Source: Bacteroidales bacterium
Lineage (GTDB): Bacteria > Bacteroidota > Bacteroidia > Bacteroidales > P3
Assembly: GCA_017645585.1 (NCBI GenBank)
Contig: JAGCOF010000049.1
Location: 1 to 45,753 of the forward strand
DNA: 45,753 nucleotides
Reading direction: 5' to 3'
Below the pieces are notes generated by a model. It was not told the DNA's origin and did not search any database. It was given only the letters and a program-made list of their open reading frames with translations. Numbering within the stretch: position 1 is the first letter of the stretch; each line of letters begins with the position of its first letter. The translations under genes were made by a program, and so were the position numbers. Shown piece by piece: positions 1 through 45,753 of this stretch.

Positions 1-234
1 AAGAAGGTAGCCTACACTCACTTCAACTATATCTGCCCGCTGCCGAAGAACACCGGCGACATCCTGCGCACGTACAAAAAGATCGTGGTATGCGAACTGA
101 ACAACGGTCAGTTCTGCGGCTACCTGCGCACCCAGTTCCCGGAGTGCCCCATGACCCAGTACAACAAGGTAATGGGCCTGCCCTTCGAAGTTGGCGAGCT
201 GAAAGCTGAGTTTAACAGATTGTTGGAGAAATAA
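1..234 (+). CDS. korA: 2-oxoglutarate:ferredoxin oxidoreductase, alpha subunit (C-terminal part)
   Basis: The gene enters from the left edge; only its last 77 codons are here, ending in TAA. The tail contains ICPLPKNT, VVCELNNGQFCGYLRTQ and a closing MGLPF segment, typical of the C-terminus of the alpha chain of 2-oxoacid:ferredoxin oxidoreductases. The enzyme oxidatively decarboxylates 2-oxoglutarate to succinyl-CoA while reducing ferredoxin, or runs in reverse in anaerobes. The beta subunit begins 12 bases downstream, so the two are co-transcribed. The N-terminal domains lie outside the window. The 2-oxoglutarate assignment over other 2-oxoacids is an inference from the pairing with the beta subunit. 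Confidence 0.85.
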   Translation, partial: KKVAYTHFNYICPLPKNTGDILRTYKKIVVCELNNGQFCGYLRTQFPECPMTQYNKVMGLPFEVGELKAEFNRLLEK

Positions 235-246
235 AAAAGCATAGAT

Positions 247-1275
247 ATGGAAAAGCATTTTGTTCCCAAAGCGGATAAAGAATATACCAAGGCTGATTTC
301 CAGAGCGATCAGATGGTGAAGTGGTGCCCGGGTTGTGGCGACCACGCCATCCTCGCCGCCCTGCTGGCCACATTCCCCAAGACAGGCTACAAGAAAGAGA
401 ACGTCTGCATGGTCTCCGGCATCGGCTGCTCGAGTCGTATTCCCTACTATGTCGACACCTACGGTTTCCACAGCATCCACGGTCGCGCCTGCGCCATCGC
501 CACGGGTGTGAAGCTCGCCAACCCCGCCCTCAGCGTGTGGGTAAACATGGGCGACGGTGACTCGATGGCCATCGGCGGCAACCACCTCATCCATGCTGTG
601 CGCCGCAACCAGGACCTCAACATCACCATCTTCAATAACGAGATTTACGGCCTCACCAAAGGCCAGTACAGCCCCACGACGAAGTTCGGCCAGGTGACCA
701 AGACCTCGCCCTACGGCACCATCGACTATCCTTTCAATCCCGGCGAGCTTGTGATGGGCGCCCAGGGCACCTTCTTCGCCCGCACCCTCGATTGCGTGCC
801 GCAACTGAGCACCGAGTGCATGACCCGCGCCGCCAAGCACGACGGCTGCAGTGTGGTGGAAGTGCTGCAGAACTGCGTCATCTTCAACGACAAGACCCAC
901 GCCGCTATCACCGACCGCGCCGTCCGCGACGACCGCACCATCGTGCTGGAGCACGGCAAACCCATGCTCTTCGGCAAGAACAAGGAGAAAGGTCTGCGCT
1001 TCAACGGCCGCCAGCTGGAGGTTGTCACCCTCGGCGAGAACGGCATCACGCTGGACGACATCATGGTGCACGACGAGACCACCGAAGACACCGGCATCCA
1101 CATGATGCTGGCCCACATGGGCGGCGACCTGCCCGTGGCCCTCGGCGTCATCCGCAACGTGAAGAAAGTCAGCTACACCCAGCTCTACGAAGAGCAGATG
1201 GAAGAGCAGATGGCCAACGGCAAATACAAATGCATGGACGACCTGCTCAACAGTGGCGACACTTGGGAGGTGTAA
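247..1275 (+). CDS. korB: 2-oxoglutarate:ferredoxin oxidoreductase, beta subunit
   Basis: This is the thiamine-diphosphate-binding beta chain, 342 residues, a normal length for KorB. Visible signatures are KWCPGCGDHAIL near residue 25 (an iron-sulphur/ThDP region), GIGCSSRIPYY near 60, and the ThDP motif GDGDSMAIGGNH near 102 with NNEIYGLTKGQYSPTT near 130. It works with korA just upstream to form or use succinyl-CoA with ferredoxin as electron carrier in the cytoplasm. A strong hairpin and T-run follow the stop, so the operon ends here. The family is clear; substrate preference within 2-oxoacid oxidoreductases is inferred from the G-Q-Y-S-P-T type motif. Confidence 0.93.
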   Translation: MEKHFVPKADKEYTKADFQSDQMVKWCPGCGDHAILAALLATFPKTGYKKENVCMVSGIGCSSRIPYYVDTYGFHSIHGRACAIATGVKLANPALSVWVNMGDGDSMAIGGNHLIHAVRRNQDLNITIFNNEIYGLTKGQYSPTTKFGQVTKTSPYGTIDYPFNPGELVMGAQGTFFARTLDCVPQLSTECMTRAAKHDGCSVVEVLQNCVIFNDKTHAAITDRAVRDDRTIVLEHGKPMLFGKNKEKGLRFNGRQLEVVTLGENGITLDDIMVHDETTEDTGIHMMLAHMGGDLPVALGVIRNVKKVSYTQLYEEQMEEQMANGKYKCMDDLLNSGDTWEV

Positions 1276-1293
1276 CAGCATCACACTCCACAT

Positions 1294-1332
1294 GTTTCAG
1301 GCGACCCAATCGGGCCGCCTGAAACTTTTTTT
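1294..1332 (+). terminator. Rho-independent terminator after korB
   Basis: GTTTCAGGC and GCCTGAAAC form a perfect 9-bp stem around a 14-base loop, which can itself pair internally through CCC and GGG. A run of seven T follows. It lies 18 bases after the korB stop and closes the kor operon. Confidence 0.9.
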
Positions 1333-1363
1333 GTATTATATCAAAAAAAAACCGTATATTTGC
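1330..1363 (+). promoter_or_regulatory. Bacteroidota-type promoter for the S8 protease
   Basis: TTTG at 1330-1333 and TATATTTGC at 1355-1363 are separated by 21 bases, matching the -33/-7 pattern of the Bacteroidota primary sigma factor. The -7 element overlaps the upstream in-frame ATG at 1360, so translation should start at the later ATG at 1387. Confidence 0.75.
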
Positions 1364-1386
1364 AATTAATAAAAATAAATGGAATT

Positions 1387-3510
1387 ATGAAGAAGATATT
1401 ACTCACCGTATTGTCTCTGTGCGTCTTAAGCATTGCCACAGCACAGACAGCCAAGTGTGGCATCGACACCAAAGCGCTGATGCGGGAAGAGATTGCCGCT
1501 GGTGCCACCACCCTGGGTTTCCTGGCTCAGGTGACTCCCGATTTCGACCGCGCCGCTGTGGAGAAGGCCGGCATCGTCGTGGGCAGCCAGGCGGGCAACA
1601 TCGTGACGCTCTATGTGCCGGTGGAGAGCCTGAACGTGCTGGAAGAGAACAAAGACATTGAGCTCTACAGCATCGCCCACCGCATTGCACAGCCCATGAT
1701 GGACAAGACACGCGCCGACACGCGCACCGACAAAGTGCAGGCAGGCGAGGGCGTCAGCGACGGACAAATATATGACGGCCGCGGTGTGTATATCGGCATC
1801 ACCGACTGGGGCTTCGACTACACGCATCCCAACTATAACCACAAGACCGTGGACAATTGGCGTATCGACAAAGCATGGGATCACTTCCGCCTGGCGGGAC
1901 CTGCCCCTGCCGGTTTCCACTACGGCACCCTGATTGAGGGTCACCAGAACCTCATCCGCGCCAAGGGCGACACCTCGAACCTCTATGGTTACGGCACCCA
2001 CGGCACCCACGTGGCAGGCATCTGCGCCGGCCGCGGTGCCACCGACGGCAAATTCCGCGGACAGGCTCCCTATGCCAAACTGCTGCTCTGCTCCTTCGGC
2101 CTCGGCGAACCCCAGTGGCTCGACGGAGTGAATTGGATGCGCCAGGTGGCACAGGACAGTGCCCGACGCATTGTGGTGAACAGCAGCTGGGGCATGTATT
2201 CTTTCAGCTGCATCGACGGTCAGTCGCTGCTCAGCCGCGCCATCAACAACCTCAGCGACTCGGGCATGGTCTTCGTTACCAGCGCCGGCAACAACGGCGA
2301 CGCCAACTTCCACATCAGCCGCAACTTCTCCACCAACCCCGACACCCTGAAGACCGTGGCCGCCTACTACACCTACGCCTCTGACGCCATCGGGCAGTGC
2401 CTCATTCTCTGGGGCGAACCGGGTCAAGACTTCTGGGCCGGCTTCCGCATGAAAAACGGAGACAACGTCTGGGCCAGCCCCATGTTCACCACCACCGCCA
2501 CACCCGACAGCACCATCATCTACGACACGCTTCTCTGCGATACCATCCGCATCCCCTACCGTGTGCTGATTGAGCACGAGAACCCTCTCGACCACCGTCC
2601 GCACATCCAAATGGATGTCGACCGCCACATGTCGCTGCAGCTGCAGTTGTTCGTCACCGCCAACGGCGGCACTGTGCATGCCTGGAATGTGTGCAACAAG
2701 ACCAACCACGCTGGCAACGAAGGTGCCGACTTCAAGACCGGCAACAATGAGGGCTTCACCGCCGGCGACTACTACTACGGCATCGGAGAGCCCGCCTGTG
2801 CAGCCAAAACTATCAGCGTGGCTGCCCATGAAGCCGATGTGTGGAGTGTCTACGACTCCTCAATGGCGCCAGGTAACCTCACCTACTTCTCAAGCTATGG
2901 TCCCGCCCTTGGCGGTGGCCAAAAGCCCGAAATCTCCGCTCCGGGCTGGTACATCAACTCCTCCATCAGCCAATGGACCACCTCCAACTACACAGCAACT
3001 GCCACCATGAACTGTGCTGGCTACCTCTATATCTGGAGCGAGATGAGCGGCACCTCCATGTCGGGCCCCGCCGTCACAGGCATTGTAGCTTTGATGCTGC
3101 AAGCCAACCCCACACTCAGCACCGACCAGATACGCGAGATACTCTTCACCACAGCCCGCAACGATTTCCGCACCGGCCCCCTGCACGAGCATGACAGTGC
3201 AAGCGTCCGCTGGGGATGGGGCAAAGCCGATGCCCTGGATGCTGTTAATATGGCCCTCAGCCTTGTCAGTATCAACGAAGCAGAGGCCCTACGTTTGCCG
3301 TTGCACATCTACCCCAACCCCACCACAGGACTTGTGACCGTCAACACCAACTGCGGTGAACGCCAGCAACTGCAAGTCTATACCATCGACGGACAGCGTG
3401 TTTTGGACATCCCCATCGACACCGAGACCACCGTCGACACCCGCTCCTGGGCTCGTGGAGTTTATATCGTCCGTGTAGGCTCACGTACCGAGAAACTTAT
3501 TGTTCGATAA
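1387..3510 (+). CDS. Secreted subtilisin-like serine protease (S8) with T9SS sorting domain
   Basis: This exported protease has 707 residues from the chosen start. That start gives a clean signal peptide (MKKILLTVLSLCVLSIATAQ) and lies downstream of the promoter. The S8 catalytic residues are all present: Asp140 in ITDWGFD, His205 in GTHGTHVAG, Ser557 in SGTSMSGPA, and the oxyanion Asn302 in TSAGNNGD. The region of about 220 residues between Asn302 and Ser557 is an inserted domain common in Bacteroidota S8 proteases. The last 70 residues (IYPNPTTG ... GVYIVRV ... KLIVR) match a type A T9SS sorting domain, so the protein should cross the outer membrane and be attached or released at the surface. 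The substrate is unknown. The next gene starts on the base after its stop codon. Confidence 0.92.
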   Translation: MKKILLTVLSLCVLSIATAQTAKCGIDTKALMREEIAAGATTLGFLAQVTPDFDRAAVEKAGIVVGSQAGNIVTLYVPVESLNVLEENKDIELYSIAHRIAQPMMDKTRADTRTDKVQAGEGVSDGQIYDGRGVYIGITDWGFDYTHPNYNHKTVDNWRIDKAWDHFRLAGPAPAGFHYGTLIEGHQNLIRAKGDTSNLYGYGTHGTHVAGICAGRGATDGKFRGQAPYAKLLLCSFGLGEPQWLDGVNWMRQVAQDSARRIVVNSSWGMYSFSCIDGQSLLSRAINNLSDSGMVFVTSAGNNGDANFHISRNFSTNPDTLKTVAAYYTYASDAIGQCLILWGEPGQDFWAGFRMKNGDNVWASPMFTTTATPDSTIIYDTLLCDTIRIPYRVLIEHENPLDHRPHIQMDVDRHMSLQLQLFVTANGGTVHAWNVCNKTNHAGNEGADFKTGNNEGFTAGDYYYGIGEPACAAKTISVAAHEADVWSVYDSSMAPGNLTYFSSYGPALGGGQKPEISAPGWYINSSISQWTTSNYTATATMNCAGYLYIWSEMSGTSMSGPAVTGIVALMLQANPTLSTDQIREILFTTARNDFRTGPLHEHDSASVRWGWGKADALDAVNMALSLVSINEAEALRLPLHIYPNPTTGLVTVNTNCGERQQLQVYTIDGQRVLDIPIDTETTVDTRSWARGVYIVRVGSRTEKLIVR

Positions 3511-4497
3511 ATGCTGAAACTCTTCCAAGGGAACATGGCACTGCAAGCAGTGCTCATCATCGCGGCACTTGCATTGCTGTGGGTGCCGGCCTTGATGTCA
3601 CCTCCCTTGATGGAGTGCGGCGAATCCCCCGCCATTCTTTACGGCCTCCTGTGCGGCTGGCTAACCAATGCCCCTCGCCTGGCGGTAATCCTGGCCATGG
3701 TGCTGGTACTCATCGAAGCCATTGGGATCAACCTGTTGCTGTCCGACGCAGGCCTTGTCTCACAGAACAGCCTGCTCCCCACCCTGCTGTACATTATCGC
3801 CATGCGGGCCGGTAGCGCCACCCTGACACCCATCGTGCTCGTCTGCGGCATCGCCATTCTCTGCCTGCAGCAACTCATGCTCCACGGCACACTGCTCACC
3901 ATCTCGTCGGGCAAAATCTGCGCGGCAACAGCGCTGATCGGCATCGCCACCCTCTTCTACACACCTGCCGTAGCCCTCATGCTCACCTACCTCCTCGTTG
4001 CAGCCAACTACCGCCTGTATGGATGGAAAGATTGGGCACTCATGATCCTGGGCTTCTTGGCACCTCTTCTGGCGCTGCTGTGCATACTCTACATGACCGA
4101 CGGCATTGCAGCATGGTGGAGCACCACCCTCGCTGCCCTGTCCGACATCGGATTGCGCTCGGACACCGACCATCCGCTACCGCTCCTCGGCAGCATCATT
4201 CTTGCCGCCATGCTGCTATGGGGACTCCTGACAGTCAACCTGCGGCTCACCGAGCACCCCGTCATGTGGCAAAAAAACGCCGCCTCTGTCATGCTTTTCA
4301 CCGTCGGTGCATTCGGCATGATGCTCTATGCCTCCCTCCTGCCTGTCAACATGCAACTCTTTGCACTACCCTTTACCTTCTGTACCACACGCTTTTTCCT
4401 CGACGCCACCGCCAAGAGCGCTTTCCGCAAGCAAAAGCACCTCTGGCTCTACGACATCTTGTTAATCATACTCCTTGCAGCCACCCTGATATGTTAG
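3511..4497 (+). CDS. Polytopic inner-membrane protein, possibly DUF6427
   Basis: This 328-residue protein is almost entirely hydrophobic, with about nine or ten likely membrane spans from residue 9 to the C-terminus. Its ATG follows the protease stop codon without a gap, and its last bases overlap the rnhB start (ATGTTAG), so it is translated within the same operon. Length, the N-terminal MLKLFQGN and the position beside rnhB fit the Bacteroidota family DUF6427, but I assign that from memory of the family's look. No catalytic motif is visible and its role is not known. A polyprenyl- or polysaccharide-related membrane enzyme cannot be excluded. Confidence 0.7.
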   Translation: MLKLFQGNMALQAVLIIAALALLWVPALMSPPLMECGESPAILYGLLCGWLTNAPRLAVILAMVLVLIEAIGINLLLSDAGLVSQNSLLPTLLYIIAMRAGSATLTPIVLVCGIAILCLQQLMLHGTLLTISSGKICAATALIGIATLFYTPAVALMLTYLLVAANYRLYGWKDWALMILGFLAPLLALLCILYMTDGIAAWWSTTLAALSDIGLRSDTDHPLPLLGSIILAAMLLWGLLTVNLRLTEHPVMWQKNAASVMLFTVGAFGMMLYASLLPVNMQLFALPFTFCTTRFFLDATAKSAFRKQKHLWLYDILLIILLAATLIC

Positions 4498-5087
4498 CAC
4501 CCTGGCTCATACAAGGCCGCCGCGAGGCGGGATGCGATGAGGCTGGCCGTGGTCCCCTCGCCGGCCCTGTGGTGGCTGCCGCCGTCATACTGCCCGAGGA
4601 CTACAGCAATCCCCAACTCAATGACTCCAAGCAACTCACGGAACGCCAACGCAACCTGCTGCGCCAAGAAATCGAGCGCGAAGCCATTGCTTGGTCCGTC
4701 GCCGTCGTCAGCGCCCAAGAAATCGACCGCCTCAACATCCTACACGCCTCCACCCACGCCATGTGTCTCGCCGTCCAGACCCTCAAAACCAAGCCCGACT
4801 TCCTGCTCATCGACGGCAACCGTTTCTACAACGAAACCGACATCCCCTACCAATGCATCGTCAAAGGCGACGCACAATACATGCCCATCGCCGCCGCCAG
4901 CATCCTCGCAAAAACCCACCGCGACGAACTCATGAACCAGCTCCACCAAGAATACCCCTGCTACGGCTGGGACACCAACAAAGGCTACCCCACCGCCGCC
5001 CACTACCAAGCCATCGAACAGCACGGCATCAGCCCCTACCACCGCCACAGTTTCACATTGTACAAACAACACACATTATTCGAATAA
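4491..5087 (+). CDS. rnhB: Ribonuclease HII
   Basis: RNase HII, 198 residues, removes single ribonucleotides and RNA primers from DNA:RNA hybrids using divalent metal. The start at 4491 is favoured because it yields the standard N-terminus leading to GCDEAGRGPLAGPV, with metal-binding Asp16 and Glu17. Further family blocks are NDSKQLTERQR, LLIDGNRF, VKGDAQYMPIAAASILAK and THRDELM, then the C-terminal YPCYGWDTNKGYPT and HRHSF segment. All expected acidic residues are visible. The start codon overlaps the stop of the membrane protein by 7 bases, and the next gene starts 2 bases after its stop, so it is the middle gene of an operon. Confidence 0.95.
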   Translation: MLAPWLIQGRREAGCDEAGRGPLAGPVVAAAVILPEDYSNPQLNDSKQLTERQRNLLRQEIEREAIAWSVAVVSAQEIDRLNILHASTHAMCLAVQTLKTKPDFLLIDGNRFYNETDIPYQCIVKGDAQYMPIAAASILAKTHRDELMNQLHQEYPCYGWDTNKGYPTAAHYQAIEQHGISPYHRHSFTLYKQHTLFE

Positions 5088-5089
5088 AT

Positions 5090-5635
5090 ATGATGCACCT
5101 CATCAAACAATTGCACCTTCGCCACATCATCCGCGACCTCAAGGCCACACCACGCGAGAAAAAAATCGACAACATCGAGGAAATCAAAACCATCGGAGTC
5201 ATCTGCCGCCTTGTCGACGAACAGAATTGGAACATCCTCCACCACTTCGCCAAAGTCATGGAAGGCAAAGGCAAAAAAGTGCACATCATCGCACTCCTCC
5301 AGAAAGACCAGCAGCTCGACTTCGTCATCACACACCAGGCCACCCACATCGTCCGCACCAAAACCGACTTCAACTTCTGGGGCCTCCCCAACCACGAAGC
5401 CATACGCCCATTCGTCGAACAAAGCTACGACCTCCTCATCGACACCATCGGCGAAGAAAACTTCTTCTCACAATACATCGCCCTCCGCACCACCGCCAGC
5501 CTCAAAGTAGTTTACGCCACCCCCGCCGAAGACCCCTCCGACACCTTCGACCTCATCATCCGTGGCGACGGACAGGTAGAGCTCAAGGGCTTCTTCAACA
5601 ACGTCATTGAATACCTAAGCATGATAAAAAAATGA
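5090..5635 (+). CDS. Conserved Bacteroidota protein, DUF6913-like
   Basis: This is a 181-residue soluble protein without a signal peptide, beginning MMHLIKQLHLRHIIRD. It has an alternating strand/helix pattern (IGVICRLVDE, VHIIALLQKD, YDLLIDTIG, LKVVYATP, FDLIIRGDG), which suggests a Rossmann-like alpha/beta fold. In Bacteroidota a protein of this size and look, DUF6913, commonly lies directly upstream of dapA, as here (4-base overlap, ATGA). No catalytic residues stand out and the function is unknown. Its conserved place beside dapA is the only hint, and co-location does not prove a role in lysine or diaminopimelate synthesis. Confidence 0.75.
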   Translation: MMHLIKQLHLRHIIRDLKATPREKKIDNIEEIKTIGVICRLVDEQNWNILHHFAKVMEGKGKKVHIIALLQKDQQLDFVITHQATHIVRTKTDFNFWGLPNHEAIRPFVEQSYDLLIDTIGEENFFSQYIALRTTASLKVVYATPAEDPSDTFDLIIRGDGQVELKGFFNNVIEYLSMIKK

Positions 5636-6522
5636 AAACGCCACTATTCTCGGGCACGGGAGTAGCCCTGATAACTCCCTTCCGCAAACAGCAGGAAACC
5701 GTCGACTTCACAAAACTCGAAAGCCTCATCGAGAACATCGTCAACTCAGGCGTCGACTACATCGTCGCACTCGGCACCACCTCCGAAGCCGCCACCATGA
5801 CCGACAGCGAACGCGCTGCCGTCCAGGAATTCATCGTCGAAACCGTCTCCGGCCGACTTCCCATCATGCTCGGCCTCGGCGGCAACAACACCCTCAGCCT
5901 CAGCGACACCCTCGCCCGCACCAACTTCGACGGCATCTCAGCACTCCTCTCCGTCACCCCCTACTACAACAAACCCAACCAGCGCGGCCTCATCGCCCAC
6001 TACCGCACCGTCTCCGAAGCCTCACCCGTACCCGTCGTCATGTACAACGTCCCCGGTCGCACAGGCATCAACATGACAGCCGAAACCACACTCACCCTCG
6101 CACACGAATGCCCCAACATCATCGGCATCAAAGAAGCCTCCGGCAACCTCCAACAGGTAATGGAAATACTCCGCAACCGCCCAGCTGGCTTCCGCGTCAT
6201 CAGCGGTGACGACGCCCTCACCTACCCCATGCTGACAATGGGTGCCGACGGTGTCATCAGCGTCATCGCCAACGCACTACCCAAAGAAATGGCCGACATG
6301 GTCCGCTTCGCCATGAAGGGCGACCTCAAAAAAGCACTCCCGCTGCACTTCCGCATGCTGCCCCTCATGAACGCCATCTTCGAAGAAGGCAACCCCACAG
6401 GCATCAAAGCGCTCCTCGAAGCACAAGGCCTCATCACCAACGTCCTCCGACTCCCCCTCGTCAAAGCCTCCAAACAACTCACCAACAAACTCACCACCCT
6501 CTACAATGAATTTAGAGGCTAA
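5632..6522 (+). CDS. dapA: 4-hydroxy-tetrahydrodipicolinate synthase
   Basis: DapA condenses pyruvate with aspartate semialdehyde, the first committed step to diaminopimelate and lysine. The 296-residue length is normal. Family blocks include GTGVALITPF at the N-terminus, ALGTTSEAATM near residue 46, Tyr138 in MYNVPGRTG (proton relay) and the Schiff-base Lys167 in GIKEASGN, with ISGDDALT following. The cytoplasmic TIM-barrel enzyme is usually a homotetramer. Its start overlaps the preceding gene by 4 bases, and its last 17 bases overlap the start of the prenyl synthetase gene, so translation of the three is likely coupled. Confidence 0.96.
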   Translation: MKTPLFSGTGVALITPFRKQQETVDFTKLESLIENIVNSGVDYIVALGTTSEAATMTDSERAAVQEFIVETVSGRLPIMLGLGGNNTLSLSDTLARTNFDGISALLSVTPYYNKPNQRGLIAHYRTVSEASPVPVVMYNVPGRTGINMTAETTLTLAHECPNIIGIKEASGNLQQVMEILRNRPAGFRVISGDDALTYPMLTMGADGVISVIANALPKEMADMVRFAMKGDLKKALPLHFRMLPLMNAIFEEGNPTGIKALLEAQGLITNVLRLPLVKASKQLTNKLTTLYNEFRG

Positions 6523-7216
6523 ACTCAGCGAGGTGCATGAGGAATACCTGCGCCGCATGACACAGGGCGACAGCACCCTCCTTCGGCAAGTGGAACACTA
6601 CGCCACCCGCCGCAATGGCAAGATGCTCCGTCCACGCCTCCTCCTCGCCGCAGCCGCCACCCTCGGCACCGAACACTTCCACTCCCGCCGCACACTCCTC
6701 CTCGCCGTCTGCGTCGAAATGCTACACAACGCCTCACTCCTCCACGACGACGTCATCGACCGCGCCCTCACACGTCGCGGACAACCCTCCGTCAACGCCC
6801 ATTGGAACAACTCCGTAGCCGTCCTCGTCGGCGACTACTGCCTCGCCCAGATCATGCAACTCCTCGACGAAGTCGACGACCGCGACGCCACACGCCGCAT
6901 CAACCGCACCGTCATCAACATGGTCGAAGCCGAACTCCTTGCACAAGAGATAAGTGAGACGTCAGACGTGAGATGTGAGCCCCTCTCACCTCTCACTTAC
7001 ATCAACATCATCGACGGCAAAACTGCACAACTCTTCGCCACAGCCTGCGCCCTCGGCAACCCCGCCTACGAAGACTATGGCCTACACTACGGACGCCTGT
7101 TCCAACTGCGCGACGACCTCGCCGACGGCGAAGCCACCCCATGGACCGAAGAACTCATCCAACAGGAAGAATCCATCCTCGCCAAAATGCAACCCCTTGC
7201 AATAAATATTCAATAA
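6506..7216 (+). CDS. Short trans-polyprenyl diphosphate synthase family protein
   Basis: This protein carries both aspartate-rich motifs of chain-elongating prenyl synthases: DDVID in LLHDDVIDRALTRRGQPS (residues about 79-83) and DDLAD in FQLRDDLADGE (about 200-204). KMLRPRL near residue 40 binds isopentenyl diphosphate. At 236 residues it is well short of the usual 300-325. After the second motif only about 30 residues remain, and the usual GKP..DL..GK.TLP region is missing. A 47-base repeat cassette (6952-6998) encodes SETSDVRCEPLSPLT in the loop before YINIIDGKTA. The gene starts inside dapA. It may make quinone or undecaprenyl-type chains, or be a reduced paralogue with altered activity; the sequence does not decide. 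Confidence 0.82.
   Translation: MNLEAKLSEVHEEYLRRMTQGDSTLLRQVEHYATRRNGKMLRPRLLLAAAATLGTEHFHSRRTLLLAVCVEMLHNASLLHDDVIDRALTRRGQPSVNAHWNNSVAVLVGDYCLAQIMQLLDEVDDRDATRRINRTVINMVEAELLAQEISETSDVRCEPLSPLTYINIIDGKTAQLFATACALGNPAYEDYGLHYGRLFQLRDDLADGEATPWTEELIQQEESILAKMQPLAINIQ
6952..6998 (+). repeat. Period-7 inverted repeat cassette inside the prenyl synthetase gene
   Basis: Units gtgagac, gtcagac, gtgagat and gtgagcc run in steps of seven bases from 6954. They are followed by a reverse-complement arm, ctctcacctctcactt. AAGTGAGA at 6952 mirrors TCTCACTT at 6991. The cassette is in frame and lies in a surface-loop position of the protein. Confidence 0.75.
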
Positions 7217-7246
7217 CGAATACAAAATAAATAAAAACAATACATT

Positions 7247-7747
7247 ATGAAGAAACTGTTTTTCGCCCTGATTGGCCTGCTGATGGCCGGCAACCTGATG
7301 GCACAGAATGCCAAACTGCCCGACAACATCACACTGAAAGACCTTGAAGGCCAGACGGTTCAATCCTCTGTCATCCAGAACAACGGCAAGCCCATCATCC
7401 TCAGCTTCTGGGCCACTTGGTGCAAGCCATGCAACCGTGAACTCGATGCCATCCGCGAAGTATACGACGAGTGGCAGGAGCAAACCGGCGTCAAGCTGGT
7501 GGCCATCTCCATTGACGACGCCCGTTCGGCCGCCCGTGTGCGTCCCTGGGTCGACGGCCATGATTGGGCCTACGAGGTCTACATGGATCAAAACAAGGAC
7601 TTTGCCCGTGCCATGAACGTCGGCGCCGACGTGCCGCACACCTTCATCATCAACGGCGAAGGCGAGATTGTGTGGCAGCACAAAGGCTACCAGGACGGCG
7701 GCGAGGAAGAGCTCATCGAGAAAGTGCGCGAGTTGCTGAACAACTAA
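7247..7747 (+). CDS. Secreted TlpA-like thioredoxin
   Basis: This is a 166-residue periplasmic thiol:disulphide oxidoreductase. A signal peptide (MKKLFFALIGLLMAGNLMAQ) is followed by a thioredoxin fold with the redox motif FWATWCKPCNRE (Cys59 and Cys62) and the cis-proline site VPHTFI. The ADVPHTFII and GEIVWQHKGY stretches match the TlpA/ResA branch, which usually keeps partner cysteines reduced. It is followed by an outer-membrane barrel gene and an Omp28 lipoprotein with its own CPNCP motif, so the three may act together in the envelope, though a hairpin lies between it and the barrel gene. The specific partner is not evident. No clear -7 element is seen upstream. Confidence 0.9.
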   Translation: MKKLFFALIGLLMAGNLMAQNAKLPDNITLKDLEGQTVQSSVIQNNGKPIILSFWATWCKPCNRELDAIREVYDEWQEQTGVKLVAISIDDARSAARVRPWVDGHDWAYEVYMDQNKDFARAMNVGADVPHTFIINGEGEIVWQHKGYQDGGEEELIEKVRELLNN

Positions 7748-7771
7748 GACTTACTAATTCCGTCTTTTCGA

Positions 7772-7850
7772 CAATTGTTCTTCAACAGTTCTTCAACAGT
7801 TCTTCAACTTTTTTTTGAAGAACTGTTGAAGAACGAGTGGAGAACAATTG
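7772..7850. repeat. Period-11 inverted repeat between tlpA-like and barrel genes
   Basis: The unit GTTCTTCAACA recurs every 11 bases in the left arm. After a short T-rich centre the mirrored units GAAGAACTGTT and GAAGAACGAGT recur in the right arm. CAATTG closes both ends (7772 and 7845). The transcript could fold into a very long hairpin. It may act as a terminator for the upstream gene, but its periodic make-up sets it apart from an ordinary terminator. Confidence 0.8.
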
Positions 7851-7886
7851 AAGATGAGGTATAGTCAATAAGTATATCGTTAAAAC

Positions 7887-9548
7887 ATGAAGAAGATAAT
7901 ATTTATTTCAATCATCATCGGTCTATCCTTTGCCTCTGCTTCAGCCCAGGGCATCATGGGCGGCCATGTGACCGGCAACGTGCAGATTGACGGACAGATG
8001 AGCCACGCCGACAGCGTCATAGGCGCCACCGATGTACCGCAACGTCTGCTGATGAACGCCCGCGCCGACATCCTTTACACCAACGGCGACTTCAGCGCTG
8101 GCTTGCGCTTCGAGGCCTACCAAGACCCACTGCTGGGCTTCGATGCCGAGTATAAAGGGCAAGGGCTGGCCAACTACTTCGTCAAATACAACGGCCGCAA
8201 GCTGACCCTCACGGCGGGTAATTTCTATGAGCAGTTCGGCAACGGCCTCATCCTGCGCACCTACGAAGACCGCTACCTGGGACTCGACAACTCGCTGCTG
8301 GGCGTCAATGTGCAGTACCGCCCCGTCGACGGCGTCACGTTGAAAGCCCTGGCCGGCAAACAACGTTGCTATTGGCACTACGGCGACGGCCTCGTGCGCG
8401 GCGTGGACGGCGAGGTGAACCTCAACAGCCTCCTCAAGGCCATGAACGACAGCAAACTGCGCGTCACCCTCGGCGCCGGATTTGTCAGCAAATACGAGGA
8501 AGACGGCAACCTGACGGCCGACGACCCGTCGCAACTGCTTAACCTGCCCCTAAACGTGGGCGCCGGTGCCGTGCGTGGCGACATCAGCTACGGCCATTGG
8601 AGCCTCAATGCAGAATACGCCATGAAGGGCCAAGACCCCTCGGCGCTGAACAACTACACCTACCGCACCGGCAACGCCGCTGTGGTCAACCTCAACTACT
8701 CGCAGCGCGGTTTCAGCGCCGGCTTGCAAGCCAAACGGGTGGAAAACATGGGCTTCAAGTCCATGCGCAGCCAGACGGGCGAGATGCTCTACATCAACTA
8801 CCTGCCCGCTATCACCAAGAACCACACCTACGCCTTCCTCGCCATGTATCCCTACGCCACCCAGGTGATGGGTGAACAGGGCGTGCAGGCCGATGTGATG
8901 TACAAGATTAAGAAAGGCACCCTGCTGGGCGGAAAATACGGCACCGACCTGCATTTCAACAGTTCTATCGTCGTGGGCCTCGACACCACCGTCATTGGCG
9001 GCAAGGGCACCGACGGCTACACCGTCAACCCGGGCCTCGGGCCCCTCTACTACGGCGACGCCTCGGCCGAGGTGGCCAAGAAGCTCAGCAAGAGCGTGAA
9101 ACTGACCGCCACCTACGCCTACCAGGTGTTCAACCCTGTGGTGGAGAACGAGTCGGGCGACCTGCACCACAACAACATACTGATTGCCGACCTCTCGTGG
9201 AAGGTCAACAAAAAGCACTCGCTGCGTTTCGAGGCCGAATGGCTCGGCAGCGACAGCTACTACAACGCTACCGAGGAGGAACACACCGACCGTCGTGCAG
9301 GCGACTGGATCATGGGCCTCGTAGAATGGAACATCGGCCGTAACTTCTTCGTCTCGCTGAGTGACCAATACGCCTACAACGACGGCATCGGCAACTACTA
9401 CAACCTCAGCGTCGGCTACACCCAAGGTGCCACCCGCCTGCAGGTAGGCTACGGCAAGCAGCGCGAAGGCATGCTCTGCATCGGCGGCGTCTGCCGTCTG
9501 GTGCCTGCCAGCAACGGCCTCACATTCAGTCTCACCACAAGCTTCTAA
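7887..9548 (+). CDS. Outer-membrane beta-barrel protein, DUF6029-like
   Basis: This 553-residue exported protein has a signal peptide (MKKIIFISIIIGLSFASASAQ) and then a long run of alternating short strands with aromatic girdle residues (for example LMNARADILYTNGDF, SAGLRFEAYQDPL, LRFEAEWLGSDSYYN). It ends in a strand with terminal Phe (LTFSLTTSF), the usual outer-membrane insertion signal. Length and the block GNFYEQFGNGLILRTYEDR fit the Bacteroidota family DUF6029. No POTRA or plug domain is visible, so it is not an obvious TonB receptor. It sits between a TlpA-like thioredoxin and an Omp28 lipoprotein whose start is 3 bases after its stop. Its role is unknown; assembly or display of the lipoprotein is possible. 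Confidence 0.8.
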   Translation: MKKIIFISIIIGLSFASASAQGIMGGHVTGNVQIDGQMSHADSVIGATDVPQRLLMNARADILYTNGDFSAGLRFEAYQDPLLGFDAEYKGQGLANYFVKYNGRKLTLTAGNFYEQFGNGLILRTYEDRYLGLDNSLLGVNVQYRPVDGVTLKALAGKQRCYWHYGDGLVRGVDGEVNLNSLLKAMNDSKLRVTLGAGFVSKYEEDGNLTADDPSQLLNLPLNVGAGAVRGDISYGHWSLNAEYAMKGQDPSALNNYTYRTGNAAVVNLNYSQRGFSAGLQAKRVENMGFKSMRSQTGEMLYINYLPAITKNHTYAFLAMYPYATQVMGEQGVQADVMYKIKKGTLLGGKYGTDLHFNSSIVVGLDTTVIGGKGTDGYTVNPGLGPLYYGDASAEVAKKLSKSVKLTATYAYQVFNPVVENESGDLHHNNILIADLSWKVNKKHSLRFEAEWLGSDSYYNATEEEHTDRRAGDWIMGLVEWNIGRNFFVSLSDQYAYNDGIGNYYNLSVGYTQGATRLQVGYGKQREGMLCIGGVCRLVPASNGLTFSLTTSF

Positions 9549-9551
9549 ACC

Positions 9552-10379
9552 ATGAAAAGAACCATAGCAATACTTTCTGTCGCAGCCCTGCTCTTCGCCT
9601 CCTGCGACAAAATCAACCCCAACGAATACACTACCACTACAGGCGGCAGTGGCCCCAGCAACTGGGAGAATTTCAATGTGCAGCGCGCCCTGGTGGAGAA
9701 ATACACCGGCCCCAAGTGTCCCAACTGCCCCAACGCCGACGTCACCCTCGACGCTGCCCATGCACAGTATGGCGACCGCCTGATTGTCATTTCCGTCAAC
9801 CACCCGACAGGTCAGGGTGAACCCTTCGCCAACCAACCCGACCTGCGCAACGAGGACGGCACCGCCTGGGACACCTGGCTCGGCATCAACTCCATCCCCG
9901 CCGCCTACCTCAACCGCGACCGTTCCAAGCAATATTCCGGCAGCATGAGCGACATCGTGGCTGCCATCGGCGACGTGGTGGAGCGCTATCCTCTGTGCGG
10001 CATCGGAGTGACCGCCACCGCCACAGGCGACAGCATCGCCATTGACGTCGACGTCGAGTTCTTCAGCACCATTGAAGGCGCCACTACCCTCACTCTTGCG
10101 CTCACTGAAGACTCGCTGGTTTACAAGCAATCCATGCCCGACGGCACCCGTCAGGACGACTACGTGCACAACCACATGCTGCGCGACGTCATCACCGCCA
10201 CCTTTGGCGACGATGTGCCCCTGCAGGGCATTGCCGGCGAACACAAAGTGGGCCACTTCACCTACCACCTTCCCGACATCGAACCCGCCATCGTGCTCTC
10301 CAACTGCCACATCGTGGCCTTCCTCTCCTACCGCGACAGCCGCAAGATTATCAACAGCGCCGAATGCACCATACAATAA
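9552..10379 (+). CDS. Omp28-family outer-membrane lipoprotein
   Basis: This is a 275-residue lipoprotein with a signal peptide and lipobox LLFASC (Cys18 predicted lipidated). An N-terminal thioredoxin-like domain follows, with YTGPKCPNCPNADVTL, and then NSIPAAYLNRD, where Pro sits as in thioredoxins. The C-terminal half is a beta-rich domain. This order matches the Omp28 family first described in Porphyromonas gingivalis. It starts 3 bases after the barrel gene, so the pair is co-translated, and the MATE gene starts 3 bases after its stop. The CPNC motif suggests redox or metal binding, but activity is not known for the family. Confidence 0.87.
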   Translation: MKRTIAILSVAALLFASCDKINPNEYTTTTGGSGPSNWENFNVQRALVEKYTGPKCPNCPNADVTLDAAHAQYGDRLIVISVNHPTGQGEPFANQPDLRNEDGTAWDTWLGINSIPAAYLNRDRSKQYSGSMSDIVAAIGDVVERYPLCGIGVTATATGDSIAIDVDVEFFSTIEGATTLTLALTEDSLVYKQSMPDGTRQDDYVHNHMLRDVITATFGDDVPLQGIAGEHKVGHFTYHLPDIEPAIVLSNCHIVAFLSYRDSRKIINSAECTIQ

Positions 10380-10382
10380 GCC

Positions 10383-11732
10383 ATGAATAAGCGCATACTC
10401 GGCCTGGCTCTGCCCAACATCATCACCAACATCACTGTGCCCTTGCTCGGCATGGTGGATATGGCCATTGTGGGGCATCTCTCGAGTACGCACATCGGCG
10501 CCATCACCATCGGCACCTCCATCTTCAACCTCATCTATTGGAACTTCGGCTTCCTGCGCATGGGCACCAGCGGCTTCACAGCACAGGCCTTCGGCGCCCA
10601 CCGATGGAACGAGGCCGTCAAAATCCTCATCCGTGCCTGCGCCATCGCCCTTGCCATCGCCTTCCTGCTCATTGTACTGCAATGGCCTATCTCACGTCTG
10701 GCCTTGGTTATCTTCGAAGGCGGCCAGGAAGTATTGCGTTTGGCTCTCGTCTACTTCTTCATACGCATCTGGGCGGCACCAGCCACTCTGGGTCTTTACG
10801 CCATCAAGGGATGGTTCATCGGCATGCAGGACTCCAAAACACCCATGTGGATAGCCATCTTCCTCAACTGCGTCAACATCGCCACCTCCCTGCTTTTCGT
10901 GCTTGTATTCCATTGGGACATTGCCGGCGTCGCCCTCGGCACCGTCATCGCCAACTACTCGGGCCTCACGCTCGGCCTCTTCTTCCTCCGCCGCAAATTC
11001 CACCGCGACCAACACCTAACAAACTATCAACCCATCAACCTCTCAACCATCAAAGAAGCCTTGCATTGGAAAGACATGAAGCGCTTTTTCAAAGTCAACG
11101 GCGACATCTTCCTGCGTACCATCTGCCTCTCAGCGGTCTTCACTTTCATCACCGCCGCCAGCGGACGCATCAGCGACCAAGTGCTCGCCATCGACGCCCT
11201 GCTGTTGCAGTTCTTCACCCTCTTCAGCTACATCATGGACGGCTTCGCCTATGCCGGCGAGAGCCTCGTCGGCCGCTATATCGGTGCCCGGCAGCTGCGC
11301 AACCTGCGTTCCGCCGTGCGACTGCTGCTGCTTTGGGGGTTGATACTCACGGCCGTGTTCACTCTCCTCTACGCTCTCTTCAGCCAACAGTTCCTGCATA
11401 TCTTCACCTCCGACCAGACACTTATTGCTGCCGCCGGCGACTACCTCTTCTGGGTGCTTGTCACACCCCTCTGTGGCTTCGCGGCCTTCCTTTTCGATGG
11501 CATCTTCATCGGCGCCACCGCCAGCCGTACCATGCGCAACGCCATGTTCGTCGCCACCGCAGCCTTCTTCCTTCTTTACTTCGGCCTCAAAGCACTCACC
11601 ACTCTTCACGCCCCGCTCTCCACTTATATGTGGAACAACATCCTCTGGCTCTCTTTCATGATTTACCTCTCCCTCCGCGGCCTCCTGCAAGGCATCCGTG
11701 TGCGCAAAGACGTCTATTCCCAAGCCCGATGA
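10383..11732 (+). CDS. MATE-family multidrug/cation efflux transporter
   Basis: This 449-residue inner-membrane protein has about twelve hydrophobic segments. It begins NKRILGLALPNIITNITVPLLGMVDMAIVGHL, with the MATE signature P-x-x-x-T-N and the VD of helix 1. The block NFGFLRMGTSGFTAQAFGA near residue 55 and VALGTVIANYSG near 185 fit the DinF branch. It should export cationic compounds in exchange for sodium or protons. It begins 3 bases after the Omp28 gene and overlaps the next gene by 4 bases. A period-8 repeat (11015-11054) encodes the cytoplasmic loop stretch LTNYQPINLSTIKEA between helices 6 and 7. The substrate is unknown. Confidence 0.93.
   Translation: MNKRILGLALPNIITNITVPLLGMVDMAIVGHLSSTHIGAITIGTSIFNLIYWNFGFLRMGTSGFTAQAFGAHRWNEAVKILIRACAIALAIAFLLIVLQWPISRLALVIFEGGQEVLRLALVYFFIRIWAAPATLGLYAIKGWFIGMQDSKTPMWIAIFLNCVNIATSLLFVLVFHWDIAGVALGTVIANYSGLTLGLFFLRRKFHRDQHLTNYQPINLSTIKEALHWKDMKRFFKVNGDIFLRTICLSAVFTFITAASGRISDQVLAIDALLLQFFTLFSYIMDGFAYAGESLVGRYIGARQLRNLRSAVRLLLLWGLILTAVFTLLYALFSQQFLHIFTSDQTLIAAAGDYLFWVLVTPLCGFAAFLFDGIFIGATASRTMRNAMFVATAAFFLLYFGLKALTTLHAPLSTYMWNNILWLSFMIYLSLRGLLQGIRVRKDVYSQAR
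11015..11054 (+). repeat. Period-8 array inside the MATE gene
   Basis: Five units each end in CAA or AAA at 8-base steps: cctaacaa, actatcaa, cccatcaa, cctctcaa, ccatcaaa. They encode the loop around LTNYQPINLSTIKEA between the two halves of the transporter. There is only one arm and no mirrored copy. Confidence 0.6.
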
Positions 11733-12301
11733 AAAGAGCAGCCATAATACTTATCCTCCTTGCGCCGATTCTCTGCCAGGCACAGATTACTATTGGTGCC
11801 AGATTTGGCATTGCAACACCTTTGGGAGATGCATACGCTGACACCCCAAAAGAATTTGACTACCCTAACTGCCTAAGCCTTCACATCCTTACCGAAAAAC
11901 AACTACCAAAAAATTGGGCCGTCGGAGCAGAAATTGGATATGTCGGACGAGATCAATCTCAAAAGATCAATGCATACAATAACTGCCTTGCACAAGGCGA
12001 CACCTTCACATTCATCCGTAGTGTCCATGCCATCACATTGGTAATCACAACAAGTTATACCATCAACCTAAACCAGCACCTATCCCTTTCGCCCACCATA
12101 GGGGCAGGCTTCATCACAAGTCGTCTCAGTTGGGAAAATCCCAACCATATCTGGTGGTATAATCCCTATTGGTATAACAACATCTACTTTAAAGCAGAAC
12201 TCGCACTTACTCTTGAGCGACGCTACATACTCTCTATCAGCACATTCAATCGCGAAGGCGATTGGTTTCTCAATACGGAGGTTGGCATAAAAATATTGTG
12301 A
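11729..12301 (+). CDS. Small outer-membrane beta-barrel-like protein
   Basis: This 190-residue exported protein has a signal peptide (MKRAAIILILLAPILCQAQ) and a pattern of amphipathic strands with many Tyr and Trp (GARFGIATPLGD, WAVGAEIGYVGRD, LSLSPTIGAGF, FKAELALTLERR), as in small eight-stranded barrels of the OmpA/porin type. It ends in a strand (NTEVGIKIL). The start overlaps the MATE stop (ATGA). Its base composition is visibly more A+T-rich than its neighbours on both sides, which hints at separate ancestry. I do not recognise a specific family and cannot give a function. Confidence 0.75.
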   Translation: MKRAAIILILLAPILCQAQITIGARFGIATPLGDAYADTPKEFDYPNCLSLHILTEKQLPKNWAVGAEIGYVGRDQSQKINAYNNCLAQGDTFTFIRSVHAITLVITTSYTINLNQHLSLSPTIGAGFITSRLSWENPNHIWWYNPYWYNNIYFKAELALTLERRYILSISTFNREGDWFLNTEVGIKIL

Positions 12302-12336
12302 GAACAGAATTATCAGCACATTTAAAATCCGAAATT

Positions 12337-14637
12337 ATGAAAATAGGAAGCGACAGGATTAGAAAAATGCTTATGTTAACCTGCATCAGCATAGTTTTCT
12401 ATTTTCCATTTTATGTAATACAGGCACAGAATGTCAGATTTCATGACCATCAAGGCAGGGTGGTCGATGCCAAAACAGGCAAACCCTTGCCGAATGTGTC
12501 GGTGTCTCATTCTATAGGAGGACAAACCGATGCCGAGGGTCGTTTCACGGTGCGCTACTACGATACCGAAAGCGACCTGCGCGTCATCATATCCCATCCC
12601 GGCTACTACTCCGACACCTTCAGTATTGCTCCCCCATTTGTCAGCTTGCGCCGTCTGCCTCCCGATTTACTTCGACAGGGACGCCCTAAAGTGGCTGTCG
12701 TCCTCTCTGGCGGCGGAGCCAAAGGGGTGGCCCACATCGGTGCATTGCGCGTCATAGAAGAGGCCGGTATCCCCATCGACATCATCTGCGGCACCAGCAT
12801 GGGCAGCCTCATCGGCGCCCTCTACAGCATCGGCTACACCCCCGAATACCTCGACTCCCTCGTCCATGCACAGGATTGGTCATCCCTCCTCAGCGACCGC
12901 ACCGACCCCTCCAACCTTACCCTCCGCCAACGCGAAGAGCAGAACACCTACGCCATCATCCGAGGCCTCAGCAGCAACCGCCCCGAGAGTGGCGGTCTTA
13001 TTCGCGGACGCAACCTCAACCGCCTCTTCCGACAACTCTGTGCCGGCTATCTCGACAGCATCAGCTTCGACAGCCTTCCCATCCCCTTCGCTTGCGTCGC
13101 CACCGACCTTGTCACCAATACCGAAGTAGACTTCCACAACGGCAGCCTTATCCGCGCCATGCGTGCCTCGATGGCCATTCCCGGTGTTTTCACCCCCGTG
13201 CGCATCGGCGATATGGTGCTTGTCGACGGCGGCCTCCGCAACAACTACCCCGCCGACCTTGCCCGTCAGATGGGTGCCGACATCATCATCGGTGTCAGCG
13301 TCCAAGGCGACCCTCTTACCGCCGACGAAATCGGTGACGCCGCAACCGTCATGATGCAAATCATCGACATCAACACCAAACACAAATACACCGAAAACGT
13401 AGAGATAAGCGATGTCTTCATGCAGGTCGACGTGCACGGATACAGCGCCGCCTCCTTCTTCCCCACCGCCATCGACAGCCTCATCACACGCGGTGAACGC
13501 GAAGCCCGCAAACACTTCGACGAGCTCAAACAACTAAGCAGTCAGTTGTCAGCTGCCAGCAGTCACCCCATAATCAATAACCGGGAACTGATAACTGCCG
13601 ACCGGCAACCGTCGACCGATAACCAACAACCCTCCACCGGCTACCGGCCTCCCACCTCGCCCATCGCCAGCATAGGCTTCCGGTTCGACACCGAAGAAAT
13701 GGGAGCACTCCAAATCAATGCCAAACTCCCCATCCACACCCGGTTGCCTATGGGCATCGGCGGCACCCTCCGTCTCGGACGCCGCCTGATGGCTCGTGCC
13801 GAATACTCAATCCTCACCCGTCGCATCGGTCTTGCACCCACCCTCGCCTACACCTTCCGCAACAACGATATCGACCTCTACACCAACGGCCAACGGTCCT
13901 ACAACATCCGCTACTACCAGCACACCGCCGAATTCACCCCACTCGACCTGCGTCTCCGCAACTACCTCATCCACGCCGGTATCCGATGGGATTACTTCGA
14001 CTACTACGGCCAACTGCTCACCGCCAACAGCAGCAACCAGCCGCTCACTGACGACCACTACTTCTCCTACTACGTCACCACCGACCTCAACAACGAAAAC
14101 CAATGGTACTTCCCCTCGCGAGGCACCCGTCTGCATGCCGCCTACCACTACCGCACCGACAACCTCATCGGCATGGATAACTACATCGGCATCAACGACC
14201 TCAGCGCACACTTCCGCGTCAACTTCCCCCTCTCACGCCGCCTTACGCTACAACCCATGCTCTACGGCCGCATCCTCATCGGCGACAACATCCCTATGGC
14301 CTTCATCAACGCAGTCGGTGGCGAATGGTTCGCCCACACCGTCGAGCAGCAGCTGCCCTTCTCCGGCATCGGCCATATCGAGAAAATGGACAACCAGATC
14401 ATCGCCGCACAACTGCAGGCACACTACCGCATCCTCAACAACCACTACGTCCTCCTGCGCGTTGCAGCCCTCTCCGAGCTCCAACCGCCCGACTTCAACA
14501 CACTCCTCCCCAACCACTACAGCATCCAAGCCGGCTACAGCTACCTCACCCTTTTCGGCCCCATCGACGCACGCATCGGCTACTCCAACCGCACCAACCA
14601 CCCCTACTTCCTCATCAACCTCGGCCACATCTTCTGA
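12337..14637 (+). CDS. Patatin-like phospholipase with N-terminal CarboxypepD-reg-like domain and C-terminal surface-antigen barrel
   Basis: The product has 766 residues from the chosen ATG; a second ATG at 12367 would also leave a signal sequence. After the signal segment, residues about 38-105 form a CarboxypepD-reg-like domain (GRVVDAKTGKPLPNVSVS). A patatin domain follows: oxyanion GGGAKG near 128, nucleophile Ser154 in GTSMG and Asp297 in VDGGLRNNYP. A linker at about 403-440 is coded by a repeat cassette. The C-terminal 330 residues form a BamA/D15-like barrel ending in HPYFLINLGHIF. This resembles type Vd phospholipase autotransporters, which lack several POTRA domains. It would display a lipase at the outer membrane. 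The lipid substrate is unknown. Confidence 0.9.
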   Translation: MKIGSDRIRKMLMLTCISIVFYFPFYVIQAQNVRFHDHQGRVVDAKTGKPLPNVSVSHSIGGQTDAEGRFTVRYYDTESDLRVIISHPGYYSDTFSIAPPFVSLRRLPPDLLRQGRPKVAVVLSGGGAKGVAHIGALRVIEEAGIPIDIICGTSMGSLIGALYSIGYTPEYLDSLVHAQDWSSLLSDRTDPSNLTLRQREEQNTYAIIRGLSSNRPESGGLIRGRNLNRLFRQLCAGYLDSISFDSLPIPFACVATDLVTNTEVDFHNGSLIRAMRASMAIPGVFTPVRIGDMVLVDGGLRNNYPADLARQMGADIIIGVSVQGDPLTADEIGDAATVMMQIIDINTKHKYTENVEISDVFMQVDVHGYSAASFFPTAIDSLITRGEREARKHFDELKQLSSQLSAASSHPIINNRELITADRQPSTDNQQPSTGYRPPTSPIASIGFRFDTEEMGALQINAKLPIHTRLPMGIGGTLRLGRRLMARAEYSILTRRIGLAPTLAYTFRNNDIDLYTNGQRSYNIRYYQHTAEFTPLDLRLRNYLIHAGIRWDYFDYYGQLLTANSSNQPLTDDHYFSYYVTTDLNNENQWYFPSRGTRLHAAYHYRTDNLIGMDNYIGINDLSAHFRVNFPLSRRLTLQPMLYGRILIGDNIPMAFINAVGGEWFAHTVEQQLPFSGIGHIEKMDNQIIAAQLQAHYRILNNHYVLLRVAALSELQPPDFNTLLPNHYSIQAGYSYLTLFGPIDARIGYSNRTNHPYFLINLGHIF
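13543..13650 (+). repeat. Period-7 inverted repeat cassette in the patatin linker
   Basis: The left arm has units cagttgt, cagctgc and cagcagt. Read as its reverse complement, the right arm (13583-13650) has about nine units of the type ggttgtt, ggttatc, ggtcgac, ggttgcc, ggtcggc, agttatc, all in seven-base steps. It is in frame and encodes the hydrophilic linker between the lipase and barrel domains. Confidence 0.75.
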
Positions 14638-14655
14638 TTATTTAAAAACATTTCG

Positions 14656-14664
14656 TACCTTTGC
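14656..14664 (+). promoter_or_regulatory. -7 promoter element (TACCTTTGC)
   Basis: TACCTTTGC matches the Bacteroidota -7 element. No good TTTG is seen at the -33 position. The element ends only 3 bases before the ATG at 14668, so either the mRNA has almost no leader or translation starts at the next in-frame ATG (14677). Confidence 0.6.
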
Positions 14665-14667
14665 ATC

Positions 14668-15261
14668 ATGAAAGCAATGGATTTATACAAGCTCTTCGAG
14701 CAACAAGTAACTGAATACCATAAGACTGACTCGGTAGACGCCGCGTTGGTCAACCCCTATCCCGCCAACTCTTACGAAGCCCTCCTGTGGGAAAAATCGT
14801 GGGTCGACACCGTACAGTGGCACCTCGAGGACCTGGTGCGTCCCGACGACGTAGATCCCATCTATGCCCTGCAGCTCAAACGCCGCATCGACCGTAGCAA
14901 CCAACACCGCACCAACCTCGTGGAACGCATCGACGACCATTATATGGCCACCTTCGGCAAGGTCACCCCGCTGCCCGACGCCAAACTCAACACCGAGACG
15001 CCGGCATGGGCCATCGACCGCCTCTCCATCCTTGCCCTCAAGATATATCACTTTACTATTGAGGCAAATAGAGGCGATGAAGCACACCGCGCCAAATGTC
15101 AAGCCAAACTCGACACCCTCCTCGTCCAGCGTGCCGACCTCACCGAAGCCATCGACAGTTTGCTTGACGACCTGGCCGCCGGCCGACGCCGCATGAAGCT
15201 CTACCGCCAGATGAAGATGTACAACGACCCGTCGCTCAACCCGTCGCTCTACAAAAAGTGA
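14668..15261 (+). CDS. DUF4254 domain protein
   Basis: This 197-residue soluble, mostly helical protein has the pattern of DUF4254: FEQQVTEYHKTDS near the start, NPYPANSYEALLWEKSWVDTVQWHLEDLVR, then RRIDRSNQHRTNLVERIDD and TPAWAIDRLSILALKIYHF. DUF4254 genes lie next to heptosyltransferase-like GT9 genes in Bacteroidota, and that is so here: the GT9 start overlaps its stop by 4 bases. The family has no established activity, and a link to lipopolysaccharide or glycan assembly is inferred from context only. Because the -7 promoter element is so close, the start may instead be 14677 (MDLYKLFEQ). Confidence 0.88.
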   Translation: MKAMDLYKLFEQQVTEYHKTDSVDAALVNPYPANSYEALLWEKSWVDTVQWHLEDLVRPDDVDPIYALQLKRRIDRSNQHRTNLVERIDDHYMATFGKVTPLPDAKLNTETPAWAIDRLSILALKIYHFTIEANRGDEAHRAKCQAKLDTLLVQRADLTEAIDSLLDDLAAGRRRMKLYRQMKMYNDPSLNPSLYKK

Positions 15262-16229
15262 AACACCTCCTGGTCATACGCCTTTCGGCCCTCGGCGACG
15301 TGGCCATCCTGACGCCCGTGCTGAAAGCGTATGCGCTGGCCAACCCCGACGTGCGCTTCACCGTCGCCGCCCCTCCCTTGCTACAACCGCTCTTCGACGG
15401 CATCTCCAACGTTGATTTCCTGGGTGTAAAGAAGAAGCAGAGTTCCCGCGCCATCTATCAGCAGCTCAAATCCGTAGGTGCCGACACAGTGGCCGATATG
15501 CATTGCGTCAACCGCGTCAATCACGCCCTCTTCCTGCTGTGTCTCGATGCATTGCTCCACCTGCATCCCCTGCGGGTGAGCCGCATCCGCAAAGGACGCC
15601 TCTCACGCTGGCTCTTCCTGCGGCATCTGAGGACGACACCCCGCAGGGCGCAGACAGAGCGTTACGCCGATGTCTTCCAGCGTCTTGGGCTCATGCAACC
15701 AGCCACCCTCCATTCGTCGCCCACCACACATCCTTCCTCACCTATCGGCATCGCTCCCTTCGCGCAGCACAAAGGCAAGATTTGGCCCTTCGAGAACACC
15801 AGCCGTCTGGCCCTCATGCTGGCCGAGAAAGGCAATAACGTGTGCCTCTTCGGCAGCAAAGAAGAAGCCTCACAACTCGAGGAGTTGGCCACCAAGCACC
15901 CGAATATCAACTCGTTAGCAGGCAAGCAATCGTTCGCCGAAGAGTTGGAGATCATCCGCAACCTCTCTTTGATGGTGAGTATGGACAGCGCCAACATGCA
16001 CTTCGCCAGCGCTGTGGGCACTCCCGTTGTTAGCATCTGGGGCGCCACCCACCCCGACTTCGGCTTCTATGGATGGGGACAGAATCGATCCAACGCCCTC
16101 TGTGCCAACCTCAAATGCCAACCCTGCTCCGCCTACGGCAACAAACCCTGCCGATACGGCGACTACCGATGTATGACAGCCGTCACGCCCGAAGCGGTGA
16201 TGGAGAAAATAGAAAAGGCCCTGCAATAA
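15258..16229 (+). CDS. Glycosyltransferase family 9 (heptosyltransferase-like)
   Basis: This 323-residue protein starts with GTG at 15258, overlapping the DUF4254 stop (GTGA). Signatures are KHLLVIRLSALGDVAILTPVLKAYA at the N-terminus, VADMHCVNRVNHALF, and the C-terminal nucleotide-sugar block with LMVSMDSANMHFASAVGTPVVSIWGATHPDFGFYG. GT9 enzymes transfer heptose or related sugars from ADP- or other nucleotide donors to lipid A core in the cytoplasm. It most likely acts in lipopolysaccharide core building. A Ser/Pro/His/Thr-rich loop (HSSPTTHPSSP) near residue 155 is unusual for the family and may be low-complexity expansion. A terminator follows directly. Confidence 0.92.
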   Translation: MKHLLVIRLSALGDVAILTPVLKAYALANPDVRFTVAAPPLLQPLFDGISNVDFLGVKKKQSSRAIYQQLKSVGADTVADMHCVNRVNHALFLLCLDALLHLHPLRVSRIRKGRLSRWLFLRHLRTTPRRAQTERYADVFQRLGLMQPATLHSSPTTHPSSPIGIAPFAQHKGKIWPFENTSRLALMLAEKGNNVCLFGSKEEASQLEELATKHPNINSLAGKQSFAEELEIIRNLSLMVSMDSANMHFASAVGTPVVSIWGATHPDFGFYGWGQNRSNALCANLKCQPCSAYGNKPCRYGDYRCMTAVTPEAVMEKIEKALQ

Positions 16230-16243
16230 GCAGAGCCTTTTTT
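16212..16243 (+). terminator. Terminator after the GT9 gene
   Basis: AGGCCCTGC and GCAGAGCCT form a stem around AATAA with one mismatch, preceded by AAA and followed by a run of six T. The stem overlaps the last codons of the gene. The A-run on the opposite side may also help stop transcription coming from the tRNA on the minus strand. Confidence 0.85.
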
Positions 16244-16246
16244 GTG

Positions 16247-16320
16247 TAGCGGGAATCAGACTTGAACTGATGACCTCCGGGTTATGAATCCAGCGCTCTA
16301 ACCAGCTGAGCTATCCCGCC
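16247..16320 (-). tRNA. tRNA with CAT anticodon (tRNA-Met, or Ile2)
   Basis: The minus strand reads as a 74-base cloverleaf. The acceptor is GGCGGGA/TCCCGCT with a G-T first pair; the D-arm is GCTC/GAGC; the anticodon loop is TTCATAA giving CAT; and the T-arm is ATCAG-TTCAAGT-CTGAT with discriminator A. The anticodon stem CTGGA/CCCGG has a weak A-C closing pair. The G-T first pair argues against initiator tRNA less strongly than the missing CCC/GGG stem does, so elongator Met or lysidine-modified Ile2 fits best. CCA is not encoded. Confidence 0.9.
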
Positions 16321-16352
16321 ATTTCGTGAGTTTATCCTCATCAAAAACGGGT

Positions 16353-16384
16353 GCAAAAGTACTAACTTTTTCCGATATGGCAAA
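16353..16384 (-). promoter_or_regulatory. Promoter of the tRNA gene
   Basis: On the minus strand TTTG (16381-16384) and TACTTTTGC (16353-16361) are 19 bases apart, the standard Bacteroidota spacing. The tRNA begins about 33 bases downstream. Confidence 0.75.
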
Positions 16385-16424
16385 ATATTTTTGAAAATAA
16401 ATCACAAAGCGCTGGTAACCAACA

Positions 16425-17477
16425 CTACTTTCCGTACACCAAACCTGACAACACACCGCCCACAGAGTCGCAACGAGCCCCTGTAACGGACGATAATGTG
16501 TTCACCTTGCCCACCAGCCGCAAGTAACCCAGCAGGGCAAAAACAAGCGCCTCTTTGTAGTTCACAATAAGCTCGTCGGGCAACACAATCTTCGTCTGCG
16601 GCGCAAGCGATCCGACACATTCTATCAAATATCGGTTGAAAGCCCCTCCACCGGTGACCAACACCGACCCGATTCCCTGCCGCAGAAACACCCTCGCTAT
16701 CTCTCCCGCCACATGAGCGGTCACCGTCGCCAACTTATCCTCCACACGGTCACTCGATGCCTCAACCAACGGCCAGAAGTCATTAAGGAACCACTCTTTA
16801 CCCAAAGATTTCGGCGCTTCAACTTGGTAATAATCAATCGAATTCAACGTTTCATTCAAGCACTTGTTTACAGTGCCGCAACGAGCGATTTCGCCGTCTT
16901 TGTCATAGGGCAACCCCATTTGCGACGCCAATCGGTTGAGCGCCATATTGCAGGGGCAGATATCATAGGCAATGCGCTTTCCATCAGCGCGATAGGATAT
17001 ATTGGCGATGCCGCCGAGGTTGAGACAGGCGTCATACTCACCGAAGAAGAGTTCGTCTCCGATGGGAACCAGCGGTGCCCCCTGTCCTCCCAGAGCCACA
17101 TCCAGCGTTCGGAAGTTGCTCACCACCGGCAAACCCGTCTCAGCGGCAATCGCATCCCCGTCGCCAATCTGCGTTGTCAACCCCACCTGCGGTTGGTGGA
17201 AGATGGTGTGACCGTGTGACGCAATCGCATCGACAGGCAGTTTTACTTCATTCAGAAAACAATTGATTATCTGTCCAAAATAATGACCTAATTCAACATT
17301 CGCTTTAGCATATTCCAACGCCGTCGAAGTCTCCAAAGTAGAGAGCCGACGATACCATTCAGCGGGATAAGGCACCGTTTTGGCGGCCAAAATGGAATAA
17401 CCTGCATCGGTAATATCACACAAAGCGAGGTCGACACCGTCGAGCGAAGTGCCGGACATAAGGCCCAAAATATTCAT
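16425..17477 (-). CDS. anmK: Anhydro-N-acetylmuramic acid kinase
   Basis: AnmK hydrolyses the 1,6-anhydro ring of anhydroMurNAc and phosphorylates it to MurNAc-6-phosphate, recycling peptidoglycan in the cytoplasm. The 350-residue protein has the ASKHA-fold signatures NILGLMSGTSLDGVDLALCD at the N-terminus, ASHGHTIFHQP near 90, LNLGGIANISY near 155, YDICPCNMALNRLA near 170, and VLVTGGGAFNRYL near 290. Length matches the family. Its ATG overlaps the stop of the SGNH-like gene by 4 bases, so it is the last gene of an operon headed by an MBOAT acyltransferase. The tRNA lies downstream. Confidence 0.94.
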   Translation of the reverse strand: MNILGLMSGTSLDGVDLALCDITDAGYSILAAKTVPYPAEWYRRLSTLETSTALEYAKANVELGHYFGQIINCFLNEVKLPVDAIASHGHTIFHQPQVGLTTQIGDGDAIAAETGLPVVSNFRTLDVALGGQGAPLVPIGDELFFGEYDACLNLGGIANISYRADGKRIAYDICPCNMALNRLASQMGLPYDKDGEIARCGTVNKCLNETLNSIDYYQVEAPKSLGKEWFLNDFWPLVEASSDRVEDKLATVTAHVAGEIARVFLRQGIGSVLVTGGGAFNRYLIECVGSLAPQTKIVLPDELIVNYKEALVFALLGYLRLVGKVNTLSSVTGARCDSVGGVLSGLVYGK

Positions 17478-18400
17478 AAGTTATTGAGTATTGGAACGAT
17501 TAACGAATCACATATATAGGCGTCATACAGCTCCACCCCACGCTGGTTCAGGTGATCCTCGTTGAAGAAATGCAACGAGTCGTCGAGCACCTCCATATCC
17601 TTAAAGTAAAACCTTCCATAATCATTCATATCTTCTTGGAAATAAGCAATATTATCATACGAAGAAAGCAGCGCTTTTGTATCTGGAACCTCCAGCAGAA
17701 TATAGGGCACCCCCTTCCGCTCGAGCAACTCGACACAACGACGCAACGCACGCTTCTGCACACCACGCGACTCAATGCTTTTGGGTTGATGCGGCTCGGG
17801 AGAATAACAATCCATCTCCTGCTCCACATATCCGCCCGCCACATAATGGTCCTTACCCACCTCCACCGGCTCGCTGAAGTGGCGGAATTCCGACGACAAA
17901 CTATTGTGCACCAGCGCATAGGCAGCTGTAGCCACCACCCGCATATTGCGTGTGCGCAGCGCCATCGGCACCATATCCCACGTAGGCGGCACATTGCACA
18001 GCTGATAGATTGCCGGCTCCACTCCGTCGTGCGGCATCACATCGGGGTGCACCTCGATCACCACCAGGCGCGGTTTAATCGTATCCAAGTAATTGCGTAT
18101 CAGCACCTCAGTCTGCAGCGGTGTCTGCATCGACGACCCCATATTGAAGATGCGCACCCCTCGCTCGGCAAAGACGCGCGGGTCAAAGGTGCGGTAAGCG
18201 TGCGACGAGCCAAAGAACAGAACATCAATATCTTGCACCTCCAAGCACTCGTGCACCTTCGTGTAGAGATGATCCTCGTGCCCCAGGTGATACGTCACGT
18301 TGCGCAACCCCTTCGTGCCCCCCAACAGACAGATCAGCAGCAGCGTAAAGAGCAACGCCAGCGGCAGGAAGAGGATAATATTTCGCACAAACTGTTTCAA
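17474..18400 (-). CDS. SGNH-like membrane-anchored O-acetylation partner protein
   Basis: This 308-residue protein has one N-terminal membrane anchor (residues about 8-27) and an extracytoplasmic domain. VLFFGSSHAYRTFDP near residue 62 looks like the SGNH block I with nucleophile Ser, and FFNEDHLNQRGVELY near 285 looks like block V with the catalytic Asp/His. It overlaps the MBOAT gene by 4 bases. MBOAT plus SGNH pairs (AlgI/AlgJ, PatA/PatB, DltB/DltD) move acyl groups across the inner membrane onto cell-wall polymers or glycans. Here the polymer is not known, but anmK as third gene points towards peptidoglycan. The assignment as an acetyl-transfer partner rests on motifs and context. Confidence 0.8.
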   Translation of the reverse strand: MKQFVRNIILFLPLALLFTLLLICLLGGTKGLRNVTYHLGHEDHLYTKVHECLEVQDIDVLFFGSSHAYRTFDPRVFAERGVRIFNMGSSMQTPLQTEVLIRNYLDTIKPRLVVIEVHPDVMPHDGVEPAIYQLCNVPPTWDMVPMALRTRNMRVVATAAYALVHNSLSSEFRHFSEPVEVGKDHYVAGGYVEQEMDCYSPEPHQPKSIESRGVQKRALRRCVELLERKGVPYILLEVPDTKALLSSYDNIAYFQEDMNDYGRFYFKDMEVLDDSLHFFNEDHLNQRGVELYDAYICDSLIVPILNNL

Positions 18401-19818
18401 AACTGAAAGTATATAAAGGGCATCTCAGAAGTCTGCATATAGCATACAACAATGAATATCAACAGCATATATCCCAACCAACGCACCACACGGTGACGCG
18501 GATGGCGGGCGAACTCGTGCTCGCCGTTCCGGTTGAACCACTCCACCACCAGCATCAGCAGCAACGCCGCCGGCAGGAAGAAGTAATCGTTGGCGAGCAG
18601 CGAGAGGTGCGCCCCCTGTTGGAAGAGGCCACCCAAATAGCTGAAAGCGAACCCAATGGAGGGCGAGCGGAAAATTATCCACCCCACTGTGGCGAGCAGG
18701 AAGGTGAGCAGCATCTGCCCCACCTCGCGCAGGTTGGGCAACCGTCGCCCCTCGGCCACCGTATCGCGGTAGCGGCGGTTCCTGTGCAGCAGGATCAGCG
18801 GCAGGAACAACAGAGCATGGAAGAGGCCCCACGCCAGGAAGGTCCAATTGGCACCGTGCCAGAAGCCGCTAATCAGGAAGATAACCAACGTATTGACAAT
18901 CACGCGTCCACGTCCCACACGGCTGCCTCCCATAGGGATATACACATAGTCGCGGAACCAGGTCGTCAGCGAGATGTGCCAGCGGCGCCAGAACTCTGCG
19001 ATATCGCGACTGAAATAAGGCACGTTGAAGTTGCGCCGCAACCTGATGCCGAACAACTTAGCCGTACCAATGGCGATGTCGCTGTAACCTGAGAAATCGC
19101 CGTAGATCTGGAACGAGAAGAGCACCGCCGCCAGCGCCAACGTGCCGCCTCCAAAGGCCGCAGGGTCGCCGAAGACGCGGTCGACATACAGCGCGCACCC
19201 GTCGGCCACCACCAGCTTCTTGAAGAAGCCCCACAGCATCTGCCTGAGGCCGTCGACCGCCAGCGCATAGTCGAACGACCTACGCCCCTCGAACTGAGGC
19301 AAAAGGCTGGAAGCCCGTTCGATAGGACCTGCCACCAGCTGCGGGAAGAAGCTCACATAGGCGAAGAACGCCACCCCGTCGCGGGTGGCTTTGATGGTCC
19401 CCCTATATACATCTATGGTATAGCTCAGCGCCTGGAAGGTGTAGAACGAGATGCCCACCGGCAGCACCAGGTGCAGCAGCAACCCGTCGGCTTGGCCGCC
19501 GAGAAACACATCGGCAAACGACTGCGCAAAGAAGTCATAGTACTTGAACACCCCCAGCACCAGCAGGTTCACCACCACATTGCCCCACAGGAACCATTTG
19601 CGGTGCCGCCCGTAGCGCTCGAGGCCCAAGCCGCTCAGATAGGAGCAGAGCGACGTGAAAGCGATGAGCAGCAGGAAGAGCGGGTTCCACCAGCCGTAGA
19701 AGAGATAGGAGACCGCCACAACGAAGAGGTTCTGCCAACGCAGCGTGCGTCGCAAGAGCCAGTAAACCAGAAAGACAACCGGCAGAAAAAGTGCGAATTG
19801 TAGCGAGTTGAACAGCAT
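18397..19818 (-). CDS. MBOAT-family membrane O-acyltransferase
   Basis: The product has 473 residues from the chosen start, MLFNSLQFALFLPVVFLVYWLLRR. That start avoids an N-terminal extension that runs back through the promoter. It has about eleven membrane spans. MBOAT marks are YVSFFPQLVAGPIERA, GFFKKLVVADG, YSDIAIGTAKLFGI, the block EFWRRWHISLTTWFRDYVYIPMGG and the catalytic His in SGFWHGANWTFLAWG. It resembles AlgI and PatA, which pass acetyl groups from the cytoplasm to an outside acceptor. The SGNH-like gene follows with a 4-base overlap. A -7 element lies 10 bases upstream of the start. Confidence 0.93.
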   Translation of the reverse strand: MLFNSLQFALFLPVVFLVYWLLRRTLRWQNLFVVAVSYLFYGWWNPLFLLLIAFTSLCSYLSGLGLERYGRHRKWFLWGNVVVNLLVLGVFKYYDFFAQSFADVFLGGQADGLLLHLVLPVGISFYTFQALSYTIDVYRGTIKATRDGVAFFAYVSFFPQLVAGPIERASSLLPQFEGRRSFDYALAVDGLRQMLWGFFKKLVVADGCALYVDRVFGDPAAFGGGTLALAAVLFSFQIYGDFSGYSDIAIGTAKLFGIRLRRNFNVPYFSRDIAEFWRRWHISLTTWFRDYVYIPMGGSRVGRGRVIVNTLVIFLISGFWHGANWTFLAWGLFHALLFLPLILLHRNRRYRDTVAEGRRLPNLREVGQMLLTFLLATVGWIIFRSPSIGFAFSYLGGLFQQGAHLSLLANDYFFLPAALLLMLVVEWFNRNGEHEFARHPRHRVVRWLGYMLLIFIVVCYMQTSEMPFIYFQF

Positions 19819-19828
19819 ACTTCCGATT

Positions 19829-19876
19829 GCAAAGATACGTTTTTTTTGCCAAATGGAAAAGTTTTCGTAACTTTGC
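19829..19876. promoter_or_regulatory. Back-to-back promoters between the MBOAT operon and the Thr-rich protein gene
   Basis: Plus strand: TTTG at 19845-19848, 19 bases, then TAACTTTGC at 19868-19876, driving the gene at 19914. Minus strand: TATCTTTGC (19829-19837) drives the MBOAT operon; its -33 element is weak (CTTTTCC around 19855). The two promoters overlap, so they may interfere with each other. Confidence 0.75.
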
Positions 19877-19913
19877 AGCACTAAAATAATAGAAACAATT
19901 AAAGCCTACAGCT

Positions 19914-21101
19914 ATGAAACGCCTTGCAATCATTGTAGTTATGGCCCTGATGAGCCTCACGGCATCGGCCAATTCAGTACGTTACTTCACCCTGCCGCAG
20001 GCGCAGCGCACCGTGCGCTACCTCAACACACAGAACGAGCTGATGCTCTACTGCGGCTACGACTATGAAATCGAGACCTACGTCCTCATCAACGAAATCT
20101 GGATGGAGCGGGTCAACTCGGCCTATTACGAAATCTGGGTCTTCGGCTACGACGCCTACACGGGCGACGAAATCATCATGCCGCTCGACCTGCAGTGCGT
20201 GTGGCTCTACAGCGCCGGCCGCATGTATAACGCCGCACAGTATCTGCGCTTCCACGCCTCTGTGCGCACCCCGGGCCTCACCTGGTATATCCCGCCCTAC
20301 AACCCCTTCACCCGCCGTCCGCACTATGCCGGCTACGTGCGCACCTACCACTACCACGTCCACACCCCCGGCTGGAGACCTCCAACCCCGCCGCAACACG
20401 GCTACGGTCCTCACACTCAACCCCCGCTGCCGCCCTACTACATGCGCACCCCGCAGCAACCTGCCCCTGCACCCACCACCAGCTGGACACCCGGCGTCGA
20501 GCACCCGCAGGTGACTCCCTCCACCCCCAACGCCAACAGCCACAGCAACTCCAGCGTGCCCACCTCCAGGCCTTCGGGCGTCCGTCCCACCAACGACCAG
20601 AGCAACGGCACCGCCACCGGCACCACGCGCTCCAGCGGCACCCGTGAGTCGGGCACCACCGGCACCACACGCGAATCGGGCAACAGCAACGCCCGCCCCT
20701 CGAGCACCGGCACCACCGGCACCACGCGCGAATCGGGCAACAGCAACGTCCGTCCCTCGGGCACCGGCACCAGCAGCACCCGCACCACGAACAACACTCC
20801 CACCCGCACCAACACGGGCACCAGCACCTCGGAGCCTCGCACCAGCGGCACTACTACCCGCACCTCGGGCAACACTACCACCACCTCGCGCAACAGTGGC
20901 ACCACCACCCGCACTTCGGGCAACACAACCACCACCTCGCGCAACAGTGGCACCACCACCCGCAACAGCGGCACCACCACCGGCACCCGCTCCTCGGGCA
21001 ACAACACCACCCGCACCAGCGGCACCTCCAACAACGAGGACAAACCGACCACTACGCGCACCACCCGCACCACCGGTTCCACACCCCGCACCAGCCGATA
21101 G
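19914..21101 (+). CDS. Secreted protein with Thr/Ser/Gly/Arg-rich repetitive tail
   Basis: This 395-residue protein has a signal peptide (MKRLAIIVVMALMSLTASA). Residues about 20-150 form a compact aromatic-rich domain (RYFTLPQAQRTVRYLNTQNELMLYCGYDYEIETYVLINEIWME ...) that I do not recognise. A Pro/His/Tyr-rich spacer at about 150-200 is followed by a 190-residue low-complexity tail made of TGTTRESGNSN-, TTRTSGN- and TTTTSRNSG-type repeats. Such tails may be flexible stalks or O-glycosylation sites, since Bacteroidota glycosylate D-S/T-hydrophobic sites, though that motif is not prominent here. It has its own promoter. No function can be given. Confidence 0.82.
   Translation: MKRLAIIVVMALMSLTASANSVRYFTLPQAQRTVRYLNTQNELMLYCGYDYEIETYVLINEIWMERVNSAYYEIWVFGYDAYTGDEIIMPLDLQCVWLYSAGRMYNAAQYLRFHASVRTPGLTWYIPPYNPFTRRPHYAGYVRTYHYHVHTPGWRPPTPPQHGYGPHTQPPLPPYYMRTPQQPAPAPTTSWTPGVEHPQVTPSTPNANSHSNSSVPTSRPSGVRPTNDQSNGTATGTTRSSGTRESGTTGTTRESGNSNARPSSTGTTGTTRESGNSNVRPSGTGTSSTRTTNNTPTRTNTGTSTSEPRTSGTTTRTSGNTTTTSRNSGTTTRTSGNTTTTSRNSGTTTRNSGTTTGTRSSGNNTTRTSGTSNNEDKPTTTRTTRTTGSTPRTSR
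20625..21070 (+). repeat. Coding tandem repeats in the Thr-rich tail
   Basis: A 51-base unit encoding GTTTRTSGNTTTTSRNS occurs about twice with a third partial copy (20846-20975). Further upstream, two longer copies encode TGTTGTTRESGNSN followed by -ARPSS or -VRPSG. Period and codons are in register with the reading frame, unlike the 7/8/11-base arrays elsewhere in the window. They are prone to slippage and assembly collapse. Confidence 0.8.
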
Positions 21102-21107
21102 ACATCC

Positions 21108-21971
21108 ATGAAAGCGAGCGAATTAGTGCTTGCCCCCGACGGCAGCCTCTATCACATACGCCTTACCCGCAGCACCTTGGCCAACAAGGTGCTGCTTGTT
21201 GGTGACCCCGGGCGAGTCAACATGTTCAAAGAGATCTTCGAGAGCATCGAATTCGAATCCGACAACCGCGAAATCCACGTCCTCACAGGTCGCTATCACG
21301 GCCAGCGCCTCACCGCCCTCAGCACCGGCATGGGATGCGACAACATCGACATCGTGCTCACCGAGCTCGACGCCGCCCGCCACGTGGAACACGGAGAATG
21401 GAAAGCGGAGAGCACCGACCTCTCACCCCTACAGCTCGTCCGCATCGGCACCAGCGGCTCGCTGCAAGCCGACATCGACTGCGGCAGCCATGTAGCCTCC
21501 GCCTATGCCGTCGGCCTCGACGGCTTGATGAACTACTACCGCGAGTGGGACACCCCACTGCCCGACATGGAGCAGGCCTTTGACCGCCACCTCGAGCTCG
21601 ACGGCCGTCTGGCGCACCCCTACTGCGTGCAGGGAAGCCCGCTGCTGCTCAACAAGATAGCCACCGACATGCACCGCGGCATCACCGCCACCGCCCCCGG
21701 CTTCTACGGCCCCCAGGGACGCACCATCCGCCTGCACCCCGCCGTCGGCGACCTCAACGAACGACTCGCCACCTTCAGCTACGACGGCCTGCCGGTGACA
21801 AACCTCGAAATGGAGACCTCGGCCATCTACGGTTTCAGCCACCTGCTGGGACACCAGGCGCTGACCGTCTGCCTCATCATCGCCAACCGTCCCCGAGGCA
21901 CCTTCCTCAACGACTACCACCCCCAGATGCGCCAGCTCGTCGGCACCGTCGTCGAGCGCCTGGCGGAGTAG
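21108..21971 (+). CDS. Nucleoside phosphorylase (uridine phosphorylase-like)
   Basis: This 287-residue cytoplasmic enzyme of the PNP/UDP phosphorylase family cleaves nucleosides with phosphate. It has LLVGDPGRVNMFKEIFE (phosphate-binding Gly-Asp-Pro), ALSTGMGCDNIDIVLTEL, the family block LVRIGTSGSLQADID and VTNLEMETSAIYGFSHLLGH (substrate-contacting Glu-Met-Glu). The uridine phosphorylase subtype is preferred because of the length and Bacteroidota context, but purine specificity is not excluded. It starts 6 bases after the Thr-rich gene, and a strong hairpin follows 56 bases past its stop, separating it from the A+T-rich genes that run towards it. Confidence 0.9.
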   Translation: MKASELVLAPDGSLYHIRLTRSTLANKVLLVGDPGRVNMFKEIFESIEFESDNREIHVLTGRYHGQRLTALSTGMGCDNIDIVLTELDAARHVEHGEWKAESTDLSPLQLVRIGTSGSLQADIDCGSHVASAYAVGLDGLMNYYREWDTPLPDMEQAFDRHLELDGRLAHPYCVQGSPLLLNKIATDMHRGITATAPGFYGPQGRTIRLHPAVGDLNERLATFSYDGLPVTNLEMETSAIYGFSHLLGHQALTVCLIIANRPRGTFLNDYHPQMRQLVGTVVERLAE

Positions 21972-22027
21972 AGAGGCCCACCCATCCTCACCCTGAGGTT
22001 GTTAAAAAAAAAGGGCGGGCAAACATA

Positions 22028-22070
22028 TAATGAACCCCGAAAGTTTTTGTCCAACTTTCGGGGTTCATTA
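22028..22070. terminator. Perfect 17-bp hairpin between convergent genes
   Basis: TAATGAACCCCGAAAGT and ACTTTCGGGGTTCATTA are exact reverse complements around a 9-base centre, between two convergent genes. T-runs are not directly adjacent: T6 follows 14 bases away on the plus strand and A9/T9 lies 15 bases away on the minus side. It probably acts as a bidirectional terminator, although a mobile-element end is possible. Confidence 0.75.
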
Positions 22071-22100
22071 CACAGAACAAGACTTTTTTACCTTTTTTGT

Positions 22101-23006
22101 TTATAATTCATCTTGTACCAATCTAACATATCCTTGACTACCAGTTATTCCATTATTTCCACCTACATCATAATATCCATCAGAAGTCAAGTATCTCCCT
22201 TGAACTAATGTAATTCCATTATAAGTATAGATTGTTTTAAGGTATCCAGCGTCAGGTCTCTTTGTCACAGAGGCTTTATTTACAATATTTCTCAACTCAG
22301 CAGATGAGGGAAGCCTCCATTTATTACTTCCTGTATACGAAGAATGTATGGCACCATTACTATAAGAAGTTGCCGCACCAACATTTGTGGTTGCCCATAT
22401 CAAACCATTGCCATCCCTAATTCCTTGTCCAGAATTTATCAGACTAATTTGGGCGTTTTTTGCATTACGAATCCGACTTTCTTCTGCCTCTTGTTGTCTA
22501 CGTCTAGCGTCTGCCGCTTGATTTTTCTCCGTAATGGATAATCCTGTGGATACGGGTCGTAATATTCCATTACGATGACTTGTTGCCAAGTAAATTCCAT
22601 CACCCAACCCAACCTTGTCTGCATATTGCTCCATAACCGTAAGTTCAGCAGATGTAGGAATTCTCCAATCGTTTCTTCCGCAAGCACCTCGAGCATTGAG
22701 GTGATTTACAATTTCATTTGCATCTGAAAGACTACGAAAGTCTCCTAAATCTTCAGTATAAACCCAAATCGTGCCCAATAAACATACCGGAGAAGAAAGT
22801 TTACGTGCAAGACGTTTCGGCTGTGGTCTATCCACGTAAACAGTTCGGTATTTCTCTATGTATTTTACCTTTTCTATAACCGGTTGATTGTTAATTATTA
22901 TATTGTTATTATTGTTATTTACATTGTTATTTACATTATTGTTTATTTGAGCATGTATTACGCCAAACAAACATACCATAAATATTAAGATACACAGTTT
23001 TTTCAT
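22101..23006 (-). CDS. Secreted protein with two WRxPxxxEL repeat domains (DUF1566/Lcl-like)
   Basis: This 301-residue exported protein has signal peptide MKKLCILIFMVCLFGVIHAQ. A run of Asn with Val and Ile follows (NNNVNNNVNNNNNN), then a KYIEKYRTVYVDRP stretch. Two similar domains come next: the first around CGRNDWRIPTSAELTVMEQY, the second around SNKWRLPSSAELRNIVNKA with DGNGLIWATTNVGA ahead and YVRLVQDEL at the end. The W-R-x-P-[ST]-x-x-E-L motif is typical of DUF1566 and fibrobacter-type Lcl domains found in surface proteins. The gene is strongly A+T-rich compared with the flanks. It follows the gene at 23035 by 28 bases and is likely its operon partner. Function unknown. Confidence 0.75.
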   Translation of the reverse strand: MKKLCILIFMVCLFGVIHAQINNNVNNNVNNNNNNIIINNQPVIEKVKYIEKYRTVYVDRPQPKRLARKLSSPVCLLGTIWVYTEDLGDFRSLSDANEIVNHLNARGACGRNDWRIPTSAELTVMEQYADKVGLGDGIYLATSHRNGILRPVSTGLSITEKNQAADARRRQQEAEESRIRNAKNAQISLINSGQGIRDGNGLIWATTNVGAATSYSNGAIHSSYTGSNKWRLPSSAELRNIVNKASVTKRPDAGYLKTIYTYNGITLVQGRYLTSDGYYDVGGNNGITGSQGYVRLVQDEL

Positions 23007-23034
23007 AGTTCATTTCTTTTTTTCTTCAGATTTT

Positions 23035-23820
23035 TCAATATGCCCAAGTATATTCATAATAATCATTTCCAATGATAAGGTAATTATTATATGAAACCAC
23101 ATCAGAATATTTCCTCACGCTACCCAATGGAATACCATTAGAATCAAGTCGGACTGCCGTACGTAATAATAGATTGTCTTTTTTTAACATTTTTTCTACA
23201 GGATTATATGGATCAGATTCCCCTAAATGATTTCCCCACGACAACCCACACTCCTTTCTTAGATCATTTGAACTAAAATAATACCTACTGTCGGTTGTTA
23301 TATAATAGACCTTGTTCGATACTGCACATGCAGAAAAATCAACCGTTAATCCACCAGAATTTTCCGTATTAAACCAAACAGTGAAATAAGTATCATTGAC
23401 GGTTATTCGTTTTTTCCCCCTTTTGCCGTAGTCAAGATCATTAGGATACTCTGTAGATAACCGTGAACCTGTATTCTTATTGTAGCGGGTTATACAATAC
23501 AAAGCGTTATTCGAATATGTGTAGACACTTTTCTCATTCTCGTTCTCACTATCAACGTTTGTAAGCAACCCGTTTCCATCATATGTTGCAATGTATGTTT
23601 TACGTGGATATTCAGAAGATTTCATCCAACTGCCCATATATTCTTGTGCAGGATATACTTTAAGAACCAATGTATTGTTAGGTCTTCCATAAATAGGAAT
23701 GTATTTTTTGTAATCTTTGGTCCCTAAATACTTAAAGATATTGTTTTCTTTAACTGATTGTGCATTTATCATATTTAGTGAAAGAAAACATATACCTAAT
23801 AGAAACAATATTTTTTTCAT
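23035..23820 (-). CDS. Secreted protein of unknown function, A+T-rich
   Basis: The product has 261 residues from the ATG that begins a signal peptide (MKKILFLLGICFLSLNMINAQ); a nine-codon upstream extension is not needed. The mature part is rich in Tyr, Asn, Lys and Ser, with strands such as IPIYGRPNNTLVLKVYPAQEYMG, YIATYDGNGLLTNVDSENE and YCITRYNKNTGS, loosely recalling beta-propeller or RHS-like repeats. I recognise no domain. It is first in an A+T-rich two-gene unit behind a good promoter and a leader of about 340 bases containing a long hairpin. The low G+C suggests recent acquisition. Confidence 0.72.
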   Translation of the reverse strand: MKKILFLLGICFLSLNMINAQSVKENNIFKYLGTKDYKKYIPIYGRPNNTLVLKVYPAQEYMGSWMKSSEYPRKTYIATYDGNGLLTNVDSENENEKSVYTYSNNALYCITRYNKNTGSRLSTEYPNDLDYGKRGKKRITVNDTYFTVWFNTENSGGLTVDFSACAVSNKVYYITTDSRYYFSSNDLRKECGLSWGNHLGESDPYNPVEKMLKKDNLLLRTAVRLDSNGIPLGSVRKYSDVVSYNNYLIIGNDYYEYTWAY

Positions 23821-23910
23821 CAATATTCTTTGCCGGTTATATACCATCGGCTCGTCGGTTTATATTTTATTAACATTCTATTGCAGCTCCGATGAAATAT
23901 GCACATAAAA

Positions 23911-24059
23911 AGAGCGTGGAACTTTTTAGTCTTCATTGGAATCTTTGAGGTCTTCGACTACCTTTCCACCCAATTACAACGTACAAGTCCACGCAAACGC
24001 GTGAAAGCCGCTGCTTTGCCCCGGGTGGAATTTGAAGTTGTCGAAGTTTCAAAGATTCC
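23911..24059 (-). ncRNA. Long structured leader or small RNA upstream of the A+T-rich operon
   Basis: Two arms, 23938-23971 and 24023-24059, are close reverse complements. They share GGAATCTTTGA, CTTCGAC and TTCCACCC and differ by small bulges, giving a stem of more than 30 bp. The roughly 50-base loop holds a small hairpin, CACGC-AAAC-GCGTG (23990-24003). Its TCCACGC (23988-23994) can instead pair with GCGTGGA (23914-23920) outside the main stem, a pseudoknot-type alternative. It is downstream of a strong minus-strand promoter and ends about 90 bases before the first gene. It could be a cis-regulator, a free small RNA or an inverted-repeat element. Confidence 0.55.
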
Positions 24060-24166
24060 AGAGTTTAGCTACTTCGCTTTTTCCTATTCTATGATGTGCA
24101 TACTAATCTATGCGCTATGTTTCATTGGCAATATTATTCGTTTATAATTCTGTTTCAAAACTGACT

Positions 24167-24198
24167 GCAAAGATACGAACTTTTTCCTATGTAGCAAA
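24167..24198 (-). promoter_or_regulatory. Strong promoter reading into the structured leader
   Basis: On the minus strand TTTG (24195-24198), 19 bases, then TATCTTTGC (24167-24175) is a near-ideal Bacteroidota promoter. It predicts a transcript starting near 24160 that runs through the hairpin into the genes at 23820 and 23006. Confidence 0.85.
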
Positions 24199-24310
24199 AT
24201 TTTTATTTATCGCGCTGCGCGTAATACGTAAAAACGGATAAAAAAATTTACAAGATTAACAGGATTACCGCCGACGGCGGGGAGGTAAAAAAACGGTAAT
24301 AAAATTAGGT

Positions 24311-24362
24311 CGTGCACGATATAAATGGTTGTCAGTTGTTAGTTGTCAGTTGTCAGTTCGGC
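24311..24362 (+). repeat. Composite element copy 1: CGTGCACGATATAAATG plus period-7 array
   Basis: CGTGCACGATATAAATGG (24311-24328) leads directly into gttgtca, gttgtta, gttgtca, gttgtca, gttcggc in seven-base steps. The first eight bases are a perfect palindrome (CGTGCACG). Confidence 0.75.
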
Positions 24363-24490
24363 CACCCAATCCACCTCCAGAAAGCTCCTTTGTCGGATAA
24401 AAACAGGGAAAGACAGCAACCGTCACCACTAACAATCATGTTATAAGCCAATTAAACGCCGTTTTACCGTCCGTGTCACTACGGACTCCC

Positions 24491-24560
24491 TCCGACTGTG
24501 GTCCGACTCAACTCCGAGTCAAGTCCGAGTGATGTCCGACCGCAGTCGGAGAAAAGTCGG
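24491..24560. repeat. Period-11 array with mirrored ends
   Basis: Units start with TCCGA at exact 11-base steps: tccgactgtgg, tccgactcaac, tccgagtcaag, tccgagtgatg, tccgaccgcag, then tcggagaaaag and tcgg. CTCCGACTG at the left and CAGTCGGAG at the right are reverse complements, so the array folds on itself. Confidence 0.8.
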
Positions 24561-24588
24561 TGCACACACGGTGTTGATACGAATATAT

Positions 24589-24630
24589 CGTGCACGACAT
24601 AAATTGGTGGTTGGAGGTCGGTTTTGTTTT
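24589..24630 (+). repeat. Composite element copy 2: CGTGCACGACATAAAT plus period-7 array
   Basis: CGTGCACGACATAAAT (24589-24604) is followed after a T by ggtggtt, ggaggtc, ggttttg, tttttgc. It has one base change in the motif compared with copies 1 and 3. Confidence 0.65.
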
Positions 24631-24731
24631 TGCGCCGCGTTCGAATCGGCGCATTTGGTGCAAGCACCAAGCACCCACGGATAAATGGGTGCTTCTCCGC
24701 TTCGCTATCGGGAGCAAAATCGTTTGCTCCC
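24631..24731. repeat. Tandem set of four perfect hairpins
   Basis: TGCGCCG/CGGCGCA (24631-24653), TTGGTGC-AA-GCACCAA (24655-24670), AAGCACCCA/TGGGTGCTT (24669-24694) and GGGAGCAAA/TTTGCTCCC (24710-24731) follow one another. The second and third overlap by two bases. No T-run of terminator type follows most of them. Confidence 0.75.
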
Positions 24732-24735
24732 TTCA

Positions 24736-24787
24736 CGTGCACGATATAAATGGGTGGCTGGTGGTCGGTGGCTGGTGGCCGACGGCT
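24736..24787 (+). repeat. Composite element copy 3: CGTGCACGATATAAATGG plus period-7 array
   Basis: The motif (24736-24753) is identical to copy 1 over 18 bases and leads into ggtggct, ggtggtc, ggtggct, ggtggcc, gacggct. The last unit reaches the stop codon of the DnaJ-like gene. Confidence 0.75.
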
Positions 24788-25571
24788 ACTTCATCGAGGG
24801 ACGGCGGTCTTTGATGACTTCGTAGGCCTGGTTGATTTCTTTCATCTGCTCGGCGGCGTGGCGCTGCATCTCCTCACTCATGCCGGCCACCCGGTCGGGG
24901 TGATATTTCATGGCCATGCGGCGGTAGGCACGCTTGACCTCGTCGTCGGTGGCCTTGCTGTCGACACCCAGCACACGGTAGGGGTCTTTTTGATTGCTTG
25001 AATGTGTAAATGCTTGATTGCTTGAGTAGCCCACATGGCGCTCATGGATGGAGGTGTAGTCGGAGGCGGAGATGCCGAGGTACTGCGCGATGAGGCGCAG
25101 CATGTTGAGCTCGGTTTGGTGGAACTCGCCGTCGGCGCCGCCGATGCCGAAGAGGAAGTCGACCATGTGGTAGCGGGTGCTGTAGTCGGTGTTGACCTTG
25201 ATCTGGGCGCAGACCTGGTCGATGGGTATGTCGCGCTCCACCATCTGCTGCAGCACTTTGAGCATCTGCTTGCCGCGTTCCTCGCCGTAGTTGGCCAGGA
25301 GGAATTTCTTGACGTAGTCGAGCTCGCTCCGCTTGACCTGACCGTCGACTTTCATGACGGCAGCGATGAGTACCATGAGGGCGACGTTGACGTCCTGCTG
25401 GGTGCCGGTGTTGCGGTAGGGGCCGCGATGATAGTAGGTCTGTTCCTCGCCGTCGCCAATCTGTTTGTCGGGCGAGATGGCTTTGCCGAGGAAGTAGCCA
25501 AGGATGCCGCCGATGGGGCCGCCGATGGCCCAGCCGAGGCCCGCGAAGAGCCATTTTACGAAGGTGCTCAT
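24786..25571 (-). CDS. TerB-type and C-terminal J-domain protein (DjlA-like co-chaperone)
   Basis: This is a 261-residue protein. Residues about 5-28 form a Gly-rich hydrophobic segment (FAGLGWAIGGPIGGILGYFLG) that may anchor it in the membrane. A TerB-like helical domain spans about 60-170 (ALMVLIAAVMKVDGQVKRSEL ... FGIGGADGEFHQTELNML). A short linker SSNQAFTHSSNQ is coded by a period-8 repeat, and a J domain with the diagnostic HPD in MAMKYHPDRVAG closes the protein. The domain order equals DjlA, which recruits DnaK to the inner membrane. The start codon lies directly against a ten-unit period-7 array that replaces any normal ribosome-binding site. Confidence 0.9.
   Translation of the reverse strand: MSTFVKWLFAGLGWAIGGPIGGILGYFLGKAISPDKQIGDGEEQTYYHRGPYRNTGTQQDVNVALMVLIAAVMKVDGQVKRSELDYVKKFLLANYGEERGKQMLKVLQQMVERDIPIDQVCAQIKVNTDYSTRYHMVDFLFGIGGADGEFHQTELNMLRLIAQYLGISASDYTSIHERHVGYSSNQAFTHSSNQKDPYRVLGVDSKATDDEVKRAYRRMAMKYHPDRVAGMSEEMQRHAAEQMKEINQAYEVIKDRRPSMK
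24991..25026 (-). repeat. Period-8 array in the DnaJ-like gene linker
   Basis: On the plus strand the units are tgattgct, tgaatgtg, taaatgct, tgattgct and tgag, in eight-base steps. In frame they encode the linker SSNQAFTHSSNQ between the TerB and J domains. The unit is close to that in the GH97 gene (tgattgcg, ttaatgcg). Confidence 0.7.
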
Positions 25572-25679
25572 GTTTTTAGTTATTAGTTAAGAGTTAAGAG
25601 TTAGGAGTTGTTAGTTTTTAGTTGTTAGTGGGTAGTTTTTAAACCGTAAACTTATTTTACTTTTCACTTTTACTGATTA
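25572..25679. repeat. Period-7 inverted array between the GH3 fusion and DnaJ-like genes
   Basis: Ten units of GTTnnnA type follow in perfect seven-base steps from 25572: gttttta, gttatta, gttaaga, gttaaga, gttagga, gttgtta, gttttta, gttgtta, gtgggta, gttttta. A mirrored arm (25649-25676, period 7 as gtaaaag, tgaaaag, taaaata on the other strand) overlaps the last codons of the GH3 fusion. The array touches the ATG of the DnaJ-like gene. Confidence 0.85.
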
Positions 25680-27924
25680 GCGAGTAGATGACGGATTGGA
25701 TGTCGGTGCGGACGTTCATGCGAGCCAGCTTGTTCTCGGCCGCAGAGGGGTAGGTGCGGTTGGAGAGGAAGACGTAGACGAGGTCGTAGTCGGGGTCAAC
25801 CCAGAGCATGGTGCCGGTGAAGCCTGTGTGGCCGTAGCTGTTTTGAGAGGCCTCGGGGCAGGTCTGCCCGCTCTTGGAGGGGTTGAAGAGCTGCTTGTCG
25901 AAGCCGAGGGCGCGCCGGTTGCCCTGTTTGTCGAAGTGGCGACGGGTGAAGGTCTCGATGGTCTTCTCCTTGAGGTAGCGCTGACCCTGATAGACGCCTC
26001 CGTCGAGGAGCATCTGCATGAGCTCGGCCACCTCGCCGGCGGTGGAGAAGAGGCCCGCGTGGCCGCTGACGCCACCCATGGCGGCGGCGTTGGGGTCGTG
26101 GACGGTGCCCCAGATTTCGCCGCGGAGGGTGTCAATCTCGGTGGGCGCAATCCACATGGCCCCCACCCCGTTGTTCATGGGCAGGAAGGTGGTGTGGCGC
26201 AAACCCATGGGGCGGTAGAAGTTGCTGGCGACATATTGGTCGAGGGGTTGTCCGCTGACGCGCTCGACCATATCGGCCAGGAGCATGAAGCCGAAGTCGC
26301 TGTAGCAGTAGTTGTTGTTGCCGCTGAGCTGGCTCTGGGCGATGAGCAGGAGGATGCTGTCGCGGTCGGAGGTCTGCTGCCAGAGGTTGTCGTAGGCTTT
26401 GAGGCCGGCACAGTGGCTGAGGGCCTGCTTGAGGGTGATGTCCTCTTTGTCGGTGCCCTTGAGGTAGGGCAAGTAGCGGCTGAGCTTGTCGTTGAGCTCC
26501 ACTTTGTCCTCTTCGTAGAGTTTCATGACGGCGAGGGTGGTGGCGCAGACTTTGGTGAGCGAGGCGAGGTCGTAGACGCTGTAGGGCTGGACGGCGTCGG
26601 ATTCGGCGCGGTTGGTGAGGTGGCCATAGTTGCGGTCGATGACTTTCTTGCCCCTGTACATCACCACCACCTGGCAGCCAGGCATGGCGCCGGCGGCGAT
26701 GGCGCGGTTGACGATGGTGTCGATGCGACGGTCGATGTTGAAGTTGAGGTCGGTGACGATGTCGTCGCATATCTCTTTGTGGCTCTCGTCGGGCACCTGG
26801 ATGTCTTCGTCCCTGTAGGGCAGCACGTGGTTGAATTTGGCGCGTAGCACCCGGCGGCAGTGGTAGTCGACAAGGGCGCGAATGCTGTCGCTCTGCACGG
26901 CGGCGCTCTTGATGCGCTCGATGGATTGCGGCACATCGGGCGGCAGGAGGATGATGTCGTTGCCGGCCAGCAAGGCGGCCAATTCGGCGTCGCCGTTGCG
27001 GTAGGTGTTGGTGATGCCCTTCATATCGATGCCGTCGGTGATGACGAGGCCGTCGAAGCCCAGCTGTCCTTTCAGCAGGTCGCCGATGATGACAGGGCTG
27101 AGCGACGAGGGACGCGAGGGGTCGAGGGCGTTGACCTGCAGGTGCGCCACCATGATGCCCTGCACGCCGGCTTCGATGAGGCGGCGGAAGGGGTAGGTGT
27201 CGATGCTGTCGATGTATTCACGTGTGTGGGTGATGACGGGCAGCTCGAGGTGCGAGTCTTTGTCGGTGTCGCCGTGACCGGGGAAATGCTTGGCGGTGGC
27301 GATGACTCCCTGGCTCTGCTGACCGAGGGCGTACATGATGCCCAGCTGCGCCACCCGTTCGCGATCAACGCCGAAGGAGCGTGTGCCGATGACGGGGTTC
27401 TTGGGGTTGGAGTTGATGTCGACCACGGGGGCGAAGTTGATGTAGATGCCCATCTCGCGGCATTGGCGGCCGATTTCCTCACCCATGCGGTAGACGATGC
27501 TGTCGGCGTCGGGCGACAGTTGTCCGAATTTGGCGTTGCGGGGGAAGCTGTACATATCCTTGAGGCGCATGCCGAGCCCCCATTCGCCGTCGATGCAGAT
27601 CAGCAGCGGCACTTTGGCGTCCTTCTGGAAGCGGCGGGTCATGGTCACCTGGCGCTCGGCGGTGCCGGCGAAGAAGCAGAAACCGCCCACACCGTAGCCG
27701 TTCATGCGCTCGGAGAACTCCTTGTACTGCTTGTCATCCATGTTGAGCGGCACTCGCACCACCATCAGCTGTGCGATGCGCTGGTCGAGGGTGAGGCTGT
27801 TGAGGGTGTTCTCGATCCAGATGGTTTCGGGGTCGAGGAAGGTGAGGCCGCGGGCGTCGAAGTTCTGGGCAGAGGTGGCGACGGTGGCGGCCAGAAGCAG
27901 CAAGAGAAGGGTTGTTTTTTTCAT
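25657..27924 (-). CDS. GH3 (NagZ-like) glycosidase fused to a beta-lactamase-family serine hydrolase
   Basis: This 755-residue secreted protein has signal peptide MKKTTLLLLLLAATVATSAQ. Residues about 35-365 are a GH3 N-terminal barrel with the NagZ-type loop KHFPGHGDT (212-220) and a TDGIDM block whose Asp297 fits the GH3 nucleophile. Only a short link precedes a serine beta-lactamase/transpeptidase-fold domain from about 397: SxxK as S455-L-T-K458, YSD near 535 in the YxN position, and GHTG near the end. A GH3 C-terminal domain is absent. Such fusions are known in Bacteroidota and probably trim peptidoglycan: hexosaminidase plus peptidase or esterase. Its ATG overlaps the coaE stop by 4 bases. 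Confidence 0.92.
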   Translation of the reverse strand: MKKTTLLLLLLAATVATSAQNFDARGLTFLDPETIWIENTLNSLTLDQRIAQLMVVRVPLNMDDKQYKEFSERMNGYGVGGFCFFAGTAERQVTMTRRFQKDAKVPLLICIDGEWGLGMRLKDMYSFPRNAKFGQLSPDADSIVYRMGEEIGRQCREMGIYINFAPVVDINSNPKNPVIGTRSFGVDRERVAQLGIMYALGQQSQGVIATAKHFPGHGDTDKDSHLELPVITHTREYIDSIDTYPFRRLIEAGVQGIMVAHLQVNALDPSRPSSLSPVIIGDLLKGQLGFDGLVITDGIDMKGITNTYRNGDAELAALLAGNDIILLPPDVPQSIERIKSAAVQSDSIRALVDYHCRRVLRAKFNHVLPYRDEDIQVPDESHKEICDDIVTDLNFNIDRRIDTIVNRAIAAGAMPGCQVVVMYRGKKVIDRNYGHLTNRAESDAVQPYSVYDLASLTKVCATTLAVMKLYEEDKVELNDKLSRYLPYLKGTDKEDITLKQALSHCAGLKAYDNLWQQTSDRDSILLLIAQSQLSGNNNYCYSDFGFMLLADMVERVSGQPLDQYVASNFYRPMGLRHTTFLPMNNGVGAMWIAPTEIDTLRGEIWGTVHDPNAAAMGGVSGHAGLFSTAGEVAELMQMLLDGGVYQGQRYLKEKTIETFTRRHFDKQGNRRALGFDKQLFNPSKSGQTCPEASQNSYGHTGFTGTMLWVDPDYDLVYVFLSNRTYPSAAENKLARMNVRTDIQSVIYSLISKSEK

Positions 27925-28502
27925 TGTCTCAGTTGTTTGTCAATATAGGCGACCTGCCGCTCGCGGGGGTTGCCTTCGTAGTTGAGGATGACATAGTCGG
28001 CGCGGCGCATCATCTCTTCGGCGGGCATCTGGTTGGCGATGCGAGCCAGGAGGGCCTCCTCCCCCACCCCTTCGCGGCTGCGCAGCCGGCTGAGGCGTTC
28101 GGGTAGGTCGAGGTAGACACAGATGACGCAATCCATCAGGCGGTCGAAGCCGTAGTCATAGAGGATGGCGCTCTCGAAGAGCACATAGGGCTCCTGGTCG
28201 TGTTGGCGACAGAAACGGTTGAAGTCCTCCATCACCCGGGGGTGCACCAATGCGTTGAGCTTCTGCAGCAAGGTTTTGTCGGCGAAGACGCGGTCGGCGA
28301 TGGCGCGCTTGTCGGCGCTGCCGTCGGGCAGGAAGACGTCGTCGCCCAAGAGATGACGCAAGTCGCTCAGGAAACCGGGGTCATTGTAGTAGGCGGCAGC
28401 CACCGTGTCGCACACGAAGCAGGGCACTCCGAGCTTTTTGAACTCGGCCGCTACGGTGCTTTTGCCGCACCCCATGCCTCCCGTGATGCCTACACGCTTC
28501 AT
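27921..28502 (-). CDS. coaE: Dephospho-CoA kinase
   Basis: CoaE phosphorylates the 3'-hydroxyl of dephospho-CoA, the last step of coenzyme A synthesis. The chosen ATG gives a 193-residue protein of normal size beginning MKRVGITGGMGCGKSTVAAEF. The P-loop is at residues 8-16, followed by CDTVAAAYY and the lid region RLSRLRSREGVGEEALLARIANQM. The start overlaps the YbbR stop by 4 bases and the stop overlaps the GH3 fusion start by 4 bases, so this is a translationally coupled operon. Confidence 0.95.
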   Translation of the reverse strand: MKRVGITGGMGCGKSTVAAEFKKLGVPCFVCDTVAAAYYNDPGFLSDLRHLLGDDVFLPDGSADKRAIADRVFADKTLLQKLNALVHPRVMEDFNRFCRQHDQEPYVLFESAILYDYGFDRLMDCVICVYLDLPERLSRLRSREGVGEEALLARIANQMPAEEMMRRADYVILNYEGNPRERQVAYIDKQLRQ

Positions 28503-29398
28503 TTGATGATGACACACTGCACTTCTTTGGGTTCGACGCTGCGCAGCCGCACATAGGAGGGGAACTGCGACAGATGGGGCGCCACACGGCCGTCGTTGCC
28601 CAGCGCCTCGCGGTAGTTGATGGAGACGGTGAAGTCGGGTTCGTGGGCGATGTCGCGTTGCGCCACCCACACATGCACACGTGCCTGCTGGGGATAGAGG
28701 CGCAGGTCGACGGTGCTGTCGGCGTTCTCGACGGTGATGGGGACGCTGTAGACCTTCTCCACATAGGGCTCCACCGGCAGGTAGACCTCCACCTCCTTGC
28801 AGGAGGGATGCACGTCGACATATTTCTCCCAGACGGGTTCCAGCGGTATGCGGAAGGTGGCGGTGGACTTGATGTTGTAGAGTTCGGTAGGCATTGCACG
28901 CACCTCGGGGATGTCGGCCAGCACTTCGGCAGGGCCGTAAAGCACTACGGTGGAGGGAGTGACCACCGGATCGCCGTAGAGGCCGTATTGCTCGACGAAG
29001 GAGAAGTTGACCCCGTCGATGCGGGGATGATATTCGCGGTGGCAGCGTTCGGAGAGGAGTATATGCAGGGTGTCTTTCTCGCTGTGCACCTGCTTGGCAC
29101 CCAGAATGCTCGTGCGCAGTTGCTCGGTGAGGCCGTGCACCGCCACCGCCTCCTGTCCCTCGGAGAGCATCACCTGCACGGAGTGCTCATGGGGATGGAT
29201 GCTGTGCAGCAAGGCGTTGAAACCCGACATGCGCACCTGCAGATCCAGCGCGGTATCGGCTTGCAGCACTGCATAGCGCACGGTGTCGTAACCCATCATC
29301 TCGACGCGCACCCGCATGGGGTAGTCGTCGTTTTCGGACATCGACACACCCAGCCATACGAGAGCCGTAAGGCCAAGTATGACCAGAAAATGCTTCAT
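28499..29398 (-). CDS. YbbR/CdaR-like envelope protein
   Basis: This 299-residue protein has one N-terminal membrane anchor (HFLVILGLTALVWLGVSMS) and extracytoplasmic beta-rich YbbR-like modules, visible as repeats such as FSFVEQYGLYGDPVVTPSTVVLYGPAEVLADIPEVRA and the later EVYLPVEPYVEKVYSVPITVEN. In Firmicutes YbbR (CdaR) regulates the c-di-AMP synthase CdaA. No cdaA is in this window, so that role is not shown. Gene order yajC, ybbR, coaE is common in Bacteroidota. It overlaps yajC and coaE by 4 bases each. Confidence 0.85.
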   Translation of the reverse strand: MKHFLVILGLTALVWLGVSMSENDDYPMRVRVEMMGYDTVRYAVLQADTALDLQVRMSGFNALLHSIHPHEHSVQVMLSEGQEAVAVHGLTEQLRTSILGAKQVHSEKDTLHILLSERCHREYHPRIDGVNFSFVEQYGLYGDPVVTPSTVVLYGPAEVLADIPEVRAMPTELYNIKSTATFRIPLEPVWEKYVDVHPSCKEVEVYLPVEPYVEKVYSVPITVENADSTVDLRLYPQQARVHVWVAQRDIAHEPDFTVSINYREALGNDGRVAPHLSQFPSYVRLRSVEPKEVQCVIIK

Positions 29399-29703
29399 TT
29401 CTTCTCTTCGGTCTTAGGCTCGGGGGCGGGTTGTATCATACCCTTCTCGACGGTGATGATTACGCCGTTGGAGACCTCCACCTCGACGGTGTGGGTGTCG
29501 ACGCTGTGCACCTTGCCGTAGATGCCGCCCGAGAAGGTGACGCGGTCGCCTTTCTTCAGCTCGTTGCGGAACTTCTGCTCCTCTTTCTCTTTCTTGCGTT
29601 GCGGACGCATCATGAGAATCCACATCACCACGAGGATGACGATCATCCATATCCACATGCTGTTTCCACCCTGCTGGGCTTGCAATAAAATCATGTTAGT
29701 CAT
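29395..29703 (-). CDS. yajC: Preprotein translocase subunit YajC
   Basis: YajC is a small single-span partner of SecDF in the Sec translocase. The protein has 102 residues from the ATG at 29703; an earlier in-frame TTG at 29709 is possible but unlikely. The membrane span is MWIWMIVILVVMWILMMRPQRKKEKEEQ near residue 18, followed by the typical cytoplasmic KKGDRVTFSGGIYGKVHSVD domain. A period-7 T-rich array lies 6 bases upstream of the ATG, where the ribosome-binding site would be. Confidence 0.94.
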   Translation of the reverse strand: MTNMILLQAQQGGNSMWIWMIVILVVMWILMMRPQRKKEKEEQKFRNELKKGDRVTFSGGIYGKVHSVDTHTVEVEVSNGVIITVEKGMIQPAPEPKTEEKK

Positions 29704-29708
29704 ATCCA

Positions 29709-29743
29709 ATTCTTATTTTTTAATTCTTACTTTCTAGTTTTTC
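29709..29743. repeat. Period-7 array between DUF1573 and yajC genes
   Basis: Plus strand: attctta, tttttta, attctta, ctttcta, gtttttc in seven-base steps, filling the whole space between the DUF1573 stop and the yajC start. Confidence 0.7.
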
Positions 29744-30182
29744 ATCTCCCCACTTGCGCAACGATGCGGAGTTTGACGGTTGCCGGCTGCGCGTTGGTGA
29801 TGACGGTCACCTCCTGGAATTGGTGTCCCACTTTGCCGGCGCTCTTGAAGGTGACGGTGACGTAACCGTCGCCACCCGGCGCGATGCGGTCTTTGGGATA
29901 ATCGGCCACCGTGCAGCCACAGGTGGCCGAGGTGGAGGAGATGACGAGGTCGGCGTTGCCGGTATTGCGGAAGTGGAAGCTGTAGCTGATGGTTTCGCCT
30001 GCCGAGAGGCGGCCGAAATCGTGGCTCTCGGTGTCGAAGGTCATCACCGGCAGCTTGGCGTTCTGGTCATACCCCTGCGCACTCCGAGGGTTGTTTATCA
30101 GGTCGATGTCGGTGTCGTCGGCCTTCTGCTTGCAACCAGCCAGCAGCAACACGGCCATACACACAAAAAGGACTTTTCTCAT
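29742..30182 (-). CDS. DUF1573 lipoprotein
   Basis: This 146-residue lipoprotein has lipobox LLLAGC (Cys17). The mature part is a single immunoglobulin-like DUF1573 domain: FDTESHDFGRLSAGETISYSFHFRNTGNADLVIS, then TSATCGCTVADYPKDRIAPGGDGYVTVTF. The paired cysteines (CGC) are a family hallmark. The role of DUF1573 is not established; it is common beside yajC and nusB in Bacteroidota. The gene starts 12 bases after the nusB stop. Confidence 0.92.
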   Translation of the reverse strand: MRKVLFVCMAVLLLAGCKQKADDTDIDLINNPRSAQGYDQNAKLPVMTFDTESHDFGRLSAGETISYSFHFRNTGNADLVISSTSATCGCTVADYPKDRIAPGGDGYVTVTFKSAGKVGHQFQEVTVITNAQPATVKLRIVAQVGR

Positions 30183-30194
30183 ATCGGTCAGTTG

Positions 30195-31163
30195 TTATTT
30201 TTCACTCTCCTCCAGCAACCCGCGGCCGCTCTTCTTGATACGACCCTGCGAGCGCAGCTGCAGCAACAGCTTGTCGAGGATGCCGTTGATGAAGAGGCGG
30301 CTGCGTTCGGAGCTGAATTCCTTGGAGAGCTCGATGTATTCGTCGATGGACACCTTCTCGGGGATGGTGGGACAGCTGGTCAGCTCGGCGACGGCCATAT
30401 TGATGAGCAGGATGTCGATGAGGGAGACACGCTCGAACTCCCAACCCTGCAGGCGGGCACGTATCATCTCGTCGGTTTCCTCGCGGTGAGCAAGGCTCGC
30501 GCGCAGCAGCTGACGGGCGAACTCCATATCGGCCTCGTCCTTCTCCTCGCGACGGTCGTACATCAACGGCCACTGCATCGCCTCGTCGAACTGTTCCTCC
30601 TCCAGCGCCTTCAGCATCATGAAGTTGTACTGGGCAATCTGCTCGAAGTCGTCTTCCCACAAAAGGCTGCGTTCGGCCATCACGGCCACCAGCGCCTCGC
30701 GGTTCATCAGGTAGCGGAAGAGGTTGATGGCGAATTCTTTGTCGCGCTGATAGTCATTCTCGGGATACGACAGGTAGTCGCCGTAGGTTTTGCTCTGACG
30801 GAAGTCGATGAAAGCCTCGCGCACCAGGTCCTCATGCGTCTGCCAGCAACCGGCCCACTGCTCGGTGTATTTCTTCAGCTCGTAGTTGTCGGCCATCCGC
30901 TGCAGGAAGATGTTGTTGAGGAACTTGCGGTTGGGCTTCTTCTCGGCTTCGGTGGGGCGGAATTTCTTCTTGCCCTCCTCGATGACGCGCTCGCCCACCT
31001 CGAGCATGCAGGGCATCAAGGCAAGCTGCAGGATGCCCAACTCGTTGAGGCGCCCGACGTGATACTCGAACGACTGCATCACCGAAGCGGCGTCGTTCTC
31101 CTCCATCTGGGCGGAATATAAGGCCTGGAGCACTTTGCTCCTCAGGAAATGTCTACTTAGCAT
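30195..31163 (-). CDS. nusB: Transcription antitermination factor NusB (long Bacteroidota form)
   Basis: This 322-residue protein begins [19 protein letters not shown], the N-terminus of NusB. A helical middle extension follows, and a C-terminal NusB domain ([60 protein letters not shown]). Proteobacterial NusB has about 140 residues; the long form is normal in Bacteroidota. It acts with NusE/S10 on boxA in rRNA antitermination. The start ATG overlaps the end of leuS by 7 bases (ATGCTAA), which supports this start over longer frames. Confidence 0.93.
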
Positions 31164-34045
31164 ACGATATTGATAATCTTCTTGGGTACAAATATCACCT
31201 TCTTGGGTTCTCCCGTCAGCCATTTGGCGCTTTCGGGGGCAGCCTTCACGGCGGCGATGGCGTCGGCTTGGGTGCTGTCGGCCGGCAGGTCGATGGTGAA
31301 ACGCATCTTGCCGTTGAACTGCACGGGATACTTCACCGTGTCCTCCACCAGATACTGCGAGTCGCATACGGGCCATTGGGCGTCGCAGACGCTGCCCTCG
31401 TGACCCAGCTGGTGCCACAACTCCTCGGCGATATGCGGGGCGAAGGGAACGATGAGCACCACCAGCGGCTCGAGCACCTCGCGGCTGGCGCACTTGAGGT
31501 CGGTCAGTTGGTTGGTGGCAATCATGAAGGTCGACACCGCCGTGTTGAGCGAGAAGCGCTCGATGTCGTCGGTCACCTTCTTGATGGTTTGGTGCAGCAC
31601 CTTGAGCTCCTCTTTGGTGGGACCTGCCTGGCTCGTCTGACCTGTCAAACTATTGTCATACAGTTTCCAGAACTTCTTCAGGAAGCGGTGCACACCCTCG
31701 ATGCCGTTGGTGTCCCACGGTTTTGCCTGTTCCACAGGGCCGAGGAACATCTCGTAGAGACGCAGCGTGTCGGCTCCGTAGCGCGCCACCAGGTCGTCGG
31801 GGTTCTGCACGTTGTACATGCTCTTGCTCATCTTCTCCACCTCCCAGCCGCAGATATACTTGCCCTCCTCCAATTCGAAGCGGGCCTCCTTGAACTCGGG
31901 ACGCCACTCGCGGAAGCGCTCGATGTCCAGCACGTCGTTGTCCACGATGTTGATGTCCACATGGATGGCGGTGACGTCGTTCATGTCCTTGATGAGGCCC
32001 TTCGAGATGAAGAGGCCCGTGTCGGCCTTCGAGCGATAGACGAAGTTCGAGCGGCCCTGTATCATGCCCTGGTTGATGAGCTTCTGGAAAGGCTCTTCCT
32101 TCACGGCCATGCCGATGTCGAAGAGGAACTTGTTCCAGAAACGGGCGTAGATGAGGTGGCCGGTGCCGTGCTCGGCGCCACCCACATAGAAGTCCACATT
32201 CTGCCAATAGCCGACGGCCTCTTTCGAGAAGTAGGCCTCGTCGTTCTTCGGGTCCATATAGCGCAGATAGTATCCGCTGCTGCCTGCAAAGCCGGGCATC
32301 GTGCTCAGCTCGAGCGGGAAGACGCTCTCGTTGTCGATGGCCGAACAATCGACCACGGTGTTGGTCTTGGTGTCCCAAGCCCATTTCTTGGCGTGTCCCA
32401 GCGGCGGCTCGCCCGTGGCGGTGGGCTTGAACTCGCTCACCTCGGGCAGCTCCAGCGGCAGACACTCCTCGGGGATGGGATAAGGCCGATCTGCCTTGAA
32501 ATAAATCGGGAACGGCTCGCCCCAATAGCGCTGGCGGCTGAAGATGGCGTCGCGCAGACGGTAGTTGACCGTCCTGTGTCCGATGCCCATCTCCTCGATG
32601 CGGTCGATCACCGCCTTCATGGCCTCCTTCACCTTCATGCCGGTCACAAAGCCGCTGTTCACCGCGTAGCCCGTCTTGGCGTCCATGCTCTCCGTCCATG
32701 TGGCGGGGTCGCTCACCGCATCCTTCTCCACCGACACCACCTGGCGTATCGGCAGCCCGAAGTGGCGCGCAAAGGCGAAGTCGCGGCTGTCGTGGGCCGG
32801 CACCGCCATAATGGCGCCCGTACCGTAGCCGGCCAGCACATATTCGCTCACCCAGATGGGGATGCGCTCCTCGGTCAGGGGGTTGACCGCATAGGCGCCG
32901 GTGAACACTCCGCTCACCCGCTTCACCTCGGCCTGCCGCTCGCGCTCCGAGCGGTTCTTGGCCCAGGCCACATAGTCCTGCACCTGCTGGCGCTGCTCGG
33001 GGGTGGTAATCCGGTCTATCAGCTCATGCTCCGGACACAGCACCATGAAGGTGACGCCGAAGATGGTGTCGGGACGGGTGGTGAAGATTTCGAAGCTCGG
33101 CACCGGCTGCGGGTCGCACTGCTGCATATAGGCCTGCGCGCCCGGCAGCACATTGGCGTTGCTCTTCACGTCGAGCGGGAACCACACCGCGGCGCCCTCC
33201 GAGCGGCCGATCCAATTGCGCTGGATCTCCTTCAGCGAGTCGGTCCAATCCACCTGCTCCAGGCCGTCCACCAGGCGCTGGGCGTAGGCCGTGATGCGGA
33301 GGCTCCACTGACGCATCAGCTTGCGCTCCACGGGGTAGCCGCCGCGCACCGAGAGGCCGTTCACCACCTCGTCGTTGGCCAGCACCGTGCCCAGCTCGGC
33401 GCACCAATTCACCGCCGTGTCGGCCAGGTAGGCCAGGCGGTAGTTCATCAGCACCTGCTGGCGCCGCGCCTCGTCCCACGAACGCCACTCCCCGGCCGTG
33501 AAGTCCAGCGCCTCGGTGCAGGCCGCGTCGAGCCCCTCGGTGCCCTGCCGCGCGAAGCGCTCCACAAGACTGCTGATGGGCAGCGCCTTGCCGGCCGTGT
33601 TGTCATAATAATGCCCAAACAGCTGCAGGAAAGTCCATTGCGTCCACTTATAGTACCGCGGCTCGCAGGTGCGCACCTCGCGGTCCCAATCGAAGCTGAA
33701 GCCAATCTTGTCCAGCTGCTCGCGGTAGCGGGCGATATTCTTCTCCGTCGTCACCGCCGGGTGCTGGCCCGTCTGGATGGCATACTGCTCAGCCGGCAAC
33801 CCGTAGGCATCGTAGCCCATCGGATGCAGCACATTGAAGCCCTGCAGGCGCTTGTAGCGCGCATAGATGTCGCTGGCTATATAGCCCAGCGGATGACCCA
33901 CATGCAAACCCGCCCCCGACGGATAGGGAAACATGTCCAAAACATAGTAGTGCGGCTTGGCGCCACCATTGGAAACATGATACACTCCATGCTCGCGCCA
34001 ATAGTTTTGCCACCGTGGTTCAATCTCTCCGAAATTGTAATCCAT
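31157..34045 (-). CDS. leuS: Leucyl-tRNA synthetase
   Basis: LeuS charges tRNA-Leu in the cytoplasm. The 962-residue product from ATG 34045 (an alternative ATG lies two codons upstream) has the class I motif HVGH at residues 48-51 in [17 protein letters not shown], the editing CP1 domain with [13 protein letters not shown], and the second class I motif KMSKS at about 738-742. The C-terminal anticodon-binding helices ([21 protein letters not shown]) are complete. A promoter lies 45 bases upstream, and nusB overlaps its end, so leuS-nusB-DUF1573 and the genes beyond may form one long unit. Confidence 0.97.
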
Positions 34046-34090
34046 AATCATTCAATCCTTTATAGCGGCCATATACCTTGACCGTAAAAA

Positions 34091-34122
34091 GCAAAGATAC
34101 AAAAAAAGTAGAAAACAACAAA
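34091..34122 (-). promoter_or_regulatory. Promoter of leuS
   Basis: On the minus strand TTTG (34119-34122), 19 bases, then TATCTTTGC (34091-34099) is a consensus Bacteroidota promoter. It lies about 45 bases upstream of the leuS ATG. Confidence 0.85.
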
Positions 34123-34192
34123 GTAAAAAACAAAGTAGTACAGGACAAATACATTAAAAGGATAAAAAAACGACCTTTGTACCACCACCGCG

Positions 34193-34258
34193 GTAGTCGA
34201 TGGGTAGTCGATGGGAAGTCCTTGGTAAGTCCTTGGTAGGTTCTTGACAGGACTGTAG
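34193..34258. repeat. Period-11 array upstream of leuS
   Basis: Six units in exact 11-base steps: gtagtcgatgg twice, gaagtccttgg, taagtccttgg, taggttcttga, caggactgtag. It lies between the TIGR04076 gene and the leuS promoter. Only weak mirrored pairing is seen (AAGTCCT with AGGACTG). Confidence 0.8.
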
Positions 34259-34278
34259 ACAGGCGTCATTCGAGGACA

Positions 34279-34578
34279 CTACACCCGTTCCAACAGGAAA
34301 CTCACCGGCCGGAAACCGTCGTTGCAGCTAATCATCGCGCTGTGGGGGTTCTGCATCCAGCCGTCGTAGAAGTTGCCCCTACCGGCAGCCAGCTCCTGCA
34401 CAAACCACCGTATGCTCTCCCAAGCGCTGTCACACAATCCCTCAGGCTTCTCTCCACCATGCGCCACCCACGCCTGCCCTTCCCTTACGCTGCAGGCATG
34501 CTCTATGGGGTTCTCATAGAGCGCCTGCAGGTCACGGTAGTCAGCCTTGCGGATGACCGTTATCTTCACATCGTACAT
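34279..34578 (-). CDS. TIGR04076 family protein
   Basis: This is a 99-residue cytoplasmic protein starting MYDVKITVIRKADYRDLQALYE, with CSVREGQAWVA, PEGLCDSAWESIRWFVQELAAG and the closing block ISCNDGFRPVSFLLERV. That pattern of conserved Cys-Asp, a Trp-rich helix and a C-[NT]-D-G-x-R-P-V end matches TIGR04076. The family's function is unknown; the conserved cysteines suggest metal or redox chemistry. It follows the NdvB-like gene with a 31-base gap filled by a period-7 array that sits 6 bases before the ATG. Confidence 0.88.
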   Translation of the reverse strand: MYDVKITVIRKADYRDLQALYENPIEHACSVREGQAWVAHGGEKPEGLCDSAWESIRWFVQELAAGRGNFYDGWMQNPHSAMISCNDGFRPVSFLLERV

Positions 34579-34583
34579 TTTTT

Positions 34584-34625
34584 GTTTTACATTTCGCGTT
34601 TTACGTTTTTCACTTTCCTATTTCA
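34584..34625. repeat. Period-7 array between NdvB-like and TIGR04076 genes
   Basis: Plus-strand units gttttac, atttcgc, gttttac, gtttttc, actttcc, tatttca follow in seven-base steps. They overlap the last codons of the NdvB-like gene (EIGK, stop) and reach the start of TIGR04076. Confidence 0.7.
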
Positions 34626-37600
34626 ATCTCATGCACCTGTCCGTCGTCGACCAGATCGATAACAGTCGGGATGACCGCTTGTCCAGAGGTCACTTTGATA
34701 ACATACGTACTGCTTCCATGACGGTAGCGGAGGGTGTAGCCCTGCCACTCGGAGGGGATGTGCGGGTCAATCGTGAGCCGGTCGCCCTCCTTGCGGAAAC
34801 CGAGGATATTCTCGATGCCGGTCTTGTAAGCCCACGAAGCCGAGCCGGTGTACCAAGTCCAGCCGCCGCGCCCCGGATGCTGCGGGTTGCTGTAGATGTC
34901 GGCCGCGATGCAATAGGGCTCCACCTTGTACTTGAGCACATCGGCCAACGTCTGGGTACGGTGGACGGGGTTGATGAGCGAGTAGAGATAGTAAGCCTCA
35001 TCGATTCGTCCCTCTTTCAGCTTGGCCATAATGTACCACATGGCGCCGTGGGTATACTGTCCGCCGTTCTCGCGCACCCCCTCGGGGTAGTTCATGATAT
35101 AGCCCGGCGAGGGGTTGGAGTTGCGGAACGCAGGCGTGAGCAGCTGGATGATTTCGTGTTCACGGTTCACCAGGCGACGGTCCGTCTCGCGCATGATGGA
35201 GGCTTTCTGTTCGGGGGTGGCCACATCGGTCAGTATGCTCCACGCCTGGCAGATGAGGTCAATCTGGCACTCCACGCTGTTGCGGCTGCCCATGGGGTCG
35301 CCATTGTCGTACCAAGCGCGCAGGAACCAGGCGCCGTCCCAGGCCGAGCGCTGGATGGCGTCGACAAGCCCGCGACGGAAGGCCGACAGCTCCTCGCAGT
35401 AGGACAGGTCGGCGCCAGGCGTCATCTGGGTGAGCTGCTCCATCTTGGGCAGCAGGTCGGCCAGGAAGAAGGCCACCCACACACTCTCACCCTTGCCGCC
35501 CACTCCTACGGAAGACATGCCGTCGTTCCAATCGCCGCAGCCCATCAGCGGCAAGCCGTGGGCGCCGATGCGGCTCATGGCGCGGTTCATCGAGCGTCGC
35601 AGATGCTCGTAGAGGCTGACGCTGTCGCTGCCGACGGTGTAGTTGACTCCGCGCTCGGCCTCGTCGGGACGCAGCTGTTCGGCCTGGCAGAAGGGCACCT
35701 GCTCATTGAGGATGGAGGTGTCGCCGGTCACCTTCACATATTGGTAAGTGACGAAGACGAGCCACAGGTAGTCGTCGCTGAAGGTGGTGCGAGCGCCCAT
35801 CTTCATGCTCTCGTGCCACCAATGCAGCACATCGCCCTCGGCGAACTGATGCGCCGCGTGGTCGAGTATCTGGCGGCGCGCATAGGCGGGGTCTCTGTAG
35901 AGCAGCGACATCACATCCTGCAGCTGGTCGCGGAAGCCCGTGGCACCGCCCACCTGGTAGAAGCCCGCACGGGCGAACAGGCGCGAAGAATAGACCTGGT
36001 AGAGATACCACCGGTTCAGCATATAGTTGAACGAACGGTCGGGCGTCTCCACCTGGATGTGGGTGAGGCGGTCGTCCCAGAAAGCGACAACCCTGTCGTA
36101 TTCCTCATTGATGTTTTTGATAGTGCTCTGTGGTGTGTAGCCCCCGTCCGATACAGCCATGACGAAGGCCAGCTCCTTCTCGCTCTGCGCGGCAATGTCG
36201 ACCGTAAGCCCCAGCCGCTTGCGGTTGGGGTAGTTGAGGCTGACATCGGTCAGAGGTTCGGTGGCGGAGAGCAGCACCCACGAGTCGCGATAGACGGGGT
36301 GGTAGACATTGCGCACACGCAACGTGTTCGAGGCCTCGTCCCATTCGGAATAGAGGTAGCGCGCCGTCCGCTCCTCGCTGTCGCCGAGGACCAGCTTGTA
36401 CACCATGTCGAGCTGCACCTCCTGCGGCCTGTCCAACTTGTTCTCCAGCCTAATCTGATAGTACTTCTCCATCCTCTCCACCGCCACAAAGACCCTCACA
36501 TTGACCTTCAGGTCGTCGTATTCGGCGTCGAAAGCCGACCACCCCTGGCTGTGGCGCGCAGTGGCGGGAACGAACTGCCGACGGCCGATGAGCAGCATCT
36601 CGCTGGCACTGTCGCGCACCATGTCGTTGCTCCAACCCGTGAGCTTGAACTGCTGCGCATTGCGCGCAAAGGTGAAGCCCGACATCGTGCTGCTCACCAC
36701 GCAGCCGAACTGCGGATTGGCAATCACATTCACCCACGGCATCGGCGTATTGGTGTTGGTCACCACATAGTCGCGCCCCTCACGGTCGAACCCGCCGTAT
36801 TGGTTGTAGTAATCCAGCGAACTCCACACCCGGAACTCGCGTTTCGGTCGCAACGCGGGATACTCTATCTTGTCCTGATAATGCTGGTTGGCCGCCTCCA
36901 GGCGCTCCAACTGCTGTTCTATCGTCAGGCCCTCGCCCGTGTCGAACACCAGTCGCGCCACGGTGCGCAGCAACACGCGCTCCTCGCGGCTCACATCGCT
37001 CCCGTCCAACACATACACCTTGCCGGCAACGCTATGGGTGCTCCACAGGTGCTCAGTGTCGGCCATATTGCGGATGAAATGGGTGAGGCTGTCGTGCTCG
37101 TCTCCAACGGCGTCGTTGATTATCACCAAATCGAGCATCATACCATGCACCTTATAGTACTCGAAGGCACGCAGCATCTCCTTGGCAAAGCCACTCTTGG
37201 CCATACTGTCCACTTCCATGAGCACAATGGCAAGGTCGCCGCTGATGCCAAACCGCCAGAGGCCACTCTGCGACAGGGTGTTCTGGGCCAAGAGCTGTGG
37301 CCGGTCATTGCCGAGCGTAGCCGTTTGGCCTATATATTTGGCAATGTTGTTGTATAGACGCATGTGCACTCCTTTGAGGGTCGACATGCTGGTGCGCATG
37401 TTGTTGAACACCGAGGCCGTCTCAAAGGCATAGTTCACATCCATTGCCGACCGATATTGCTCAACCACATGCAGCAACTGTTCCTTACTCTTGGCAAAGG
37501 CTGTCATTACATAGACCTCCACCTCCTTTCCGGCAGGCACCAGCACACGGCGGCGCATACTCATCACCGGGTCGAGCGTGGTGCCCACGGTGCCCGTAAG

Positions 37601-40600
37601 GGTGCGGTGACTCTCAATGATATCGGCATGGGCCAAACTGCCTCCACGACCAAGGAATTTAAGCCTCGAGGTCTCATATTCCACCCTATTATCTGTATCT
37701 TGCTCCTCCGTCTCAGTGCCTTCTATCCACAATTTATGCAATACATAGTGATGAACCCCAGCAGAAGCCGGGCGGCTGAACACCAGCGCCTGATGGCCGG
37801 CATCATATTCCGACCGTATCTTCATGGCGTTGAACACACGATGACTTTCGTCTTCGCCTCGCGGTGACAGCACTACTTCGCCGTACGTCGTCAGCTCCAA
37901 CTCGACATCCTCATTCGTGTTGTTTGTGAACGTATAACGTCGCAGTTCGGCCATGTGATCCTTCAGCACGGTGATTTCCGTCTGGGTCTCTATGCCTCCG
38001 TCTCTTCGCAGGAAGCCTATCTTGTCGCTAGCAAAGCTCACTCGGTAGCCATCAGGCAACACATCCAACGGGGCATACGTCGCTGACCACAGGCGGTCGT
38101 CCCTCAGGTTGCGTATAAACAGGTAGCACCCGTAATGGTCTGCGCTAACCTTGCGGTAGCGGTTGATGAGTATATTCCTATAGCGCGAGAAACCACTGCC
38201 ACGGTCGTTCAACATCACGGTATATTCCCCATTGCTCACCACTCCAATCTCCGGCACATTGGCCACACCGTCATACTCGCGCGCATCACTCTCTGTCTGG
38301 ACTTTTGAGTACTGGTAACGCTTGTACTTGGTCACTTTCAGGTCGATATACGGCTTCACCTGCGCCTTCTCCTTCAGCAGCGTCTCCATACTCCGCATAA
38401 CCGGCGCCTGCATAAAGTAGTGCTGCAGGCAATGGTCACACAGGTAGTTGGCCAGCGAGGCGAGTATCATTCCCTGATGGTGTGCATAGTGTGCCCGCAC
38501 CGCCACATGGTCCTCCGCATCGTAGCTCTCATAGAAACCAAACTCGTCATACATCCCCATCGACCTAAACCGACACATATTCTCATACACCGCGCGGTCG
38601 TCCACCCCAATGGTCATCAACGAACTGTAGGGCGACACGACGATGCGGTCGGGAGTGGTGTTCTGGAATTTGAGATAGGGAACGCCAAAAGCATGGTATT
38701 TGTAGTTCTGTGCATCGTCCAGCTCGTTGTAGGCCGTCTCGGATATACCCCACGGGAGTTTTTGGGTTTGTTTTTGGGGTTTTGCGTTTTTGACGAAGGC
38801 GCGTTGGGCACGCAGGGCGAAGCTGTAGGTCTCGTCCATCAGGGTGTGGCGATAGGTGGGCAGGAAGATGAGGGGCATGAAATATTCGAAGAGGGTGCCA
38901 TACCACGAGGCGACGCCTTTGTAGCCACGATACTGCACCAGCGTCTTGTCGAGGCAAAACCAATGCTTGTAGGGCGCGTCGCCCTGGGCGATGGTGAGGA
39001 ACGAGGTGAGGCGGGCCTCGGAGGCGTAGTTGTTGTAGTGGTAGGGGAGCAGGCAGTGCGCGCCGTGGTCGTAGCCGATGCTGAAGACGTCGAGCTCGGG
39101 GTTGTAGAGCTTGGTGAAGTCGGTCTCGTCGATGAGGCGCTGCACCCGGGCGGCGAGCATCGCGGGGTGGGTGTCTGCTGTTTCGCTTTGCGCCGTCGGC
39201 GTCGCGCTTTGGGCAAGCCATCCTTTGACCACATGGAGGCAGGCGACGAAGTTGCCCGAGTCGCAGGTGCTGATGAAGTAGTTGGGCAGGGCCTTGAGCG
39301 AATGGATGTCGTACCAGTTGAAGAGGTGGCCGTTCCACTTCTCGAGCCTGGTCACTGTGTCGACGATGTGTTCCAGCCGCCGCACGGCCTCGTCGTCGGT
39401 GATGTAGCCCAGCCGGGCGGCGCTGACCACGGCGGTGAGCGAGTAGCCGATGTTGGTGGGCGAGGTCTTGTAGTCGGTCAGCGGCTCGCGCCCCAGCTGG
39501 TAGTTGTCGGGAATCAAGTAATGGGTGTCTGGGGTAATGAGGGTGTCGAAGAAGTGCCATGTGTCTTTGGCCAGCCGGCGCACCTCGTCAGTCTCCTTGG
39601 CGTTGAGGGTGTGCCTGTCCTGCGGGAACTTGCGGCCCAGCCGGTACATCAGCAGCGGCGCTCCGCACCACAGCAGCACGCAGAAGAGGGTGGCACCGGT
39701 GGTGAACGCCGCCGAGGCCGTGGAGGTGTGGACGGAGAAGAGGCAGAGGAGGATGAGCGCCGCCGAGGCCACGTAGTTGAACCAGAACTTGCCGAGGTAG
39801 TCGCCCATGGTGCCTTTGGTGCTGCGGGCGGCTTCGTCGCTGGTAATCCAGGCCAGCAGGTCGCGATGCGAGAACCACATGCGGTAGCAGGCCCGCACGG
39901 CGGCATCGGTGTACATCCAGGCCTCTTTGGGCAGCAGTGCGAACTGCACCATGGAGCGGTAGAGTATCACCTTGAAGCCTCGCATGAGGGTCATGTAGTA
40001 GCGGTAGCGTTTGCCGAACCGCGGCAGGGTGGTTATCTGCCCGATAATGAAAAACACTATGGGGCTGGCCACAGCGACGAGCGCTATGAGGACGTAGCAG
40101 GCGGGGTTGAGGGGTGAGAGGTGAGAGGTGAGAAGTGAGAGCGTGTAGCCGGCGAAGATGGTCAACATCAGCGCCAGGCTCAGCACCGAGCGGCGCAGGT
40201 TGTCGAATATCTTCCAGCGGCCGATGGTGTTCACCTGGTTTTTGACGCGCTCGCCCCGCTCGTTGCGCACGGTGTCCTTGAGCCAACCGATAATCTGCCA
40301 ATCGCCACGCGTCCAGCGGTGGTGGCGCTTGGCGTCGTCGATGTAGTTGGAGGGGTTGTCGTCGAAGAGTTCCACATCGTTGATGAGGCCGCAGCGGATG
40401 TGGCAGCCCTCGAGCAGGTCGTGGCTGAGGATGAGATTCTCGGGGAAGGTGCCCTTGAGTACCTGCTGGAAGACGCGCAGGTCGTAGATGCCCTTGCCGC
40501 AGAAGGAGCCCTCGTTGAAGATGTCCTGATAGAGCTCGAAGCTGGCAGTGGTGTAGACATCCAAGCCCCCCAAGCCGGCCATAAGCTGGGCGTAGCGGCT

Positions 40601-42403
40601 CTTGTTGGTCACCTCAACGTCGACGTTGACGCGGGGCTGCATGATGCCGTAGCCCGAGTCCACGCGGCGGCCGTCGGGACTCAACTGCGCGCGGTTGAGC
40701 GGATGCGCCATAGCCCCGATGAGCTTCTGTGCCGAGTAGAGCACCAGCTCGGTGTCGGTGTCGAGGGTGATAATGAATTTGATTGGTGAGTTGTCGGTTG
40801 TCAGTTGTCGGTTGTAGGTAGGGCTGCCGCCACCTTGCATATTACTATCAGCTGACAGCTGACAACTGACAACTGATTTCAGCCATGCTGAAATCGTCTC
40901 GCAGCGGAAACGCTTCTGCTTGTCGGCCTCGCTGGTCTGACCCAGCACCAGGTCGTTGAAGTGCAGGATGGCGCCGCGCTTGCGTTCGTGGCCCAACCAT
41001 GTCTGTTCGCCCTCGCTCCAAGCACGGCGACGATAGACGAAGTTGAAGATGGGAACTCCGTACTTCTCATTGAGTTCCTTGACCTTCTGCAGGCCTGCGT
41101 CGACCACTTCCTGGTCCCACGGAGCATCTGCCTCCTTGTAGGCCGCCGCGTCGCCGATAAGGGTATAGTAGAGGTTCTGCGGACGGCTTTCGAGGCGCTG
41201 GAAGGCACGATTTCCTCCCTTGAGGTCGGATTCCGCACCTGAGGCGCGGTTGATGTTGCTCAGGTAGTAGACCTCAAGCTGTTCCAGCAACTCCAACGTC
41301 TTGGCCTTGTTCTTCAGGATGGTGGGCATAATGACCATCGTGGTGTATTCCTTGGGAATGAGGCCGTCCTTGAATTTGATTTTGAAGGTATTCACGGGCT
41401 TGTGCAGCTTGCCCAGCAGCCAATTGAAGAGGTCTATCACCACCTGGCTCATCGGCACCCATAGCAGCAGCGCCATCACTCCAAACACAATCCAATTGGT
41501 GCCGTAGTTGCCTTTAGGGGCCGGCACCCCATAGCCCGCTACCGAAGCTATCGTCACCGACAGCGCCAACGAGGCCAACACCACAATCCACACATAGCTG
41601 TGGGCACGGGCACTCCACTTCTTCGGCGGAAAAAGCTGCCAGCCGACATGCTCGCCGCGCTCGTCGGCCTGCCGGACCAACATTTTGACCAGGTCGTATT
41701 CCGTTTTTCGTTTATCGTTTTTCTGTTTTCTTGACAGGCGGACAATCCTGTTGCGGTAGTCGTCTTTGGTGCGGTCGTACATCTGGTCGTACATGCCGGC
41801 CCGCTCGGCCTTGAGTGTTTTCTCCGAGAAGCTGACGGCGTCGACCAGCTCGGCCATGGGCAGCCGTGTCATCTTGCGCAGCGAGTTGAAGATGTTCATC
41901 ATCTGCAGGTTCTGGCGGGCCGCCTGCTCGAGGCGGGCGGCACCGAAGCGCGCCTTGTCGGTCGGCGAGTAGCGGTAGGCCTGCTCGCGCTCCAATTCGC
42001 CGCACAATGTGGCCAGCTCGTGGATGAGCAACAGCTTGCACAGAGGCAGCAGGGCGGTCACCTCGGGGTAGGAAAGATAGTCTTTTTCGCGCTGCTGCAC
42101 CTGGGCCAGGTAGCGGAACAGCAGCGCCTTGTCCACCTCGTAGTGGCACCGCTTGAGGTAGTTGGCCAGGAGGTCCCACATCTGTTGCAGCCTTGCGCGC
42201 TCCACGCGCCACTCGCCTTTCCCGATGCTCCGCAATTCGTTGCGCAACACTTTCTCCTGCTCGCTGATCATGTAGTAGTTGTCGAGCACCCATTCGTTGG
42301 TGCTGCCCACCAGCCGCTGGCTTTTCGTCTCCTCGACCAGCAGCATGTAGTAGTGCGTCACTTGGCGCACGCTCTGTTTGAATATGTTGTGTATGCTCTT
42401 CAT
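34610..42403 (-). CDS. Cyclic beta-1,2-glucan synthase-like giant enzyme (GT84 + glucoamylase-like + GH94)
   Basis: At 2597 residues this is close to the NdvB/Cgs size of about 2800. In order: a helical N-terminal region (1-260); membrane spans at about 267-290 and 303-325; a GT84-type transferase with TLDTDTEL (545-553) and HHRWTRGDWQ (694-703); more spans at 736-757, 770-790, 875-920; a glucoamylase-like domain (about 960-1340, with HYAHHQGMILASLANYL) that in NdvB does the cyclising transglycosylation; and GH94 phosphorylase modules (about 1385-2590) with GCGDWNDGMSS near residue 2289. It should polymerise glucose from UDP-glucose at the inner membrane. Four period-7 arrays lie inside the gene in frame. 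Product linkage is inferred from the family. Confidence 0.88.
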   Translation of the reverse strand: MKSIHNIFKQSVRQVTHYYMLLVEETKSQRLVGSTNEWVLDNYYMISEQEKVLRNELRSIGKGEWRVERARLQQMWDLLANYLKRCHYEVDKALLFRYLAQVQQREKDYLSYPEVTALLPLCKLLLIHELATLCGELEREQAYRYSPTDKARFGAARLEQAARQNLQMMNIFNSLRKMTRLPMAELVDAVSFSEKTLKAERAGMYDQMYDRTKDDYRNRIVRLSRKQKNDKRKTEYDLVKMLVRQADERGEHVGWQLFPPKKWSARAHSYVWIVVLASLALSVTIASVAGYGVPAPKGNYGTNWIVFGVMALLLWVPMSQVVIDLFNWLLGKLHKPVNTFKIKFKDGLIPKEYTTMVIMPTILKNKAKTLELLEQLEVYYLSNINRASGAESDLKGGNRAFQRLESRPQNLYYTLIGDAAAYKEADAPWDQEVVDAGLQKVKELNEKYGVPIFNFVYRRRAWSEGEQTWLGHERKRGAILHFNDLVLGQTSEADKQKRFRCETISAWLKSVVSCQLSADSNMQGGGSPTYNRQLTTDNSPIKFIITLDTDTELVLYSAQKLIGAMAHPLNRAQLSPDGRRVDSGYGIMQPRVNVDVEVTNKSRYAQLMAGLGGLDVYTTASFELYQDIFNEGSFCGKGIYDLRVFQQVLKGTFPENLILSHDLLEGCHIRCGLINDVELFDDNPSNYIDDAKRHHRWTRGDWQIIGWLKDTVRNERGERVKNQVNTIGRWKIFDNLRRSVLSLALMLTIFAGYTLSLLTSHLSPLNPACYVLIALVAVASPIVFFIIGQITTLPRFGKRYRYYMTLMRGFKVILYRSMVQFALLPKEAWMYTDAAVRACYRMWFSHRDLLAWITSDEAARSTKGTMGDYLGKFWFNYVASAALILLCLFSVHTSTASAAFTTGATLFCVLLWCGAPLLMYRLGRKFPQDRHTLNAKETDEVRRLAKDTWHFFDTLITPDTHYLIPDNYQLGREPLTDYKTSPTNIGYSLTAVVSAARLGYITDDEAVRRLEHIVDTVTRLEKWNGHLFNWYDIHSLKALPNYFISTCDSGNFVACLHVVKGWLAQSATPTAQSETADTHPAMLAARVQRLIDETDFTKLYNPELDVFSIGYDHGAHCLLPYHYNNYASEARLTSFLTIAQGDAPYKHWFCLDKTLVQYRGYKGVASWYGTLFEYFMPLIFLPTYRHTLMDETYSFALRAQRAFVKNAKPQKQTQKLPWGISETAYNELDDAQNYKYHAFGVPYLKFQNTTPDRIVVSPYSSLMTIGVDDRAVYENMCRFRSMGMYDEFGFYESYDAEDHVAVRAHYAHHQGMILASLANYLCDHCLQHYFMQAPVMRSMETLLKEKAQVKPYIDLKVTKYKRYQYSKVQTESDAREYDGVANVPEIGVVSNGEYTVMLNDRGSGFSRYRNILINRYRKVSADHYGCYLFIRNLRDDRLWSATYAPLDVLPDGYRVSFASDKIGFLRRDGGIETQTEITVLKDHMAELRRYTFTNNTNEDVELELTTYGEVVLSPRGEDESHRVFNAMKIRSEYDAGHQALVFSRPASAGVHHYVLHKLWIEGTETEEQDTDNRVEYETSRLKFLGRGGSLAHADIIESHRTLTGTVGTTLDPVMSMRRRVLVPAGKEVEVYVMTAFAKSKEQLLHVVEQYRSAMDVNYAFETASVFNNMRTSMSTLKGVHMRLYNNIAKYIGQTATLGNDRPQLLAQNTLSQSGLWRFGISGDLAIVLMEVDSMAKSGFAKEMLRAFEYYKVHGMMLDLVIINDAVGDEHDSLTHFIRNMADTEHLWSTHSVAGKVYVLDGSDVSREERVLLRTVARLVFDTGEGLTIEQQLERLEAANQHYQDKIEYPALRPKREFRVWSSLDYYNQYGGFDREGRDYVVTNTNTPMPWVNVIANPQFGCVVSSTMSGFTFARNAQQFKLTGWSNDMVRDSASEMLLIGRRQFVPATARHSQGWSAFDAEYDDLKVNVRVFVAVERMEKYYQIRLENKLDRPQEVQLDMVYKLVLGDSEERTARYLYSEWDEASNTLRVRNVYHPVYRDSWVLLSATEPLTDVSLNYPNRKRLGLTVDIAAQSEKELAFVMAVSDGGYTPQSTIKNINEEYDRVVAFWDDRLTHIQVETPDRSFNYMLNRWYLYQVYSSRLFARAGFYQVGGATGFRDQLQDVMSLLYRDPAYARRQILDHAAHQFAEGDVLHWWHESMKMGARTTFSDDYLWLVFVTYQYVKVTGDTSILNEQVPFCQAEQLRPDEAERGVNYTVGSDSVSLYEHLRRSMNRAMSRIGAHGLPLMGCGDWNDGMSSVGVGGKGESVWVAFFLADLLPKMEQLTQMTPGADLSYCEELSAFRRGLVDAIQRSAWDGAWFLRAWYDNGDPMGSRNSVECQIDLICQAWSILTDVATPEQKASIMRETDRRLVNREHEIIQLLTPAFRNSNPSPGYIMNYPEGVRENGGQYTHGAMWYIMAKLKEGRIDEAYYLYSLINPVHRTQTLADVLKYKVEPYCIAADIYSNPQHPGRGGWTWYTGSASWAYKTGIENILGFRKEGDRLTIDPHIPSEWQGYTLRYRHGSSTYVIKVTSGQAVIPTVIDLVDDGQVHEIEIGK
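38758..38792 (-). repeat. Period-7 array in the NdvB-like gene (1)
   Basis: Plus-strand units gtttttg, ggtttgt, ttttggg, gttttgc, gtttttg. They encode the basic, Gln-rich stretch NAKPQKQTQKLP near residues 1206-1217 in the glucoamylase-like domain. Confidence 0.6.
40113..40140 (-). repeat. Period-7 array in the NdvB-like gene (2)
   Basis: Units ggtgaga three times and agtgaga once, in seven-base steps. In frame they encode LLTSHLSPL between two membrane spans (residues about 757-765). The unit equals that of the cassette in the prenyl synthetase gene. Confidence 0.75.
40790..40876 (-). repeat. Period-7 inverted cassette in the NdvB-like gene (3)
   Basis: Left arm: gttgtcg, gttgtca, gttgtcg, gttgtag. 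The right arm (40847-40876), read as reverse complement, is cagttgt, cagttgt, cagctgt, cagctga. It encodes SVVSCQLSADSNMQGGG and TYNRQLTTDNS (residues about 511-539), directly before the conserved FIITLDTDTEL catalytic strand of the transferase. Confidence 0.8.
41703..41730 (-). repeat. Period-7 array in the NdvB-like gene (4)
   Basis: Plus-strand units gtttttc, gtttatc, gtttttc, tgttttc. They encode the Lys/Arg-rich RKQKNDKRKTEYD (residues about 225-237). The unit matches the intergenic array at 34584. Confidence 0.65.
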
Positions 42404-42522
42404 TGGTTGTCACGAAGGAAATAGAAATGCAAAGGTACGAAAAAAAAACGATAGCGGCAGGATTTTTTTTACAGCACGCGCGGTGTGTGTGTGGCGGGCC
42501 GGCGGCCCCGAAAAAATTTTTT

Positions 42523-42555
42523 TTTGGTGTTGTGCCGATTGTTGTGTATCTTTGC
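42523..42555 (+). promoter_or_regulatory. Promoter of the GH97 gene
   Basis: TTTG at 42523-42526, 20 bases, TATCTTTGC at 42547-42555. The divergent NdvB-like gene has a possible -7 element TACCTTTGC on the minus strand at 42429-42437 without a clear TTTG partner. Confidence 0.8.
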
Positions 42556-42583
42556 ACCCTGATTCAAAATGGCAATATGGTAT

Positions 42584-45004
42584 ATGAAGACACGTTTGAT
42601 GCTCTTGTTGTTGATGTTAATGATTGCCCTGGGCGCGGGGGCGCAGACGCTGGAGAGCCCCGACGGGCGGCTGGAGGCGCGGTTCGAGCTGCGCGAGGGG
42701 GTACCCTACTACAGCCTCTACCGCGAGGGACGGGCGGTGGTGCTGCCGTCGAGGATGGGCTTCGAGCTGGAGTGGCGCGACGACCTGGCGCACGCCTTCG
42801 TGCTCAAGGGGGTGGAGCGCAGCTCGTTCGACGAGGTGTGGCGTCCCGTGTGGGGCGAGGAGGGGCGTGTGCGCAACCGCTACAACGAGATGCTGGTGAC
42901 GCTGGAGCAGCCGGCGGGGGCGGTGGCGAGCGCCGACGGGCGTTCGAAGACGCTGCCCACGGTGATGCAGCTGCGCTTCCGCCTCTACGACGACGGCCTC
43001 GGTTTTCGTTATGAATTCCCGATGCGCCGCGAGGGGGTGGACAACGCGCTGGTGTGCTTCTGGTTCAAGGAGGAGTTGACGGAGTTCCGGATGACGGGCG
43101 ACCACACGGCGTGGTGGATCCCGGGCGACTACGACACGCAGGAGTACAACTACACCTGCAGCCGGCTGAGCCAGATCGACAGCCTGTGGGAGAAGAGCCA
43201 CGAGCACGGCGGCTGGCCGTGGACGGCTTTCTCGCGTACCGGTGTGCAGACGGCCCTGCAGATGCGCACCGACGACGGCCTCTACATCAACATCCACGAG
43301 GCCGCCACGCTGGACTACCCGACGATGCACCTCAATCTGGATTGCGTTAATGCGTCAATGCGTGATTGCGTTAATGCGTCAATGCTTGATTGCGTTAATG
43401 CGTCATTGCGTAATTGCGTTAATGCGTCAATGCGTGATTGCGTTAATGCTGACACATTGACGCAATCCCACAACGACGCATTCGTGCTCCGCACATGGCT
43501 CTGCCCCGACGCTGCGGGCTACAAGGGCCGCTTGCAGGCTCCGTGCCACACCCCCTGGCGCACGGTGATGGTGTGCGAGCGGGCCACCGACGTGCTGCGT
43601 TCGCGCCTGATCCTCAACCTCAACGAGCCGTGCGCCCTGGAGGATGTCAGCTGGATCCACCCGGTGAAGTACATGGGTGTGTGGTGGGAGATGATCAGCG
43701 GCAAGAGCACCTGGAGCTACACTAATGAATACCCGTCGGTGCGGCTCGGCGAGACCGACTTCGAGCACGCCACCCCCAACGGCACCCACGGCGCCAACAA
43801 CGCCAATGTGCGCCGCTACATCGACTTTGCCGCCCAGCACGGCTTCGACGCCCTCCTCATCGAGGGGTGGAATGTCGGCTGGGAGGATTGGTACGGCAAG
43901 CAGAAGGAGTTCGTCTTCGACTTCCTCACCCCCTACCCCGACTTCGACCTACCGGCGCTGAACCGCTATGCCCATGAGAAAGGCATCCGCCTCATCATGC
44001 ATCATGAGAGCAGCGCCTCGACGGTCAACTACGAGCGCTGGATGGAGCAGGCCTACACACTGATGAACCACTACGGCTACGACGCCGTGAAGAGCGGCTA
44101 TGTGGGCACCATCATCCCCTTTGCCGAAGGGCACTACAGCCAGCCCATCAACAACCACTACCACTACGCCATCGTCGAGGCCGCCAAGCACCACATCATG
44201 GTCAACGCCCACGAGGCGGTGCGCCCCACGGGCCTCTGCCGCACGTGGCCCAACATGATTGGCAACGAGAGCGCTATGGGCACCGAGTTCCGCGAGCGCA
44301 TCCATCCCGGCCACACCTCCATCCTGCCCTTCACCCGTCTGCAGGGCGGCCCGATGGACTACACGCCCGGCATCTTCGAGCCCGACATGGGCAAGATTGT
44401 GCCCTGGGGCGGCAAGATGAGCCACACCATCTGCAACCAGCTGGGCCTCTATGTCACCTTCTACTCGCCGCTGCAGATGGCCGCCGACTTCCCCGAACAC
44501 TACGAGCCCTACCTCGACGCCTTCCAATTCATCAAGGACGTGGCCGTCGACTGGGACACCAGCATCTACCTCTACGCCGAGCCGGGCGACTACATCGTCA
44601 CCGCCCGCAAGCCCAAGGTGTCGTCGTTGAACAAGGCCGCCGAGGGAGTGGTTCGGTTACCTGACGGCAAGAAAGGCGTCATCAGCAATGCAGCACAGTA
44701 TGTGTATGGTGTTGATGGGGCTGATGGGCTTGAAGGGATGGTGCCGTTGGACACTTGGTATATCGGCGGCATCACCGACGAGACCGCCCGCGAGTTCAGC
44801 GTCAAGCTCGACTTCCTGCAGCCGGGCAAGACCTACGACGCCATCATCTACGCCGACGCCAAGGACGCCAGCGGCCTCCCCGGCGAGGGCTACAACCCGC
44901 AGGCCTACACCATCACCAACAAGAAAGTGACCAGCAAGACCACCCTCAAACTGAAGATGGCCCCCTGCGGCGGCTTTGCCGTCAGCATCCGCGAGCGCAA
45001 GTAG
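42584..45004 (+). CDS. Glycoside hydrolase family 97 (SusB-like inverting alpha-glucosidase)
   Basis: The product has 806 residues from the ATG that begins a signal peptide (MKTRLMLLLLMLMIALGAGAQ); an ATG five codons earlier is in frame. An N-terminal beta-sandwich precedes a TIM barrel (HPVKYMGVWWEMISG, LIEGWNVGWEDWYG) and a C-terminal beta domain. Three Glu line up with the inverting SusB set: Glu475 in HHESSAS, Glu544 in NAHEAVRP, Glu562 in GNESAMGTEF. Family members cleave alpha-glucosides in the periplasm. No SusC/D pair is adjacent. A 14-unit period-8 array encodes repeated DCVNASMR inside the N-terminal sandwich. Confidence 0.95.
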   Translation: MKTRLMLLLLMLMIALGAGAQTLESPDGRLEARFELREGVPYYSLYREGRAVVLPSRMGFELEWRDDLAHAFVLKGVERSSFDEVWRPVWGEEGRVRNRYNEMLVTLEQPAGAVASADGRSKTLPTVMQLRFRLYDDGLGFRYEFPMRREGVDNALVCFWFKEELTEFRMTGDHTAWWIPGDYDTQEYNYTCSRLSQIDSLWEKSHEHGGWPWTAFSRTGVQTALQMRTDDGLYINIHEAATLDYPTMHLNLDCVNASMRDCVNASMLDCVNASLRNCVNASMRDCVNADTLTQSHNDAFVLRTWLCPDAAGYKGRLQAPCHTPWRTVMVCERATDVLRSRLILNLNEPCALEDVSWIHPVKYMGVWWEMISGKSTWSYTNEYPSVRLGETDFEHATPNGTHGANNANVRRYIDFAAQHGFDALLIEGWNVGWEDWYGKQKEFVFDFLTPYPDFDLPALNRYAHEKGIRLIMHHESSASTVNYERWMEQAYTLMNHYGYDAVKSGYVGTIIPFAEGHYSQPINNHYHYAIVEAAKHHIMVNAHEAVRPTGLCRTWPNMIGNESAMGTEFRERIHPGHTSILPFTRLQGGPMDYTPGIFEPDMGKIVPWGGKMSHTICNQLGLYVTFYSPLQMAADFPEHYEPYLDAFQFIKDVAVDWDTSIYLYAEPGDYIVTARKPKVSSLNKAAEGVVRLPDGKKGVISNAAQYVYGVDGADGLEGMVPLDTWYIGGITDETAREFSVKLDFLQPGKTYDAIIYADAKDASGLPGEGYNPQAYTITNKKVTSKTTLKLKMAPCGGFAVSIRERK
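43339..43482 (+). repeat. Period-8 inverted array in the GH97 gene
   Basis: Fourteen units in perfect eight-base steps cycle through tgattgcg, ttaatgcg, tcaatgcg. A mirrored segment follows (TGACACATTGACGCAATC, 43449-43466; its reverse complement is GATTGCGTCAATGTGTCA). Three units equal 24 bases, so the protein repeats every 8 residues (DCVNASMR, DCVNASML, NCVNASMR). About 45 residues are added within the N-terminal domain. Confidence 0.85.
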
Positions 45005-45035
45005 GTTTCTCGGAACCATCCCATAGCTCATGAAT

Positions 45036-45069
45036 AAAAATGCTCGTTGATTCAACGGGCATTTTTTTT
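45036..45069 (+). terminator. Terminator after GH97
   Basis: AAAATGCTCGTTGA and TCAACGGGCATTTT pair with one mismatch, followed by a T-run of eight. The A-run on the other side makes it potentially bidirectional. Confidence 0.9.
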
Positions 45070-45130
45070 GCCCCTTCCCGTCTCCGACACGTTAGGGCAA
45101 ATTTGTTTTCCGTGTCTCACGAAAAGTGTG

Positions 45131-45139
45131 TATCTTTGC
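45131..45139 (+). promoter_or_regulatory. -7 element TATCTTTGC of the small lipoprotein gene
   Basis: TATCTTTGC lies 23 bases before the ATG at 45163. The nearest TTTG (45102-45105) is 25 bases upstream, longer than usual. Confidence 0.7.
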
Positions 45140-45162
45140 ACCGTCATCTAAAAAGGTCAACT

Positions 45163-45618
45163 ATGAAAAAACTACTGTTTTGGTTGCTGACGGTCACTGT
45201 TGTGGCGAGCTTCTTTGTGTCGTGTGGCAACAGAGGCAACGTGAAGGAGTCTCCCGAGGCCATTGCCGAGCGCGTCTGGAACCTCAGTCAGTTCCGGCCC
45301 GACGGCTTCACCGTCGATGTGCGCACCATGGAGATGCCCACCGAGGGCATCGCCGTCGCCTATGCCGCCACGCAAGGCTGTCATTCCCGCGAGGGTCTCG
45401 TGGCTGTGGTGAAGCACGCATTGGAGCACAACGGCTACGTGGGCGGCTGGTATGACAGCGTGAGCGGCCTCTACTACTTCGATAGCACGCGCCTCTTCCC
45501 CGAAGAGCAGCACGACGAAGCCCTGCAGTTTGCTCGCGACAACGGCCAGCTGGCCGTCTACGTCCTCTCTACGGGCGAGGAAATCCGCCTCGACCAGCAG
45601 ATACCAATAGCCGCATAG
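45163..45618 (+). CDS. Small lipoprotein of unknown function
   Basis: This 151-residue protein has a signal peptide and lipobox SFFVSC (Cys21). The mature domain (AIAERVWNLSQFRPDGFTVDVRTMEMPTEGIAVAYAATQGCHSREGLVAVVKHAL ... GGWYDSVSGLYYFDSTRLFPEE ... YVLSTGEEIRL) looks like a compact alpha/beta fold. I do not recognise a named family with certainty. The start at 45163 is chosen because it follows the promoter and gives the lipoprotein signal; the frame extends further upstream without support. It is a single-gene unit, with terminators before and after. Confidence 0.85.
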   Translation: MKKLLFWLLTVTVVASFFVSCGNRGNVKESPEAIAERVWNLSQFRPDGFTVDVRTMEMPTEGIAVAYAATQGCHSREGLVAVVKHALEHNGYVGGWYDSVSGLYYFDSTRLFPEEQHDEALQFARDNGQLAVYVLSTGEEIRLDQQIPIAA

Positions 45619-45629
45619 TGAAAGGTATA

Positions 45630-45661
45630 AAACGGGTGCTAATGGCTTTCAGCACCCGTTT
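45630..45661. terminator. Terminator after the small lipoprotein
   Basis: AAACGGGTGCT and AGCACCCGTTT are perfect 11-base reverse complements around a 10-base loop. Only short T/A stretches flank it, and it probably works in both directions. Confidence 0.85.
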
Positions 45662-45703
45662 AAATTAGAGGTTACATCACCTCTTCATAGTCAATGTCGG
45701 TGA

Positions 45704-45753
45704 CTATTGTTTCAACTCATATCCTGTGCTGCGGCCACCTGCATCGGTGCGGA
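45704..45753 (-). CDS. Possible C-terminal end of a gene entering from the right
   Basis: On the minus strand one frame reads RTDAGGRSTGYELKQ and then TAG. Another frame ends in VETIVTDIDYEEVM and TAA (45672) but is closed upstream by TGA. Either could be the true end, or a frameshift could join them. The stretch is too short to name a family. Position behind a bidirectional terminator supports a convergent gene here. Confidence 0.35.
   Translation of the reverse strand, partial: RTDAGGRSTGYELKQ

Follow-up and report, generated by a model that had tools for sequence, protein, structure and literature searches.

Short tandem arrays of heptamers have been noted piecemeal in several bacterial phyla without an accepted mechanism. 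Those built from TAACTGA are known from Beggiatoaceae, cyanobacteria and five Bacteroidetes (MacGregor 2015, PMC4679880), and in the available part of that account they are strain-specific, mostly intergenic and often directly before start codons, with shorter array-free spacers in close relatives; other heptamers are mixed in, the repeated unit being restricted to TAACTGA and related heptamers rarely repeated. In the trnL intron of Nostoc, the P6b region is composed of heptamer stems of Class I (TDNGATT) or Class II (NNTGAGT) (PMC4476775), while Geobacter metallireducens possesses heptanucleotide elements of four GGACCGG units at 49 sites, together with MTYCTGA in five copies (PMC2700814). 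More generally, heptanucleotide units are described as the commonest class of LSSR(5-11) in most genomes, for which polymerase slippage was proposed (Mrazek et al. 2007, as presented in PMC4679880).

The window considered here, a stretch of 45,753 nucleotides from a Bacteroidales bacterium, was analysed together with further contigs of the same genome (G000) and the genomes of relatives (other G numbers); the source is a gut-type bacterium, and arrays are also found in its sister species. As far as the sources above describe them, the TAACTGA arrays share with this genus the tandem heptamers, the position in gaps and the array-free spacers of relatives, and the window unit GTTGTCA is one base off a rotation of the TAACTGA complement. 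In contrast to them, G000 carries many unrelated 7-bp units, has about half of its 7-bp arrays in genes, and adds inverted arms (in a minority) as well as 8- and 11-bp classes. The Nostoc intron offers seven-base repeats that form a paired stem and repeat classes repeatedly replaced at one site, but this concerns one group I intron site, whereas many protein genes, spacers and unit classes are involved here. Dispersal between and within genes is common to Geobacter, where, however, unit and copy number are fixed and no 8- or 11-bp classes are reported in the part available. The earlier note on this DNA, which gave no named class for such strings, was nearly right: heptamer arrays inside bacterial genes and between them have been published (PMC4679880, PMC2700814, PMC4476775), and in the accessible parts of these papers neither a single name nor an accepted mechanism was met.

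Periods and positions of the arrays

A lag-p self-match scan (score at least 14, periods 4-30) was applied to the window and to 328,064 bases of other G000 contigs, with local dinucleotide shuffles as the null (ten of the window, one of each other stretch). The window yielded five segments at period 7, one at 8, three at 11, two at 14 and one each at 16 and 24, with one more at 12 and two at 21, and none at 4, 5, 6, 9, 10 or 13; the other contigs gave 25, 4, 38, 16 and 9 at periods 7, 8, 11, 14 and 22, respectively, 0 to 2 at each remaining period, and none at 4, 5, 10 or 13. No segment appeared in any shuffle of either set, which bears out the claim that arrays exceed their number in shuffled sequence, and most repeats of G000 have a period of 7, 8 or 11 or a multiple of one of these. 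The same peaks recur across 28 data sets of the genus (897,946 bases, each array counted once), with 95, 18 and 66 arrays at periods 7, 8 and 11, 14 at 14 and 6 at 16, against none in shuffles; minor counts are 5 (period 6), 9 (9), 6 (12), 5 (15), 3 (18), 4 (20), 10 (21) and 2 (22), with one each at 10, 17 and 19 and none at 5 and 13. Tandem repeats with 5-11 nt units that exceed chance length, as in LSSR(5-11), are present here. The published LSSR definition may demand perfect repeats of one unit; unit sequences are degenerate inside most arrays here, and this degeneracy and the peaks at 7, 8 and 11 set them apart from LSSR(5-11) as far as the secondary account of that class goes.

The strings listed by the earlier note were confirmed at their positions (Table 1), most being recovered by TRF, and the recurrence of GGTGAGA, GTTGTCA and TGATTGC-like units at separate sites was correct. 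Lag scores at 13 of the 15 named or adjacent sites were unreached in 300 local shuffles, the 8-bp array at 11015 among them (score 10, 0/300); the arrays at 24991 and 34584 are weak taken alone, because shuffles reached their scores in 3/300 and 15/300. At a TRF score of at least 30 the separation from shuffles is less clean than in the lag-p scan: periods 7, 8 and 11 give 11 vs 1.9, 4 vs 1.1 and 6 vs 2.05, and periods 9 (8 vs 2.05) and 12 (9 vs 0.85) are raised as well.

Table 1. Positions of arrays, palindromes and elements in the window
Position	Strand	Feature	Context
6952..6999		7-bp array GTGAGAC/GTGAGAT, inverted arm CTCTCACCTCTCAC	In frame, polyprenyl synthetase gene 6506-7216 (+)
7770..7855		11-bp array GTTCTTCAACA x3, T-run, inverted arm; copy of hairpin element B	Intergenic
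11015..11053		8-bp array, ATCAACCC-like	Inside MatE transporter gene 10383-11732 (+)
24303..24604	+	Element A, running from palindrome through 7-bp array, some 130 bp and hairpin-bearing 11-bp array to palindrome
24303..24326		Left 24-bp palindrome AATTAGGTCGTGCACGATATAAAT	Element A
24328..24358		7-bp array GTTGTCA	Element A, adjoins left palindrome
24491..24555		11-bp array TCCGACTNNNN with TCCGACCGCAGTCGGA hairpin	Element A
24581..24604		Right 24-bp palindrome GAATATATCGTGCACGACATAAAT	Element A
24736..24787		Third palindrome half-site CGTGCACGATATAAAT, then 7-bp array GGTGGCT
24990..25025		8-bp array TTGAATGC/TTGATTGC (weak alone)	Variable linker, TerB-DnaJ protein gene 24786-25571 (-)
25572..25641		7-bp array GTTNNNA	Fills spacer directly upstream of start codon of gene 24786-25571 (-)
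34192..34246		11-bp array GGTAGTCGATG / GGTAAGTCCTT	Intergenic
34574..34611		Weak 7-bp array GTTTTAC	Extends to 3' end of GH94 gene
40104..40140		7-bp array GGTGAGA	In frame, GH94 / glucoamylase-domain gene 34610-42403 (-)
40790..40876		7-bp array GTTGTCR; inverted arm CTGACAA after a 29-nt spacer	In frame, GH94 gene
41700..41736		7-bp array CGTTTTT/CGTTTAT	In frame, GH94 gene
43339..43482		8-bp array TGCGTTAA/TGCGTCAA, 13.4 units, 24-bp higher order, short inverted arm	In frame, GH97 gene 42569-45004 (+)

In 373.8 kb of G000, containing 41 7-bp, 6 8-bp and 46 11-bp arrays, the supposed single family is really two. All six 8-bp arrays and 23/41 7-bp arrays lie within genes, and 15/41 of the latter occupy co-directional gaps, many of them tight, so that the 7- and 8-bp arrays are mostly found in genes or tight operon gaps; the orientation of the 7-bp arrays looked mixed by eye. 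In contrast, 43/46 11-bp arrays are intergenic, with 24 in co-directional, 15 in divergent and 3 in convergent gaps. A role of the 11-bp arrays as transcription terminators was rejected, since the first two gap types outnumber the third. The pattern is made at the DNA level and dispersed in and between genes, as the earlier note held; its "one design" is only partly right, many 11-bp arrays being element modules and the 7- and 8-bp arrays better read as local overwrites.

Turnover at single sites and inverted arms

Four in-gene sites (two in GH94 and one each in GH97 and the polyprenyl synthetase) were compared across 111 alleles, of which 25 carry flagged arrays against 0.23 expected from shuffles. 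The flagged alleles number 7 of 30 rows (0.02 expected) and 4 of 27 (0.12) at GH94 sites 1 and 2, 7 of 30 (0.04) in GH97, where one (G061) is a 14-bp duplication, and 7 of 24 (0.05) in the polyprenyl synthetase. The reading frame is kept in 110/111 alleles, lengths being congruent modulo 3 in 30/30, 27/27, 29/30 and 24/24 rows, respectively. At one and the same site, different sister species carry unrelated units and even different periods: in the polyprenyl synthetase, unrelated 7- or 8-bp arrays alternate with an array-free loop of 41 nt (7/24 rows), and at the junction 25572..25641, too, sister species have either no array or 7- or 8-bp arrays of unrelated sequence. Array-bearing genomes are interleaved with array-free sisters on the GH94 tree, and some arrays replace a loop at near-equal length (G002, 17 nt; G019 and G313, 44 nt against 41). 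Arrays are thus absent from the same sites in some relatives, as had been proposed. One spacer is filled in G023, with 91 nt of array, and empty in G008, with 9 nt from stop to start codon, and in this one pair no target duplication was evident by eye; constant end sequences were not seen on arrays of period 7 or 8. Two genomes share an identical 34-nt array although their flanks (2 x 120 nt) have diverged at 9 positions, therefore the arrays are not fast-slipping, and phase variation was rejected on this ground.

A reverse-complement arm within 150 bp accompanies 8/41 7-bp, 1/6 8-bp and 19/46 11-bp arrays (paired arms counted apart), compared with 2/164, 0/24 and 5/184 when flanks were swapped, so the "many" second arms of the earlier note hold for a minority. 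Among the flagged in-gene alleles, nine (G000 three times, G007 twice, G010, G300, G004 and G305) have an arm matched by at most 1/100 shuffles, and 16/25 have no arm beyond chance in 100 shuffles each; arms seen by eye in G002 (GH94 site 2) and G314 (polyprenyl synthetase) were discarded, being equalled in 10/100 and 11/100. Snap-back cannot be general, because 16/25 in-gene arrays lack an arm beyond chance and only 8/41 7-bp arrays have one nearby. Hairpins are stable at the three sites folded. Each genome partly has its own unit words at periods 7 (sharing of 0.155 within vs 0.077 between genomes; maximum of 500 permutations 0.125) and 11 (0.097 vs 0.013; maximum 0.069), while sharing at period 8 is not significant (0.278 vs 0.099; maximum 0.325).

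Palindrome- and hairpin-bearing elements

Many 11-bp arrays belong, as modules, to dispersed elements that are species-specific, and the dispersal of elements A and B is clear. In G000, 40 distinct copies of element A were aligned (about 300 bp), and many blastn matches span 24301 to about 24605. The 24-bp palindromes provide terminal inverted repeats at both ends, as in MITEs, and count 104 in G000, 106 in G314 and 0-7 in 97 other genomes, while the long hairpin of element B has 63 half-sites in G000 and none in 58 others; its copy at 7770..7855 folds at -48.2 kcal/mol (z -8.4, RNA parameters). In the 29 of 40 copies of element A that have four or more in-step units, an 11-bp unit is closer to its positional counterparts in other copies (0.840) than to the other units of its own copy (0.776). 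In G314, G012 and G309 the palindromes likewise flank or border 11-bp arrays, whose sequence is different. An abutting repeat of at least 4 nt surrounds 3/40 elements vs about 2.7 with swapped flanks, and in the part of G000 sampled, a search for an autonomous partner with matching ends gave no palindrome pair more than 627 bp and less than 3 kb apart. That the palindrome spacings of 267 and 278 differ by one TCCGA unit was rejected, as nearly all of both classes have a 5-unit run.

No transposase for element A/C or B was found. In G000 (83% complete) no match to Y1_Tnp (PF01797) was obtained, although 28/41 genus genomes have one, and a RAYT/REP system was rejected accordingly. At the gathering threshold Rfam recognised a tRNA alone in the window, and only tRNAs exceeded that threshold at eight element-bearing loci searched up to E 5, which disposes of a known structured RNA family. 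RNAalifold pairing of element A is confined mainly to the palindrome ends and a central TCCGAC hairpin, with no wider conserved fold and both strands alike, hence an RNA gene was also dismissed. Since plasmids gave no match to positions 24290-24620 of the window and phages none to the G314 element, a phage or plasmid origin was discarded; viral contigs contain 0 matches to the element B hairpin, and the 24-bp palindrome occurs in one stretch of viral data only. Across 295 genomes of the order, the G314 element is represented by 26-37 bp pieces in three, including G000. Titles and abstract openings of open-licence papers revealed nothing on 8- or 11-bp arrays or this palindrome element in Bacteroidales. 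The element bounded by palindromes thus stands apart from the other arrays, and the Rfam, Y1_Tnp, plasmid, phage and literature searches gave neither a description of it nor a mover.

Origin of the arrays

The explanation we prefer, tentatively and at a little under an even chance, combines two processes: slippage and hairpin template switching in place, with other arrays as seeds (7 and 8 bp), and the dispersal of non-autonomous elements (11 bp). Replication slippage and hairpin (snap-back) template switching would write short steps over a neutral patch, such as an operon spacer or an exposed protein loop, so that a 7- or 8-bp array would grow in situ; the switching would also yield the inverted second arm, where present. 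Such patches may often be seeded from another array of the same genome, which would account for the partly private unit words, and selection would afterwards retain only in-frame, stop-free alleles. Elements A/C, with two 24-bp palindromes, and hairpin B, probably non-autonomous, would have been copied through single species as whole ordered units. The period spectrum, the sites and frames, the recurrence of unrelated arrays at one site, the words shared at periods 7 and 11, and the boundaries and species restriction of the elements are direct observations, from which we infer the slippage or template-switch, seeding and dispersal steps. Against the in-situ part, plain slippage predicts no set of three allowed periods, 8-bp unit sharing is not significant, most in-gene arrays lack an arm beyond chance, and the shared 34-nt array speaks against fast slipping; the want of a transposase, of a target duplication above chance and of plasmid or phage matches, and the 267 and 278 spacing classes, equal in TCCGA unit number, weigh against the dispersal part.

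Rickettsia palindromic elements and REP/REPIN are dispersed palindromic pieces, some in frame within genes. These and MITEs are the models for a reading that we consider unlikely, in which all arrays, the 7- and 8-bp ones too, are trans-mobilised miniature elements inserting as hairpins, in frame within genes. It is suited by the dispersal of the families, the minority of arrays with inverted arms, the in-frame gene copies, the clear spread of elements A and B, and the state of G021, G296 and G300, in which long 8-bp arrays sharing one vocabulary occupy many loci; yet the 7- and 8-bp arrays have no fixed element or constant ends, unit and period vary between species at one site, loops are replaced at near-constant length, no duplication is evident in G023/G008 or above chance around element A, and no Y1_Tnp or RAYT-type gene was found in G000. 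The miniature-repeat proposal of the earlier note thus fits many 11-bp arrays, while its slippage or snap-back alternative fits the 7- and 8-bp arrays better.

It is quite improbable that the arrays are selected cis-acting sites, either translation or termination signals or sites for a protein reading one turn or a 7-bp step. Unrelated units at the same site, sisters without arrays, positions inside genes, the presence of 11-bp arrays in both divergent and co-directional gaps, and the want of an Rfam family or a wide conserved fold of element A all speak against such selection, in spite of the 15/41 7-bp arrays in co-directional gaps (cf. TAACTGA before start codons in the available part of PMC4679880), the likeness of the 24-bp palindromes to dimer-binding sites and the stable hairpins. 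With very little probability, a dedicated enzyme, patchy in Bacteroidales, might act at breaks or stalled forks as a processive slipping or templated polymerase, writing short-period DNA in fixed 7-, 8- or 11-base steps and so replacing spacers and protein loops by words particular to the genome; if true, bacteria would possess an equivalent of repeat-adding enzymes, one that has escaped notice because its product resembles noise. Very improbable as well, and already disfavoured, is the amplification of arrays via the peptide by selection for repetitive hydrophilic loops: arrays do sit in variable loops and linkers with frames kept, but neither 7 nor 8 is divisible by three, spacers and intergenic elements look the same, the arms are reverse complements at the DNA level, and periods 9 (9) and 15 (5) are far rarer than 7 (95) in the 28 genus data sets.

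The genus constitutes a natural replay experiment: time and again, a given loop of a conserved enzyme has been replaced by in-frame arrays that are unrelated to one another. With many events, in filled and empty states, placed on a tree, the origin of the arrays and the question of periods 7, 8 and 11 become testable, and annotators are warned that variable loops of these proteins can be DNA-level products rather than functional motifs.

Periods and genomic context of the arrays

The source genome (G000; 1.93 Mb, 62 contigs, 83% complete, with the window as its contig C54) was scanned for self-matches at lag p (match +1, mismatch -2, segment score of at least 14), with locally shuffled sequence as the control. 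The window yielded five segments of period 7, one of period 8 and three of period 11, while 20 other stretches of the genome (328,064 bases) yielded 25, 4 and 38, respectively; periods 4, 5, 10 and 13 gave zero segments in both sets and the remaining periods few, while the shuffled sequence gave zero at every period. The autocorrelation proposed in the earlier note was thereby borne out, and the strings it had listed were found in the window. In the genus pool (28 data sets, 897,946 bases, one count per array), periods 7, 8 and 11 accounted for 95, 18 and 66 arrays, and the multiples 14, 16 and 22 for 14, 6 and 2. The remaining counts were 0, 5, 9, 1, 6, 0 and 5 at periods 5, 6, 9, 10, 12, 13 and 15, and 1, 3, 1, 4 and 10 at periods 17 to 21. 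The excess over shuffled sequence also held for 13 of 15 single sites, never equalled in 300 local shuffles each, but was weaker at 24991 (equalled in 3/300) and 34584 (15/300). These data come from draft genomes, of which many are MAGs, and gene and array calls depend on thresholds.

Genomic context, assessed with our own simple hexamer-based gene caller (286 genes, coding fraction 0.895, about 19% of G000 sampled), separated two classes. All six 8-bp arrays lay inside genes, as did 23 of the 41 7-bp arrays, a further 15 of which occupied co-directional gaps, whereas 43 of the 46 11-bp arrays were intergenic, one of these at the edge of a contig stretch. An inverted arm within 150 bp accompanied 8/41, 1/6 and 19/46 arrays of periods 7, 8 and 11, versus 2/164, 0/24 and 5/184 with swapped flanks. 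The single design described in the earlier note thus divides into two classes, and the inverted arms are limited to a minority of the arrays. One ORF of the window also carries coding repeats in multiples of three, which, in contrast to the arrays, are of the usual protein-level kind.

Locations of the arrays and associated features (coordinates without a prefix refer to the window; L-numbers are fetched loci of relatives or viral stretches)
Feature	Location	Detail
Polyprenyl synthetase gene	6506-7216 (+)	Flagged arrays in 7/24 rows, 0.05 expected; in frame 24/24
Element B, hairpin	7770-7855	GTTCTTCAACA arms
Coding repeats	20602-21074, in ORF 19914-21101	21, 51 and 57 bp
Element A, about 300 bp	24303-24604 (+)	Left palindrome at 24303-24326, with the 7-bp module next to it
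TerB-DnaJ gene	24786-25571 (-)
Spacer array before its start codon	25572-25641	GTTNNNA heptamers
GH94-domain gene	34610-42403 (-)	Second loop: flagged arrays in 4/27 rows, 0.12 expected; in frame 27/27
GH94 loop	40783-40877	Flagged arrays in 7/30 rows, 0.02 expected in shuffles; lengths congruent mod 3 in 30/30; units GTTGTCA (G000), CCACTGT (G008), GTGGATA (G303), GAGAGTG (G007), GCCGGCA (G010), GCTCCCC (G052), ACTATCC (G019)
GH97 gene	42569-45004 (+)	Flagged arrays in 7/30 rows, 0.04 expected
Identical heptamer array, G008 and RUG12227	L063:17028-17061, L005:16809-16842	34 nt
CGTGAATTG-like units	L004:3579-3687	About 109 nt
G314 element, example	L219:440-690
Viral palindrome	L332:1233-1252	IMGVR_UViG_3300025873_002826

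Unrelated 7- and 8-bp arrays at shared sites

At the junction before homologues of the TerB-DnaJ gene, inspection by eye revealed TGATTGCT octamers in L004, TGATGAG heptamers of differing copy number in L005 and L008, GTTTAAG in L009 and L051, ATTAGGA in L045 and AATAGTT-like units in L006/L054; L010, L046, L047, L048, L050, L052, L053 and L056 showed no array at this position. Across four in-gene sites, 25 of 111 rows were flagged and the frame was kept in 110, the sole out-of-frame row (G061, GH97 site) being flagged for a 14-bp duplication. The GH94 loop is 17 nt long in 14/30 rows, its flagged arrays consist of unrelated units, and G002 holds 2.4 heptamers there at unchanged length (by eye). 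At the polyprenyl synthetase site, sequence was replaced at near-constant length (44 nt in G019 and G313, 38 nt in G002, versus 41 nt in 7/24 rows); 6/30 fetched loci were dropped here because the match covered the downstream part only, and 3/30 are missing from the rows of the second GH94 loop. Inverted arms exceeding chance (equalled in at most 1/100 shuffles) were detected in nine of the 25 flagged rows (G000 at three sites, G007 at two, G010, G300, G004 and G305) and in none of the other 16.

In a FastTree phylogeny of the GH94 flanks, array bearers were interleaved with array-free sisters, such as G008 with G023 and G052 with G302. The same tolerated places have thus many times either gained arrays independently or had their sequence replaced wholesale, in keeping with the earlier expectation that the arrays would not recur at the same sites in all orthologues.

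The closest filled/empty pair (G023 versus G008; 91% identity in the preceding block and 80% in the following one) sets a 9-nt stop-to-start spacer against 91 nt of heptamers filling stop codon to start codon, and the target duplication raised earlier for array boundaries was not evident there by eye. In a unit-sharing test (267 arrays, 32 genomes, 500 label permutations), unit words scored 0.155 within versus 0.077 between genomes for period 7 (permutation maximum 0.125) and 0.097 versus 0.013 for period 11 (0.069), the excess for period 8 being not significant (0.278 versus 0.099; 0.325). Long octamer arrays of one vocabulary occupy many loci in G021, G296 and G300, and 12 of 13 such stretches examined had no open frame above 30 codons through the array. 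The GH94 inserts fold at -63.9 kcal/mol in G007 (z -10.9) and -52.7 kcal/mol in G000 (z -8.2), and the inverted arm, where present, is predicted to be strong.

The 34-nt array shared by G008 and RUG12227 is identical despite nine differences in the 2 x 120-nt flanks, which argues that the arrays are not hypervariable. The surrounding gene stretch is about 96% alike, and the two species are not close pairs at the TerB-DnaJ gene; this suggests gene transfer carrying the array. The L004 units lie in a gap that measures 12 nt in L005; they recur about every 10-11 bases, and inverted pieces can be made out by eye.

We infer that 7/8-bp arrays may arise by slippage and hairpin template switching, that existing arrays would seed new ones, and that the alleles would then be filtered for reading frame; most in-gene arrays lack the arm. 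Slippage was reportedly proposed by Mrazek et al. in 2007 for long simple sequence repeats (summarised in PMC4679880).

Dispersed carriers of 11-bp arrays

The repeated TCCGACTNNNN pattern matched 60 times in G000 and at most twice in any of 80 other genomes, five of which had any match. It forms the core of element A, of which 40 distinct copies were aligned between two 24-bp palindromes near AAATAGGTCGTGCACGACCTAAAT, spaced by 267 (10 copies), 277 (8), 278 (15) or other distances (7). Most copies have a 7-bp array beside the left palindrome; behind it follow, in turn, a spacer, the 11-bp array, a hairpin and additional motifs in 11-base steps. As measured in 29 copies, an 11-bp unit is more similar to the unit at its position in other copies (0.840) than to the other units of its own copy (0.776); the block is therefore inherited as a whole. 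In the 7-bp module, for the 14/40 copies that could be put in register, within-copy likeness was 0.832 versus a maximum of 0.798 in 1000 deals of units among copies, which suggests homogenisation, although two subfamilies could alternatively account for it. Two word classes, AGTTGTC and GGTGGTC, occur in these copies, and the units of one copy have mostly switched together at constant length.

The 24-bp palindrome has 104 sites in G000, 106 of a homogenised variant in G314, seven in G309, five in G012, one each in G321, G326 and G344, and none in 92 of 99 genomes. Element A showed no target duplication, abutting repeats of at least 4 nt being present at 3/40 copies versus about 2.7 expected, and Y1_Tnp had no match in the 83% complete G000. 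A viral contig bears one copy of the 20-bp palindrome pattern, a possible clue to a mover.

Pairs of this palindrome also accompany 11-bp arrays of still other kinds in G314, G012 and G309. G314 has the palindrome within a separate element, highly conserved and about 190 bp long, with an 11-bp GAGTCATCAGG array (13 copies aligned), dispersed over L209-L224 and carrying a GGGCAAGG-TTTTGCCC hairpin beside palindrome and array; this element had no Rfam or phage match, and 295 genomes of the order yielded just 26-37-bp pieces, in three. Element B has 63 half-sites in G000 (at most one mismatch) and none in 58 other genomes of the genus, and the copies inspected have nearly invariant inner arms and a variable short loop. 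Further 11-bp families, such as CCCGAGGTTAT and GGAGTGAGAGG, recur in G000.

Breadth and known heptamer systems

The GTTNNNA heptamer pattern matched 97/247 genomes of the order, patchily even inside one family; the reversed-pattern control also matched, being itself a heptamer array and therefore no null. The lag scan of other families gave 7, 5 and 1 segments at periods 7, 8 and 11 in 153 kb of rich genomes, counts biased upward because 3/12 stretches were placed on known matches, and none in 141 kb of zero-count genomes. With AACTNNN, a complementary pattern, matches were obtained on at least 120 viral stretches.

Heptamer arrays as such are already on record: Beggiatoaceae, cyanobacteria and a few Bacteroidetes have them (PMC4679880), Geobacter metallireducens has them dispersed both within and between its genes (PMC2700814), and in the Nostoc trnL intron seven-base stems repeatedly replace one another (PMC4476775). 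New in the present case are arrays of periods 8 and 11, the repeated replacement of sequence in conserved enzymes with the frame kept, vocabularies that are partly private, and a carrier bounded by palindromes.
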